The position numbers and the translations under genes were made by a program. DNA of 44,461 nucleotides from a virus. Each line of letters starts with the position of its first letter. Positions within the stretch are counted from its first letter, which is position 1. Positions 1 through 44,461 of this stretch are shown here, piece after piece. The notes under the pieces are model-generated. The model saw only the letters and a program-made list of their open reading frames with translations. It did no database searches and was not told the origin of the DNA. Location of the stretch: the IMG/VR virus record IMGVR_UViG_3300043539_001200, positions 1-44,461 of that record; one strand, given 5' to 3'.

Positions 1-270
1 AGGTTCTCTGGGGCCGGGGGGAGCCTGGGGGTCTGATCGTTTCTGTGACCACTCCTGCAAAACATCCTGGGGCGATCCGACTTCCTCTTCTGTTGGCGAA
101 AACAATTGTGGCTGCTTGGGTTTCATTGTGGTGAGGTCAGCAGCCATTGTGTCTTCCCAGTCAGCAGGAAGAGCTTCATTCCTAGGGGGAGCCATAGTGG
201 GCGCAGCAATACGCCAGGGGTTCAGTAGCTCATACTGTTCCCTGGCTGTGAGTATGCGGCGCTTAGACAT
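1..270 (-). CDS. hypothetical protein, 3' end outside window
   Basis: The minus strand from an ATG at 270 stays open for 90 codons to the window edge, so the C-terminus is missing. The protein begins MSKRRILTAREQYELLNPW and becomes rich in Pro, Glu and Gln, with no membrane segment or recognisable domain. It follows the tail-fibre-like gene by 32 bases in the same direction and is probably co-transcribed with it as part of the virion/tail block. The Shine-Dalgarno sequence is weak (GGGAAAG about 12 bases upstream). I do not recognise the family. The evidence is an open frame of protein-like composition that fills a gap in a tightly packed leftward operon. Confidence 0.6.
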   Translation of the reverse strand, partial: MSKRRILTAREQYELLNPWRIAAPTMAPPRNEALPADWEDTMAADLTTMKPKQPQLFSPTEEEVGSPQDVLQEWSQKRSDPQAPPGPREP

Positions 271-302
271 TTTACGAAAGTGCTTTCCCTATGCTAAAAC
301 CC

Positions 303-1724
303 TCACCACGTTGAGAGTGCCGCTCGTCGCCACGTATTCGCAGCAATGCAAACATAAACATAAGCAGAGTCATACGCTATTTGTCCTGCTGCACCTGTAG
401 AGGTTGCCGTTGAGGGCACGCTCACTCTTGTGACAACCGGGTTGCCGTTAGCCTGCACAACTCCGGTGCCCTGAGAACGCAAGTCAAGGTTGATGTTTCC
501 AGAGTTGAATGATCCAGCCGCCTGGATAGTTGAGTGTCCGCCAGGGCGGAACAGTTGAAGTATTCCAGTTCCCTTGCTAGTGAACGCGATATTGATGTTG
601 GTGTCGGAACCGTCAACGCCAATAGACGGGGCGTTGTTGGCGGCGGCATTGCTGAAGTAGGGCCAGTTGACCGCGCTGGCTACGCTAGGGAACCTGACCG
701 CTGCATTGCCGTTAGTATCGTTGATGACCGGCGAAAGCAAAGTTTTGTTGGTGAGGCTGTGAGTGCTGGTGGTGGTGACTACGGGAATACCGTTGGCCTC
801 TACGGTGGCTGAGGAAAGGCTGATCTTGCCCGTCCCGCTGGGCCTGAGGGTGATGTCGTGATTTTGTGCCGTACTCTTGCCCGAAGTAATGAACAGTGGC
901 CCGGTGGAAGAAAGAGCCGTCGAAGACACGTTGCCGTCGTAGAAGATTCCATACCCGGCAAGGCTGACGAACTCCCCATACTGATTAAAGGTAAAAGCGG
1001 TATTTCCGCCCACCCTGACCAACAAGGGGTCTTGTCCAGAAGGGGCATCAACAACAGCAGCGGTTAGAGTGGTGTCGCTTTTCTCCCAGACAGTTCCGTT
1101 ATAGATCGCATAGTCTCCCGCGTCGAAGACGATGACTGTTCCGGTTATCGCCGCGCCCCAGTACCCCGAACCCGGCGGGTAACCGGGGTTAGGTTCCCCA
1201 ATTCGGATATAGTAGCTTCCGTCATAAAGCACAATCTGACCCGGTGAGTAGTCGCCTCCGTTGTTGTAGACGCCCATGTAAGGCCCGAACGAACCTTGAA
1301 AGTTGCTGGCACCCGACACCGCGACCCGATACACATCCCCGGCGCTGCCAGTACCATTGGCTAAGGCTGGAGTGTTGGTGCTGGCATTCCATACACCTTT
1401 ATATTCCATAACAGAATTCGGCAACTGACTTGCCGGAATTTTGCCCGAAGAGTCAAGGGACGCAACACCATTCGGTAGACCGCGCACGGAGGGAAGATCA
1501 TCAAGCTCAGAGACGGGGATGCTAGTGATGACGTTGGAGAAGTTCGTATCTGTGGCAACCTGAACCTTGTTGGCAGCCCAAAGCTCTTGGAACTCAAGAC
1601 GTTTTGCTGCCCATAGCGGCAGAACCTTGTAGGGTGAGCGACTGTCGATGACAAGGTCATCCTCACGATCCTGGCTGCTGAGCGTGATTGTCATGGGCAC
1701 TACCGTGCGTACATACATTGTCAT
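303..1724 (-). CDS. tail-fibre / minor tail-like structural protein
   Basis: A 473-aa protein with an ATG 7-8 bases after AGGGGAT. The N-terminal part (about residues 20-60) is followed by a linker with SLDSSGKIPASQLP, a phrase I know from phage tail-fibre and receptor-binding proteins. Then come long Gly/Ser/Thr/Asn-rich beta-type repeats such as GTGKISL, GTGILQL and GTGVVQA. The C-terminus (GQIAYDSAYVYVCIAANTWRRAAL) resembles the distal end of many phage fibre proteins. Its likely role is host contact or a head/tail fibre. It lies downstream of the capsid genes in the leftward late block. There is no enzymatic motif, so the assignment rests on sequence style rather than on a catalytic signature. 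Confidence 0.65.
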   Translation of the reverse strand: MTMYVRTVVPMTITLSSQDREDDLVIDSRSPYKVLPLWAAKRLEFQELWAANKVQVATDTNFSNVITSIPVSELDDLPSVRGLPNGVASLDSSGKIPASQLPNSVMEYKGVWNASTNTPALANGTGSAGDVYRVAVSGASNFQGSFGPYMGVYNNGGDYSPGQIVLYDGSYYIRIGEPNPGYPPGSGYWGAAITGTVIVFDAGDYAIYNGTVWEKSDTTLTAAVVDAPSGQDPLLVRVGGNTAFTFNQYGEFVSLAGYGIFYDGNVSSTALSSTGPLFITSGKSTAQNHDITLRPSGTGKISLSSATVEANGIPVVTTTSTHSLTNKTLLSPVINDTNGNAAVRFPSVASAVNWPYFSNAAANNAPSIGVDGSDTNINIAFTSKGTGILQLFRPGGHSTIQAAGSFNSGNINLDLRSQGTGVVQANGNPVVTRVSVPSTATSTGAAGQIAYDSAYVYVCIAANTWRRAALSTW

Positions 1725-1735
1725 TGTCTAATCCC

Positions 1736-2383
1736 CTAGAATCCGAATTGGCTGCCCTGGAGTGGCCCGGTATGAACATGGTCATAGTGGTTCTGGGTCG
1801 GGTCGCCCCGATCCTCCATCACATAGTTGCGAGAGGAATCCGGATAGTGCATCGTCTGATTCCAAATCGCCCACGGGGCACCATGATCGAAGGCCATTTG
1901 AATAGCCCGTTGTGCCTCTTGTTCATTGGTCGTCATAAAGTCTAGCGAGCCATTAGCGTGTTCACCAGGGCCATCCACCCGATAGCCGCCAATGGTGGCG
2001 TCTCCCCTGATTGTCTTCAGGCTGTCATATAGGGGACGAGAAATATCCATGATGCCAGCGTCTCCGACAGCACTATTGCTGCCTCCCCCGCCGCCTCTGC
2101 CGCCTCCCCCGCCTCTGCCGCCACCAGCGCCGGGAGTAACCACCATCTTTTGCATCCGCTGGCCAGGAGCGTTATCCCCAACGGCCTCTGCATACTCTTC
2201 AAACTTGCTGGGATCGGCACTTTCTGGGAGAGCGTTCAGATTGCGCTCTTTTTCGGTGTCCGGAATCTCGTTCGCGCCGTTGTCATCTCGCCTTCTGCGG
2301 TTATCGACATCGACAAGGTCAAAAAGGCTGTCGGCTGCAAGACGATACGCAAAGGTATCGCGCTGTTTTTTGATGCCACGCAT
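1736..2383 (-). CDS. protein with C-terminal peptidase M15-like (ARB-07466-like) domain
   Basis: The start is placed at the ATG at 2383 because AGAGGGAG lies 7 bases upstream; a longer frame opening at 2440 lacks a ribosome site. The protein has 215 aa. Its N-terminal half is charged, then comes a Gly-rich linker (residues about 85-105). The C-terminal 100 residues hold the motifs SLDFM, an Asp/His cluster and HYDHVHTGP, the metal-binding pattern of the hedgehog/M15-fold domain found at the ends of some mycobacteriophage endolysins and actinobacterial wall proteins. It could be a virion-associated wall-cleaving or wall-binding protein. Its place between capsid and fibre genes favours a structural role over a lysis role. 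Confidence 0.6.
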   Translation of the reverse strand: MRGIKKQRDTFAYRLAADSLFDLVDVDNRRRRDDNGANEIPDTEKERNLNALPESADPSKFEEYAEAVGDNAPGQRMQKMVVTPGAGGGRGGGGGRGGGGGSNSAVGDAGIMDISRPLYDSLKTIRGDATIGGYRVDGPGEHANGSLDFMTTNEQEAQRAIQMAFDHGAPWAIWNQTMHYPDSSRNYVMEDRGDPTQNHYDHVHTGPLQGSQFGF

Positions 2384-2481
2384 GCGGATGCTCCCTCTAA
2401 TGCCTTCAATTATTAAGGCGCGGTTAGTGTTTGGGCACATTGTGTTTTGTTGCAGCAGAAGAGTTTTCGGGCCTTTAAGCT

Positions 2482-2509
2482 ATGGTACAAATGTACTGCT
2501 TTTTAGCAA
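2482..2509 (-). promoter_or_regulatory. possible leftward promoter in AT-rich intergenic region
   Basis: On the minus strand TTGCTA (2504-2509) and TACCAT (2482-2487) are separated by 16 bases, which fits a SigA-type promoter for the 2383 gene. The stretch also holds the perfect palindrome AGCAAATTTGCT (2505-2516) and the arms GTAC-AAAT-GTAC (2485-2496), so a DNA-binding protein may act here. This is the largest gene-free gap in the late block (2384-2623). Confidence 0.35.
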
Positions 2510-2579
2510 ATTTGCTGAGTAAGTTATTGTACTGCAACACATTTCAGTTATTTTGCGAAATGCGTTGTAAGACAAAGAA

Positions 2580-2603
2580 TCCCGCCTCCGTTAAGAGGCG
2601 GGA
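2580..2603 (-). terminator. Rho-independent terminator after the major capsid gene
   Basis: CCCGCCTC and GAGGCGGG form a perfect 8-bp stem around a 6-base loop. On the minus strand it is followed by ATTCTTTGTCTT. It lies 20 bases beyond the capsid gene stop, which suits partial or full termination of the capsid transcript. Confidence 0.7.
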
Positions 2604-2623
2604 GTCCTTGTGCGACAACAACT

Positions 2624-3628
2624 TTAGGACTTGCGAAGAATCACAATGCCCCGTGGGTTCAGGATCGCCATTCCGACAAGCTCGTCCATGACCCAGCCCT
2701 TGTGGAACTGTTCCGTCTGATTGTTCTCTTCGACATCAAGAGAGTACATCACCGGGAACACACCCAGGAACTGCGGCTCAGGCGTGAGATACGTTGTCCC
2801 AGCAGGGATTACGATGCTCTTGCCAATCTGGAACTCACCGAACTGCACGATGCGCTCGCCAGCCACGACGCTGTCCTTAAAGGCCCAACCAGTGGTGTTG
2901 ATATCCCAGCGGTAAAAATCGCGATACTCCTGCGGATTGCACAGCAGTCGCGAGCTATCCAGCAAACGCTGGTCGGTGTAAGTCACAGCCGTGTAGAGAT
3001 CGTCCGGAGCGAGATACGTTCCCGCAACAGTGATTTCGTTGGGCAGTGAGCCAGTACCAGGAACAGACGAAGCATCCACCAGACGGTAGGCCTGAGCGGC
3101 AGCCTCAATGAGGGTGATGAGGCGCGAATCCTCTTGCCGCATAATGGCTTGCTTGGTCATGTCCTGCGTGTACTCGACCACGTTGCTGCGGAGGTAGTAC
3201 AGGTCTTCCTTCTTGATCATCGGGAACGATGCAATACGGAAAAGCTGTACTTCAATTCGCTTGCCCTCAAACGGGGTAATGCGAATCTCGCCCTCGTTGC
3301 CGTGCAGCATGTAGGCCTGACCAAGATCGTCAAGCACATCGTACTGAATCGGCACACCTGGGGTCAGAGTGTCCTCCAGCAGGACGTTACGCAGGATGCC
3401 CTGGTAACGCAACTGCAACTGAATCGGGCCAATCATGCTCTGGCCCAAGCGGATCATGCCGTTCTGGCGGTCACCCAGGATGTGGGCAAGCTTGGCTTGC
3501 TTGTCACGGGCCGACAGCTTACGTCCAGCAAGACGCTGCTTGGCGCGAACGATGTCCGACACATATTCTTCCGAAGACTTGGCAAAGCGGCCCAGCCCCG
3601 AACCGGAAGCAACAGGAAGTCCAGTCAT
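2624..3628 (-). CDS. major capsid protein
   Basis: A 334-aa protein with ATG at 3628 behind a strong AAGGAGG. The N-terminal third is basic and helical (residues about 15-55). The remainder is mixed alpha/beta without Cys clusters or membrane segments, as expected of an HK97-fold shell protein. Placement is the main support: it follows the portal, a protease/scaffold-like protein and a decoration-like protein, and it is closed off by a strong terminator, as highly expressed capsid genes often are. C-terminal phrases such as GWVMDELVGMAILNPRG resemble capsid proteins of large actinobacteriophages. No basic-Thr-Ala motif is present, unlike the neighbouring virion proteins. Confidence 0.8.
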   Translation of the reverse strand: MTGLPVASGSGLGRFAKSSEEYVSDIVRAKQRLAGRKLSARDKQAKLAHILGDRQNGMIRLGQSMIGPIQLQLRYQGILRNVLLEDTLTPGVPIQYDVLDDLGQAYMLHGNEGEIRITPFEGKRIEVQLFRIASFPMIKKEDLYYLRSNVVEYTQDMTKQAIMRQEDSRLITLIEAAAQAYRLVDASSVPGTGSLPNEITVAGTYLAPDDLYTAVTYTDQRLLDSSRLLCNPQEYRDFYRWDINTTGWAFKDSVVAGERIVQFGEFQIGKSIVIPAGTTYLTPEPQFLGVFPVMYSLDVEENNQTEQFHKGWVMDELVGMAILNPRGIVILRKS

Positions 3629-3645
3629 TTTTCTACCCTCCTTCC

Positions 3646-4173
3646 TTAGCTAGCACCCTGAGGCGTGGTAACGCCCAGGTTGAATCGGTTGAGACGGACA
3701 AGAATCTTGGACGTATCCAGCACGCTGATAAGCTCCGCAACGGCATTAGCGGCATTGGCTCCAACAGGAGTCAGTTTGCCCTGGTTGGTGGCAGTCAGCA
3801 GTCGGATCGAACCATTGGTAGGCGCAACCCACGACGCGGTGGTGTCGAAGGCAGGAGCCAGAACCTCAAAGAACGCCTGCTCGCCGCCGACCCAAACCGT
3901 GAAAAGGTTTGTGCCAGTGGAGGTTACCTCGTCAATGCCCAGAGTAGGGGCACAGAAGAGAGCAGACAGGCCATAGGGACGCTGACCGGCAGCACCCGTG
4001 TACGGGGTGAATACCTCATCGGTCAGACGAACCATGACGGTGCCGGGAAGGATGTCAAAAGACTTATTCCAATCCGGATTCAGGAAACCCGCGTGCGGGG
4101 TAGCCTGATGCTGTGCGTAGATCGGACGCAGTGTCCGCTTCTGCGCGGGGTTAGCAAGAGTAGGCCGAAACAT
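3646..4173 (-). CDS. capsid decoration-like protein
   Basis: A 175-aa protein; ATG at 4173 follows AAAGGAGG by a normal distance. It is rich in small residues, Thr and Pro, with predicted beta structure and no membrane segment, and it ends 17 bases before the capsid gene starts. Small beta-rich proteins immediately before the major capsid gene are usually head-decoration or capsid-stabilising proteins. The order protease/scaffold, decoration, capsid seen here is typical. I base the call on size, composition and position; a head-fibre or other minor head protein remains possible. Confidence 0.6.
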   Translation of the reverse strand: MFRPTLANPAQKRTLRPIYAQHQATPHAGFLNPDWNKSFDILPGTVMVRLTDEVFTPYTGAAGQRPYGLSALFCAPTLGIDEVTSTGTNLFTVWVGGEQAFFEVLAPAFDTTASWVAPTNGSIRLLTATNQGKLTPVGANAANAVAELISVLDTSKILVRLNRFNLGVTTPQGAS

Positions 4174-4203
4174 ATTCGCCTCCTTTCAAAAAGAGTTGTT
4201 TAT

Positions 4204-7200
4204 TTACAGGAACAGATCGCTGTCAGTCGAGGGATCGTTTGCAGCAGTCCGACCAACCGACGCCGACCGGCTCATACCGCCGCCGTTCATCAGTCCCGGT
4301 GGAATCGGATTACGTGGAGCGGCCCCGCGATTGATACTTCCTGCGGTAACTCTCCGTGAGGCGGCAGTCTTCAGAACTGCCTCCAGCAGACGAGTGCGAT
4401 CAGTGACAGTGGCATGTCGCATCATCTGGAACTGAGCAACGAGGTTGTACTTCTCGCTCTCAGGCTTGAGGCCAGCCTTAATGTAGGCCTCTGCCAACCG
4501 AATTGCGGCCACACCATCAGCCTTGCGGTTAGACTCTTTGACACCCTCGCCGGGTGCCCAAATCTGGCTGCCGGTATCCAGGTCAGGATCGGCAACATTG
4601 TCGCTGGCATTGCCACCGAAATCACGCAGGTCCGGCTGCGAACGCTGAGCATCGGCATCGGTGGTGCCAGAAACAGGAGCCTCAACGTCGATACGGTCTT
4701 GTGGGGCTGCAACTTCCGACTTCTCATCAGCGGTACGGCGCATGTTGCCTCCTTCAATCCTTCGGGCTTGACGAAGGAAAGTTCCCAGTGCGGGAAACAA
4801 AACTTCTACGGGATAGCCATAAGTTCCCGCCCAGCGAGTGGCCTGCCGACGAACGAAGTTGGCATTGCCATGCTGCGAAGCAGTGCGTCCCGTGGTGTTG
4901 CGAAGCCAATTGTCAAATGCAGCAAAGGCTTTCAGTGAAGCATCTTTGGACTGAGTCTCGACCTTATCAGTCTGAACCCGGTCGAACTGCTGACCCTTCA
5001 GGCTCTGGTCGTCAGTGCCAGAAAGCTCCGGATTGACGGTGTCGGCATCCGGCAGGCCACCATCAGCGGCATATTTGCGCTGCTGAATGTTGTTCCACGC
5101 CACAATGTCTCGCGCCAGCGAATCTTTCTTGGCATTGATGCGAGCTACCAAAGTGTTCTCCGTATTGGAGATGGTGCCGTCACCGGGAGTCGGGGCAGCA
5201 AGGCCCTCTTCGCCAGGAGTCTGGCTCAGAAAAACTTCTTCCTGCTCGCCCTGATTGTTCTCGTCATACGGACCACTGTCGAAGTGTCCGCTTTCGTTGG
5301 CCAAACGGTGCAAACGCTGACGAGATGCAGCCTTCTTACCGCGACTAGCCAGAGTCTCTCGCGCCATTGGCTTTCCTTTCTGTGCCCTTCTCTTCTTTTG
5401 AGAAGAAGTGTTGTTTTTTCCAGTGCTTGCACGGTGTCTTCCGACATAATCGGATTCCAGCGGAGGGCCACCCACAAGAGTCTCCCCCTGAGGATTACGC
5501 CACTCAATATGCTCCCCGCTGTCATTCGTGTATTTGCCGTCAACGCGAGTCACATCAACATCGTGACCCCAATCGTCTTCGGAAACCTCACGGTGCCTGT
5601 TGTCGCCACGGTGATCGGGTTCACCCCGTCGCCTGTATTCAGAGGGGTCAACATCAAGGTTGCCGCCCTGATGGCGACGAGCCTGAAGCATCGGGCCGGT
5701 GTTGTCATTGCCGAATTCTTCTGCGTGATGGTCGAATTCGTCGTGATCACCATCGCCGTCTTCATCGGCGTAGTCATCGTAGTGATGATCCTCGTCGTCG
5801 TGGTCGCCGTCGCCGTCCACGTCTTCTTCATATTCCTCGTCGGGATTGGAGTCCATGTCTCCATCACCGTCGTGGTCAAGTTCTTCTTCGCCGCTGCCCA
5901 GAAGCTGATCCAGAATCTCAGGGGGAAGCTGCCCCTGCTCGACAAGCTGCTGAATGAGCGCAATGGGGTCTTGCTCCCCACCGCCCACAGAAGGATCGCC
6001 GCCCATCATGGAGGGGTCATTCATCATGGGGTCACCCATAGGTTCCTCGCCGCCTTCAAGCCCCGGCGGCTGGAACTCTTCTGCATACCGATACGTTGCC
6101 ATTTTTCTCCTACTCATATGAGGCACTGGTTGGTTTGCATTGGAGGTGGTGCCAGCACCGTTACCGTCAGACTCCGTAGCATTGAGGAAGTCCGAAACCA
6201 CTTGATAGTCTTCATCATTCAAATGATAGGCATTTGAATAGTCATCAAGTGAATCCTGCCCTGGCGCAACATTAATGGAGTCGCACCAGTCCAGAAAGTC
6301 ATCAATTACACTTTCGTGTACTGCGTCAGGCTCGACAATTTTCTTGCCGGTATCGTGAGGGCTGAGGTCTTCGACATCCTCTGCCCGACGCCCGTTGTCA
6401 AGACCGTCTTGTTCTTGCTCGCGATCAAGCTGAATCGTATTGTCCATGCTTGGGGTGCGAAGCTCTTTAGGGCTTTTCACATAGTGGTGAAAGCGCTCTT
6501 CGTCCTCGTCGTCATTGCGAAGAGTGTCAATGTCTTCCGGAGCATGAACCTCTCCGTAGGCATGTTTCTTGTTGGCCACCAAAACCTTTGACACAACGGC
6601 GGTTTCGTCAGCCGGGTCAAACACATAGCTAAGCTCAAAGAAGCCCAGTTTGAAGCAGTTTTCAAAAACCAAGGTTCGCTTGCCCGTTCGTGCATGGGGA
6701 AGATATTCGCCCTTGTGGTACTTGACGTGGTTGCACATGTCGTGCATGTCGGTGGCTTTGTTGTCGCACACCGAACACTTGGTAAATCCAGCCTCAACGC
6801 CCATCGACACCGAATCCAAACCGCCAGTGCGGATTTCGCTGGCCAGTTTGGGGAATCGCTGCGCGTCAATCTCCTGAATAACCTCAATGAATTTATCGTT
6901 GCCGCTCTCCACATAGCGAGCAGCCACCACCCGGCCCCTGGCTTTGGAGGGATCAAAGTTCTGGTGGTTGACAAAAACTGGTTTTCCCAAAAAAGTTCTG
7001 TAAGACTTTTTTAGTTCTGTGCTGGGCCAGCCGTCATAGTTCTGGTTCACTCGCGCAGAAATGGCCCTCACCTGGGTGTAGAGAAAACCCGGTTTGAGGG
7101 TGAAATCATCGACAACAGCGCCATTGGAAGTCTTGTAGTACGAGCCAATAAGTCTGCGAACACCGTCCGTCGAAAGATTCTGAGCGAAGGTGGGACGCGC

Positions 7201-7215
7201 AGTACGGATCGTCAT
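4204..7215 (-). CDS. capsid maturation protease fused to a long scaffold-like region
   Basis: A 1003-aa protein starting at an ATGA overlap with the upstream gene. Residues about 15-215 look like a prohead protease: FVNHQN with His84, then GGLDSVSMG with Ser135/Ser137 as candidate nucleophile. A zinc-knuckle-like insert follows (Cys147, Cys150, Cys161, His163). Residues 302-347 carry the DWC module shared with other virion proteins. Residues 385-500 are extremely acidic, with DxDGDGD motifs resembling calcium-binding loops. The rest is low-complexity and helical, as expected of scaffold. RTA/KTA motifs occur at about residues 4, 777, 827, 950 and 988. Three in-frame internal start sites suggest that shorter scaffold products are also made. 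The protease assignment is likely but not certain. Confidence 0.6.
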   Translation of the reverse strand: MTIRTARPTFAQNLSTDGVRRLIGSYYKTSNGAVVDDFTLKPGFLYTQVRAISARVNQNYDGWPSTELKKSYRTFLGKPVFVNHQNFDPSKARGRVVAARYVESGNDKFIEVIQEIDAQRFPKLASEIRTGGLDSVSMGVEAGFTKCSVCDNKATDMHDMCNHVKYHKGEYLPHARTGKRTLVFENCFKLGFFELSYVFDPADETAVVSKVLVANKKHAYGEVHAPEDIDTLRNDDEDEERFHHYVKSPKELRTPSMDNTIQLDREQEQDGLDNGRRAEDVEDLSPHDTGKKIVEPDAVHESVIDDFLDWCDSINVAPGQDSLDDYSNAYHLNDEDYQVVSDFLNATESDGNGAGTTSNANQPVPHMSRRKMATYRYAEEFQPPGLEGGEEPMGDPMMNDPSMMGGDPSVGGGEQDPIALIQQLVEQGQLPPEILDQLLGSGEEELDHDGDGDMDSNPDEEYEEDVDGDGDHDDEDHHYDDYADEDGDGDHDEFDHHAEEFGNDNTGPMLQARRHQGGNLDVDPSEYRRRGEPDHRGDNRHREVSEDDWGHDVDVTRVDGKYTNDSGEHIEWRNPQGETLVGGPPLESDYVGRHRASTGKNNTSSQKKRRAQKGKPMARETLASRGKKAASRQRLHRLANESGHFDSGPYDENNQGEQEEVFLSQTPGEEGLAAPTPGDGTISNTENTLVARINAKKDSLARDIVAWNNIQQRKYAADGGLPDADTVNPELSGTDDQSLKGQQFDRVQTDKVETQSKDASLKAFAAFDNWLRNTTGRTASQHGNANFVRRQATRWAGTYGYPVEVLFPALGTFLRQARRIEGGNMRRTADEKSEVAAPQDRIDVEAPVSGTTDADAQRSQPDLRDFGGNASDNVADPDLDTGSQIWAPGEGVKESNRKADGVAAIRLAEAYIKAGLKPESEKYNLVAQFQMMRHATVTDRTRLLEAVLKTAASRRVTAGSINRGAAPRNPIPPGLMNGGGMSRSASVGRTAANDPSTDSDLFL
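4741..4754 (-). promoter_or_regulatory. internal ribosome site, ATG at 4743
   Basis: Inside the protease/scaffold gene and in frame with it, AAGGAGG lies 4 bases before an ATG (residue 825, MRRTADEK). The spacing is the same as at many true starts in this window. It would yield a product of about 179 aa containing the C-terminal helical region. Confidence 0.45.
5365..5378 (-). promoter_or_regulatory. internal ribosome site, ATG at 5367
   Basis: In frame with the protease/scaffold gene, AAAGGAAAGCC precedes an ATG (residue 617, MARETLASR) with a 6-base gap from AAGGA. It would yield a product of about 387 aa. Confidence 0.4.
6100..6111 (-). promoter_or_regulatory. internal ribosome site, ATG at 6102
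   Basis: In frame with the protease/scaffold gene, AGGAG-AAAA-ATG occurs at residue 372 (MATYRYAEEF), between the protease half and the acidic scaffold half. This is the arrangement by which lambda makes its Nu3 scaffold from within gene C. The product would be about 632 aa. Confidence 0.5.
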
Positions 7216-10200
7216 AGGGCATCCTCGTAATGGGTTCCGGCCAAATCTAGCTCGTTCAGGTTTCGTGCGCCCTTGGGGTGAGCTTCATTCTCCAGTTCGC
7301 GCTGCTCTGCTAGCGAATACATCCGGCCAGCGGTGCGGAGGAATCCCTTGGCCTGCTCAGCGATTGCTGCGTCCGAATAGCTTCCGCCGCCACCTGAATT
7401 GTTAATGGCCTCAATGCCTCCCATACGATGAAAAGCAGCCACAATGTCGGAACTGTCTTCTCCCCCTATGGCTTCCGGAACAGTAATCGCCTCAAAGCTG
7501 TCCGGCACATCGGCAGCACCAAGATCAGCCGCACCTAACTTTTCGTGCTGTTCGGCATACGAGGTGTAGTCCTGAAGATGCTGCTGGCCACCCTGCTCAA
7601 GGCCGCGACGAGGCTTGCTCAAGTATTCTTGGAGCATCTGGTGATTGATCTCGCCACCATTCTGACGCACAAATCGGCGGAAGTCCCTGACGCGGTGTCC
7701 ATCCCATGGCTTATCAGACGAACCCGCTTTGCGGACCTGATCAAAATTAATTGCCATGGTGTCATTCATGCCGGAACCCGAAGTGAGAGTTGATGTTTGG
7801 GGATTGGCATTGTCAACAGAGGCACTGTCAGCGCTATTGGCTGACCTAGCGACGAAAGGGTGGCGACTCCCAGAGGTTTTCTTTGGACCCTGCTTGGGGT
7901 TGGAGTCGGTGTACTTGATTAGGCCGTCTTCATCCTCGTCTAAATCAGTTACATCGACAAAGCGGTCGCGTTCATGGTCATCGACGTAGCACTCCGACGA
8001 ACCCATCCAGTACTTCGGATTCGGGCCAGAGCCTTGGAAGGATTCCTGATTGGTGAGTTGCACGTTGGGGAATCCGCCGACAGGAGTGGCATTGTGTTGG
8101 CTGGCCAAAATGCCACTCAGGCCGCTCGCCAAACCGCTTAAGCCAGAGCCGATTCCTGCTCCAAGCTGACCTACGCTCTGAGCCACACTGGGCAATGCAT
8201 ACATCATGCTAGGAAGAGCGCTGGCAAAACCACCGGCTGCCTGTCCAAGGGTAGACATGACTTCGCCTGCATCAATCCCTGCGCCAAGATTGGGACCGTC
8301 TCCGTATCCGGTTTCTGCTCTGCGGTTCTGCGGATTGTCCTTTTCTCCGTTAAAGCCAACGCTAGCAGGATCATTCGTCGCCCCAGCCAAATCATTCGTG
8401 GCACCAGCAGTGGGTTTCGCTGAAGAAGAGCCAGATGAGGTTGGATTGGTTGGCGCATTGGGGGTAGATGGAGTTTGACTGGAATCTGCCTTGGTGATGC
8501 TGCTAGAGCCACCAGGCTGTCCGGTTTGATTGGGCGCTCCAGACATATCCGGCTGGCCCTGCTCAGAAGCCGGGGTCTTGTCGTCATCTTCGTCACCATG
8601 ATCATGGCCGGGTCCAGCGAAACGCAGGGAGGCGACGAACTGAGAGGCATCAATGCCCCGGTCATGTAGCTCGTCAATGACGCTCCGAATTTCGTCATTC
8701 TGCTCGCGCTTGTTCTGAAGGTCAGGCTCTTCTTCGGAAAGGTTACGCAGCTTCTCCAGCTTGGAACCTGCACCGGCCCAATCTTTTACGGCATCGAAAA
8801 GCTCATCGTCGGAGGCGTAGTGAAGTTCGCGTCCGGTCAGACGGCGGCTGGCCGTGTGAGGACTAAGCAGCATGCGAAGGATGCCGCTCACTCCGGACTT
8901 TTTGTCTCCGTCAGTTTCGTCGTCATAGTATCCTTCGTCGCGCCAGTCATTGTCCTGGCCATCACCGAAATACCCTGACTCCTTGACCATGTTGTCAGGT
9001 CCGGTGGTCTTGCGCTCATCCTCAGTGACATCAGTCCAAGACTGGCCGTCAGCACCATCCTCGACAAAGTAGAAGTCCGGAGTTAACGAGTGTGGCCGCA
9101 GACCCAGAATGTCGGCCTCTTTGTCGAACGCCGCGTCCTTGTAGACATCACCGGGGCGCTCCAGGTAATCGACATCGTAGTCGCGCTCCATGCCGGTGGA
9201 CTTCATGTCATCTAGTGCGTCATAAAGCTTTTCGGCATCGTCTTCACTGACAACGGTGTGGTCACCATCATGCTGCGAATTGAGCAGGTAGATGTAGTTG
9301 TCGATAGCCTGCTGGTCGATCATGCCATCGTTCTCGTTGTCGGCCCACTGCTTGAAGTCTTCAACAATTCCGGCTGACTTCTGATATGCGTAATATGGTC
9401 CTTCACCAGCAAATTCAGCCATCTCCTGGCCCCAGACATTGGCTGAATCAGGATGTTCTGGGTTGCAATCATTTTCGCGGCACCAGTCAAGGAATTCTTT
9501 GGTGGCAACCCCGGCACTCTTGCGCCGCTTGTTGTTGGCCTTCATCTGCTGCGACTCCATCTCCAGATAGGAGGCGTAGCCGTGCGAGCAGAGCCGACCA
9601 ACGTAGCTCATCTGACGCTTGAAAGCCCAACGGCCCCAAGGGCAGGAGCAGTGCCAGTCGGAGATGGACTGACCGTTGCCGCCACCCTTGAGAATCATTG
9701 TCTCGTAGGTGTCGGAGTCGCCCTGGACGTTAGCGTAAATCCGATCCGGCGCAAGGTCTTTCACATGCACTCGACCCTCACGTCGCAGACGCAGGGCCTT
9801 GGAGCGAACGTCACGCCAGGCAGCAGTGCGAAGTTCGGAATCGTAATCGACAAGGTCGATGTACTCAGCCAGACGGATATCCACTGAGTCCGACATCATG
9901 TAGCCGCGCTTGTTGATGAAGCCGACCGGGTCGTCACGGAACTGTTGAACCGGGTCACTGTAGTGATCGACAGGAGCCGCAACCCGAATGTACTTGTCGC
10001 TCAACCCCGCTGGGCGCTCATACAGAGAAGAGGTTACCACCTGTGCATCTGGACGCCCCGGCCACCGGCCCCCTACTTCTTTTTTGTTTTGGTCGCCAGC
10101 GAAATCTTCCACAAGATTTTCGATATCTTCTTTAGGGCTGAATCCCTTTGCTCCCCTTGGTGATTCTTCTCCCCTGGAATCACCTGGCAATCCACCACCG

Positions 10201-10991
10201 CCGCGAGTAAGCGCATCAATAGCATCTTTGGTGGCATCTTCAAGACCACTTTCTGCAAATTGCTCCAGCCCTGCCGCCTGCCGGTGACTGAAGTGCTTGA
10301 TTTCGGCGTCGTCGTCTTCATCCCATTCGTCGTCGCAGCACTCTTCATCTTTGGCGGCGGTGATTCCAGGGATGGGGATAGGGCCAATATTCCCCGGCAA
10401 CCCCATGTTGTACAGGGTATCGAATAGATCGGCCATAACATTAGCCTTTTCGGGGCCAAGCAGCCCACCGTCTTCTGCCCGGTGCTTGCCCTCATATCCT
10501 CCGTTAGGATAGCTATGCTTACCGGAAGAGCGAAGGCTAGGCTCTTCCCCACGGGCGACAGGGCCGTCCGGATCGTGCCGCTGCACCCAATCGCTGATTT
10601 GATCTTCGTCCCATTCATTCTCCGGAAGGCGATCCAGAAGGTCGCCAAGGAAGCTGCCCTCTTTGGCAAAATTATCAGGGCTGGGGCCAGGGTAGGACAG
10701 GCTCTCGTCCTCAAACGTCAAAGAGTCTGAGGGAGAAAGTCTTTCGTCGGCATCAATGTCATAGTCAGGCTGCATGGTCGATTCAGAAACAAACATGTCA
10801 GCCGGATGCTGCGGGGTGGGATCATACGGCAGCGTGGTGGAGTTGTCGTGGTTGACCTCGTTGGCAACGCGGAGGTCTTTTTCGTCTACCCAAATGCTAA
10901 AGCCACTACCCTCAACCAAGAAACTCTTGCGGCCCCGCACGGACTGTTCGTTAACGATGCGTCCACGGCCATGAGCGGTATGCACAAACAC
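7212..10991 (-). CDS. large virion-associated protein with SWIM zinc finger
   Basis: A 1259-aa acidic protein. The N-terminus (residues 1-45, HGRGRIVNE...WVDEKDL) looks like a small SH3-type barrel. A SWIM-type zinc finger is visible at residues 430-475 (Cys448-x-Cys450, Cys468-x-His470). Copies of the DWC module lie at about 497-525, 541-595 (weaker) and 1098-1135 (weakest). Long Gly/Ser/Pro-rich linkers sit around residues 840-960. RTA motifs occur at about 388 and 1219. GTG at 10991 has its SD (GGAGG) only 4 bases away; the in-frame GTG at 10985, with a 10-base gap, is equally possible. It lies between portal and protease/scaffold genes, so a head or internal virion role is likely. Its exact function is unknown. 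Confidence 0.6.
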   Translation of the reverse strand: MFVHTAHGRGRIVNEQSVRGRKSFLVEGSGFSIWVDEKDLRVANEVNHDNSTTLPYDPTPQHPADMFVSESTMQPDYDIDADERLSPSDSLTFEDESLSYPGPSPDNFAKEGSFLGDLLDRLPENEWDEDQISDWVQRHDPDGPVARGEEPSLRSSGKHSYPNGGYEGKHRAEDGGLLGPEKANVMADLFDTLYNMGLPGNIGPIPIPGITAAKDEECCDDEWDEDDDAEIKHFSHRQAAGLEQFAESGLEDATKDAIDALTRGGGGLPGDSRGEESPRGAKGFSPKEDIENLVEDFAGDQNKKEVGGRWPGRPDAQVVTSSLYERPAGLSDKYIRVAAPVDHYSDPVQQFRDDPVGFINKRGYMMSDSVDIRLAEYIDLVDYDSELRTAAWRDVRSKALRLRREGRVHVKDLAPDRIYANVQGDSDTYETMILKGGGNGQSISDWHCSCPWGRWAFKRQMSYVGRLCSHGYASYLEMESQQMKANNKRRKSAGVATKEFLDWCRENDCNPEHPDSANVWGQEMAEFAGEGPYYAYQKSAGIVEDFKQWADNENDGMIDQQAIDNYIYLLNSQHDGDHTVVSEDDAEKLYDALDDMKSTGMERDYDVDYLERPGDVYKDAAFDKEADILGLRPHSLTPDFYFVEDGADGQSWTDVTEDERKTTGPDNMVKESGYFGDGQDNDWRDEGYYDDETDGDKKSGVSGILRMLLSPHTASRRLTGRELHYASDDELFDAVKDWAGAGSKLEKLRNLSEEEPDLQNKREQNDEIRSVIDELHDRGIDASQFVASLRFAGPGHDHGDEDDDKTPASEQGQPDMSGAPNQTGQPGGSSSITKADSSQTPSTPNAPTNPTSSGSSSAKPTAGATNDLAGATNDPASVGFNGEKDNPQNRRAETGYGDGPNLGAGIDAGEVMSTLGQAAGGFASALPSMMYALPSVAQSVGQLGAGIGSGLSGLASGLSGILASQHNATPVGGFPNVQLTNQESFQGSGPNPKYWMGSSECYVDDHERDRFVDVTDLDEDEDGLIKYTDSNPKQGPKKTSGSRHPFVARSANSADSASVDNANPQTSTLTSGSGMNDTMAINFDQVRKAGSSDKPWDGHRVRDFRRFVRQNGGEINHQMLQEYLSKPRRGLEQGGQQHLQDYTSYAEQHEKLGAADLGAADVPDSFEAITVPEAIGGEDSSDIVAAFHRMGGIEAINNSGGGGSYSDAAIAEQAKGFLRTAGRMYSLAEQRELENEAHPKGARNLNELDLAGTHYEDAL

Positions 10992-11063
10992 ACTGCCTCC
11001 TAAAGGGGTCTTCTTCTTTTAGGAAGTCGAGACAGTGCTACTACAGGATTAGCAAAAAAGAAA

Positions 11064-11086
11064 GCCCCGGTAATCTCAACCGGGGC
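11064..11086 (-). terminator. Rho-independent terminator inside the late block
   Basis: GCCCCGGT and ACCGGGGC form a perfect 8-bp stem with an 8-base loop. On the minus strand it is followed by TTTCTTTTTTGC. It lies just past the 29-aa gene and before the 1259-aa gene, so it may lower or reset transcription within the structural operon. Confidence 0.75.
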
Positions 11087-11107
11087 AATCGTTTTCGGCT
11101 TTTCAGC

Positions 11108-11197
11108 TTAGTCAGAGTCTTCCATCAAGTAAAGAGGCTCTTCTGAGTGCTGCCAGATGAAGTCAATATCAAAAACAACGTCGGCACCCTCACTCAT
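11108..11197 (-). CDS. small acidic hypothetical protein (29 aa)
   Basis: A 29-aa frame (MSEGADVVFDIDFIWQHSEE...) overlaps the stop of the preceding gene and ends 22 bases before a strong terminator. GAGG lies 6 bases before the chosen ATG; another in-frame ATG sits at 11200. The frame is acidic, with no recognisable domain. Tight coupling to its neighbour and the terminator directly after its stop support a real gene, but a frame this short could arise by chance. Confidence 0.45.
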   Translation of the reverse strand: MSEGADVVFDIDFIWQHSEEPLYLMEDSD

Positions 11198-11450
11198 CAT
11201 CGGCCTCGCTAGTGATGATAGAGGGGTCATCAATGCTGAATTCGCCAAGGGGCTTGCTCTCACGCTTTACCCAAATGTGTTGGCGCAGAAAGGCTCCCTG
11301 CGGCATATTCAGGTCTGCTTCGGTCTGGGCCAGGGCCTCAGCAAGCTTCAGGCGATCCTCCGGAGTTTCCAGCGTAAACCCCTTGTACTCGCCCCACACC
11401 TCTTTGCCGTTCGGCAGACGCAGGCCAATATCGACAACTGTATCACTCAT
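11190..11450 (-). CDS. hypothetical protein (86 aa)
   Basis: An 86-aa protein downstream of the portal gene. It begins MSDTVVDIGLRLPNGKEVWGEYKG, a beta-rich stretch, followed by a helical segment (EDRLKLAEALAQTEADL) and a second beta part with an acidic tail. The Shine-Dalgarno sequence is weak (GAATGGTGAATT). It has no catalytic motif or Cys cluster. Its place between the portal and the large virion proteins suggests a role in head assembly, but I do not recognise the family. Confidence 0.65.
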   Translation of the reverse strand: MSDTVVDIGLRLPNGKEVWGEYKGFTLETPEDRLKLAEALAQTEADLNMPQGAFLRQHIWVKRESKPLGEFSIDDPSIITSEADDE

Positions 11451-11482
11451 AATTCACCATTCTTTTTGTTGCGGGGGACAGG

Positions 11483-13786
11483 CTACCACTCAGGGTAATA
11501 TCCGAATGTTTCAGCATACTGCTCAAGGAGGTCTTCAAGAATCCGTTTCGATTGCGGCGCACCGCCATTCAGGATTTCCGGATAATCTGCCCTGATCTGA
11601 TCCTCATACTGCTGTGCATGCAGTGCGTCATAGAAATCAGAATCGTTGACAAGGTCTTCTACCCGCTTTCCTGCCTTGTGCTTTTGGATTGCTTCCAGCC
11701 TTCGGACTGCCTTCTTTATTCTGTCCTTATTAGCATACCGCGAACGGCCATAAGAGGAAGGGCCATCTTCAAGTCGTGACTTATTTGCTGCACGCGGCGC
11801 ACCGGCACGCATTTCATCCGATTCTTCGGGACGCTGACGATTACGAGGAATTTCGGATGGCTCCGGAATTGGCGTGCCGTTTGTGGCCGGTGCCATTAAT
11901 TCGGGGGGAGTGCCATAGGGAATACCCGGCTGACCCTCTCCCTCTGGCCCCTCTTCACCAGGACCGGGGACAACCTGCGGAGCCTGCTGATAGCCGGGAG
12001 CGCCAGGAAGAATTCCCATCTGGCCAGCAGGCATGGACTGCTTCATCTGCATTTCCATCATTTCGGTCTGGCCTTCGACCATTTCAGTCTGAGCCAGCCC
12101 CTGACGGAGGGTAAGGGTCGCGCTAAGCTGCTCTGCAAGCTCCGGAGGATAGGGCAATCCTTGTGCGTCACAAAGCTTTTGGAGCTTATCCATGGCCTGA
12201 GAGGTGGCCAGGCCTTTCTGCACCGTCTCTTCGGCACTGCGCTCAAGCTCGCGCTTAAAGTCGATGGGGAGATTAATCGCCATCATCTTGTCAGACACAG
12301 GAACACCGGCAGCCTTAAGCTGCTGAACAAAAGCACGCTCCGTAGCCTCATCCCGCAAATTCAGCGTAGCAAAATTTACGTTAGGGATGAGTAGCTTGGG
12401 AACCCGCACGATTTCTTCTTCGCCGGTTTCCTCGTTATACTGCACAATCTCCCGATACAGCGGACGGCGGTAGCCACCCTTCTGCTCGTAGTCATAGTGT
12501 TCCTGGGCTTCAGCGATCACTTCCATGCGCTTGACGATATGGCGCTTGACCTTGTTCTGGAACTGGAGCATAAGCTGCTCGCAGACCTCACGGTTAAGCG
12601 CAGAAGACGCATAGGCACCGCCAGAGCCACCGGCAATCAGAGCCTCACCAATACCCCACGCCTGCAACAGCTTTGCGGTAATGCGGTCATAGTCTTGGTC
12701 AAATCGCGGAACGGACTCCCGGCCAAAGACAGACTCAATCTTGAGGCCCATGTTGTGGACCATCAACTTGAAATCGGCAGCCAGAGCAGACTGCATGTCG
12801 TCACGCACCTGATCCAGGTCAGACTGGCTGGGAATCCATGGCTCGCCGTCACCCAGATTATCCATGCCAAGAGTCGCCAAAATCATTGGCGCATAAAGCC
12901 TGTCAGCGACAGCATCCTGGGCGGCGTTGAGGCTTTCCTCCATCATCAGTGTGCGGAAGGAACGCATCAGGTGCGGAGTGCCGCGCAAATCCCACGGGCT
13001 GGCACGGTGGACAAGGCGAGACACCAAGGCATCTGAGATATCCAGGCCGTCATCCTGGTCAGCCGCACGGACAAACTCAGGGTAATTTTTGATAAGTTGC
13101 TGGTATTGCCACACCCGCTCCATGCGCTCACTGGGAGACTCTTCGGATTCGGGCATGCCCTGCGGACCCTGGCGCAGCCGTTCGATCATGTCCTTGACGA
13201 GAAGCTGAACCCGCTCTTCATCCACAAAGATAGACTTAGATACCCGAATCATTTCGGGGTCGATGATTTCCTCAGAACTCCAAACGCCCAGAGACTCGTT
13301 AAAGTGGGCGAGAGAAGTGGCTTCGCCTACCGTAAAGTATTCTCTGCCAAGGCAGTTCGGCAAAAATTCATCGTAGTTCAGATCATTGAGAAACATCTCT
13401 GAGTAAAAATTCTCGATGAGAGAATCTTTACTCTCAAACTCCAGGCCGATAACCGGGAACTTTGCGTAGATGTCGATCAGCAGCGGAACCAAGTCATGGG
13501 TGCGATAGTAGAGACGGCACAACTTTCTGGCCTCTGCAAGCTCTTTGGGGTCTGAGGTGTCGAACGGAATCCCTTTGTCCATGAGGGAACCCATGGGCAC
13601 TCGCTGCTTGGGCAGAGCCATCTGGAGATTGGCAGCCGTGCGGCGCATGCTCGCCATATTTTCGCGATTGGAGGCAGAGGCTTTGCTGTTGTTCGATTCG
13701 CCCACTGAGGCAGTTTTGGGCACGATCAAGCCAGAGGCAGAGCGCCCCATGCGCCTATCGTTTACCGTCCAGCCTGGCTCTGCCAT
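11483..13786 (-). CDS. portal protein
   Basis: A 767-aa protein with AGGAG 8 bases before ATG at 13786. The central region (residues about 80-520) contains the features I associate with phage portals: RKLCRLYYRTHDLVPLLIDI, LMRSFRTLMMEESLNAAQDAVADRLYAP, and later a GIGEALIAG stretch followed by long helices (EVCEQLMLQFQNKVKRHIVKRMEVIAEA). The C-terminal third is Gln/Pro/Gly-rich with Met-rich segments, then basic. A basic-Thr-Ala motif occurs near the N-terminus (MRRTAAN at 48-52), possibly a processing site. It forms the dodecameric DNA gate at the head vertex. It is far from the terminase in this window (29 kb away). Confidence 0.8.
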   Translation of the reverse strand: MAEPGWTVNDRRMGRSASGLIVPKTASVGESNNSKASASNRENMASMRRTAANLQMALPKQRVPMGSLMDKGIPFDTSDPKELAEARKLCRLYYRTHDLVPLLIDIYAKFPVIGLEFESKDSLIENFYSEMFLNDLNYDEFLPNCLGREYFTVGEATSLAHFNESLGVWSSEEIIDPEMIRVSKSIFVDEERVQLLVKDMIERLRQGPQGMPESEESPSERMERVWQYQQLIKNYPEFVRAADQDDGLDISDALVSRLVHRASPWDLRGTPHLMRSFRTLMMEESLNAAQDAVADRLYAPMILATLGMDNLGDGEPWIPSQSDLDQVRDDMQSALAADFKLMVHNMGLKIESVFGRESVPRFDQDYDRITAKLLQAWGIGEALIAGGSGGAYASSALNREVCEQLMLQFQNKVKRHIVKRMEVIAEAQEHYDYEQKGGYRRPLYREIVQYNEETGEEEIVRVPKLLIPNVNFATLNLRDEATERAFVQQLKAAGVPVSDKMMAINLPIDFKRELERSAEETVQKGLATSQAMDKLQKLCDAQGLPYPPELAEQLSATLTLRQGLAQTEMVEGQTEMMEMQMKQSMPAGQMGILPGAPGYQQAPQVVPGPGEEGPEGEGQPGIPYGTPPELMAPATNGTPIPEPSEIPRNRQRPEESDEMRAGAPRAANKSRLEDGPSSYGRSRYANKDRIKKAVRRLEAIQKHKAGKRVEDLVNDSDFYDALHAQQYEDQIRADYPEILNGGAPQSKRILEDLLEQYAETFGYYPEW

Positions 13787-13822
13787 GCCTCAAGCTCCTA
13801 AATTAGTTGATACACAAAGACT

Positions 13823-14167
13823 TTAGCTAACTTTTTTCAGACCATTTTCTGTGTACCACAAGTTATCAGGAAGAAAAGGTTCTGCTTTCTCTTCTAACAA
13901 AACTCTGAATGCGGGAAAGACCGGAGTTCCGCCCATCTTGAATTCTGTATCAATCTCCTGCACAGTCCCAATGCCATCGTAAAGCTCTCCCGCAGTACGG
14001 CATTCGACCTTGTCGCCCACATGGAAAGGGATGGTAGCCAATAGGAACGCCAGCCCATAAAGTTCAGGGGCGTCTGGCACGGAACCCAAGCAGTCCTGAC
14101 AATAATGCAGTTCATCGTATGTGGCGGCGGGTTCCCGCATCTGTTTGCAGGATGCACACAGTTCCAT
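13823..14167 (-). CDS. small zinc-ribbon protein (114 aa)
   Basis: A 114-aa protein; ATG at 14167 with AGGAG 8-9 bases upstream, only 2 bases after the preceding stop. The N-terminus carries a four-Cys zinc ribbon (CASC at 4-7, CQDC about residues 23-26). Residues about 50-85 form a beta-rich segment (VGDKVECRTAGELYDGIGTVQEI) resembling an SH3-type barrel. It sits between the LysM-containing protein and the portal. Its function is unknown; a protein- or nucleic-acid-binding adaptor is a reasonable guess. Confidence 0.7.
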   Translation of the reverse strand: MELCASCKQMREPAATYDELHYCQDCLGSVPDAPELYGLAFLLATIPFHVGDKVECRTAGELYDGIGTVQEIDTEFKMGGTPVFPAFRVLLEEKAEPFLPDNLWYTENGLKKVS

Positions 14168-14169
14168 GA

Positions 14170-17118
14170 TTATCGGCTCCTACGATTTCCCTTGGCGTAT
14201 TTACCACCGGGGCCACGCTTGTACCAGTCTTCGCCCAATTCTTCGCTGATAGAAGGCATTTTATCATCTTTGCCACCACCAAGAGGGCCTGGATCAGTTA
14301 GCTTGTGCCGCTTAACTTTTTCGGCGCTTTTCTTCCGGCAGGAGCCGTCAGCGCACGGCTTGGTGCCGGGGACTCTTTCGTAGCCATCCCAGCAAGTACA
14401 GCCGCCGTCCTTGGCGGTCTTGCGATTGGCCACAATCACGTTGTCACGCACAGGAATTTCCCGGCAGATGAACTTCTCTACCGACGCCTGATGGTTGTCC
14501 CCACCTGTGCCTATAACGTAGGAGTTATAAATCTTCCCGCACTTGCAGGTCGAATAGCTGGGGACCGGATGCTTGGAGCCACACTTACAAGTGAACGGTG
14601 TGTTCTTGCTGGCGAGATAGCCATTCAGGTGGTCGTCCCACTCCCAGCCTGCTACTTTGCGCGTGAAAAAGCTTGCGTGCTTTGTGGATATTGGCTGCTT
14701 GCTTTTGGGCATGGGGTTGGCGGTAGAGGTGGGCTTGGGCTTAGTCAGCTTGTTGCGCTGCTTCGGCCCAATAGTCGTGCCAGTCTCAGATTCAAACTGA
14801 GCCAGGTCCACCTCAGGGTTGCCGGTTGTTACGCCGCGCCCTTTGCCCCACTCATCAACGTCATTGACGATTCCTGCGCGGCGACGAGGGGCGTTAGCCC
14901 CTTGTGCTTTTCCCCGGTTCACCCGCTTACGGCGTGCCTGCATCTGCATCTGACTGGGGTCCATAGGGGGAGCGCCACCCATCATGGCTGCCGGATCGCC
15001 GCCCATTCCGCCGGAAGGATCACCGCCACCCATCATGCTGGGGTCCATGCCGCCACCCATGCTGGGATCGCCACCGCCAGGAGGCATTCCGCCACCGGCT
15101 GCCGGATCACCTTGGCCAGGAAGAACATTGACCGTACCGGCAGGCGGCTGCACACCCAGTGGGTTAGCGGCTTGCTGAGCAGCCTCAGCCTGCTGAACAG
15201 TCTGAAGGGCCTGCTGAAGCGGCGCAATGGTTTCTTGGAACTCTTCGGCCTTTTGATTCAGCAGATTGGTCAGAGCCTCGTCTGCCTTCTGGAGGTAATC
15301 CGGTGCGGCAGTACGCATTCTGGCACCCGTGACGATGTTCTGGCTCTGTGCCATAAGGGCTTTCAGCATGTCAGTGTCGATGGGTGTCCCGCCCTCGTAT
15401 TCGCCCTTGCTCTTACCGGGGCCACCCATGCCGTCCATGTGGACAAAATCCCCGCCTGCATGCCGCCGCCGCCCTGCACGCCCAAATCCCGGCAAATCAA
15501 ATGCGCCAGGCCCACCTCCACCAAAGCCAGCCCCTGCACCAGCACCTAAGTCCATGGGCTGAATGGCCTGGGGAGCAATGTTTACGGGGTTGTTGACAAT
15601 CAGACCGTCTGCATCGGTTGTGGTTTGCGGAGCAGGGGTTCCCATGCCTTGGGGAGCGTCACCATTACCGCCAACGGCACCTGGAGCGGCAGTCCGGTAG
15701 ATCGGGCTGCTGGGATCGGTTAGGGCACTTGCGATTTCAAAGTAGGCCTGGTCATTCAGATTTTCTGCATACTTGTCCAGGTTCTTGACCGAAGCGCGAC
15801 GAAAGCCGAAGCTGTCACACCAGTCGATGTACTGATTGAGAGCAAGAGATGCCGTCGTAAAGGCAGGAGCGCCACCCGCCAGACCATTGCTGGTCGAAAC
15901 ACCACTGACACCAACCTCAGGAGGTGCAGCCGGTCCAGTATTTGGCGTAGACATATTACCGTCCGAACCACCGCCAGCCGGATTGGTCAGGTTTCCAGGG
16001 ATGTTGTTATTGCCACTAAAGTCAGCACCATCCAGAGCGTTGATGGTCTGCCCCGGCGTAAGCACGTCAGGGTTGGTGATGCCGTTCGCGCTAGCAAGAT
16101 CATCGTACTTATTCATGTCGCCGTAGCCACGCTGAGCAATATCGGTAAGCGTATCACCCTGCTGGACAACGTAATCCGCGCCGGTAATGCCAGCATTGTT
16201 GCCGTTTTCTGCACCGGCTCGACCGCCGTCAGCAACATCGCCACTGGTCATGGGGCTAGAGGCAGGAGCATCGCCACCACCAGTGCCACCAGTGCTGCCG
16301 TCGCCACCCACCGTTCCGCTCTGCTCAGTTGTAGCAGCGGCAGCGGCAGCAGGAGCAGCAGCGGAAGGGGCAGCAGGGGAAGGGGCAGCAGGGGCAGCAG
16401 CAGCGGGAGCAGGGGGAGCGGCAGTGCCGAAGCCCAGAGCACCGTCGCCGCCGCCGACGCTGTCAACCGTCTGCTGGGTTACCGGATATCCATCGGGATC
16501 AAACCCTGATGCAGAGTCAGGAATGACATTTCCGTCGCCATCACGACGAGAGCCAAGTGTGGGATTTTCGCTGTCTTCTGTCGTGAATAGGCCAGGAGGA
16601 CTAAAAGAAGGGGCGGCATCCCCTGTCTGCCTACGAATTTCTTCGTCAATATCCCCATAGCTAGTGGCATCAGCGTAGAAATAGCGCGACTCCTTGAAGC
16701 AGTTTTCCTCCACTGCGTCGGAGTTCTGATCGACCTTATTCAGGTAGGCGTCGAAGCCGGGTTCATACTTGAGTTCTTTATCCTTCTTCTTGGGCGCGAA
16801 GGTGACATCGTTGTCCATGGCGGGGCCGGTCTTGTCGGCAGCCCTGAAGCGCCATTCATCCTTGCAGGCCTTGACAATTCGCCGGACAACACCAGTGACC
16901 GGAACAATATGGGCGTCAATGGTTTTGAGCATGTCATTCTTGCAGAGCGCAACCCGGTCATTCCACTCTTCGCCGTCGCGAGAAGCAAAGAGGAACGCAC
17001 CATACTGGCGCTTAACATCATCAATGGCCGCGTCCAGCTTCCGCTGAGTGTCGCGGCTAGCGATCTTGCGCTCGCCCTCAGAGCCGTTGATGCTTTCAAA
17101 TACGCCGTAGTCCGACAT
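14170..17118 (-). CDS. large virion-associated protein with LysM domain and zinc clusters
   Basis: A 982-aa protein. The start is set at ATG 17118, with AGGGAG 6 bases upstream, rather than at an earlier in-frame ATG at 17142. The N-terminal 170 residues are globular. A Pro/Ala low-complexity stretch leads to a LysM domain at about 316-362 (YVVQQGDTLTDIA...NPDVLTPGQTINAL). The DWC module lies at about 425-462 (QYIDWCDSFGF). Gly/Met/Pro-rich repeats and a coiled segment follow, then Cys-rich clusters near 830-860 (CKCGSKH, CKCGKIY) and 905-930. RTA motifs occur at YRTAAPG and MRTAAPD. LysM suggests peptidoglycan binding, so it may be an injected or wall-contacting virion protein. The exact role is unknown. 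Confidence 0.6.
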   Translation of the reverse strand: MSDYGVFESINGSEGERKIASRDTQRKLDAAIDDVKRQYGAFLFASRDGEEWNDRVALCKNDMLKTIDAHIVPVTGVVRRIVKACKDEWRFRAADKTGPAMDNDVTFAPKKKDKELKYEPGFDAYLNKVDQNSDAVEENCFKESRYFYADATSYGDIDEEIRRQTGDAAPSFSPPGLFTTEDSENPTLGSRRDGDGNVIPDSASGFDPDGYPVTQQTVDSVGGGDGALGFGTAAPPAPAAAAPAAPSPAAPSAAAPAAAAAATTEQSGTVGGDGSTGGTGGGDAPASSPMTSGDVADGGRAGAENGNNAGITGADYVVQQGDTLTDIAQRGYGDMNKYDDLASANGITNPDVLTPGQTINALDGADFSGNNNIPGNLTNPAGGGSDGNMSTPNTGPAAPPEVGVSGVSTSNGLAGGAPAFTTASLALNQYIDWCDSFGFRRASVKNLDKYAENLNDQAYFEIASALTDPSSPIYRTAAPGAVGGNGDAPQGMGTPAPQTTTDADGLIVNNPVNIAPQAIQPMDLGAGAGAGFGGGGPGAFDLPGFGRAGRRRHAGGDFVHMDGMGGPGKSKGEYEGGTPIDTDMLKALMAQSQNIVTGARMRTAAPDYLQKADEALTNLLNQKAEEFQETIAPLQQALQTVQQAEAAQQAANPLGVQPPAGTVNVLPGQGDPAAGGGMPPGGGDPSMGGGMDPSMMGGGDPSGGMGGDPAAMMGGAPPMDPSQMQMQARRKRVNRGKAQGANAPRRRAGIVNDVDEWGKGRGVTTGNPEVDLAQFESETGTTIGPKQRNKLTKPKPTSTANPMPKSKQPISTKHASFFTRKVAGWEWDDHLNGYLASKNTPFTCKCGSKHPVPSYSTCKCGKIYNSYVIGTGGDNHQASVEKFICREIPVRDNVIVANRKTAKDGGCTCWDGYERVPGTKPCADGSCRKKSAEKVKRHKLTDPGPLGGGKDDKMPSISEELGEDWYKRGPGGKYAKGNRRSR

Positions 17119-17180
17119 GAATAGCTCCCTAAATCCAGCCAATAATATACTTCACTGTTTTTGGCCTGGACTGAGGAAAA

Positions 17181-18194
17181 CTACAGGGACATTAAGTAGG
17201 CAGTCGCCTCGCCGGTAGAGTAGTTGATATGTGGTCCGGTCTTCTTGATGAAAAACAGACCGGCATCCATCACGGCCTTGAAAATGGCTGTGGTTTCAAT
17301 GATTTGGTGGGCATCCTTCACCGTGCCAGAAGCTTCCAGTAATTGCCGAAGAAGGCTGTCGGGTCCGCTGAATATACGAGCGCCCATCACGATCTTGTAA
17401 ATGGCGGTCTTGTTCTCTCCGGACTCACCTTCACAGTCTGTGTAGAGGTCGCCTTTGTGGGCGTAGTCCCGCCACCAATGCGGAGTATCAACCAGAAGCC
17501 GATCAGCAATACCATGAGATTCAGGACTGGGGGCACTTCCCCCGGCGTCGGGCCAGACTTTTCCCTTCTCCCGCATGGGATTTCCGAAGGTCACCGACTT
17601 GATCAGATAAGGTTTAAACCAGTGCAGCCTGCCCTGCGGCGGCTTGATGTCATGCTCCCAGCATTCGCTAGTAATAATGGCTCCCTGGCTGTATCCGATG
17701 AAAGCCGCTGCCTTAACACCGTTTTCGATTTCGGGTCGCCATATCTCAATTTGCCGACAAAGCTCCGCTCGCCCTTGGGCCACCGACTTGGCCATGGGAA
17801 ACGGAGTGGCCGGATAACCGATAGGCTGCCACCTGTATCGGGATTCCACCGCACGGGCCACGTCGGCATCAGGTCCGACCCACCAGGGCACGCCCGTTCC
17901 ACACACGGTAAACAGCAACGGCTTCGGCTTAACCGGACGGGGCACAAGCCCCATGACAATCTTCGTCTCGACATTGATGATGCCGGGTAGATATTTGTCT
18001 TTAGGTAGTGCGCCGGAATTGCTGTACCGATTCTGCATATCGGTGACGGCCTGAGCCATTTCCTCGTCATAGAGTGGTGTGTCGGCTAATCCTTTGGCGT
18101 AGCTGAACTTTCGACGCATAAAATTCTTAATGCGACTGATTTCCTCGCCGGAATCACCCAAGCCTAAGCCAACCCACAACCCGCCAATTTTCAT
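17181..18194 (-). CDS. LysB, mycolyl-arabinogalactan esterase
   Basis: A 337-aa protein coupled to the holin-like gene by an ATGA overlap. Residues 1-75 resemble a peptidoglycan-binding helical domain. The rest is an alpha/beta hydrolase with GYSQG (Ser169), a candidate Asp in HKGDLYTD (Asp249) and His322 in GPHINYS. This is the LysB signature: an esterase that frees the mycolic-acid outer layer from arabinogalactan in the last step of lysis. It points to a host with a mycomembrane. It lies in the cassette LysA, holin-like, LysB. Confidence 0.9.
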   Translation of the reverse strand: MKIGGLWVGLGLGDSGEEISRIKNFMRRKFSYAKGLADTPLYDEEMAQAVTDMQNRYSNSGALPKDKYLPGIINVETKIVMGLVPRPVKPKPLLFTVCGTGVPWWVGPDADVARAVESRYRWQPIGYPATPFPMAKSVAQGRAELCRQIEIWRPEIENGVKAAAFIGYSQGAIITSECWEHDIKPPQGRLHWFKPYLIKSVTFGNPMREKGKVWPDAGGSAPSPESHGIADRLLVDTPHWWRDYAHKGDLYTDCEGESGENKTAIYKIVMGARIFSGPDSLLRQLLEASGTVKDAHQIIETTAIFKAVMDAGLFFIKKTGPHINYSTGEATAYLMSL

Positions 18195-18631
18195 GGCTGA
18201 TAGTTGGCGCTGGCGGGATCAGACGGAGTAGCCGCGCTTGTGTCAGAAGGCAATTCGCCACCCATAGAAGAACGGATCGCATCAGCAATAAGATTGCCTC
18301 CAGGGATTGCACCAAGGGCTTCAGTGACTGCTTTGCGGCGAGCTTCCTCGTCAACGGCAAACTGCCTCACAGCGGCTGCTAGCTGTTCAGCAGATGTCCC
18401 GCTAATAAGCAGGGTTCCATTACTACGCTGACGATTGAGGTTGGCCGCTGCCGTACTCAGCCCAGTCAGGCCTAACAGATTGGCAACCGTTGCAATCATG
18501 CCGAATGCTTTATTGGTAGTTTCGGAATCAATGACGTTGGCCAGATTAAGCACCAACAGGGCACCTAGGGCAACCAGACCGACTCCATAAAGCGCCAGTC
18601 GGGCGCGAGGATTATTCTCCAACATCTTCAT
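18191..18631 (-). CDS. holin-like membrane protein
   Basis: A 146-aa protein starting at ATG 18631, which overlaps the LysA stop (ATGA) and has AAGGAAAG upstream. Two hydrophobic segments are visible, about residues 10-32 and 40-62, followed by a charged helical tail. Two membrane segments, a lysis-cassette location and translational coupling to LysA on one side and LysB on the other support a holin that permeabilises the inner membrane. Holins are too diverse to confirm from sequence alone. Confidence 0.7.
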   Translation of the reverse strand: MKMLENNPRARLALYGVGLVALGALLVLNLANVIDSETTNKAFGMIATVANLLGLTGLSTAAANLNRQRSNGTLLISGTSAEQLAAAVRQFAVDEEARRKAVTEALGAIPGGNLIADAIRSSMGGELPSDTSAATPSDPASANYQP

Positions 18632-19791
18632 AAGCTTTCCTTTCCAGAAACTTTGCGCCAAATGTCTTCTAGCAGTTGACGATCCGTGAAATCGCGAGGG
18701 TATTCTTTGGATGGGCTAATCGGCGGCGGAACCGGAACAGGCTTGAAGTGCCCCTGCTGTGACTTGGCTACCTCTCCCCGAAACCAGTTCATATCCAAAT
18801 TGCCTGGGTCCCATTTTCCTTGGCTTCGACCCGCCCATTCTTTGTGGGCAATTACCCTTTCAGACTTGAGTCCCAGTCGGTTAAGAATTGCCGCCACGGT
18901 GTCACGCATAGCAATAATTTGCGGGTCAGGCCAGCGTTCTCTCGTTTGGGTGGCCGGGGTAATGGAGGTGTCCATGGGCCAGGCGCATTCGATGCCTATC
19001 AAGTGAAAGTTTGCGGCACCAGCAGGAATGCCGGGATACTCGCCCATTCCGGCATGCCAACACACTCCCGCAGCCACCACAGTCACGGTGCCGTCAGGGG
19101 CAATGTGCAAGTTTGATAGGGGGCCTGGAAGATCAGGCCGACCTCTGCGAATGGATTCCGCTGTCTCCCTTGCATTTCCGGTGTGATGCACCATTACGCC
19201 CCAGAGGTTTTTGTAATCCCCGTGGCCGTACTGCTGCCATTGGGGTAGCTCTCTGACCTTTATTTTTGATCCCTCATAGGCCTTCAAAACATCAGCTAGC
19301 CAGACAGGGTCGCCGGTCCATCCCACGTTCATCTCCTTGATTGCTGGCGGTTCTAGTGATCCTTGCAGTCGCGGGATTGGGTCTGTTTTCTCTTGTGGCG
19401 CATAACTTTTCGGCATAAAGCTCAAGTGAAGGTGGGGAGCCGTTCCTCCGTTAGTGGTGCTTGACGGGTTGATGGTGCCAATCTGCTGACCGGCCTTGAC
19501 CTTTGCGCCAGAACGAATTTCCGGCAATCGCACAATGTGTCCGTACTCAAACACGCCGCCGCCCTGGCTTTCGTCAGAGTCGATGACCAGCCAGCCTGCC
19601 GGGTCAGGGCCTCCATAGCCCTGAGCGGCCCCGTGGTAGAGGACAGTCCCATCCTGACAAGAGAAGACTTTGCGTCCCGCTGATCCGCCAGGAAATCCGA
19701 AATCTGTGCCAAAGTGAAACCCGCCCTGCCGGGGACCGAAAGGGGAGGTGATTGTGCGCCCATATTCCAACGGCCAATAGCGTTCTGTCAC
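18628..19791 (-). CDS. LysA endolysin: M23 peptidase plus amidase domains
   Basis: A 387-aa protein; the start is GTG at 19791 because AGGAG lies 7 bases upstream, while the earlier in-frame ATG has no ribosome site. Residues 1-135 form an M23 zinc endopeptidase: HFGTD (His26, Asp30) and HLHLS (His120, His122). Residues about 190-335 form an amidase_2 domain: GVMVHHTGN (His202/203), WHAG and an AHKEWAGRSQGKWDPG-like C-terminal motif. The two activities cut peptide cross-links and the muramoyl-alanine bond. There is no signal peptide, so export depends on the holin. Confidence 0.9.
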   Translation of the reverse strand: MTERYWPLEYGRTITSPFGPRQGGFHFGTDFGFPGGSAGRKVFSCQDGTVLYHGAAQGYGGPDPAGWLVIDSDESQGGGVFEYGHIVRLPEIRSGAKVKAGQQIGTINPSSTTNGGTAPHLHLSFMPKSYAPQEKTDPIPRLQGSLEPPAIKEMNVGWTGDPVWLADVLKAYEGSKIKVRELPQWQQYGHGDYKNLWGVMVHHTGNARETAESIRRGRPDLPGPLSNLHIAPDGTVTVVAAGVCWHAGMGEYPGIPAGAANFHLIGIECAWPMDTSITPATQTRERWPDPQIIAMRDTVAAILNRLGLKSERVIAHKEWAGRSQGKWDPGNLDMNWFRGEVAKSQQGHFKPVPVPPPISPSKEYPRDFTDRQLLEDIWRKVSGKESL

Positions 19792-19834
19792 AACAAAACT
19801 CCTTCGCATATATTAGGGGTTCAGTTTGACAAGA

Positions 19835-20311
19835 TTAGATTGGTCTATCTATTTCGGGACGCCACTTTTCATCTCTCCACTTTCTGACAAATTCGGTGTA
19901 GGAGAAGCGCTGGGGAAAATCCAGGGTAATGTCTTTTTCCTCAAGGGTAATGTCCACAAAGGCATGCCATTTGGCGTCTTCAATGAGGTAGGCCTGATTG
20001 ATAAGCTCCATGGTTTCCATGTACTGAAGCCTCTGCTTGACATGCTCCATTTCTTGCGCCAAAGCATTGTAGGCATCGTGATGAGAAACTTTTTTCACAA
20101 TTTTCTCTGCCATAGCTATTATTTCTTTTTGGCTTCGCTCTTCTTTTTCCAAACCCCTTTTGCGCCAATATTTTCCAAAAACAGGAAATATTTTTGCAAA
20201 GCCCTCATAGGCCTCAGAAAGTTTAGCGGAGAAGAAAAAGAAAACCATAAAGAAAACAGCCACAGGGGCAAGCCAAGAAGGAATATGACTTAGAAGATCG
20301 TGACCCTGCAC
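19835..20311 (-). CDS. membrane-anchored protein upstream of LysA
   Basis: A 158-aa protein; GTG at 20311 with a GGGGG SD 7 bases upstream. One N-terminal membrane segment is visible (residues about 12-30, WLAPVAVFFMVFFFFSA), followed by a basic stretch and a long helical, probably coiled-coil region. DNA here is richer in A+T than in the neighbouring genes. The topology (one membrane segment plus a long soluble tail) and position before LysA suggest a second lysis protein or lysis regulator, but no specific family is recognised. Confidence 0.65.
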   Translation of the reverse strand: MQGHDLLSHIPSWLAPVAVFFMVFFFFSAKLSEAYEGFAKIFPVFGKYWRKRGLEKEERSQKEIIAMAEKIVKKVSHHDAYNALAQEMEHVKQRLQYMETMELINQAYLIEDAKWHAFVDITLEEKDITLDFPQRFSYTEFVRKWRDEKWRPEIDRPI

Positions 20312-20332
20312 TAAATTTCCCCCTTTGCTAAA

Positions 20333-21118
20333 TTACTCCATATACATAAATTCTGCGGGGAAATCGGTTGCGCTAGCAGTCTTTATGTTTGCAGACTTGT
20401 TGAATTGCATGGCGTAGGCGCTTGCTCGCTCCTGAGGCACGCTGTTCTCGCGAGAGTAGCGATCAACTGTCAGGCTGTCGCCAGGATGCAAGCCATTGCG
20501 CCGTGCATACTCCATGTAGTGGTCATAGCTATAATCCCTTGCGGCAACACGATATTCGTTCCGCACAGCATCTACGAAGGAAGCCACAAAGGCACGATAC
20601 TGAGAAGCCGGAAGCGAGGATGCCGTGCGCTCAGCGTAATTCTGGGCACGAATTGTCAACTCCCGCAGGTCATCACACTCCTGCTCAGCAATGAAGTGAC
20701 GGGCCTCTGAACGCCCAAGAAGTTCGCGAAGACCGGGAGGAATTTCCTTGTCGCCCCTGTCTTCAAACTTATCCTGATAGTCTTCGGCATACGGAGGACC
20801 AATCAGTTCATCGACGCTGGTGGCCTCGTCCCGGTCAGCAGCAGCCGTCAGCAGGTCACGCCGCAAGCCCTCCAGATCGGCCCTGTCGCCGTCCATCTCG
20901 CGTGCCAGGGCAATGTACTGGCTGCTGGCGTTGCGGCCTGAGAGACGCACTGAGGCGGCTTTACACAAGTTGGAAATCTTCTTGGCCTGGGCAATCCGGC
21001 GGTCTACTGAGTCTGGGGAGCCGCTAAACCAATTCTCGTCGGCGGAATACTTGGCGTAAAGGGAGCCAACGCTTTTCGCGGTGCGTTCGCTGTCAATGGC
21101 ACTAGATTCTCTGAACAT
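20333..21118 (-). CDS. virion-type protein with DWC-like module (261 aa)
   Basis: The start is ATG 21118, with AGGAGG 10 bases upstream; an earlier in-frame ATG at 21139 lacks a site. The 261-aa product is helical and highly charged. Residues about 196-238 (HYMEYARRNGLHPGDSLTVD) match the DWC module of the large virion proteins. RTA/KTA motifs (SERTAKS, ERTASS, IKTASA) are shared with the same proteins, so it probably belongs to the virion or its assembly set although it lies outside the core head genes. Its SD sits in the loop of an 8-bp hairpin. Confidence 0.6.
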   Translation of the reverse strand: MFRESSAIDSERTAKSVGSLYAKYSADENWFSGSPDSVDRRIAQAKKISNLCKAASVRLSGRNASSQYIALAREMDGDRADLEGLRRDLLTAAADRDEATSVDELIGPPYAEDYQDKFEDRGDKEIPPGLRELLGRSEARHFIAEQECDDLRELTIRAQNYAERTASSLPASQYRAFVASFVDAVRNEYRVAARDYSYDHYMEYARRNGLHPGDSLTVDRYSRENSVPQERASAYAMQFNKSANIKTASATDFPAEFMYME

Positions 21119-21157
21119 GGCAGGCTTACCTCCTACCATTTAGGCGAAGAGCCTGCC
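21119..21157 (-). promoter_or_regulatory. hairpin enclosing the ribosome site of the 21118 gene
   Basis: GGCAGGCT (21119-21126) and AGCCTGCC (21150-21157) are a perfect 8-bp inverted repeat directly next to the start codon. The AGGAGG ribosome site lies in the loop. The fold could limit ribosome access to this gene. Confidence 0.45.
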
Positions 21158-21169
21158 CAGGAAACAGGT

Positions 21170-21442
21170 TTATTGTGCCGGTGCCTTCTTGTCTAGCTGG
21201 GGCGCACGGACATACACATACTCTTTTCCAATACCCTCGCGCATGACCTCTTTATCAAACTTGTAGGCGAGAACTCCCAGCTTTTCCCTTAGCTGGTTTT
21301 TCTTCTGTTGTCCCCGAACGGCTTTCACCTTGTCATCGTCAACCAGAGGAACAGCATAATAAATTTCCGGACGTTCTTTCGGGCTAGCGTCAGGGATCAA
21401 CTGACCATCCTGCTCACCGCCATACAGTGCGATATGGGGCAT
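21170..21442 (-). CDS. hypothetical protein (90 aa)
   Basis: A 90-aa protein; ATG at 21442 behind GGGAGG. It begins MPHIALYGGEQDGQLIPD and has a PEIYYAVPLVDDDK segment, then a basic, Gln/Lys-rich middle and a beta-rich end (KEYVYVRAPQL). It has no Cys cluster or membrane segment. Similar small proteins with this opening are common among actinobacteriophages, but I know no function. Translation is probably controlled by the hairpin that captures its Shine-Dalgarno sequence. Confidence 0.7.
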   Translation of the reverse strand: MPHIALYGGEQDGQLIPDASPKERPEIYYAVPLVDDDKVKAVRGQQKKNQLREKLGVLAYKFDKEVMREGIGKEYVYVRAPQLDKKAPAQ

Positions 21443-21444
21443 GG

Positions 21445-21483
21445 AACCACCTCCCTACAATCATTATGTGTCGGGAGGTGGTT
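21445..21483 (-). promoter_or_regulatory. hairpin sequestering the Shine-Dalgarno of the 21442 gene
   Basis: AACCACCTCCC and GGGAGGTGGTT are perfect 11-bp complements separated by 17 bases. On the minus-strand RNA the GGGAGG ribosome site itself forms one arm and is fully paired, 4-5 bases before the ATG. This is a classic arrangement for translational control. Confidence 0.6.
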
Positions 21484-21500
21484 ATCCACATCCAGAGAAT

Positions 21501-21812
21501 CTAATCCTCCAATTCGCGCACCACGGTACGGAATCGCAGCTTTGCCTTGTCCTCCTGGGTGATATGGCCCAGACCCTTGATGAGGTAGCCCTCAGCGTAC
21601 TTGTAGCTGCCCGTGCTGAGAAAAGCCCTGCCCCGCTTGATAACTAGCGTTTGTTTTTTCAAAGTTTTGCAACGCTCGCAACGAAGAATTCGCTCCACGA
21701 TTCGGCCCTTTTGAATCTCTTTGGCCTGGTAGGGCTTCCATGAGTGCATGTAGTCGCGACACTCCAGGTGTTCTTCCAGAACGTCATCAATTGTTTGCTG
21801 TTTGTTTTTCAT
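21501..21812 (-). CDS. small Cys-containing basic protein (103 aa)
   Basis: The start is ATG 21812 (MKNKQQTIDDVLEEHLECRDY) because AGGAAAG lies just upstream; the frame is open further but without a site and across a strongly folded region. The 103-aa product has a Cys at about residue 16 and a CERC motif near residue 45, suggesting a partial zinc ribbon, followed by a basic region and a C-terminal beta/helix part. It could bind nucleic acid. No family is recognised. Confidence 0.65.
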   Translation of the reverse strand: MKNKQQTIDDVLEEHLECRDYMHSWKPYQAKEIQKGRIVERILRCERCKTLKKQTLVIKRGRAFLSTGSYKYAEGYLIKGLGHITQEDKAKLRFRTVVRELED

Positions 21813-21840
21813 TTTTTTCTTTCCTGGTGTGAGTGTGTGG

Positions 21841-21932
21841 CTCTGTTTTCCACAGTACCCCTCAAAGCATTCGACAAACAGAGGGATGCCGGGGAGGGGT
21901 CGTGAGGGATCGCCACCCGCTTCCTCCCCGGC
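21841..21932 (-). promoter_or_regulatory. structured leader with two stem-loops
   Basis: In the 127-base gap before the 21812 gene two perfect inverted repeats follow one another: GCCGGGGAGG/CCTCCCCGGC (21888-21897 and 21923-21932) and CTCTGTTT/AAACAGAG (21841-21848 and 21876-21883). Neither has a long U tract, so an attenuator, RNA-processing site or protein-binding leader is more likely than a simple terminator. Confidence 0.4.
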
Positions 21933-21939
21933 TCCCGGC

Positions 21940-22542
21940 CTATCCCCCGTCGATAATGGTGCGTGCGGCCTGAAGGATGCGAATGACATCGTCCAGGTCG
22001 CTAACAGGAATGCTGTGGTGGTCAGGTGCATCAGCTACGGTCAGTTCAATGACGTTATTGGGCAGAATGGAAATGAGGACATTGCCGGTGCCCAGCCAAT
22101 GGCCGTGCCGAATCTCGCTGGAGATTTTGGCCGGTGCCGGTTTGGCTTTGCGACGAACCTTTTTAGTATAACCAGTTTTTCGTGCCACACCCTTGACCCA
22201 GGTCAGATTTCCCTCCCTCACGTCGGCAGGATCGCTGTTAGTTGCTACCGGCCCGTAGTCAGGGTGGGGGCGAGGGCCTGAAAAGGCTTCCAGCACAATC
22301 TCATCCACCCGGCGAGCTTTCTGCACTGAGCCGTTGCGGAGGGTCACCATAGGCCTGCCAGCCGGATTGAGCGCGACGGCAGGGAAGAATGGAGCCGTCT
22401 TGCCGCCCTTGCGGTCCTTAATGCAGCGCACCCGGCCCATGTCAGAAACCTCGTAGTCGGGATATCCGACTACCGGCTTCCAGTTCTCGACAGTCCCGAC
22501 CTCGTCAAAAAGTGTTGTGCTGGCGGTAAATTCAGTGAACAT
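21940..22542 (-). CDS. NUMOD4-containing protein with degenerate HNH-like part
   Basis: A 200-aa protein; ATG at 22542 behind AAAGGAAAG. Residues about 18-45 (ENWKPVVGYPDYEVSDMGRV) match the NUMOD4 DNA-binding motif of phage HNH homing endonucleases. The following segment (RRVDEIVLEAFSGP...VREGNLTWV) has the shape of the HNH region, but the catalytic Asn-His-x-Asp/Gly stretch is missing. A basic linker and an unrelated C-terminal domain follow. It may be a domesticated DNA-binding protein derived from a homing endonuclease rather than an active nuclease. Confidence 0.7.
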   Translation of the reverse strand: MFTEFTASTTLFDEVGTVENWKPVVGYPDYEVSDMGRVRCIKDRKGGKTAPFFPAVALNPAGRPMVTLRNGSVQKARRVDEIVLEAFSGPRPHPDYGPVATNSDPADVREGNLTWVKGVARKTGYTKKVRRKAKPAPAKISSEIRHGHWLGTGNVLISILPNNVIELTVADAPDHHSIPVSDLDDVIRILQAARTIIDGG

Positions 22543-22693
22543 TTCTTTCCTTTTTCAGGTTGTTTCGGTCGAAAATTCCATCCATGTATCCGATCTGATA
22601 ACCGTCCTCTTTGCCTGCGGCGAATCCAACATACGAGCAGAGTGCGCCGATAAGGACCAGCAGAGCAAAGGTCACCAATACCGTCAGGTCCAT
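22532..22693 (-). CDS. small single-pass membrane protein (53 aa)
   Basis: A 53-aa frame that overlaps the upstream gene by 10 bases and the downstream gene by 11. It begins MDLTVLVTFALLVLIGALCSYVG, a clear N-terminal membrane segment, followed by a short charged tail (KEDGYQIGYMDGIFDRNN). Tight coupling on both sides and the membrane segment support a real gene. Its function is unknown. Confidence 0.65.
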   Translation of the reverse strand: MDLTVLVTFALLVLIGALCSYVGFAAGKEDGYQIGYMDGIFDRNNLKKERNVH

Positions 22694-23073
22694 TTTGTAC
22701 CCACCGCTTTCACTTTTGAGACGGGCAGAGCATCCTCAAGAACAGCCAGCGCCGCGTCATTGGACGGCGCATCCATGGCATCCCGCATCCATTGGGCTGG
22801 CCGGTAAAATATTGTTTTGCTGTTGGAGGGACCGGGGTCGCCGCGCATGTCAGTGACATCAACTTCCTCTGTCACCACCAGGCCACGCTTTTCCAGCCCC
22901 TGGAGCGTGCTGAGGGTCGTGTTGCTGTTCTTCCAGTACCAAGTGCCGGGGTAGGTTCCTCGCTCCAGCAGAGACTTCAGGACGGCGGTCTGGACCCGGC
23001 CCAGCTTGCGTCCCCAGGTATTGACCTTGTCAATCACTATCTGTGAGCGACTGCTGTGTCTGTGCAGGGTCAC
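22684..23073 (-). CDS. winged-helix-like protein (129 aa)
   Basis: A 129-aa protein starting at GTG 23073, a GTGA overlap with the upstream stop, with GGAGG 4 bases before it. Residues about 20-80 (GRVQTAVLKSLLERGTYPG...TTLSTLQGLEKRGLVVTEE) read like a winged helix-turn-helix with its wing. It may act as a DNA-binding regulator. The basic N-terminus fits this. No specific family is assigned. Confidence 0.65.
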   Translation of the reverse strand: MTLHRHSSRSQIVIDKVNTWGRKLGRVQTAVLKSLLERGTYPGTWYWKNSNTTLSTLQGLEKRGLVVTEEVDVTDMRGDPGPSNSKTIFYRPAQWMRDAMDAPSNDAALAVLEDALPVSKVKAVGTKWT

Positions 23074-23378
23074 GAACCCTCCAGGGGCACAAGCACTTTG
23101 ACCTCCTGTGCAGATACGAAACCCGTTGGGACACTGCGGATTACCGGACCAACCACACCGGCCCTCTGGAGAGAGTCCAGCAGGCCCTCGTTCTCCGACC
23201 AGCTTTTGATGAACACGTTCCCGTCATCCGGCAGCACATCCAGGGCTACCGTGGCGACGGCCAGCGACTCGCCGGTCGTGCTTTCCAGCAGCAGCGCCGT
23301 GCTGCCATTGGGGTAGGTTGCCCGTTTGATGACGGCCTCACCGTTGATGTAGGGGGCGTCCAGATGCACCGTACTCAT
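23070..23378 (-). CDS. DUF4313-like hypothetical protein (102 aa)
   Basis: A 102-aa protein; ATG at 23378 overlaps the upstream stop. The sequence YPNGSTALLLES...VFIKSWSENEGLLDSL...VPTGFV resembles DUF4313, a small family seen on plasmids and phages whose hallmark is a WSENEG-type motif. The fold is probably compact alpha/beta. The biochemical role of the family is unknown to me. It is the second gene after the strong promoter at 23.86 kb. Confidence 0.7.
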   Translation of the reverse strand: MSTVHLDAPYINGEAVIKRATYPNGSTALLLESTTGESLAVATVALDVLPDDGNVFIKSWSENEGLLDSLQRAGVVGPVIRSVPTGFVSAQEVKVLVPLEGS

Positions 23379-23728
23379 GCGTTCGCTCCCTCTTCTGCTG
23401 CCGCTGCTGCGGCCTGGTCCAGAATGTCTTCCAGGGTGGTGGTGCCGACATAGCGCAAGTAGATGTCGCCGTTGCGAGCCTCAAACTCAAACTCGTCGCC
23501 GGGGAAACTGCCCAGGCGAGACTTCCGGAGTTGGTAGATGGTTGTCTTTGTTTGGGACGGATACTTCGCCCACCGGCCTGGATTCTCCCGCAGGCTGTCG
23601 GCAAAGTCGGCATACTTGCCCCGGTATTTTTTGCGCGGTGACTGTTCCGGCAATTCTTCGACGAATTCGGGAATCAGCGGTGTTGCCGAAACCTCTTCCA
23701 CCACATCATTTTTCGTTGGCTTGGCCAC
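23375..23728 (-). CDS. first gene of the leftward late block, conserved phage protein (117 aa)
   Basis: A 117-aa protein; GTG at 23728 with AGAGGAAG 6 bases upstream. A basic segment (SPRKKYRGKYADFADSLRENPG) is followed by RWAKYPS and a beta-rich end (DIYLRYVG) and an Ala-rich helix. Many actinobacteriophages encode proteins of this type early in a transcription unit. DNA binding is plausible but unproven. It is the first gene behind the TTGACA promoter and a small hairpin. Confidence 0.7.
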   Translation of the reverse strand: MAKPTKNDVVEEVSATPLIPEFVEELPEQSPRKKYRGKYADFADSLRENPGRWAKYPSQTKTTIYQLRKSRLGSFPGDEFEFEARNGDIYLRYVGTTTLEDILDQAAAAAAEEGANA

Positions 23729-23747
23729 TTACTTCTTCCTCTCGTTA

Positions 23748-23765
23748 TGTCGGCTTTTTCCGACA
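23748..23765 (-). promoter_or_regulatory. small hairpin in the leader of the 23728 gene
   Basis: TGTCGG and CCGACA form a 6-bp stem around CTTTTT just upstream of the ribosome site. It may be an operator or a transcript-stabilising hairpin. Confidence 0.35.
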
Positions 23766-23849
23766 AGGCTTTCATTCACTTTCAACATACTGGGGGCGTT
23801 TCCTATTCCATTGACCTGCAATGAATCTCAGGTCTAGTAGGAATCCACA

Positions 23850-23879
23850 GAATTACTACACATATGTCGCCCCTGTCAA
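23850..23879 (-). promoter_or_regulatory. SigA-type leftward promoter
   Basis: On the minus strand a perfect TTGACA (23874-23879) is followed 18 bases later by TAATTC (23850-23855). It lies in a 204-base gene-free region, about 120 bases before the first gene of the leftward block that leads to the lysis and structural genes. Confidence 0.6.
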
Positions 23880-23899
23880 CTATGAAATTTTACTAAGAA

Positions 23900-23919
23900 G
23901 CCGGGGACGAATCCCCGGC
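23900..23919 (-). terminator. terminator after the 450-aa gene
   Basis: GCCGGGGA and TCCCCGGC form a perfect 8-bp stem with a four-base CGAA loop, 14 bases past the stop of the upstream gene. The minus-strand tail TTCTTAGTAAAATTT is moderately U-rich. It separates the accessory gene block from the late block. Confidence 0.65.
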
Positions 23920-23932
23920 CTCTTTTTCCCGC

Positions 23933-25285
23933 TCAGGCGCGGATGACCTCTTCGATGATGGGCCGCTGGATCACGGTCTGGTACTGGCCCTCCCAAATCT
24001 GGTGACCGCCCTTGCCGTTCGCCGCCGGTTTCTTGACGGTGAAAGCCGACAGCACCAGGGTGTCACCCGGCTCGTAGTCATACCGGCCAGAGGCGAACCA
24101 TTTGATGATGTAGTTGTCCTCAGTCCAGCCGGTCAGGATGGTGGTGACTCCGTACATCCCGTCAAGCATCCGGACGCTCTTGATGGTCATCTTGGTCAGC
24201 TTCTTGACGCGGGTGCCCTCAGGGGCGAGGAAGCCCTCGACGGCCTTGGCGGCACGCTCGCGCTGCACTGCCAACTCCTTCTCGCGAGCGTAGATGGCCA
24301 CCAGGCTGGCCAGGATGCCGACGTTGCGCTGGCCCACGTAGCCGGACTCACCGGCCAGGATGACGTGCATGTTGTCGGCGTAATCGGTTCCCGGCTTGAG
24401 GGTTTCGGCAGCCGCCAGGATGTCGGCAATCAGAGCCTCGTCCTTGGCGAACTCGTAGCCCCGCCGCATGGTGGCAATGAACCGCTCGTACTCCTTGACA
24501 GCTTCAGGGTGCCGGGAGCTAGGCCGGGTGGGCGGGTAGAACAGCGCACACCGGACCTCACCGCCGGTAGCGGCACCGACACCGGCCTCAGCCGCATTGA
24601 CAGAGACGTAGCTGCGGCCCTCGTCGCTGAACGCGAAGGCCATACCCAGCACCGCGCTGATCGGGGCGCGGTAGTCACTGCCGCCGCCACCCAGGTCATC
24701 GTCCTCACCGAACCCGCGCAGTTCCTTGTCGAACTCCAGCGCCCACAGGCCCTTGATCCGCAGGCCGGTGTAAAGCTCAATGCAGGAGTGGCCGATCTGA
24801 GCCAGGCTGCCGTCGCGCTCGTCGCGGATGATGTAGAGCCGCTTGCGGTCGCGCTTGAGGTTGCAGTGGTCGCAGTGGATGTCATCCACCGGGGGACGCT
24901 TCCAGCCGTCCAGATTCTGGCCGGGGGCGCTGTGGACGGTGTAACCCGCCTCTTCCGCCACCAGGGCGGCGACGAAGGTGTAGTGGCCGGTGGAGATGCT
25001 GAAGTCGCTGAGGGTCACCCGCAGCCAGTCCTCGACGGCGTCGATGCCGCCGAACAGGGTGCCGTCCTCAAGCTCAACCGCACCCCTGCGAACCTTCTTC
25101 TCGTAAGGCTCGTAGACCGCGACGAACTGCTGGTCAATGCCAGCACGGGCCAGCCGCCCGTTAGCGGTGGCCAGCTTCTTGTCAAGCTCTTCGCGCCGGT
25201 AAGCGCGGATGTTCAGCACCAACGGCTCCGGAACTGCGATTTCAGCAGCCGGGGCGGTGATGCCGGGGGCGAGAGCGCTGGTCAT
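23933..25285 (-). CDS. conserved phage protein with zinc ribbon (450 aa)
   Basis: The start is ATG 25285; the seven upstream codons (MMEGGNM) are the ribosome site read as protein. The 450-aa product has a zinc ribbon near residues 135-170 (HCDHC...HSCIE), a Gly-rich patch and a C-terminal beta-rich region that could form an OB-type fold (about residues 345-440). Proteins of this length with the same CDHCNLKR motif are widespread in actinobacteriophages without a known function. It is preceded by a GGAAT-N18-GTT promoter and followed by a terminator, so it is a single-gene unit. Confidence 0.7.
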   Translation of the reverse strand: MTSALAPGITAPAAEIAVPEPLVLNIRAYRREELDKKLATANGRLARAGIDQQFVAVYEPYEKKVRRGAVELEDGTLFGGIDAVEDWLRVTLSDFSISTGHYTFVAALVAEEAGYTVHSAPGQNLDGWKRPPVDDIHCDHCNLKRDRKRLYIIRDERDGSLAQIGHSCIELYTGLRIKGLWALEFDKELRGFGEDDDLGGGGSDYRAPISAVLGMAFAFSDEGRSYVSVNAAEAGVGAATGGEVRCALFYPPTRPSSRHPEAVKEYERFIATMRRGYEFAKDEALIADILAAAETLKPGTDYADNMHVILAGESGYVGQRNVGILASLVAIYAREKELAVQRERAAKAVEGFLAPEGTRVKKLTKMTIKSVRMLDGMYGVTTILTGWTEDNYIIKWFASGRYDYEPGDTLVLSAFTVKKPAANGKGGHQIWEGQYQTVIQRPIIEEVIRA

Positions 25286-25307
25286 ATTTCCTCCTTCCAT
25301 CATGTAT

Positions 25308-25333
25308 AACGCGGGAGGCCGTCCGAATATTCC
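25308..25333 (-). promoter_or_regulatory. ECF-type promoter, GGAAT-N18-GTT
   Basis: GGAAT (25329-25333) and GTT (25308-25310) are 18 bases apart on the minus strand, just upstream of the ribosome site of the 450-aa gene. It is one of 19 such sites in this window. Confidence 0.75.
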
Positions 25334-25346
25334 CGGCAGAAAAAAC

Positions 25347-25706
25347 TCAGCCCTTCACACCCTCAGCGATCTTTTCCAGGCCGCGAGCCTCGCGGTTCTG
25401 TTGGCGCGATCCTTTCAGAAGCCGTTCTGCCTCCCTGGAGTCCAGGCTCTCCCGCGACTGTTTAAGATCGACGTAGGCACCCCAACGCAGGATGTCTGCC
25501 GCGTGATCGCATCTGTCGCAGACAAGCTCAATGCCCCAGGCCGGAATGTCCCAGTCGCCCCGCACGGGAACGGATTTCACTAGCTCGTCGGCCTGGGCCT
25601 CCGTCAGCCCGTAGTCCTCGCGCAGTTCGTCTTCCTCGTAAGCGACGATAGATAGCTGGTAGCGAATCTCGTCGGCCTGGGCCTTGGTGAGTTTCATTCT
25701 CATCAC
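25347..25706 (-). CDS. hypothetical protein with CxxC pair (119 aa)
   Basis: A 119-aa, mostly helical protein. GTG at 25706 overlaps the upstream stop; ATGs at 25703 and 25697 are alternatives. The N-terminal half is acidic (DEIRYQLSIVAYEEDELRED); the middle has CDRCDH, a possible half zinc site; the end is Glu/Arg-rich and coiled-coil-like. The last codons run into the next promoter element. The function is unknown. Confidence 0.65.
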   Translation of the reverse strand: MMRMKLTKAQADEIRYQLSIVAYEEDELREDYGLTEAQADELVKSVPVRGDWDIPAWGIELVCDRCDHAADILRWGAYVDLKQSRESLDSREAERLLKGSRQQNREARGLEKIAEGVKG

Positions 25707-25873
25707 CAGGCACCCAGGCAGTCCACCGGCAACGCTTCGGTGCTGCCGTCCTCGTAGCGCAGGACGGCCCAGAGAAAGATGCGGTTGAACTCTTCCCGAC
25801 CATGGAGGTCGATGATGATGCCGGGTTGATCCCAGCTTCCAAGGACGATCTTGCCAACGCGGACGGCTATCAC
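25703..25873 (-). CDS. small hypothetical protein (56 aa)
   Basis: A 56-aa frame from GTG 25873, overlapping the previous stop (GTGA), to a TGA that overlaps the next start. The sequence (MIAVRVGKIVLGSWDQPGIIIDL) is beta-rich, with a conserved-looking LWAVLRYEDGSTEALPVDCLGAW end. Such SH3-like mini-proteins are common in phage accessory regions. Good coupling on both sides supports it. The function is unknown. Confidence 0.65.
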   Translation of the reverse strand: MIAVRVGKIVLGSWDQPGIIIDLHGREEFNRIFLWAVLRYEDGSTEALPVDCLGAW

Positions 25874-26172
25874 GGGAGTAATCCTTTCGGTGGACGCTTG
25901 ATGCGCTTGAGGCCGATAGACAGGGAATTCACCATGTAGATGACCCCGCCGTCAGCTTGCCTCTCAGCACGGGCTGGGCCGGGACGCACCTGGACTTTGT
26001 AGATCGCCAGGACTTCGTCGCCGTCACGAACGATAAGGTACTGGCCGCTGTTGCGGCCATCGAACTGGACAAACTCCACGGCATCCGACGCGACGGCAAT
26101 GCCGTCTGTACGGGCCAGGGTGGCGACGGCCTTGGCCGTCATCGACGCTATGTGTGCTGGGCTGGGAGCCAT
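25870..26172 (-). CDS. hypothetical protein (100 aa)
   Basis: The start is ATG 26172, directly after the standard GGAGG element; seven upstream codons are the ribosome site. The 100-aa product has an Ala-rich N-terminal helix, a beta hairpin (QYLIVRDGDEVLAIYKVQVRPG) and a basic C-terminus (LKRIKRPPKG). It is the first gene of a three-gene unit (26172 to 25347). No family is recognised. Confidence 0.65.
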   Translation of the reverse strand: MAPSPAHIASMTAKAVATLARTDGIAVASDAVEFVQFDGRNSGQYLIVRDGDEVLAIYKVQVRPGPARAERQADGGVIYMVNSLSIGLKRIKRPPKGLLP

Positions 26173-26194
26173 ATTTCCTCCTTCCATCATGTAT

Positions 26195-26220
26195 AACGCC
26201 CCGGCACCGAAATTTATTCC
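26195..26220 (-). promoter_or_regulatory. ECF-type promoter, GGAAT-N18-GTT
   Basis: GGAAT (26216-26220) and GTT (26195-26197) are 18 bases apart. The -35 element overlaps the stop codon of the upstream gene. It drives the 26172 gene. Confidence 0.75.
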
Positions 26221-26666
26221 TCCGACCTAACCAAAGTCTTTTGCAGCTTGATTTTGTCCCCCAGATCGCCTAGGGGAACATTTCCGGCACCGTCGCACAC
26301 CATGCACCGTAGGTCATCTTTTACGATGCCTAGGGCCTCCTGAGCGGCCTTTATGGAGCATTCCTGCGCCCAGGCATAATCACCGACCCTCTCAATGAGG
26401 TCAGCCTCGTCGCCGTCACCGCCGCAGCGTGGGCAGGTCGCCAGGCCGTCCAGGGCCAGCTTAAGGTCATCGACCACGGAGATGACCCCGCAGGCACAGA
26501 TGCCGACGCTATGGTCGCACGCAAGGTCTTCGCTCAGGTACTCGACAATGGCCTCCAGCAGGCTGCGTGGCACGTCGGAATCCGACCCCTCTGGTGCAGG
26601 GTAGGGGTTCATCACCTGAAGCGCATGCGCCAGCATGGTGTTGGGTATGGCCATCCATTCGCTCAT
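26214..26666 (-). CDS. Cys-rich zinc-binding protein (150 aa)
   Basis: A 150-aa acidic protein, ATG at 26666 behind AAGGAGG. Several Cys pairs are present: CDHSVGICAC, CPRCGGDGDE and CMVCDGAG. The CPRCGGDG and CMVCDGAG pair resembles the zinc module of DnaJ-type proteins. A helical region lies between. It could be a small chaperone-like or protein-binding factor, but no J-domain is present. Its stop is part of the next promoter. Confidence 0.65.
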   Translation of the reverse strand: MSEWMAIPNTMLAHALQVMNPYPAPEGSDSDVPRSLLEAIVEYLSEDLACDHSVGICACGVISVVDDLKLALDGLATCPRCGGDGDEADLIERVGDYAWAQECSIKAAQEALGIVKDDLRCMVCDGAGNVPLGDLGDKIKLQKTLVRSEE

Positions 26667-26675
26667 ACTTCCTCC

Positions 26676-26828
26676 TTAATCGTTCATTCCGTGGAACTTG
26701 CACATCCAGTTCCAGCCGTCCTTGCACTGACAGGTGGGCTGCGGCAACAGGTTCGTGCAACTGCACTCCCGGCAGTAGTTGTGGATGTTGTGCTTCTCAG
26801 CGGCGTGGCCGCAGCACCCGCAGGGCAT
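26676..26828 (-). CDS. small Cys/His-rich protein (50 aa)
   Basis: A 50-aa frame from ATG 26828 (TGATG overlap, GAAGGGAA upstream) to 26676. It has nine Cys and several His: CGCCGH, CRECSC, CQC and CKFHG. It probably binds one or two zinc ions. It sits between two other small genes of the same unit. The frame is convincing because of its composition and coupling. The function is unknown. Confidence 0.65.
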   Translation of the reverse strand: MPCGCCGHAAEKHNIHNYCRECSCTNLLPQPTCQCKDGWNWMCKFHGMND

Positions 26829-27103
26829 CAGGTTCCCTTCTTCTTCTTCAGCACCGACTCAGCGGCAAAGATGGCATCGAATATTTCTTGCCGCTGCGGC
26901 TCAGGCAGGCCACCCAGCAGGACAGCGGCCAGGTGGGTGGCACCGCGCAACCGCTCAAGACGGTGGCTCAACTGAGTCTTGCTGTCGCGGCGAGTCCGGA
27001 CATAGCCAAGGGAAGTAGTCACCGCGTCATCACGCAGGCACTTTGCCTGGCGCAGAAGGCTTTCCAGAATGTCGCTGGTCTTCACCGTTTCGGGCCTAGA
27101 CAT
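26828..27103 (-). CDS. small basic helical protein (91 aa)
   Basis: The start is ATG 27103 behind GAGGAAGAAGG; an earlier in-frame ATG at 27121 lies within the upstream gene. The 91-aa protein is helical and basic, with TKTSDILESLLRQAKC-type and RDSKTQLSHRLERLRG segments and a Lys-rich end. It overlaps the upstream 30-aa gene by 8 bases. No family is recognised; a nucleic-acid- or protein-binding role is possible. Confidence 0.6.
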   Translation of the reverse strand: MSRPETVKTSDILESLLRQAKCLRDDAVTTSLGYVRTRRDSKTQLSHRLERLRGATHLAAVLLGGLPEPQRQEIFDAIFAAESVLKKKKGT

Positions 27104-27188
27104 ACGCACCTTCTTCCTCAAGAATTCCTTGCAGAATCCGCTCAGCAGCTTCGATGACCTCCAGGGCCTCCAAGTCGAACAAGTCCAT
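27096..27188 (-). CDS. small acidic peptide (30 aa)
   Basis: A 30-aa frame (MDLFDLEALEVIEAAERILQ) from ATG 27188 with GGGAGG six bases upstream. It is the gene placed directly behind an ECF-type promoter, which strongly supports translation. It is amphipathic and acidic and overlaps the next start by 8 bases. It may be a leader or a small regulatory peptide. Confidence 0.55.
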   Translation of the reverse strand: MDLFDLEALEVIEAAERILQGILEEEGAYV

Positions 27189-27213
27189 CTTGTTCCTCCC
27201 TTCCATCTAGTAC

Positions 27214-27239
27214 AACAAACCGGCAGAAAAACTTATTTC
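27214..27239 (-). promoter_or_regulatory. ECF-type promoter, GAAAT-N18-GTT
   Basis: GAAAT (27235-27239, one mismatch to GGAAT) and GTT (27214-27216) are 18 bases apart. It precedes the unit 27188, 27103, 26828, 26666. Confidence 0.65.
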
Positions 27240-27499
27240 TAGCTCATTGGGTCTAGCCAGACCCGCTGCTCGTCGGCAAGGTCATAGATCAGGCCCAGGC
27301 TGTAGTCGCCGCTGTCGGAGTCGCACATCTCCAGGTCTTCGATCAGCCGCTCCAGTTCGCCGTCCTCGCCGCCGTCAGCGGCATACCAGGCCGAACCACG
27401 CAGCAGCGCGGCAAGCTTCTCGACTTTGCTTGCGTAGGAAGCACTTTCGTCCTCAATGATGCTTCCGAAACCTTTGACTTCAACTTTCCAAACGGGCAT
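27239..27499 (-). CDS. hypothetical protein (86 aa)
   Basis: An 86-aa acidic protein, ATG at 27499 behind AGGAGG. It begins MPVWKVEVKGFGSIIEDES and carries alternating strand/helix segments with many Asp/Glu (GGEDGELERLIEDLEMCDSD). It has no zinc or membrane signature. It is the last of a three-gene unit (27983, 27795, 27499). The function is unknown. Confidence 0.65.
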   Translation of the reverse strand: MPVWKVEVKGFGSIIEDESASYASKVEKLAALLRGSAWYAADGGEDGELERLIEDLEMCDSDSGDYSLGLIYDLADEQRVWLDPMS

Positions 27500-27510
27500 T
27501 TTTCCTCCTG

Positions 27511-27795
27511 TCAGTACCCGTAGTGGGCACGCTCTTCGTCGTCATAGGGGTAGTGCTGAGGGCCTTCGCACAGGTGAGCCGACAGGCCGTGTTCGCAAGT
27601 GGGATAAAGCTTTTCGATGATCCGCTTGTATCCCTGGTCGATGAATTCGCCTTCGACTTCGTCAATGGCGTGGGTCATTCCCTTCCGCTCAAAAAACGCC
27701 AGGGCATGATCTTCGGCATTTTCGCCGTAGAACCGGGTGACGTAGCTGTGGCCGGTGCTGCACACCGTCATCAGCAGGGCAATGGGCTTGCTCAC
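27511..27795 (-). CDS. hypothetical protein with C-terminal His/Cys patch (94 aa)
   Basis: A 94-aa protein from GTG 27795, with GGAGG 4-5 bases upstream and a GTGA overlap. It has a hydrophobic opening (MSKPIALLMTVCSTGHSYVTRF) that is too short for a clear membrane segment, and a CEHGLSAHLCEGPQHYP patch that could bind a metal. Such small proteins are frequent in actinobacteriophage accessory regions. No function is assigned. Confidence 0.65.
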   Translation of the reverse strand: MSKPIALLMTVCSTGHSYVTRFYGENAEDHALAFFERKGMTHAIDEVEGEFIDQGYKRIIEKLYPTCEHGLSAHLCEGPQHYPYDDEERAHYGY

Positions 27796-27983
27796 GAATC
27801 CTCCTTCGGGGAAATGGGCCAGGTCGTGCCATCTTGGTCAATAAGATTGACCCTGGCGTAGTCCCGGCTGTCGGCCAAAAGTTGCGCGTACTGACCGGCA
27901 CGGCTGTTGTTGGCAAAGTGTGCCTCTGCGCTGGGGTCGAACTTGCCGGGGAGAACTTCGGCGGTGACGATGATCTTTGGCAT
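27792..27983 (-). CDS. hypothetical protein (63 aa)
   Basis: A 63-aa protein, ATG at 27983 behind AAGGAGG and an ECF-type promoter. It begins MPKIIVTAEVLPGKFDPSAEA, followed by FANNSRAGQYAQLLADSRDYARV. It is soluble, without a known motif. It heads a three-gene unit and is coupled to the next gene. Confidence 0.65.
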   Translation of the reverse strand: MPKIIVTAEVLPGKFDPSAEAHFANNSRAGQYAQLLADSRDYARVNLIDQDGTTWPISPKEDS

Positions 27984-28004
27984 TTTCCTCCTTCCATCTG
28001 GTAC

Positions 28005-28030
28005 AACAGAAAAAACGAGAGAATTATTCC
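28005..28030 (-). promoter_or_regulatory. ECF-type promoter, GGAAT-N18-GTT
   Basis: GGAAT (28026-28030) and GTT (28005-28007) are 18 bases apart, immediately after the stop of the upstream gene. The spacer holds a run of T (TTTTTT) on the minus strand. Confidence 0.75.
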
Positions 28031-28387
28031 TCAGAGCCTGTAGGCATGTTCCCGGCCCTCGCTGGCTTTGCCGCCTGCGGCCTCGCGAGCCAGTTCCAGG
28101 GTCAGCGACTCAGCGGCCTCTTTGAACGTCTCGTAGGCACCGGGAGAGTCACCGAATGCGTACTCGCCAGCCTCGTTGTCCCAGATGTGCCAGCGGGTGT
28201 AGTAATGCTCGCCGTCGCCTTCGCAGTAGTACCCAGGCAGTCCACGCTTGCCGCGCACCGGGTGCGGGTTGTCACAGGTGGTCAGGAAGTCGTCCTGAGA
28301 AGTGACCTCGTAGCGCCCGTCCTCAGTGAGGTAGATGCCGTTGGGCTGGCGCACCAGCGGGGTGCCGTACTTGCGAATCGTGGTCAT
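28031..28387 (-). CDS. hypothetical protein (118 aa)
   Basis: The start is ATG 28387 (MTTIRKYGTPLVRQPNGIYL), placed behind the conserved GGAGCGAA element. The 118-aa protein is beta-rich in the first half, with Tyr/Trp-rich stretches (YYCEGDGEHYYTRWHIWDN), and helical at the end (ESLTLELAREAAGG). It is a single-gene unit between two promoters. No family is recognised. Confidence 0.65.
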   Translation of the reverse strand: MTTIRKYGTPLVRQPNGIYLTEDGRYEVTSQDDFLTTCDNPHPVRGKRGLPGYYCEGDGEHYYTRWHIWDNEAGEYAFGDSPGAYETFKEAAESLTLELAREAAGGKASEGREHAYRL

Positions 28388-28408
28388 TTCGCTCCTTCCA
28401 TCACGCAT

Positions 28409-28435
28409 AACGCAAAAAGCCGGGGGAGTTATTCC
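28409..28435 (-). promoter_or_regulatory. ECF-type promoter, GGAAT-N19-GTT
   Basis: GGAAT (28431-28435) and GTT (28409-28411) are 19 bases apart, one of two sites with 19 rather than 18. The -35 element lies in the terminator stem. Confidence 0.65.
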
Positions 28436-28441
28436 CCCGGC
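28419..28441 (-). terminator. Rho-independent terminator overlapping a promoter
   Basis: GCCGGGGGA and its complement form a stem of about 9-10 bp, followed on the minus strand by CTTTTTGCG. It ends the transcript of the 28820 gene while carrying the -35 element of the next promoter. Confidence 0.75.
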
Positions 28442-28469
28442 CTTCGCCACTTGAAAACTTTTTGATTTG

Positions 28470-28820
28470 TCAAACAGCTACCCGTACCGGCAGCATGTCC
28501 TCGCCGCAGCCGGGGCACGGTTTGCCGTAGCCGCCCTTCTGAAGCAAGATTTTCACGCCGTGGTCTGGTAGGTCATTCGGGCCAGGATCGTGGCCCTGCG
28601 GGTCATACAGGCACCCGTGCGCCCTGATTAAAGCTACGTGCTTGCAGGTCCGGTCAGATTCGTCCTCGACCTTGCAGTACTGGAACGCACGGCACTCACA
28701 GTGCGCCCCTTCGATGCCCAGGCTGACCCGGTAGCGGGTGGGGGGAGCCGAACCAGGCACGATGAAGACGGCGTCATGCTGGGGACAGAAGCCCATCGTT
28801 TCGACGGTGAAGTCAGGCAT
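28470..28820 (-). CDS. SWIM-like zinc protein (116 aa)
   Basis: A 116-aa protein, ATG at 28820 behind AGAGGAAA. Residues about 40-70 (CECRAFQYCKVEDESDRTCKHVALI) match the SWIM pattern C-x-C...C-x-H. A C-terminal CPGCGEDM pair adds a second half site. SWIM fingers bind DNA or protein in recombination and ubiquitin-type factors. A second SWIM finger occurs in the 1259-aa virion protein. The exact role here is unknown. Confidence 0.65.
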   Translation of the reverse strand: MPDFTVETMGFCPQHDAVFIVPGSAPPTRYRVSLGIEGAHCECRAFQYCKVEDESDRTCKHVALIRAHGCLYDPQGHDPGPNDLPDHGVKILLQKGGYGKPCPGCGEDMLPVRVAV

Positions 28821-28840
28821 TTATTTCCTCTTTCAAGAAG

Positions 28841-28922
28841 TTGACCGGCGGGGCAGGCGGGAGCGAACGGAGTATGAGCATCGACCGCTTTTCGCCCTGG
28901 CCAAGCTAGCCCCGCCGGTCAA
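28841..28922 (-). repeat. 14-bp perfect inverted repeat in a gene-free leader
   Basis: TTGACCGGCGGGGC (28841-28854) and GCCCCGCCGGTCAA (28909-28922) are exact complements with a 54-base loop. They fill most of the 125-base gap before the SWIM-like gene. The fold could be an RNA structure regulating that gene or a protein-binding site. No convincing gene lies inside; a 10-codon frame there is too short to support. Confidence 0.6.
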
Positions 28923-28945
28923 GAATCAGAGTACTCATGGCCGTC

Positions 28946-29119
28946 TCATCCGTAGCTTGCCACCTCTTTGCGCTTCTCAGAGGCCCGATTGCGCTTGCCG
29001 GGGTACTTGTAGGCGCGAGCTTTGTTCGCGCTCCTGGTGGTGTGCTGGCCGGGTGAACGGCCCTGTTCTGTGCGTTCGCGTCGGCGGATAGCCTCAGCGG
29101 CATGGTCCGGCTTGATCAC
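28946..29119 (-). CDS. small very basic protein (57 aa)
   Basis: A 57-aa frame from GTG 29119, a GTGA overlap with the upstream stop. It is strongly basic (AIRRRERTEQGRSPGQHTTRS, then YKYPGKRNRASEKRKE). Its composition suggests nucleic-acid binding. It is coupled to the 77-aa gene before it. No known domain is visible. Confidence 0.6.
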   Translation of the reverse strand: MIKPDHAAEAIRRRERTEQGRSPGQHTTRSANKARAYKYPGKRNRASEKRKEVASYG

Positions 29120-29349
29120 GGCATATCCTCTTCTCTGGCCAGCAGTCGGCTGATGTCGGAGGGAATCGGCGTCCCGCCACAGGGGCAGAAGCTGGCGTAA
29201 GCCGCTCCGGAGTCCGGACAGCAGGCATTAGCCATGAACTCATCCCACCATTCCTCGTAGGTCATCAGGTCGTCGTCAGTGACCGGCTGCCCGAAATCCG
29301 TTGGGCGCGTGTCAATGTCGGACTCAGTGATGTGGTCCGGATCGCTCAT
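29116..29349 (-). CDS. small acidic Cys-containing protein (77 aa)
   Basis: A 77-aa acidic protein, ATG at 29349 behind GGGAGG. It holds the cluster CCPDSGAAYASFCPCGG, a possible zinc site, and many Asp/Glu (DIDTRPTDFGQPVTDDDLM). It heads a unit driven by an ECF-type promoter and precedes the basic 57-aa protein, so the two oppositely charged products might interact. Confidence 0.6.
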   Translation of the reverse strand: MSDPDHITESDIDTRPTDFGQPVTDDDLMTYEEWWDEFMANACCPDSGAAYASFCPCGGTPIPSDISRLLAREEDMP

Positions 29350-29372
29350 TTTTGCCTCCCTTCACTTACTGA

Positions 29373-29398
29373 AACCAAACCTTCCGGAAAACTATTCC
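29373..29398 (-). promoter_or_regulatory. ECF-type promoter, GGAAT-N18-GTT
   Basis: GGAAT (29394-29398) and GTT (29373-29375) are 18 bases apart. The -35 element overlaps the stop of the 29721 gene. Confidence 0.7.
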
Positions 29399-29721
29399 GG
29401 CCCTCTTTTCTCTTCCTCCACGATGGCGTCTAGCTGGTGCTGGTTCAGGGTGGCAATGATGTGTTCAGGGCCGAACTTAACCTCGTCGCCATGCTTGACC
29501 GACACGGCACGATGGGGGGCGTTCGACAGGGTTCCGGTGATACTGTCGCCGTCCCTGGCAGTGATCAACACCCACATGCGCTCAGCACCGTCGTCGCTGC
29601 TGAAGATCAGCTTGGCGTAGTCTCCCGGCCCAACGGCAGCCTTGTCGGCATCCGAAGGGAGCAGGAAGCTTTCCGGACTGGCCTTGTTTCGATCAAGACC
29701 GCTGATTAGCTTGTAGCTCAT
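29392..29721 (-). CDS. DUF2314-like protein (109 aa)
   Basis: A 109-aa protein, ATG at 29721 overlapping the upstream stop, with AAGGAGG before it. The middle (GDYAKLIFSSDDGAERMWVLITARDGDSITGTL) resembles DUF2314, a small beta-barrel family with a GERMWV-type motif. No enzymatic activity is known to me. Phage members are common. Confidence 0.65.
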   Translation of the reverse strand: MSYKLISGLDRNKASPESFLLPSDADKAAVGPGDYAKLIFSSDDGAERMWVLITARDGDSITGTLSNAPHRAVSVKHGDEVKFGPEHIIATLNQHQLDAIVEEEKRGPE

Positions 29722-30353
29722 GCCGCCTCCTTTTTCTTCAGGCCCTCCAGGGCCTTTTCGATGATTGCTTGTGCCGCAGGGCTTTTCGGCACCACGCGCA
29801 CGATGTCCTCGCTGTAGCTGGGGAACACGATGTCGGCACCCTCGTAGGCCTCACGGTAGTGGCCGTCCTCGCCAGGACCGACATCCAGCAGCTTGAACAC
29901 GGCCTTGTCCTCGCTATCCAGCACTGACCGGATCAGCTTGAGCCAGATCGGGCCACCGACTGCGGTGCCAAGGTCACCAGTTGCCTTGCGCGGCAACAGG
30001 ATTCCCGGCTCCGCTGGCTTGAGGTATGCGGCCAAGTAGAAGTACCCACCGGCCAGCCGCCCGACCACGGCAATATCGCCGTCCTCGTAGATGTCCACGG
30101 GGTCGTCGGGTCGCAGACCCTTTGCCAGCTTGGCTTCGGCCAGCGTGACCACTTCTGCCCCGCCGATTGCCTTGAGCTTTTCGATCAGCTTGGCCTTCGG
30201 CTCATCCTCACCGGCAAAGCTCACACGGTCGTGCGGCACATCCAGCGAGACACCGTAGCCGTAGCCATTGACGATAGCTCGCGCTCCCCAGGCTGCCTGG
30301 GCACCCTCCGGAACCCCGGCACCGTAACCGAACGCTAACTGTAGCTTGCTCAT
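29718..30353 (-). CDS. hypothetical protein (211 aa)
   Basis: A 211-aa protein, ATG at 30353 behind the conserved GGGAGAAATAA site. The N-terminus is Gly/Ala/Tyr-rich (FGYGAGVPEGAQAAWGARAIVNGYGYG), the middle is beta-rich (VDIYEDGDIAVVGRLAGGYF) and the end is helical and basic. There is no catalytic signature or Cys cluster. It is coupled to the DUF2314-like gene. The function is unknown. Confidence 0.65.
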   Translation of the reverse strand: MSKLQLAFGYGAGVPEGAQAAWGARAIVNGYGYGVSLDVPHDRVSFAGEDEPKAKLIEKLKAIGGAEVVTLAEAKLAKGLRPDDPVDIYEDGDIAVVGRLAGGYFYLAAYLKPAEPGILLPRKATGDLGTAVGGPIWLKLIRSVLDSEDKAVFKLLDVGPGEDGHYREAYEGADIVFPSYSEDIVRVVPKSPAAQAIIEKALEGLKKKEAA

Positions 30354-30377
30354 TTATTTCTCCCTTCCATCTGATAC

Positions 30378-30403
30378 AACCAGATTTTACCGGCGGAAAT
30401 TCC
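30378..30403 (-). promoter_or_regulatory. ECF-type promoter, GGAAT-N18-GTT
   Basis: GGAAT (30399-30403) and GTT (30378-30380) are 18 bases apart, upstream of the 211-aa gene. The -35 element begins at the stop of the preceding gene. Confidence 0.75.
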
Positions 30404-30882
30404 TACGCCGCCTTCCTTCCGAAACGAAGCTCTCCCGCTGGCCATGGTTCGTAGGACTTCAAGTCCAAGAACCAGACGGCCCGGTTGTCATAGTCGGCGC
30501 TGTCAAGCAGGACACCAAAGAACGCACCGTCGAGTCCGTAGAACAGCAGGCCAACCTTGCCCTTGGGCACTAGGTCGCTCCAGTCACCAAAGGCACCGGA
30601 GGACTTGAGGTCGCCCTTGGCGAGACGGGCATTGTCAGCGTCATAGCTGGCCTGCGACTCAGCGGCTCCGTCCCGGCAGCGGTCGCCGTGGACACCGCGC
30701 AGGCCACCGTGGTGCTTGTAGCAGCCAGCGCACAGGGCCGGTGGGCGGCAATACGGCATGGTGTTGCCGCCGTCGAGAATGCTGGCCTTGACCTTGTGTG
30801 GGCACTTGCGCTTACGAACGCCGCCGGAAATGGAACAGCCGTCGCAAACCAGACGGCCACGATAATCGAAACAGTAACCCAT
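30403..30882 (-). CDS. zinc-ribbon protein (159 aa)
   Basis: The start is ATG 30882 (MGYCFDYRGRLVCDGCS); eight upstream codons are the ribosome site. The 159-aa protein has CDGC, a KCPHK site and CRPPALCAGCYKHHGG, making one or two zinc ribbons in the first 75 residues. A C-terminal beta-rich domain follows (KGKVGLLFYGLDGAFFGVLL). Similar Cys-rich proteins recur in actinobacteriophages without known function. It lies directly downstream of ku but has its own promoter. Confidence 0.65.
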   Translation of the reverse strand: MGYCFDYRGRLVCDGCSISGGVRKRKCPHKVKASILDGGNTMPYCRPPALCAGCYKHHGGLRGVHGDRCRDGAAESQASYDADNARLAKGDLKSSGAFGDWSDLVPKGKVGLLFYGLDGAFFGVLLDSADYDNRAVWFLDLKSYEPWPAGELRFGRKAA

Positions 30883-30904
30883 ATTTCTCCCTTCCATCTG
30901 GCAC

Positions 30905-30930
30905 AACAGAAAAACCGGGGGAATTATTCC
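30905..30930 (-). promoter_or_regulatory. ECF-type promoter, GGAAT-N18-GTT
   Basis: GGAAT (30926-30930) and GTT (30905-30907) are 18 bases apart, upstream of the 159-aa gene. The -35 element lies inside the terminator that ends ku. Confidence 0.8.
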
Positions 30931-30935
30931 CCCGG
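30915..30935 (-). terminator. Rho-independent terminator after ku, overlapping a promoter
   Basis: CCGGGGGAA and TTCCCCCGG form a 9-bp stem with a 3-base loop, followed on the minus strand by TTTTT. The hairpin contains the -35 GGAAT of the next promoter. Confidence 0.85.
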
Positions 30936-30940
30936 CCTCC

Positions 30941-31717
30941 CTACGCCGCCTTTTTCTTCTTCTTGGCTATGGTCGCCTCCAGCGCCGCCAGCAGGTCATC
31001 CACGGCAGGCTCCGGACCAGCCGGGTGGGCGACGAACTCGCCGCCAGCGGCCTTGGTTTCGATGAATTCTTCGACCCGTCCGGTGTAGACATCGACGTGA
31101 TCCTCCGCGACGAACGGCTCAGTCATCGACTCAACCAGCGCCCGTGCCAACTCCGACTCCTTGGGCTTGAGCTTGACCGGCTTTTCCAGAATGGCGAATT
31201 GTGGTTCGCGAATCTCGTCGGGCCAGGCAATGGTGTGGGTGACCAGCACGTCGCCGCTCACCCGCAGCACACCCAGGCTCTCCCGCCCACGCAGGGCAAA
31301 CTTGACCAGGGCAACCTTCTTGGTTTCCGAAAGTGCTTCGTGCAGAAGGGCATAGCCCTTGACACCGGCCTTGTCGGGCGCGAGGTAGTACGCGGACTCG
31401 TAGCTGACCGGGTCAACCTCGTCGGCACCCATGAAGTGCAGCACCTCAACCGCCGGAACCTGTTCGCCCTCAAGGGCTTTGATTTCTTCAGGTGCGGCAA
31501 TAACGAGCGTGCCGTCAGCGGCCTCCGCGCCCTTGGCAACGTCGGCCCACTCGACCTCGCCCTCGCAGTCCTTGCAGACGCGCAGCATGCCGATAGAGCC
31601 GCCGCACCCGGCGTGGTAGAGCTTGAAGCTGAAGTCGTGAGACTCGACGGCCTTGTAGAGCTTGACCGGCACGTTGAGCAGGCCACACGACAAGCTGGTG
31701 GTTTTGATCGCTCTCAT
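30941..31717 (-). CDS. ku: Ku-family DNA end-binding protein
   Basis: A 258-aa protein of normal bacterial Ku length, ATG at 31717 behind AAGGAGG. Family signatures are clear: GLLNVPVKLYKAVESHDFSF, a zinc-ribbon-like CGG...RVCKDCEGEVEW, YYLAPDK, ALVKFALRGRESLGVLR and the HTIAWPDEIR segment, with a Lys-rich tail. Ku dimers encircle broken DNA ends and recruit LigD for non-homologous end joining. Phage Ku proteins are known from mycobacteriophages Omega and Corndog, where Ku with host LigD helps circularise the genome. No ligase is seen in this window, so the host enzyme would be needed. It is a single-gene unit with an ECF-type promoter and a terminator. Confidence 0.95.
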   Translation of the reverse strand: MRAIKTTSLSCGLLNVPVKLYKAVESHDFSFKLYHAGCGGSIGMLRVCKDCEGEVEWADVAKGAEAADGTLVIAAPEEIKALEGEQVPAVEVLHFMGADEVDPVSYESAYYLAPDKAGVKGYALLHEALSETKKVALVKFALRGRESLGVLRVSGDVLVTHTIAWPDEIREPQFAILEKPVKLKPKESELARALVESMTEPFVAEDHVDVYTGRVEEFIETKAAGGEFVAHPAGPEPAVDDLLAALEATIAKKKKKAA

Positions 31718-31740
31718 AAAATCCTCCTTCCATCATGTAC

Positions 31741-31766
31741 AACGCCGGGACCGGGCGAATTATTCC
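31741..31766 (-). promoter_or_regulatory. ECF-type promoter of ku, GGAAT-N18-GTT
   Basis: GGAAT (31762-31766) and GTT (31741-31743, preceded by C) are 18 bases apart, 23 bases before the ku start codon. It is a near-perfect SigH/SigR-type match. Confidence 0.8.
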
Positions 31767-32098
31767 TCATCGTCGTCCTCGTCGTCCTCGTCGTCCCCCA
31801 GCGGCTCGACGGCCACGGACGGCAGGTAGTAGATGGTGTCATAGCCCATGCTGTCGGTGCTGGGGCTGCCGATAGTGTTCTCCAGTTCGTACCGGATTTC
31901 GTCGGCAGTGACGGTGCCGTCATTGTCGCGTTCAGCGATCAAGACCGCCAGGTCGTGCATGAACAGGTGCGACTCGCTGCCGACGTAGCCCAGGCAGGTA
32001 TCGCCGTACATGCCGCGTCCGCTGTAGTCACGGCGCAGCCCGTCATGCAGGTCGTCCAATTGGTTGAATTCCTTGTGGTCCAATGTAATTCGTGCCAT
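31760..32098 (-). CDS. acidic hypothetical protein (112 aa)
   Basis: A 112-aa protein, ATG at 32098 behind AGGAGAAG. The core is alpha/beta (SHLFMHDLAVLIAERDNDGTVTADEIRYEL). The C-terminal tail is a run of Asp/Glu. The stretch DNDGTVTADE resembles an EF-hand loop (D-x-D-G-x-V-x-x-x-E), so calcium binding is possible. It ends a three-gene unit just before ku. Confidence 0.6.
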   Translation of the reverse strand: MARITLDHKEFNQLDDLHDGLRRDYSGRGMYGDTCLGYVGSESHLFMHDLAVLIAERDNDGTVTADEIRYELENTIGSPSTDSMGYDTIYYLPSVAVEPLGDDEDDEDDDEE

Positions 32099-32101
32099 TT
32101 T

Positions 32102-32362
32102 CTACTTCTCCTTTTCCTCTGCGAACCGGGCGCGACTGGTCACGTCTTCGCCGTACTGGAGCGCCCTTTCAAGGGTCATCTTGCCGTCATCGACGCGGGT
32201 AAAGACGATCTGCGCGAGGCCGTCCACCGTGATCCCGTTCCCGTATTCAGCCAGTGCATGGCTGAGGGTCGCGTCACGGGCCTCTTCGCTGGGGAAGGCC
32301 ATGCCCAGGCCGTCCAGGTCGTCCAGGGCGGCGTCGGTGATCTTGAACTGGAACTGTGTCAC
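32102..32362 (-). CDS. hypothetical protein (86 aa)
   Basis: An 86-aa protein from GTG 32362, overlapping the upstream stop, with GGTGGAGG before it. It begins MTQFQFKITDAALDDLDGLG and is mainly helical, ending in a charged tail (RARFAEEKEK). It shows no known motif. It is part of the unit 32544, 32362, 32098. Confidence 0.6.
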   Translation of the reverse strand: MTQFQFKITDAALDDLDGLGMAFPSEEARDATLSHALAEYGNGITVDGLAQIVFTRVDDGKMTLERALQYGEDVTSRARFAEEKEK

Positions 32363-32544
32363 TGGACCTCCACCTTCACCTCGACCTCGTCGCCCAGCAG
32401 GAACTTCAGTTCCTCAGGCAGTGCGGCAGCCACCTTGTCGGCGGCGTCCTTGCTGAGTCCGCTGACGAAAACCATCCCGTAGGGGGAACCGGCGACAGCC
32501 GGAACCTTCTCGCTAACAACGGAATACACAACGCTGTAACTCAT
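32359..32544 (-). CDS. small hypothetical protein (61 aa)
   Basis: The start is ATG 32544 (MSYSVVYSVVSEKVPAVAG) behind the conserved GGGAGAAAA site; the longer upstream frame runs through the promoter and is not used. The 61-aa protein has strands, a short helix (LSKDAADKVAAALPEEL) and an acidic strand at the end. It is the first gene of its unit. The function is unknown. Confidence 0.65.
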   Translation of the reverse strand: MSYSVVYSVVSEKVPAVAGSPYGMVFVSGLSKDAADKVAAALPEELKFLLGDEVEVKVEVQ

Positions 32545-32568
32545 TTTTTTCTCCCTTCCATCTGATTC

Positions 32569-32594
32569 AACCGAAAAACCTTGAGAACTATTCC
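32569..32594 (-). promoter_or_regulatory. ECF-type promoter, GGAAT-N18-GTT
   Basis: GGAAT (32590-32594) and GTT (32569-32571) are 18 bases apart, upstream of the 61-aa gene. The -35 element overlaps the stop of the preceding gene. Confidence 0.75.
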
Positions 32595-32917
32595 ACGTCT
32601 TCCAGCCGTGCGAACCAGGCGAATGCCGCCGGGTTACGCAGCAACTGTTCGCCGGTATCAATGTCGAACAGGTACGGAGAATCACCGTGCATGGTGCCGT
32701 CCCACCAGGCAGTCCTCACCTCGCCGGTCAGCAACTGGAACTGGTAAGCGGTGCCCCGGCCACAGGCGCGGCCATCCACCGGCACACCCAGGAGCGTGCC
32801 GACGAGGGCACCACGGCCACGGTCACTCCGCACTGCGCGGCTGTAAGAAATCACCCGTGGGTTCCACGTCAGGTCCGTCGCCAGAGGCGCGTCGTCCCAT
32901 CCGGTGCGCTGCTTCAT
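32588..32917 (-). CDS. hypothetical protein (109 aa)
   Basis: The start is ATG 32917 (MKQRTGWDDAPLATDLTWNP) behind the conserved ribosome site. The 109-aa protein is Trp-, Gly- and Arg-rich with a probable beta fold (TAYQFQLLTGEVRTAWWDGTMHG). It is a single-gene unit with its own promoter. No family is recognised. Confidence 0.65.
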   Translation of the reverse strand: MKQRTGWDDAPLATDLTWNPRVISYSRAVRSDRGRGALVGTLLGVPVDGRACGRGTAYQFQLLTGEVRTAWWDGTMHGDSPYLFDIDTGEQLLRNPAAFAWFARLEDVE

Positions 32918-32939
32918 ATTTCTCCCTTCCATCTGGTTC

Positions 32940-32965
32940 AACAGAAAAACCGGGGGAATTATTCC
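32940..32965 (-). promoter_or_regulatory. ECF-type promoter, GGAAT-N18-GTT
   Basis: GGAAT (32961-32965) and GTT (32940-32942) are 18 bases apart. The cassette is nearly identical to the one at 30.9 kb. Confidence 0.8.
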
Positions 32966-32970
32966 CCCGG
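32950..32970 (-). terminator. Rho-independent terminator overlapping a promoter
   Basis: The same 9-bp stem, 3-base loop and TTTTT tail as the terminator after ku, here ending the 308-aa gene. The hairpin carries the -35 of the next promoter. Confidence 0.85.
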
Positions 32971-32979
32971 CCTCTCCGG

Positions 32980-33906
32980 TCAGATCAGGCCCTCTTCCTG
33001 AGCGATCCGGCGATAGCTGGCGTGCCAGTTGGCCGGGTCAGCGGGGTTGTGCCCGTTGAGGTAGATCGGCTGTCCCAGCGCGATCTTGATCTGCTTGATG
33101 GTTTCTCGCCGGAACTTCTTCTGCGCCTTGGCCTTTAGCTCTTCCCACAGTTCGTCAGCAGGCACGCCGCGCTTGTCGGCCACCAGAGAGGCGATCTTGA
33201 AGGCGAAGTCCAGCTTGCTGTCGTCCTCGTACCGGAAGTAGCAGTCCAGTTCCCAGGCGATTTCGTTGGTGGCTCCCCGCTCGGTCTTGAACAGCACCTT
33301 GCCGGTGACCGGGTCGATGATCGCCTGGGCGTCCTTGGCGGCTCGCTTGGCCTCACGCTCAGCCCGTGCGGCCTGCTTGGCTTCCTCGTCCTTGGTGAAG
33401 AGCGCGGTGGGCCGGTTCAGCACGTAGGCCGGGGCACTGGGGTAGCAGATGGTGCAGGCACGCTCACCGGCAGCCTCGACAATTTCCGCCTCGTCGTGGC
33501 CGGAAAGCTTTGTCACCCAGTGGAATTGGGTGGTGGGGTAGCAGGTGTGGCACCGCTGGCTGGAGTGGACGTGGCCGGTGCCGCTGGTCACCACCAGGAA
33601 GGCACGGGTCCAGCCGCCCCGCCGGGAGAATTCCTCCTGGTAGGGGGCCATTTCGTCGCTCTTGGCCGATTCGATGGCCTCTTGCTCCTGGGCCAGAGCC
33701 TCAAGCTCTGCCGCTCGCTCCAGGTCAGGCCGGGGAGTGCTGGTGCGGGTGCGCCAGTCATAGTGGACGTAGTTGCGAGCCTTGTCAGCGGCCTGCCAGA
33801 GGTCGATCTTGCGGATCATGGCGGCGTAGCGCTCGTAGTCCAGGTCAGCCAGGATGGTGTCGATTTCGACCGGGGTCGCAATCCTGAGGTCAAGTGTGGC
33901 GGTCAT
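32980..33906 (-). CDS. conserved phage protein with Cys/His metal sites (308 aa)
   Basis: A 308-aa protein, ATG at 33906 behind GGGAGAAAA. Two related metal-binding stretches are visible: HVHSSQRCHTCYP and CTICYPSAP, about 35 residues apart. A charged coiled region follows (AARAEREAKRAAKDAQ), then a C-terminal basic domain (KAKAQKKFRRETIKQIKIALG). Proteins with the doubled CYP motif are common in actinobacteriophages. DNA or RNA binding is plausible, but no function is known. Confidence 0.7.
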   Translation of the reverse strand: MTATLDLRIATPVEIDTILADLDYERYAAMIRKIDLWQAADKARNYVHYDWRTRTSTPRPDLERAAELEALAQEQEAIESAKSDEMAPYQEEFSRRGGWTRAFLVVTSGTGHVHSSQRCHTCYPTTQFHWVTKLSGHDEAEIVEAAGERACTICYPSAPAYVLNRPTALFTKDEEAKQAARAEREAKRAAKDAQAIIDPVTGKVLFKTERGATNEIAWELDCYFRYEDDSKLDFAFKIASLVADKRGVPADELWEELKAKAQKKFRRETIKQIKIALGQPIYLNGHNPADPANWHASYRRIAQEEGLI

Positions 33907-33929
33907 TTTTTCTCCCTTCCACCTCGTAT

Positions 33930-33955
33930 AACGCCACCGCGAACAAATTTATTCC
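33930..33955 (-). promoter_or_regulatory. ECF-type promoter, GGAAT-N18-GTT
   Basis: GGAAT (33951-33955) and GTT (33930-33932, preceded by C) are 18 bases apart, upstream of the 308-aa gene. Confidence 0.75.
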
Positions 33956-33961
33956 GGTAGA

Positions 33962-34165
33962 GTGCCGATAATGCACCATGAATTTCCGCAGCCGACCCTC
34001 AAGTGGGCGGTCTGGTCCCTGGTCGTCCTGGCAGTACTGATTGCATATCTGGCGGTGACGGCAGAGCCTCTTCCTGGCCCTGCCGAACCCGGCATACAGC
34101 AAGTCAATTCTGGTGGCCCTGTGAAGCTCTCAGAGGGCGAAACAGTGACCGTGGGCTGCCGCTAG
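33962..34165 (+). CDS. small membrane protein on the opposite strand (67 aa)
   Basis: A rightward frame in an otherwise leftward block. From GTG 33962 (or ATG 33971) it encodes an N-terminal charged part, a strong membrane segment (WAVWSLVVLAVLIAYLAVTA) and a Pro/Gly-rich tail with one Cys. No leftward gene of good quality covers this stretch; the leftward frame opposite it has shadow-like composition. The ribosome site is weak (GGTAGA). The stop is in the same CTAG that ends the opposing frame. The gene is probable rather than certain. Confidence 0.45.
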   Translation: MPIMHHEFPQPTLKWAVWSLVVLAVLIAYLAVTAEPLPGPAEPGIQQVNSGGPVKLSEGETVTVGCR

Positions 34166-34221
34166 TCACCTATGGCGTAGCCGTCCACGCCGCCGCAGCG
34201 AGCGCACTCGACAGCGTCATC
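34162..34221 (-). pseudogene. possible frameshifted short Cys-motif gene
   Basis: Behind a good ECF-type promoter and GGGAG ribosome site, the start ATGATG leads into a 17-codon frame. The next frame encodes DDAVECARCGGVDGYAIGD and stops at 34162. It has a CxxC pair typical of the small zinc proteins here but no start codon. One extra G (ATGGATGAC instead of ATGATGAC) would join start and frame. A one-base deletion is therefore a simple explanation; a real 17-aa peptide is the alternative. Confidence 0.3.
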
Positions 34222-34245
34222 ATGTTTCTCCCTTCCACCCTGTTC

Positions 34246-34271
34246 AACGGTTTTTTCGGACGGTTTATTCC
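34246..34271 (-). promoter_or_regulatory. ECF-type promoter, GGAAT-N18-GTT
   Basis: GGAAT (34267-34271) and GTT (34246-34248, preceded by C) are 18 bases apart. It stands before the apparently broken short gene. Confidence 0.7.
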
Positions 34272-34387
34272 TACCGGCGCTCTTTGTGTTCGCGGCCATC
34301 TTCGCCCACCACGCAGACCGTGTAGTCGATGTGGTCATCCAGGGCAACCTCGTCAGCGGCCAGATACCCGCAGATGCACTCAATCAC
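34271..34387 (-). CDS. short zinc-finger-like protein (38 aa)
   Basis: A 38-aa frame from GTG 34387 with GGAG 10 bases upstream, overlapping the upstream stop by 8 bases. The sequence MIECICGYLAADEVALDDHID contains C-x-C and a later His and Cys (DHIDYTVC), like one compact zinc finger. It ends at the next promoter. Very short zinc proteins are common in actinobacteriophages. Confidence 0.6.
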   Translation of the reverse strand: MIECICGYLAADEVALDDHIDYTVCVVGEDGREHKERR

Positions 34388-34574
34388 TCTTCGCCCTCTC
34401 CTGTTCCAGTTCTCGCTCCAGCCACTGGGCTGCCTGCTCGTAGGCCAGGGCGCTGCCCTGATACAAGCCCTGAGGGAAGTAGCCCACCCGCTGCTTTTCC
34501 GCAGACGAAAGGTGCTGTTTGGCAAGGGCTTTCAGGGTCTTGACCAAATTCTCCAGGCCATGCAGGTCATTCAA
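34380..34574 (-). CDS. small helical protein (64 aa)
   Basis: The start is TTG 34574, with AGAGG 9 bases upstream, overlapping the preceding gene by 8 bases; longer frames lack a site. The 64-aa protein is helical and charged (LENLVKTLKALAKQHLSSAEKQRVG...LERELEQERAK). A coiled-coil or DNA-binding role is possible. No family is recognised. Confidence 0.55.
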   Translation of the reverse strand: MNDLHGLENLVKTLKALAKQHLSSAEKQRVGYFPQGLYQGSALAYEQAAQWLERELEQERAKSD

Positions 34575-34770
34575 CTGACGTTTCCTCTCGTTCGATCCGC
34601 AGCCAGGCGTCGGCGTCCAGCTTGATGAGAAACCGGCCACCGTCGTCTTCCTTGACCTTGACGGTGATTTCGCCCCAGGCGTCGGGCTTGCTGGGCAGGG
34701 CGATCACGGTTCCCACACCGCCCAGGATTTTGTCTCCGACGCGCAGTTCGTGCGCCTCAATTCCGATCAT
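34567..34770 (-). CDS. small beta-barrel-like protein (67 aa)
   Basis: The start is ATG 34770 (MIGIEAHELRVGDKILGGVG) behind GGGAGG. The 67-aa sequence alternates strands and turns (GTVIALPSKPDAWGEITVKVKEDDGGRFLIKLDADAWLRI), like an SH3 or Hint-type small barrel. It is coupled to neighbours on both sides. The function is unknown. Confidence 0.65.
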   Translation of the reverse strand: MIGIEAHELRVGDKILGGVGTVIALPSKPDAWGEITVKVKEDDGGRFLIKLDADAWLRIEREETSVE

Positions 34771-34796
34771 TGTTGTTGCCTCCCTTGGCAATTGGT

Positions 34797-34819
34797 GGGC
34801 CGGTTAGTCCAACCGGCCC
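34797..34819 (-). repeat. hairpin around the stop codon of the 205-aa gene
   Basis: GGGCCGGTT and AACCGGCCC form a perfect 9-bp stem with a 5-base loop that includes the TAA stop. There is no U tract. It may slow or couple translation, or act as a weak terminator. Confidence 0.45.
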
Positions 34820-35421
34820 ATGCTGTAGGCCCGAATTCCGGCCTCTTGCAACACATTTGCGAATGCGGCGGCGTGGGCCATCTTCTTCTCGTAGCTCTGG
34901 CCGTATTCGCCAGCCAGCGAAACCATCACGCCGCCGTAGTAGTCACTGGAGCGAGCCAGGCCCAGCTTCTTCAGGTGACGGGCAAAGCTGCCGTTGCCAG
35001 GCTTGATGATTGTCCAGGCCTGGCCGCAGACACCGCTCATCACGGGCGCGTAGGCCCTGACGATGCGGCTGTTGTCGTCCAGCGGGTGTTCGCGCTCCAC
35101 CACATGCATGGGCTGCGGAGTGGTGGCCTCAGCCGCGATCCGACCGGCCTCCTGGGCACGGGCGAACAGGGCACGGGCCTCAGCCTCGCTGAACTTCGGG
35201 CCGGTGTTCGTGGCCTTCGGCTCAGGCACCGACACGATTTCCAGGCAGAACTGGTCGAACGTCTCGACCGGAGTCTTGACCCGGCCACCCAAACGAGTGC
35301 GCGAGTAGACCTTGCCGTTGGTGATCGACGTGACGGTCAGCGCCACGGGGTTGCCGTCGATGTCCTTGCGACGAGCGTGCAGCCAGACCGTTCCCTTGGC
35401 CGGGAGCGTGGTGGTTGTCAA
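34804..35421 (-). CDS. hypothetical protein (205 aa)
   Basis: A 205-aa protein from TTG 35421, with GGAG 6 bases upstream. The N-terminus is beta-rich and basic (KGTVWLHARRKDIDGNPVALTVTSITNGKVYSR). The middle is helical, and the end is Gly/Ala-rich (YYGGVMVSLAGEYGQSYEKKMAHAAAFANVL). No catalytic or zinc motif is visible. The leader has an extra GGGGC-AACC-GCCCC hairpin inserted between the usual element and the ribosome site. The function is unknown. Confidence 0.65.
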   Translation of the reverse strand: MTTTTLPAKGTVWLHARRKDIDGNPVALTVTSITNGKVYSRTRLGGRVKTPVETFDQFCLEIVSVPEPKATNTGPKFSEAEARALFARAQEAGRIAAEATTPQPMHVVEREHPLDDNSRIVRAYAPVMSGVCGQAWTIIKPGNGSFARHLKKLGLARSSDYYGGVMVSLAGEYGQSYEKKMAHAAAFANVLQEAGIRAYSMGRLD

Positions 35422-35462
35422 TGCCGTCTCCTTCCTGGGGCGGTTGCCCCTCCATCATGTTC

Positions 35463-35488
35463 AACAGAAAAACCGCCGGGATTATTCC
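35463..35488 (-). promoter_or_regulatory. ECF-type promoter, GGAAT-N18-GTT
   Basis: GGAAT (35484-35488) and GTT (35463-35465) are 18 bases apart, upstream of the TTG-started 205-aa gene. Confidence 0.75.
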
Positions 35489-35826
35489 TAGACCGTGTAC
35501 AGCCCCAGGCTGTAGCTGTTGATCGGCTCCAGGTAGGTGCCCTTGGGCATCTTGATCGGCTGCTGCTTGGCCTTCTCAGCGGCCTGCTCGCTGGGCATGA
35601 ACCCCTTGAGGTCATGGTATAGCTCTTCGTCAAAACCGCCCAGGCTGGCCCGTATAGCCCACTCAAATGGGCCTTCCTCCCAGACGATGGCATTGCGGGT
35701 GGTGCTGTACCAGCCGTGGTATTCCTCGACAAGCTGGGGTCCACCATATTCCCCCGGCCTGTAGCCGTAGAACTTACGGATGGCACGGAGGGCGCTCTGC
35801 GCCTGTCTCTTCGTTGCTCTCGCCAT
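35488..35826 (-). CDS. hypothetical protein (112 aa)
   Basis: The start is ATG 35826 behind GGGAGAAG. The 112-aa protein has a basic N-terminal helix (MARATKRQAQSALRAIRKFYG), a Gly/Tyr-rich middle and a helical Lys/Gln-rich segment before a final strand pair. Similar 110-115-aa proteins beginning with a basic helix occur in many actinobacteriophages. It is the first leftward gene next to the divergent control region. Confidence 0.65.
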   Translation of the reverse strand: MARATKRQAQSALRAIRKFYGYRPGEYGGPQLVEEYHGWYSTTRNAIVWEEGPFEWAIRASLGGFDEELYHDLKGFMPSEQAAEKAKQQPIKMPKGTYLEPINSYSLGLYTV

Positions 35827-35848
35827 TCTTCTCCCTTCCATTTCGTAA

Positions 35849-35874
35849 AACGATGCCGCCCCAAAAGTTATTCC
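35849..35874 (-). promoter_or_regulatory. ECF-type promoter, GGAAT-N18-GTT
   Basis: GGAAT (35870-35874) and GTT (35849-35851, preceded by C) are 18 bases apart. The -35 side abuts the first operator-like repeat. Confidence 0.75.
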
Positions 35875-35875
35875 C

Positions 35876-35893
35876 GTCACTGTGACGAAACAA
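35876..35893. promoter_or_regulatory. operator-like repeat, copy 1
   Basis: An 18-bp sequence beginning with the palindrome GTCACTGTGAC and continuing GAAACAA. It is identical to copy 2, whose start is 45 bp away. It lies 1 bp outside the -35 element of the leftward promoter, so a bound protein would be well placed to block or assist it. Confidence 0.55.
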
Positions 35894-35920
35894 CTGAATG
35901 TGGTTACCTTTGGCAATTTT

Positions 35921-35938
35921 GTCACTGTGACGAAACAA
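35921..35938. promoter_or_regulatory. operator-like repeat, copy 2
   Basis: The second perfect copy of the 18-bp element, 5 bp upstream of the -35 element of the rightward ECF-type promoter. The two copies therefore flank the divergent control region symmetrically with respect to both promoters. Confidence 0.55.
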
Positions 35939-35943
35939 AAAAC

Positions 35944-35969
35944 GGAATAAAAAACCGCAGATCAGCGTT
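35944..35969 (+). promoter_or_regulatory. ECF-type promoter (rightward), GGAAT-N18-GTT
   Basis: GGAAT (35944-35948) and GTT (35967-35969, preceded by C) are 18 bases apart on the plus strand, upstream of the phosphatase gene. This shows the element is used on both strands. Confidence 0.75.
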
Positions 35970-36002
35970 GTAATGGATGGAGGGGAAAGGAGGTGGTGCG
36001 GA

Positions 36003-36488
36003 GTGCAGAGGTTGAAGCCTCTAGCGGTGATCATCGACATCGACGGCACCCTGGCCGACGTGCATGGCATCAGCCATCACATCCGGAAAGTTCCTGGGCA
36101 CAAGCACAAGGACTTCTCCGAATTCCACAAGCGGTCGCCTCACGTCGAACCGAAACAGCAAGCGCTCGACTACATCAATGATGCGCTGGAGGCCGGGATG
36201 GTCCTGATCGTCCTGACCGCACGGCGAGAGCAATGGCTGAAGGAGTCCAAGCAGTTCGTGGATCGGGTGATCCAGGTGCCCTACGAGTTACACATGCGGC
36301 CCGACGATGACTTCGGAAACGATATCCAGTTCAAGAAACATCAACTCAAGTACCTGCGTCGGCACTATGACGTGCGCGGAGCCATTGAGGACAACCCGCA
36401 GGTTGCGGCCATGTTTGAGAGCCAGGGGGTGCCGGTGGAACTGGTGCCGGATGGCCGGTGGGCCGACCTGGAGGAAATAAACCAGTGA
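36003..36488 (+). CDS. HAD-type phosphatase, polynucleotide 3'-phosphatase-like
   Basis: The start is GTG 36003 with AAAGGAGG 9 bases upstream. The 161-aa protein has HAD motif I DIDGTLAD, motif II VLTARREQW (Thr), a Lys-containing stretch (RPDDDFGNDIQFKKHQLKYL) and motif IV-like AIEDNPQV. The layout is that of the phosphatase half of phage polynucleotide kinase/phosphatases, which removes 3'-phosphates from damaged DNA or RNA ends. No kinase domain is present. Its pairing with Ku in one promoter family suggests a role in end repair, but a general nucleotidase is possible. Confidence 0.8.
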   Translation: MQRLKPLAVIIDIDGTLADVHGISHHIRKVPGHKHKDFSEFHKRSPHVEPKQQALDYINDALEAGMVLIVLTARREQWLKESKQFVDRVIQVPYELHMRPDDDFGNDIQFKKHQLKYLRRHYDVRGAIEDNPQVAAMFESQGVPVELVPDGRWADLEEINQ

Positions 36489-36499
36489 AAAGCCTTGTT
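36474..36499 (+). promoter_or_regulatory. ECF-type promoter (rightward), GAAAT-N18-GTT
   Basis: GAAAT (36474-36478) and GTT (36497-36499) are 18 bases apart, followed by CAGAGTGGAGG, which resembles the conserved downstream part of the other sites. It precedes the 83-aa gene. Confidence 0.6.
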
Positions 36500-36522
36500 T
36501 CACAGAGTGGAGGTGGTGATAG

Positions 36523-36774
36523 GTGAAAATCCGGATACCGTCCCGGTTCTATTACGATCACAAAGAACGTGATCTGGATACGCCGGTCAACTACAGCAAG
36601 GCAAAAAGCTATGTTGTCATCGACTCTGATGACCCAGCCCTGCCCGAATTGCTCAGTGACGCAGAGCATTACGCTTCCGACACCGGGGGTGAGGGAGGTT
36701 TCTTTTCCACAGGAAACGGTGGCTTGGTGCTGTCGGCACGCGCCACGATCAAAGCAATACGAGAGGGAAAATAA
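36523..36774 (+). CDS. hypothetical protein (83 aa)
   Basis: An 83-aa protein from GTG 36523 with GGAGG upstream. It begins MKIRIPSRFYYDHKERDLDTP, has a beta-rich core (KSYVVIDSDDPALPELLSDAEHY) and a Gly-rich end (FFSTGNGGLVLSARATIKA). It abuts the next gene. Small proteins of this style are common in actinobacteriophages. The function is unknown. Confidence 0.7.
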   Translation: MKIRIPSRFYYDHKERDLDTPVNYSKAKSYVVIDSDDPALPELLSDAEHYASDTGGEGGFFSTGNGGLVLSARATIKAIREGK

Positions 36775-36981
36775 ATGAGCATCACAGTCAAGAACTACGA
36801 TTCGGGCAACCAGCCGAAACCGGCTGAGCAGACCTGGGACACCGCTGAGCTTCAGCGCGACTTTGAGGTCTTGGGCTTCAGTGCCCCGTTTGTCGTGGTC
36901 AAGCGCCGCTCAGACGGCCAGCGTGGGGTGCTGGAATTCAAGCACAGCCCACGGGTGTACTTCGACTTTCAGCCGGAATAG
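36775..36981 (+). CDS. conserved small phage protein (68 aa)
   Basis: A 68-aa protein, ATG at 36775 immediately after the upstream TAA. The sequence ELQRDFEVLGFSAPFVVVKR and the end LEFKHSPRVYFDF are familiar from many actinobacteriophage small proteins. No function is known to me. It is probably soluble with a beta-sheet core. Confidence 0.75.
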   Translation: MSITVKNYDSGNQPKPAEQTWDTAELQRDFEVLGFSAPFVVVKRRSDGQRGVLEFKHSPRVYFDFQPE

Positions 36982-36993
36982 TTTCGTTGAAAG

Positions 36994-37013
36994 TGTTGTA
37001 GGACAAAGAAACA
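36994..37013 (+). repeat. 20-bp direct repeat, copy 1
   Basis: TGTTGTAGGACAAAGAAACA is identical to 37373-37392 and lies in the same position, just before a ribosome site. It may be a promoter or translational element. Its GTTGTA core resembles the -10 side of the ECF-type elements. Confidence 0.55.
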
Positions 37014-37028
37014 CAGAGAGGAAGAATT

Positions 37029-37361
37029 GTGACTATCGTTCGCCTCATCGTTAGTGGCAAGACCTATTTCGATTGCCTTGATCCGCTCTGCACCGGGGTG
37101 CCGGAAGAGATTGGCCTGCTGCCTTATGATCGTGCAGCCAAATCCATCAGGCGGGGTCGCGGCTACCAAATAGACTATGGTCTGATTCCGCTAGACATGG
37201 CTGAAGACGTTCTGGATCACCTGGACACCATGGGATACCTACGGACCAACGGCATTGATCCGGATGACTACGAATCACGGGCCGCTGGCCGCGCCATCAT
37301 CAAGGACCATGCACGTCTTGCTGCGGCCATCAAAGAAGCAGGAATAAACCCTCAGCAATAG
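37029..37361 (+). CDS. hypothetical protein (110 aa)
   Basis: A 110-aa protein from GTG 37029 with GAGAGGAAG upstream. It begins MTIVRLIVSGKTYFDCLDPL and has mixed strand/helix structure, with AEDVLDHLDTMGYLRTNGIDPDDYESRAAGR in the second half. There is no zinc or membrane signature. It lies in the rightward unit before the DUF2786 gene. No family is recognised. Confidence 0.7.
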   Translation: MTIVRLIVSGKTYFDCLDPLCTGVPEEIGLLPYDRAAKSIRRGRGYQIDYGLIPLDMAEDVLDHLDTMGYLRTNGIDPDDYESRAAGRAIIKDHARLAAAIKEAGINPQQ

Positions 37362-37367
37362 TTTGTT
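37341..37367 (+). promoter_or_regulatory. ECF-type promoter (rightward), GGAAT-N19-GTT
   Basis: GGAAT (37341-37345) and GTT (37365-37367) are 19 bases apart, inside and just past the end of the 110-aa gene, followed by GAACATG as at other sites. It precedes the DUF2786 gene. Confidence 0.55.
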
Positions 37368-37372
37368 GAACA

Positions 37373-37392
37373 TGTTGTAGGACAAAGAAACA
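37373..37392 (+). repeat. 20-bp direct repeat, copy 2
   Basis: Identical to 36994-37013 and placed equally before the next ribosome site (GGAAGGAAG). A diverged 16-base relative, GTTGTAAGACAAAGAA, occurs at 2564-2579. Confidence 0.55.
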
Positions 37393-37405
37393 GGAAGGAA
37401 GAAAG

Positions 37406-38464
37406 TTGACATCACCCGGCGACAGAACGCTTGAGCGCATTGCCGCTCTGCTCAATCAGGCAGAGGGCACCGACAATCCGGCAGAGCGCGAGGCCTTTAT
37501 GAAGAAGGCGCAGACGCTGGCCACGATCCACAGCATCGACCTGGCGCGTGCCCGTTCGGTGACCCGCAGCAAAGAGAACAGCACGCCGATTCAGCGCACC
37601 GTGAAGGTGGGCGAGCGCCGCGAGCATGGCCGACTGGTCCGCATCGACCTCTACCTGGGTATCGCCAGGGCTAACGATGTCAAATGCACGATCAGCCATG
37701 ACCGGACGCGGGTCTACGGCCACGGCTTTGAAGAGGACATCAATACCGTTGAGGCACTTTACGCTTCGCTGGTGGTGCAGATGGCCAGTGAGAGTGAGCA
37801 GTTCTTGGCTAAGGACGAATGGCGCAATGACACTGTCTACCGCAAGAAGCGGGTCAAGGTGGAGAGCTACTACGGCGGCACCTACAGCGAGGACCAGTGG
37901 GGACACTTCCCGGTCAGCAAGCAGACCGCCCGTTCAGAATTCCAGGCGGCATTCTCTTCGCAGATCGAATCCCGGCTCCTGGTCGCCAAGCGCGAGGCCG
38001 AAACCAAGATCATTGACGAGGAAAAGCGCCGGAAGGCACAGCCTCACTTGGACGAATTCGGTTCTCTCTCAGCGCAGTTCAAGGCCTGGTTTGAGGTGGA
38101 GAACTTCCACAAGTTCGGTGAGGACGTGGAGTTCGACCGTGAACTGACGGAGTTGCTGCTGGATTCCGACAGTGACTACGCCAAAGAGGCCGTGACTGCC
38201 TACAAGGAATACCTTGCAGGACAACAGGATTCCGACCCCGGCACCGCGCTGGTTCTGGTTCAGAAGGCTGAGGAAATCGACACCTTCTACCGGAAGCGGA
38301 ACCCGCACCTGTTCAAGAACAACCGGCGGCGGGGAGGCTACGGCGGCTACCAGTCCAATGCCTTCTCCAACACCGCACGGTCAGCGGGACGGGAGGCCGG
38401 TCGCAACGCCCGAATCGGCAGCCAGACCGGAATTGGCGGTCAGCGCAAGGCAATCGGCGGGTGA
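37406..38464 (+). CDS. DUF2786-domain protein (352 aa)
   Basis: A 352-aa protein from TTG 37406 with GGAAGGAAG upstream. Residues about 8-50 (RIAALLNQAEGTDNPAEREA...AQTLATIHSIDLA) match DUF2786, a helical domain found in phage and bacterial proteins. The central part is charged and helical; the last 50 residues are Arg/Gly-rich (RRRGGYGGYQSN), suggesting nucleic-acid binding. DUF2786 genes often neighbour metallopeptidase genes in phages, as here. The function of the family is not established. Confidence 0.85.
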   Translation: MTSPGDRTLERIAALLNQAEGTDNPAEREAFMKKAQTLATIHSIDLARARSVTRSKENSTPIQRTVKVGERREHGRLVRIDLYLGIARANDVKCTISHDRTRVYGHGFEEDINTVEALYASLVVQMASESEQFLAKDEWRNDTVYRKKRVKVESYYGGTYSEDQWGHFPVSKQTARSEFQAAFSSQIESRLLVAKREAETKIIDEEKRRKAQPHLDEFGSLSAQFKAWFEVENFHKFGEDVEFDRELTELLLDSDSDYAKEAVTAYKEYLAGQQDSDPGTALVLVQKAEEIDTFYRKRNPHLFKNNRRRGGYGGYQSNAFSNTARSAGREAGRNARIGSQTGIGGQRKAIGG

Positions 38465-38475
38465 GCCAGGGGAGG

Positions 38476-38500
38476 GCCGGGGCTGTCCACTCGCCCCGGC
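38476..38500 (+). repeat. GC-rich hairpin after the DUF2786 gene
   Basis: GCCGGGGC and GCCCCGGC form a perfect 8-bp stem with a 9-base loop, 12 bases past the stop. The tail is not U-rich until AACTTTTTGG further on. It may be a weak terminator. Confidence 0.45.
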
Positions 38501-38510
38501 TCGCCCCTCA

Positions 38511-38536
38511 GAAATAATCCCGGCAACTTTTTGGTT
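38511..38536 (+). promoter_or_regulatory. ECF-type promoter (rightward), GAAAT-N18-GTT
   Basis: GAAAT (38511-38515) and GTT (38534-38536) are 18 bases apart, followed by the conserved CACTAGACGGAAGGAG segment with the ribosome site. It precedes the 163-aa gene. Confidence 0.65.
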
Positions 38537-38556
38537 GCACTAGACGGAAGGAGAAA

Positions 38557-39048
38557 ATGATGAAAGTCAATTCGACAGACACCCGGCGGGTTCACACCAC
38601 GGTGACGTTTCACAATGGTGAGCGCAAGGAGTCGGTGGTGTGGGGGGATGTTCGCACAGTCTCCATTTCCCTTGACCCACAAGAGGTTCCTGACCAGATG
38701 AATGACGGCAGCCAAGGCCCACGAACGCTATTCCGGCCAGAGCGAGCAACCCTCCAGTGGCAACGAAACACCCGCTGGGGCCGGGTCTTCGGCGGCACGG
38801 GTCACGCCTGGAAGGGTGGTCTGGGCGGCGACGAATGGCACCTCATCACCGCCGAAATTGACGGAACGAATGTCAAGAAAAACGGTGAGCTAGGCAAAGT
38901 TCAGCCCAAGGCCCTGTACGCCAACGGTGAAGGATGGGGCGTCTTCGCACACACGGCTGCGCCGCCGCCCGACTGGTTTGCGGCGTTGCTGGACGAGCAT
39001 GACCCCGCCAAGACGGGCAGCCCACTTGACGATGAGCCGAAAGGATAA
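38557..39048 (+). CDS. hypothetical protein (163 aa)
   Basis: A 163-aa protein; ATG at 38557 (or 38560) behind GGAAGGAG. It begins MMKVNSTDTRRVHTTVTFHNGERKES and is beta-rich, with several Trp (ATLQWQRNTRWGRVFGGTGHAWKG) and a disordered acidic end. No zinc or catalytic motif is visible. It abuts the metallopeptidase gene. The function is unknown. Confidence 0.7.
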   Translation: MMKVNSTDTRRVHTTVTFHNGERKESVVWGDVRTVSISLDPQEVPDQMNDGSQGPRTLFRPERATLQWQRNTRWGRVFGGTGHAWKGGLGGDEWHLITAEIDGTNVKKNGELGKVQPKALYANGEGWGVFAHTAAPPPDWFAALLDEHDPAKTGSPLDDEPKG

Positions 39049-39534
39049 GTGCCGGTGAGGGATTCGCAACGCGGTCGTGTCTACCACGCAGAGGATGTCC
39101 TGCGGACGGTCATGGACCGCTCCCTGGACAACCCGCTGTTCACGATTGAGGGCATCACCCTCACCCTCCCGCCGGAAGGAAAATTCAGCCGGGTGGAGGA
39201 CGTGCAGCGGTACGTGGACAGCGTCCTCAGCCTGCCCAGCGTGGTCGCTGAGTACGGTGCGTCAAGCGTGCGCGTGCGTCCCCGCAAGGGGCAGCGTGTG
39301 GCTCACTACGAGCCAAACAACAAGGTGATCGCGGTGCCAAACGGCGGCACTCGCTGGGCACTGCGGGAGATTGTCATCCTCCATGAGCTTGCCCACCACT
39401 TCGACCGCTCACGGCCAGCGCACGGGCCGAAATTCGCCAGCACACTGATCAACCTGCTGGGCCTAGTGATGGGTCCGGAGATGGGCCTGCTGGCGCGAAT
39501 CCTCTACGCGCAGAACGAGGTTAAGGTCGCCTAA
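39049..39534 (+). CDS. zinc metallopeptidase-like protein (TIGR04338-like)
   Basis: A 161-aa protein from GTG 39049, right after the upstream TAA. The zinc motif HELAHHF (HExxH) and a downstream His in HGPKFAS, plus RWALREIVILHEL, resemble the TIGR04338 putative metallohydrolases of actinobacteria and the SprT-like group. The target is unknown; SprT-like proteins cleave DNA-bound proteins, so a DNA-repair role is conceivable. It ends the rightward block and overlaps the converging stop by 4 bases. Confidence 0.8.
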   Translation: MPVRDSQRGRVYHAEDVLRTVMDRSLDNPLFTIEGITLTLPPEGKFSRVEDVQRYVDSVLSLPSVVAEYGASSVRVRPRKGQRVAHYEPNNKVIAVPNGGTRWALREIVILHELAHHFDRSRPAHGPKFASTLINLLGLVMGPEMGLLARILYAQNEVKVA

Positions 39535-39734
39535 TCCTCTGGCACCAAGAACTTTCTTTTGGTGCAGCCGATTCCCAAATCCCGTGCGGCCAAAGCCACC
39601 TGGACTCCGTCGATAATGTTCTGCCGCCATGCTGGCTCTGACATGGTGGCAAGAACACCCTCCAGGCTCTCCAGCGGAATATTATGAATAGACAGGCTTA
39701 CGGTTTTCTTTTCGGGGTCCAAAGCAGCGCCCAT
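39531..39734 (-). CDS. small hypothetical protein (67 aa)
   Basis: The start is ATG 39734 (MGAALDPEKKTVSLSIHNIP), 9 bases after the upstream stop; the longer frame overlaps the previous gene and lacks a site. The ribosome site is weak. The 67-aa protein has a strand pair and a helix (EGVLATMSEPAWRQNIIDGV). It converges on the metallopeptidase gene. The function is unknown. Confidence 0.55.
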   Translation of the reverse strand: MGAALDPEKKTVSLSIHNIPLESLEGVLATMSEPAWRQNIIDGVQVALAARDLGIGCTKRKFLVPED

Positions 39735-39742
39735 CTCAATTT

Positions 39743-40033
39743 TTAAAATGCGTAGACCACCAGAGCGGCGTCCACGGAGGGCGCGGTGTGGCGGCACTTG
39801 AGGCAGTTCCACTGGCCGGTGCTGAGCCGGTGGGACCGACAGAGCAGCACCTGATCGCCACAGCACCGGGAAACAGCAGAATATCGGGCCACCTGGCCAC
39901 ACTTGCTGTAGTTGCCTAGCCGGGGCGGAATCAGGCCGAAAAACCTGCGGGGACTAATGATTTCGCGTGTCCGGCACGAACACACAAGGTCAAAGTCCAG
40001 ATGGCCGATTTCCGGCAGAACCGATTCTTGCAT
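39743..40033 (-). CDS. Cys-rich zinc-ribbon-like protein (96 aa)
   Basis: The start is ATG 40033, a TGATG overlap with the WhiB stop, with GGAGG upstream. The 96-aa protein has CSC, KC, CC, a LLCRSHR site and CLKCRH, so it probably binds two zinc ions or an Fe-S cluster. It is translationally coupled to WhiB, which suggests related function, but no family is recognised. Confidence 0.65.
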   Translation of the reverse strand: MQESVLPEIGHLDFDLVCSCRTREIISPRRFFGLIPPRLGNYSKCGQVARYSAVSRCCGDQVLLCRSHRLSTGQWNCLKCRHTAPSVDAALVVYAF

Positions 40034-40509
40034 CACACTGCCTCCGCTTCTTCCTCGCACTCCTGCTTCTTCATTCTCTTGCGCTGGGCTTCGGTAAGCC
40101 CACCCCAAATTCCGTTGCGCTCTCCCCGCGCCAGGGCCATCGACCGGCACTCCACAATGACCGGGCAGCGGTAGCACACCTTCTGCGCCAGCCTGACCAG
40201 GCTGCTCTCCGCAGGGTTGGGGAACCAGAGGTCAGGGTCATAGCTGCCGGTGCGGCACAGACCCTCTACCTCCCAATTCTCTTCCACGCCAAGGTTTTCC
40301 GGATTAACCCATGGCACGTCCGGCTTGGCCTCTAGAAGATTTCGTCTGGGTTTTTCCCTTCGGACAAGCGGTGGTGCCTGAACCACGATTTGCGCTGTGA
40401 CGGCACCAACGAGGTTTTCAGCAATGCCGACAACGGCAGCAATATTGCCAGCACCAATTCCTCTTTGGTGCATGTCAATAATGGTTTCGCGAATTTCCTG
40501 AGTTATCAC
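40033..40509 (-). CDS. whiB: WhiB-family regulator with N-terminal HTH extension
   Basis: A 158-aa protein from GTG 40509. The C-terminal half is a clear WhiB domain: Cys85, DPDLWFP, then Cys112-x2-Cys115-x5-Cys121, and GIWGGLTE. The four Cys bind a 4Fe-4S cluster that senses redox state or nitric oxide; WhiB proteins partner with the main sigma factor. The first 45 residues (EIRETIIDMHQRGIGAGNIAAVVGI) look like an extra helix-turn-helix, unusual for WhiB proteins. Phage WhiB proteins are known (for example WhiBTM4, which represses host whiB2). It may control host or phage promoters. Confidence 0.9.
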   Translation of the reverse strand: MITQEIRETIIDMHQRGIGAGNIAAVVGIAENLVGAVTAQIVVQAPPLVRREKPRRNLLEAKPDVPWVNPENLGVEENWEVEGLCRTGSYDPDLWFPNPAESSLVRLAQKVCYRCPVIVECRSMALARGERNGIWGGLTEAQRKRMKKQECEEEAEAV

Positions 40510-40613
40510 CTGTAAGTACCTTCCACACAGCGTATTTCGACGGGATAAAAGTGGTTGATCAGTTTGTCGGCCACAATTGCCAATCCCCTGAGGGACTTCG
40601 ATAAAATAACCAT
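40506..40613 (-). CDS. short hypothetical protein (35 aa)
   Basis: A 35-aa frame (MVILSKSLRGLAIVADKLIN) starting 5 bases after the upstream stop and ending in a GTGA overlap with the WhiB start. It fills the gap between two genes exactly, but has no good ribosome site of its own. It may be translated by re-initiation and serve to couple WhiB translation. Confidence 0.45.
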   Translation of the reverse strand: MVILSKSLRGLAIVADKLINHFYPVEIRCVEGTYR

Positions 40614-40618
40614 AAATT

Positions 40619-40831
40619 CTATCGGTTGATTTTAGGCATACTTACATTTGGTGCCATGACATTCTCTTCGTCCTGACTGGGATGAATCCCCAAGGCCAAC
40701 ATGAGATTTACGGCGTCCTCTGTGTTCTCAGCAAAACGGCACACAGTGAGCCGCGCTTTGCTCTTTTGATCTTGCGACAGAGGATCGAAATATTCAACAG
40801 CATCCGTGAGATTCTTAGAGTCTCTTGGCAC
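40619..40831 (-). CDS. small helical phage protein (70 aa)
   Basis: The start is GTG 40831 because AAGGAG lies 9 bases upstream; a longer frame to GTG 40870 has no site. The 70-aa protein has a segment DSKNLTDAVEYFDPLSQDQKSKARL and ENTEDAVNLMLALGI that resembles small proteins near phage terminases. It is helical and charged. Its position directly after the large terminase suggests co-expression. The function is unknown. Confidence 0.6.
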   Translation of the reverse strand: MPRDSKNLTDAVEYFDPLSQDQKSKARLTVCRFAENTEDAVNLMLALGIHPSQDEENVMAPNVSMPKINR

Positions 40832-40884
40832 TTTTGCCTGCTCCTTGCGAATTGACGTGACTTCGCGCACAAGAATAGCAGGTT

Positions 40885-42978
40885 CTATTTCCAGCGCCCA
40901 CCCCTAGTTAAGAATGGTTTTGGAGAATCTGCCCGTCCTCGCAAACGGTCGAGGGAGTTTCTCTCCAGACGCTGTCGAGTCAAACTGCGGTCGCCCATGC
41001 CCATCTGGCTGAGCCGATCAAACTCCCTGCCGTGGCGCAAGCCGGAAGCGTCGGTGGAACCGAAAGCCCCTTGCAGCCCAAGCCTTTTCAGCCAGATGTC
41101 CAGCGCATCATGCAGCAGGGTGGTGGACACCACGGCCACGCAGTCCCAGAGGTCTTTGGTGGTAATAGGGCCAAAGTCCTGCTTTTTGACCTTGCCATTC
41201 ACCTCTGTCAAGAATTTCATTTCTTGCTCTAAAAGGCACGTACCCTGGTCACCGAAATCGTCCTTGTAGCTATGTATCCAGCCCAAATTCAGTGCCGACT
41301 TAAAAAGCTCCGCACGCTTTTGGTTAGCGCCCTCAGTAAAGGTTTCCTCAAGAATCCTTATGCGCGGCGAAAACTGTTGGCGCAGCATAGAAACAGGACC
41401 TGCGGAGTTCCATTGGTCAAAGCTAATCTTCTGCGTACTGGGGAACCTCCGCAAAACATCAGCAATTTCTTCCTGTACCTGAATGTAGTCAATAGTATGG
41501 TCAGGAAAATCTCTGGGCTTCCACACCTTCAAATAGTCAAAAATAACATGCGGCCAAACTTCACCGTATTCATCTTTCGGGGCGTCCTCTAGGTGACCAA
41601 CAGCCATCGCGAAATTGGCGTTTGTCCTGCCTGGGTCGCAGTGAATTCGGTACTGGTGCAACAGAATTCCGTTCTGCTGCGGAGCCAGCGGGGCACGCCA
41701 ATCCGGATTCTCAAACATGGCATCGACCTTTTCAGGGTCGAGGTAGGCACCCTGCACATCTGCGAACTGGCCGCGCCGCTCCACCTTGAACTTCTCCGGA
41801 TTGCGCTGCTCCAGGCGCTGCATCCGCTCGTCATAGACCTGAACCGCTCGCTTAAACTTGGGCATTCCCAAAGACTTTGAGCGCTCCCAGTCCTCGTAGG
41901 CGATCCACGAAGGCCCTTGGAAGATAAGCATTTCCGGCTCAGCGATTGCCTCTTCGATGCCCTCTTCAATGTCGTCGTCGCTCAGCCCCAGCATCTTGGC
42001 ATCGACCATCGTCATTTCCGCTGAGCCATCAGGCCTTTGGGTCTTCATCAAGACACTGCCATGCCTGTACAACTCAAAAAACTTGCCAATTTTTGTCAGC
42101 GGCGAAGAGGGAATATAAATCATTCGATCCGTGCCAAACTGGTCAAGCGAGGGTTCAGCAGCATCATAAATTTCCTCGCCCGACTTCGTAGAGCCAGACC
42201 CGAAAATCATGTGCGCCATTTCGTCAAAGAAAATACTGAAGGTCGTCAGACCACGGCCAGTGGCTGAGTTGCTAGACAGCGCAATGGCTTTCAGTGACGC
42301 AATTTCGCGCTCCACCCGCACCTTCTTGGACTCCAGTTCGGCAATGCGACGGAGGTCAGCCGGGGTGCGGATGCTGAAGTAGCCCTCCTTGGAAGAAGAT
42401 ATCCATGGCTGGAGGTACTTGCACTGCTCCACCAGATACCGGATATCGGCAAACTGCGTGCGCTGTGCCTGCTGCTGGCTGGTGGCGAAAACCTGGAGCC
42501 ACCCCTCCGTACCAGACTTGAGCGAATAGTGCCGCTGCCACGAATCTAGGCTGTGCAAATAGGCTATCCGCTCTGCGCCCAGAACCCCGCCAATAAAGCC
42601 CTTCCCTGCACGTCGGCCAAGCACTGCCTGAACGTGCGGAAAGTGCGTGTAGCCCTTGGACTTTAGAAATTCCACCCTTTCCCACACGTCCGGCTGCACA
42701 CCAAAAACATCTCGCTTCTTCTTGAAGCCAAGACGCCATTCCTCTATAACGTCAATGTCATAGGGGGTCATATGCTCTGTTTCCAGGTAGATCAACTTCA
42801 GAAGCGTCAGTTGGCGAGGATACAGCTTCTGGCCGCAAAATGACGAGTGCATGGCAAAGTCTTGTATCGACTCCCACGGCTTCTTGGTGGCCAGGGCGCT
42901 ACGGAATGTTTCAAGCGGACTATCGCCCTGGCTCTGAATCAGTCTGCGCTGCGCGTTAGGGTGAAAAATGCCGATCAC
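40885..42978 (-). CDS. terL: large terminase subunit
   Basis: A 697-aa protein. The ATPase domain has Walker A GRRAGKG (about 121-127) and Walker B FSIFFDE (247-253, Asp252/Glu253). The nuclease domain begins with HCDPGRTN (Asp448) and later has an Asp in KDLWDC. The protein drives DNA packaging and cuts concatemers. The GTG start at 42978 overlaps its own GGAGG, so the true start may be a rare ATT or a further site; this is unresolved. No small terminase is evident beside it. It heads a leftward unit that includes WhiB. Confidence 0.9.
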   Translation of the reverse strand: MIGIFHPNAQRRLIQSQGDSPLETFRSALATKKPWESIQDFAMHSSFCGQKLYPRQLTLLKLIYLETEHMTPYDIDVIEEWRLGFKKKRDVFGVQPDVWERVEFLKSKGYTHFPHVQAVLGRRAGKGFIGGVLGAERIAYLHSLDSWQRHYSLKSGTEGWLQVFATSQQQAQRTQFADIRYLVEQCKYLQPWISSSKEGYFSIRTPADLRRIAELESKKVRVEREIASLKAIALSSNSATGRGLTTFSIFFDEMAHMIFGSGSTKSGEEIYDAAEPSLDQFGTDRMIYIPSSPLTKIGKFFELYRHGSVLMKTQRPDGSAEMTMVDAKMLGLSDDDIEEGIEEAIAEPEMLIFQGPSWIAYEDWERSKSLGMPKFKRAVQVYDERMQRLEQRNPEKFKVERRGQFADVQGAYLDPEKVDAMFENPDWRAPLAPQQNGILLHQYRIHCDPGRTNANFAMAVGHLEDAPKDEYGEVWPHVIFDYLKVWKPRDFPDHTIDYIQVQEEIADVLRRFPSTQKISFDQWNSAGPVSMLRQQFSPRIRILEETFTEGANQKRAELFKSALNLGWIHSYKDDFGDQGTCLLEQEMKFLTEVNGKVKKQDFGPITTKDLWDCVAVVSTTLLHDALDIWLKRLGLQGAFGSTDASGLRHGREFDRLSQMGMGDRSLTRQRLERNSLDRLRGRADSPKPFLTRGGRWK

Positions 42979-43059
42979 CTCCGCTGCTAAGCTTGGTTGT
43001 GGGGACAGCAGCAGTCCACACCCCTCTACAACTTAAGAAGCCACGAAAGGCACCCAACA

Positions 43060-43302
43060 GTGACAACGAACTACGAAAGGCTGAGGACTACCTTGAGGCG
43101 CACACCGGATCGGAGCTTGCTTGAGCGCCTTGACAATTGGCACCACGAAAAGGGATGCCCTGGTAGCTGGGTGTTTTGCGACCTTTGGGATGCTTACACC
43201 ACCCACGAATACCGCTCCATAGCCTACACCCGGCTCTGGTCACTGAAATGCAAGACAAAGGGCTACGGCGGCATATTTATCGACAAGGTGCGACAAAGAT
43301 AA
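43060..43302 (+). CDS. hypothetical protein (80 aa)
   Basis: A rightward 80-aa frame from GTG 43060 with AAAGG 9 bases upstream. It begins MTTNYERLRTTLRRTPDRSL, has a hydrophobic and Cys-containing middle (GCPGSWVFCDLWDAYTTHEY) and a basic end. It is divergent from terL and followed by a strong terminator, both good signs of a real gene. No family is recognised; a small DNA-binding protein is possible. Confidence 0.6.
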   Translation: MTTNYERLRTTLRRTPDRSLLERLDNWHHEKGCPGSWVFCDLWDAYTTHEYRSIAYTRLWSLKCKTKGYGGIFIDKVRQR

Positions 43303-43312
43303 AACATACGAA

Positions 43313-43365
43313 AAATCCCCGGTGCCATAGGGTTTCGACATCCTTTGGGCTGACACCGGGGATTT
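43313..43365. terminator. bidirectional terminator between converging genes
   Basis: AAATCCCCGGTG and CACCGGGGATTT are perfect 12-bp complements with a 29-base loop. T-rich sequence follows on both strands (GGATTTATT and GGATTTTTC). It serves the rightward 80-aa gene and the leftward zeta-like gene. Confidence 0.8.
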
Positions 43366-43435
43366 ATTCGTGCCGGGGGAAATTTGCGGGTGCCCCACAC
43401 CGGCCACGTATTTAGTTGTTAGGCACCATCATACA

Positions 43436-44461
43436 TCAACTATTGAGGTGGAAGATGATCGGTCGCAGCACAGACATGGCCGCGTCATAGTCTTCCTTGC
43501 TCATGGCCCCCTTATCCAGCGCCCGATACATCCAGAAGCTGGTCAGGTCATCGTCGGCAAGGTGAGAAGTGCCGTAGTAGGAGTAATCCTCTTCTCGCTC
43601 AATGGTTTTCAGGCGCTCAACAATAGCCCTGACCATCATCCTGAGGTCAATCCGCTGCTGCTCAAAGTCCTCAATGATGTGGCGAACGGTGTATTCTTCG
43701 GCCTCGTCGCTACCCATAACCCTCCTGCCCATGCGCTGAAGCCTGCCTGGCGGAATCAGGCCCTGGAAGTGCGGACCATGACCGCCAAGAACTTCCGGCA
43801 TCCCACCCTTAGGATACATGCCATTGAAAAGAATGGACGAATCCGTAGCGCTTTGGGTGTAGGGGAAGTTGAGGATGGGCAGGCTGGATGCCCGTCCGGA
43901 GGGATCGTTGTTCTCTGCATGAATTGCGGCAGGAAGGGCGCGGCCACCGCTGTCCCCCTCGTCCGGAATGCCAAATCGACTGTCGTCATTGGGATTTAGG
44001 TTATATTTTTGGCCAAGAAGCGGGATTCGATGATCGAAATCTGGGACATCCGCAAATTTTTGCAGATAGGATGACTGCTTGCTTTTGTGTCGCCCACCGG
44101 CTCGTCCCAAAGCCTCTTCAACCGGGATATCCACCCCAGCCGCATTGACAAAGCCACCATTTTCGGGCTTGTAGCCAGCATCACGAAGCTTTCGGGTGAG
44201 TTTATCAATCTTGCTCATCTTGCCCAAGGTTCCGTCGTGAATGACGTTGTATCCATCTTGGTGTAGCTGGTCTGCAAGTCGGTTTGTCAGCCAGGATGCC
44301 TCTTCATGAATGAACGGACTGCGCTCCATGGCAGACATCCGATCCCAGCCTGGCATAGAAATATCATACCGCTCCTGCAAATCCTTTTCTGTGGGCACCA
44401 TTCCAAGGCGAGCCATGACCAGCTTGGTGTCGTCGGGATTGATCACAAAGCTCTGGCCATA
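43436..44461 (-). CDS. zeta-toxin-like kinase domain protein, N-terminus outside window
   Basis: An open frame of 341 codons that continues past the right edge. The visible N-terminal part (VINPDDTKLVMARLGMVP..., HEEASWLTNRLADQL, YNVIHDGTLGKMSKIDKL) matches the zeta-toxin/phosphotransferase family after the P-loop, which must lie outside. The C-terminal 150 residues are unrelated and contain helical and acidic parts. Zeta-like domains occur fused to MuF-type minor head proteins in actinobacteriophages; a stand-alone toxin is also possible. The gene ends before a strong terminator. Confidence 0.75.
   Translation of the reverse strand, partial: YGQSFVINPDDTKLVMARLGMVPTEKDLQERYDISMPGWDRMSAMERSPFIHEEASWLTNRLADQLHQDGYNVIHDGTLGKMSKIDKLTRKLRDAGYKPENGGFVNAAGVDIPVEEALGRAGGRHKSKQSSYLQKFADVPDFDHRIPLLGQKYNLNPNDDSRFGIPDEGDSGGRALPAAIHAENNDPSGRASSLPILNFPYTQSATDSSILFNGMYPKGGMPEVLGGHGPHFQGLIPPGRLQRMGRRVMGSDEAEEYTVRHIIEDFEQQRIDLRMMVRAIVERLKTIEREEDYSYYGTSHLADDDLTSFWMYRALDKGAMSKEDYDAAMSVLRPIIFHLNS

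What the first reader, a model, noticed from the sequence alone, without database searches (positions are those of the whole stretch)
25300..38540. A phage-wide ECF-type promoter family, GGAAT-N18-GTT
I find 19 sites between 25.3 and 38.5 kb, 15 leftward and 4 rightward, in which GGAAT (GAAAT at three) is followed by exactly 18 bases (19 at two) and GTT, then about 20 bases later a GGAAGGGAG-type ribosome site and a start codon. The fixed spacing, on both strands and at heads of gene groups, is what promoters show. The pattern equals the consensus I recall for SigR of Streptomyces and, closely, SigH of mycobacteria. The accessory genes, including ku and the phosphatase, may thus form one regulon run by a host thiol/heat-stress sigma factor, or by a phage ECF sigma factor outside the window. 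The late block (1-23.9 kb) shows no such site that I noticed.
Basis: partly seen in the sequence, partly recalled or inferred. Interest (0 to 1): 0.9.

Follow-up and report, generated by a model that had tools for sequence, protein, structure and literature searches.

The report
Stress-sigma-type promoters across mycobacteriophage accessory genes
The accessory genes of this phage, and of its relatives including the well-studied cluster C1 mycobacteriophages, are each preceded by a copy of the promoter that host bacteria use for thiol and heat stress genes, which suggests that these viruses run many genes on a host stress-response sigma factor.

Summary
In detail: 19 sites (15 leftward, 4 rightward) of G[G/A]AAT-N18/19-GTT lie in 25.3-38.5 kb. 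At gap 18 there are 18 copies against about 0.4 in shuffled sequence. GGAAT/GTT is recovered when sites are chosen only by the downstream box. The window is a fragment of a cluster-C-like myovirus (capsid 87% identical to phage HyRo). The element recurs in HyRo, LRRHood and Blubba (Bixzunavirus), in two other ~150 kb relatives (26 sites each, almost all on one strand) and in an unrelated 181 kb phage. There a start codon lies exactly 9 nt after GTT at half of the sites. This fixes +1 and puts GGAAT at -35 to -31 and GTT at -12 to -10, the published SigH coordinates. The promoter follows its gene between phages although gene order is scrambled. Close relatives without the motif carry sigmaA-type promoters in a similar start-associated cassette. 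No ECF sigma gene was found in the motif-bearing relatives of this phage that were examined. Best explanation: SigH/SigR-type ECF promoters read by a host ECF sigma factor. That they are promoters is near certain from sequence; the identity of the sigma factor is inferred. No report was found in the open-access papers searched.

The parts
25308..25333 (-). Promoter element GGAAT-N18-GTT; predicted +1 at 25298; drives gene 23933-25285 (450 aa, PHROG 2319)
   Evidence: orthologue in G001 has a site at 24258 and in C714 at 85260
26195..26220 (-). Promoter element; predicted +1 at 26185; gene 25870-26172
   Evidence: G001 site 57368 upstream of orthologue
27214..27239 (-). Promoter element (GAAAT variant); predicted +1 at 27204; short ORF 27096-27188
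28005..28030 (-). Promoter element; predicted +1 at 27995; two-gene unit 27792-27983 then 27511 onward
   Evidence: G001 site 22987 at matching distance
28409..28435 (-). Promoter element, gap 19; predicted +1 at 28399; gene 28031-28387; -35 lies in a terminator-like hairpin (28423-28438)
29373..29398 (-). Promoter element; predicted +1 at 29363; gene 29116-29349
   Evidence: G001 site 23662, C714 site 139486
30378..30403 (-). Promoter element; predicted +1 at 30368; gene 29718-30353
30905..30930 (-). Promoter element; predicted +1 at 30895; gene 30403-30882; -35 in terminator-like hairpin 30918-30933 followed by TTTTT
   Evidence: C714 site 146779
31741..31766 (-). Promoter element; predicted +1 at 31731; Ku gene 30941-31717
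   Evidence: G001 site 80800, C714 site 141632 ahead of their Ku orthologues
32569..32594 (-). Promoter element; predicted +1 at 32559; gene 32359-32544 then 32102
   Evidence: G001 site 66372
32940..32965 (-). Promoter element; predicted +1 at 32930; gene 32588-32917; -35 in terminator-like hairpin 32953-32968 followed by TTTTT
33930..33955 (-). Promoter element; predicted +1 at 33920; gene 32980-33906 (308 aa)
   Evidence: G001 site 105898, C714 site 16893
34246..34271 (-). Promoter element; predicted +1 at 34236; followed only by very short ORFs
35463..35488 (-). Promoter element; predicted +1 at 35453; leader with a hairpin close to the 5' end, gene 34804-35421 (TTG start)
   Evidence: G001 site 79497 ahead of orthologue
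35849..35874 (-). Promoter element; predicted +1 at 35839; gene 35488-35826
35944..35969 (+). Promoter element, divergent from 35874; predicted +1 at 35979; HAD/PNKP-type phosphatase gene ending at 36488
   Evidence: G001 site 77893, C714 site 137685
36474..36499 (+). Promoter element (GAAAT variant); predicted +1 at 36509; gene 36523-36774
   Evidence: C714 site 18888 at a comparable distance
37341..37367 (+). Promoter element, gap 19; predicted +1 at 37377; gene 37406-38464 (DUF2786)
   Evidence: G001 site 109416
38511..38536 (+). Promoter element (GAAAT variant); predicted +1 at 38546; gene 38557-39048

Best explanation
The 19 elements are promoters of the SigH/SigR class of ECF sigma factors: -35 GGAATA, 16-bp spacer, -10 (C/T/G)GTT, an A at -7, and initiation at a G 10 nt after GTT (T at -1). 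Each drives one gene or a short operon of the accessory arm. Transcripts here begin 5'-GGAAGG(G)AG, so the ribosome site is at the very 5' end and most leaders are 11-16 nt. The phage carries no sigma factor for them. RNA polymerase holding a host SigH/SigR-type ECF sigma (the one released from its redox-sensitive anti-sigma by thiol or heat stress) reads them, so these genes are switched on with, or by, the host stress response to infection. Shown from sequence: element, spacing, position at gene heads, conservation with the gene, absence of a recognisable ECF sigma gene in relatives. Inferred: that it is transcribed, the start site, the identity of the sigma factor, and the timing.
For: (1) Statistics: 18 gap-18 sites against 0.4 expected; top unbiased pair. 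(2) The downstream box alone recovers GGAAT/GAAAT and GTT in 15 of 16 places. (3) Consensus equals published ones: M. tuberculosis SigH (G/T)GGAA(C/T)A-16-(C/G)GTT, S. coelicolor SigR GGGAAT(G/C)-16-(C/G)GTTG, C. glutamicum SigH gGGAAta-16..19-(C/T)GTTgaa (PMC3489674). GGAAT is the SigH-only form, SigE needing GGAAC (PMC10012870); GGAAC-N18-GTT is absent from the region. (4) In unrelated phage G002 an ATG or GTG lies exactly 9 nt after GTT at 13 of 26 sites (scored on the first start codon of an ORF of at least 40 aa, so approximate). If those mRNAs are leaderless, GGAAT is at -35..-31 and GTT at -12..-10, the published numbering. With that offset +1 is G at all 19 window sites, and predicted leaders of G001 and C714 form stems starting at or near +1 (mean -9.1 and -9.8 kcal/mol against -5.4 shuffled). 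(5) Promoter travels with gene: about 10 of 12 (G001) and 8 of 10 (C714) orthologues carry a site at a comparable distance although the genes are scattered over 23-110 kb in G001. (6) Relatives without the motif have sigmaA cores in a similar cassette: SCentae TTGAC-N17-GTATA (10 seen, 0 expected), Stormageddon TTGC-N19-TATA (10, 0.2). (7) No ECF sigma gene in HyRo, Blubba, G001 or C714 by HMM. (8) No excess of sigma70-type sites in the arm.
Against: No transcript data. The host of this phage is not known; a mycolic-acid-bearing host is inferred from the homologue of HyRo lysin B at 17181-18194 and the M. smegmatis hosts of relatives. An ECF sigma other than SigH with the same -35/-10 preference cannot be excluded. 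In HyRo the motif runs GTTATACT, which contains a sigmaA-like TATACT, so C1 promoters might be read by sigmaA too. A sigma factor too divergent for the HMMs could exist. A lytic phage that depends on a stress sigma would be limited in unstressed cells unless infection releases it.
Confidence: 0.72

Rival explanations
1. Same promoters, but read with a phage-encoded sigma factor or sigma-like appropriator that HMMs do not recognise or that lies in the missing part of the genome.
For: The window is a fragment of a larger genome (relatives are 150-155 kb). G001 has a 131-aa protein with a weak sigma region-4 match (Sigma70_r4_2, E 1.4e-5, 1.3e-4). G003, which has a small set of similar sites, encodes a protein with a weak full-length sigma match.
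Against: TIGR02937 finds no ECF sigma gene in HyRo, Blubba, G001 or C714, and PF04542 none in G001. The region-4-like protein is also present in Myrna, SCentae and Settecandela, which lack the motif, so it does not track with it. No plausible sigma gene is shared by G001 and HyRo to the exclusion of motif-less relatives. The phage sites match the host SigH consensus, whereas a private sigma factor would be free to diverge.
Confidence: 0.15
2. Dual promoters read mainly by sigmaA through an AT-rich stretch just after GTT (TATACT in HyRo, TTATAG in C714), with GGAAT serving as a site for an activator.
For: One of HyRo's strongest pairs is GAAT-N20-TATA, and relatives such as SCentae use sigmaA-type cores in similar cassettes.
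Against: In the window the region after GTT is mostly GTAC, GAAC, GTAT or ATAC and does not make a sigmaA -10, while GTT is invariant even when not selected for. The GGAAT to GTT spacing is rigid. The putative leaderless starts of G002 put GTT, not the later TATA, at -12..-10.
Confidence: 0.08
3. Not a promoter but a start-associated RNA or protein-binding element like the cluster K SAS/ESAS, acting at translation or as an operator.
For: It lies directly ahead of the start codon and includes the ribosome site in the window, as SAS does in cluster K (PMC3203893).
Against: In HyRo, G001 and C714 the ribosome site is separate and farther downstream while GGAAT-N18-GTT is kept. Conservation is in two asymmetric blocks about two turns apart with a free spacer. 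It equals a known promoter consensus.
Confidence: 0.04

Closest known systems
SigH-dependent promoters of Mycobacterium and Corynebacterium; SigR promoters of Streptomyces (redox-regulated ECF sigma with anti-sigma RshA/RsrA)
   Same: -35 GGAAT(A), 16-17 nt, (C/G/T)GTT, often followed by G, and the same -35/-10 numbering (PMC3489674, PMC10012870)
   Different: Here they are many copies in a virus, at the heads of phage accessory genes, each followed by a conserved T(-1)G(+1) start box and a ribosome site at the 5' end; no sigma gene is present in the window
Start-Associated Sequences (SAS/ESAS) of cluster K mycobacteriophages
   Same: Many near-identical copies directly upstream of start codons in a mycobacteriophage
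   Different: SAS is a 13-bp GGGATAGGAGCCC with predicted pairing to 16S rRNA, and ESAS is an inverted repeat; neither is GGAAT-N18-GTT, and TM4 has no copy of the present motif
SigmaA-type repeated promoters of related phages (Gordonia phages SCentae, Stormageddon)
   Same: Similar cassette: promoter core, start box, leader, ribosome site, repeated at accessory genes
   Different: Core is TTGAC-N17-GTATA or TTGC-N19-TATA instead of GGAAT-N18-GTT
Phage regulons driven by phage sigma factors (for example T4 gp55, SPO1 gp28; own knowledge)
   Same: A set of phage genes shares a non-standard promoter
   Different: No phage ECF sigma gene found; the consensus is that of a host sigma

Membership tests
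SigH/SigR-type ECF promoter | -35 GGAA(T/C) and -10 (C/G/T)GTT, about 16-19 bp apart | tested here: met
   published consensus
SigH/SigR-type ECF promoter | T at the fifth base of GGAAN (position -31) for SigH-only promoters rather than C (SigE-compatible) | tested here: met
   GGAAC-N18-GTT 0 copies in the region; GGAAT 15
SigH/SigR-type ECF promoter | Elements at -35 and -10 relative to a mapped transcript start | tested here: inconclusive
   Start inferred from putative leaderless genes in G002 and 5'-end hairpins in G001/C714; no 5' ends mapped
SigH/SigR-type ECF promoter | Transcription depends on SigH/SigR | not testable with these tools
   needs mutant or in vitro data
SigmaA promoter | TTGACA-17-TATAAT-like hexamers enriched upstream of the genes | tested here: not met
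   2 found, 2.7 expected by shuffling
Cluster K SAS | 13-bp GGGATAGGAGCCC upstream of the start codon | tested here: not met
   the box here is (A/G)TGGA(A/G)GG(G)AG, linked to GGAAT/GTT; definition from PMC3203893
Phage-sigma regulon | A sigma gene in the phage genome | tested here: not met
   window, HyRo, Blubba, G001 and C714 negative with TIGR02937; the window itself is a fragment

The most novel reading that the evidence does not exclude
A group of large lytic mycobacteriophages and at least one unrelated phage have put tens of accessory genes under the host's thiol/heat-stress ECF sigma factor, so that infection-induced stress (release of SigH from RshA) is the switch for the phage's own takeover and defence genes. 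Related phages have kept a similar gene cassette but swapped in a sigmaA core, so sigma choice is an evolvable module of the cassette.
Probability: 0.5. Interest if true: 0.82.

Novelty: new variant of a known kind. Interest (0 to 1): 0.68.

Why it matters
Cluster C1 phages are among the most often isolated mycobacteriophages (about 200 close relatives in the phage collection), yet I found no description of their promoters. If the reading is right, a host stress sigma factor sets expression of a large set of phage genes. That predicts that sigH/rshA genotype and oxidative or heat stress tune infection, gives exact start sites for tens of genes, and offers a natural set of ECF promoters. It also gives a clean example of promoter specificity being swapped inside conserved cassettes.

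Tried and rejected
A pattern scan of IMG/VR with the longer box gave one chance hit, L004, in a 30% GC contig. The Ku protein found no viral relatives with that tool. Searches for papers on phage use of ECF or SigH promoters gave nothing relevant. The weak sigma region-4 hit of G001 looked like a phage sigma factor but is conserved in motif-less relatives. I first took it for the gene next to the portal (window 13823-14167), which is DUF7245, not a sigma. The sigma-like protein of G003 (L087) has long spacing between its regions and looks like a group-3 rather than an ECF sigma (my reading), so it was not used as the cognate factor. A suspected frameshift after site 28030 is an ordinary two-gene unit. 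Accessions NC_004687, NC_004685, NC_004688, NC_001335 and NC_008206 are not held.
Full report
What the window is. The window is a whole IMG/VR record of 44,461 bases and probably a fragment. Its capsid is 87% identical to that of Mycobacterium phage HyRo (Ceeclamvirinae, Bixzunavirus; cluster C1) and 84-85% to Myrna and Gordonia phage SCentae. Read on the minus strand it runs terminase (40885-42978), WhiB (40033-40509), an accessory arm (39.5-23.9 kb) with Ku and a HAD/PNKP-type phosphatase, lysis genes, portal, and capsid. GC is 56.7%, lower than C1 phages (about 65%).

The observation. All 19 sites exist as described. The excess is confined to gaps 18-19, apart from a small gap-10 peak (5-6) that I attribute to a GTT inside the spacer. 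Without presupposing the motif, the most over-represented spaced pair of 4-mers in the window is AATA-N17-GTTG. Choosing places only by the downstream box (A/G)TGGA(A/G)GG returns 16, of which 15 carry the -35 and GTT at the same distance. Each site is followed by a ribosome site and, at 18 of 19, a plausible gene (27239 heads only a short ORF); 34271 is followed only by very short ORFs.

Relatives. HyRo has 18 forward sites and 1 reverse, LRRHood 17/2, Blubba 14/2, with 0 for the reversed control pattern. Two ~150 kb relatives found here, G001 (IMG/VR; 60% identical in the 456-aa protein) and C714 (a contig in a lake metagenome bin), have 26 forward sites at gap 18 against 1 reverse; shuffles, both strands, give 2.6 and 3.3. 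An unrelated 181 kb phage, G002, has 30 sites (3.4 expected). G003 has 8 (0.6 expected). Myrna, SCentae, Settecandela, TM4 and Giles have none; ScoobyDoobyDoo has one, Stormageddon three and Patience six scattered matches.

The promoter follows the gene. For about 12 window sites whose downstream gene has a clear homologue in G001, 10 homologues have a G001 site at a comparable distance. For C714 it is about 8 of 10. Some of these calls needed judgement about true gene starts. With a background of roughly one site per 8-9 genes (my gene-count estimate) this is improbable by chance (2e-8 and 4e-6). Yet the genes that are neighbours in the window are scattered from 23 to 110 kb in G001. The element is part of the gene cassette.

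Where transcription should start. In G002 an ATG or GTG lies exactly 9 nt after GTT at 13 of 26 sites, as expected for leaderless mRNAs. This sets +1 and places GGAAT at -35..-31 and GTT at -12..-10. The Corynebacterium study numbers the fifth base of GGAAN as -31 (PMC10012870). Applied to the window, +1 is G at all 19 sites, with T at -1 at nearly all, and most leaders are 11-16 nt beginning GGAAGG. In G001 and C714 the same offset puts +1 at GGAGGGG, and the predicted leaders fold into stems that start at or within a few nt of +1 (mean -9.1 and -9.8 kcal/mol, -5.4 when shuffled). HyRo leaders are unstructured. Two independent features therefore agree on +1.

Which sigma factor. Published consensuses are, for M. 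tuberculosis SigH, (G/T)GGAA(C/T)A-16-(C/G)GTT; for S. coelicolor SigR, GGGAAT(G/C)-16-(C/G)GTTG; for C. glutamicum SigH, gGGAAta-16..19-(C/T)GTTgaa (PMC3489674). SigE requires GGAAC whereas SigH takes GGAAN, most often GGAAT (PMC10012870). The region has 15 GGAAT and no GGAAC sites at gap 18. Sigma70-type sites are not enriched. No ECF sigma gene is found in the window, HyRo, Blubba, G001 or C714 with TIGR02937, nor in the window or G001 with PF04542. The one weak region-4 match in G001 is conserved in relatives without the motif. A host SigH-type sigma is therefore the simplest reader. This last step is inference.

Contrast with motif-less relatives. SCentae carries ten TTGAC-N17-GTATA and Stormageddon ten TTGC-N19-TATA elements (0 and 0.2 expected), followed by a similar start box, a leader often able to fold (by eye), a ribosome site, and ATG. 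Related phages thus use a similar start-associated cassette with a sigmaA core. This supports reading GGAAT-N18-GTT as the core promoter, and suggests that the sigma specificity of the cassette has been exchanged.

Extra anatomy in the window. At 28435, 30930 and 32965 the -35 element sits inside a terminator-like hairpin (GGGGGAATAATTCCCC and similar, followed by T-runs; -18.7 to -21.4 kcal/mol, also listed). The upstream transcript could end within the spacer of the next promoter. Over the whole region terminator-like sites are only mildly in excess (17 found, 12.1 expected), so this rests on those three.

Verdict. Promoters: near certain from sequence (about 0.95). ECF promoters of SigH/SigR specificity: very likely (about 0.88). 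Read by a host SigH-type sigma without a phage sigma: likely (0.72). I found no published description in the open-access papers searched, which do not include most subscription journals.

Noticed in passing
L010-L017 (G001) and L096-L103 (C714), predicted +1 to about +20 at most sites: Leaders begin GGAGGGG...CCCCTCC, a stem starting at or near the predicted +1 and followed by a separate ribosome site; possibly a 5'-end stabiliser. Not present in HyRo or in most window leaders.
   Followed up: partly
window 28423-28438, 30918-30933, 32953-32968 (-): Terminator-like hairpins whose loop and stem contain the -35 element of the next promoter, with a T-run in the spacer.
   Followed up: partly
L073-L079 (G003), 64.9-69.0 kb and 104-107 kb (-): GGAAT-N18-GTT sites of this 140 kb phage hold a palindrome TGACGGTCGTCA in the spacer, as an operator would; the phage also encodes a weak full-length sigma match (L087), which looks like group 3.
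   Followed up: no
L063-L072 (G002): An unrelated 181 kb tailed phage with a 2843-aa tape measure has 30 such sites on both strands, half with a start codon exactly 9 nt after GTT (putative leaderless genes).
   Followed up: partly
L030-L038 (Myrna), e.g. 4928, 52012, 56683, 134633: Myrna lacks the motif but has TTCTAGnnnnTAGAA palindromes just upstream of start codons.
   Followed up: no
G001:46429-46821 and homologues in C714, HyRo, Myrna, SCentae, Settecandela: A conserved 131-aa protein with a weak sigma region-4-like HTH, near recombination genes in HyRo.
   Followed up: partly
L094 / G006:C714: A 149.6 kb mycobacteriophage-like contig is binned in a genome labelled uncultured Gammaproteobacteria, probably a binning error.
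   Followed up: no
window 30941-31717 (-): Ku gene; a homologue also occurs in the unrelated phage G002 (29% identity, 140697-141527), which carries the same promoter class.
   Followed up: no
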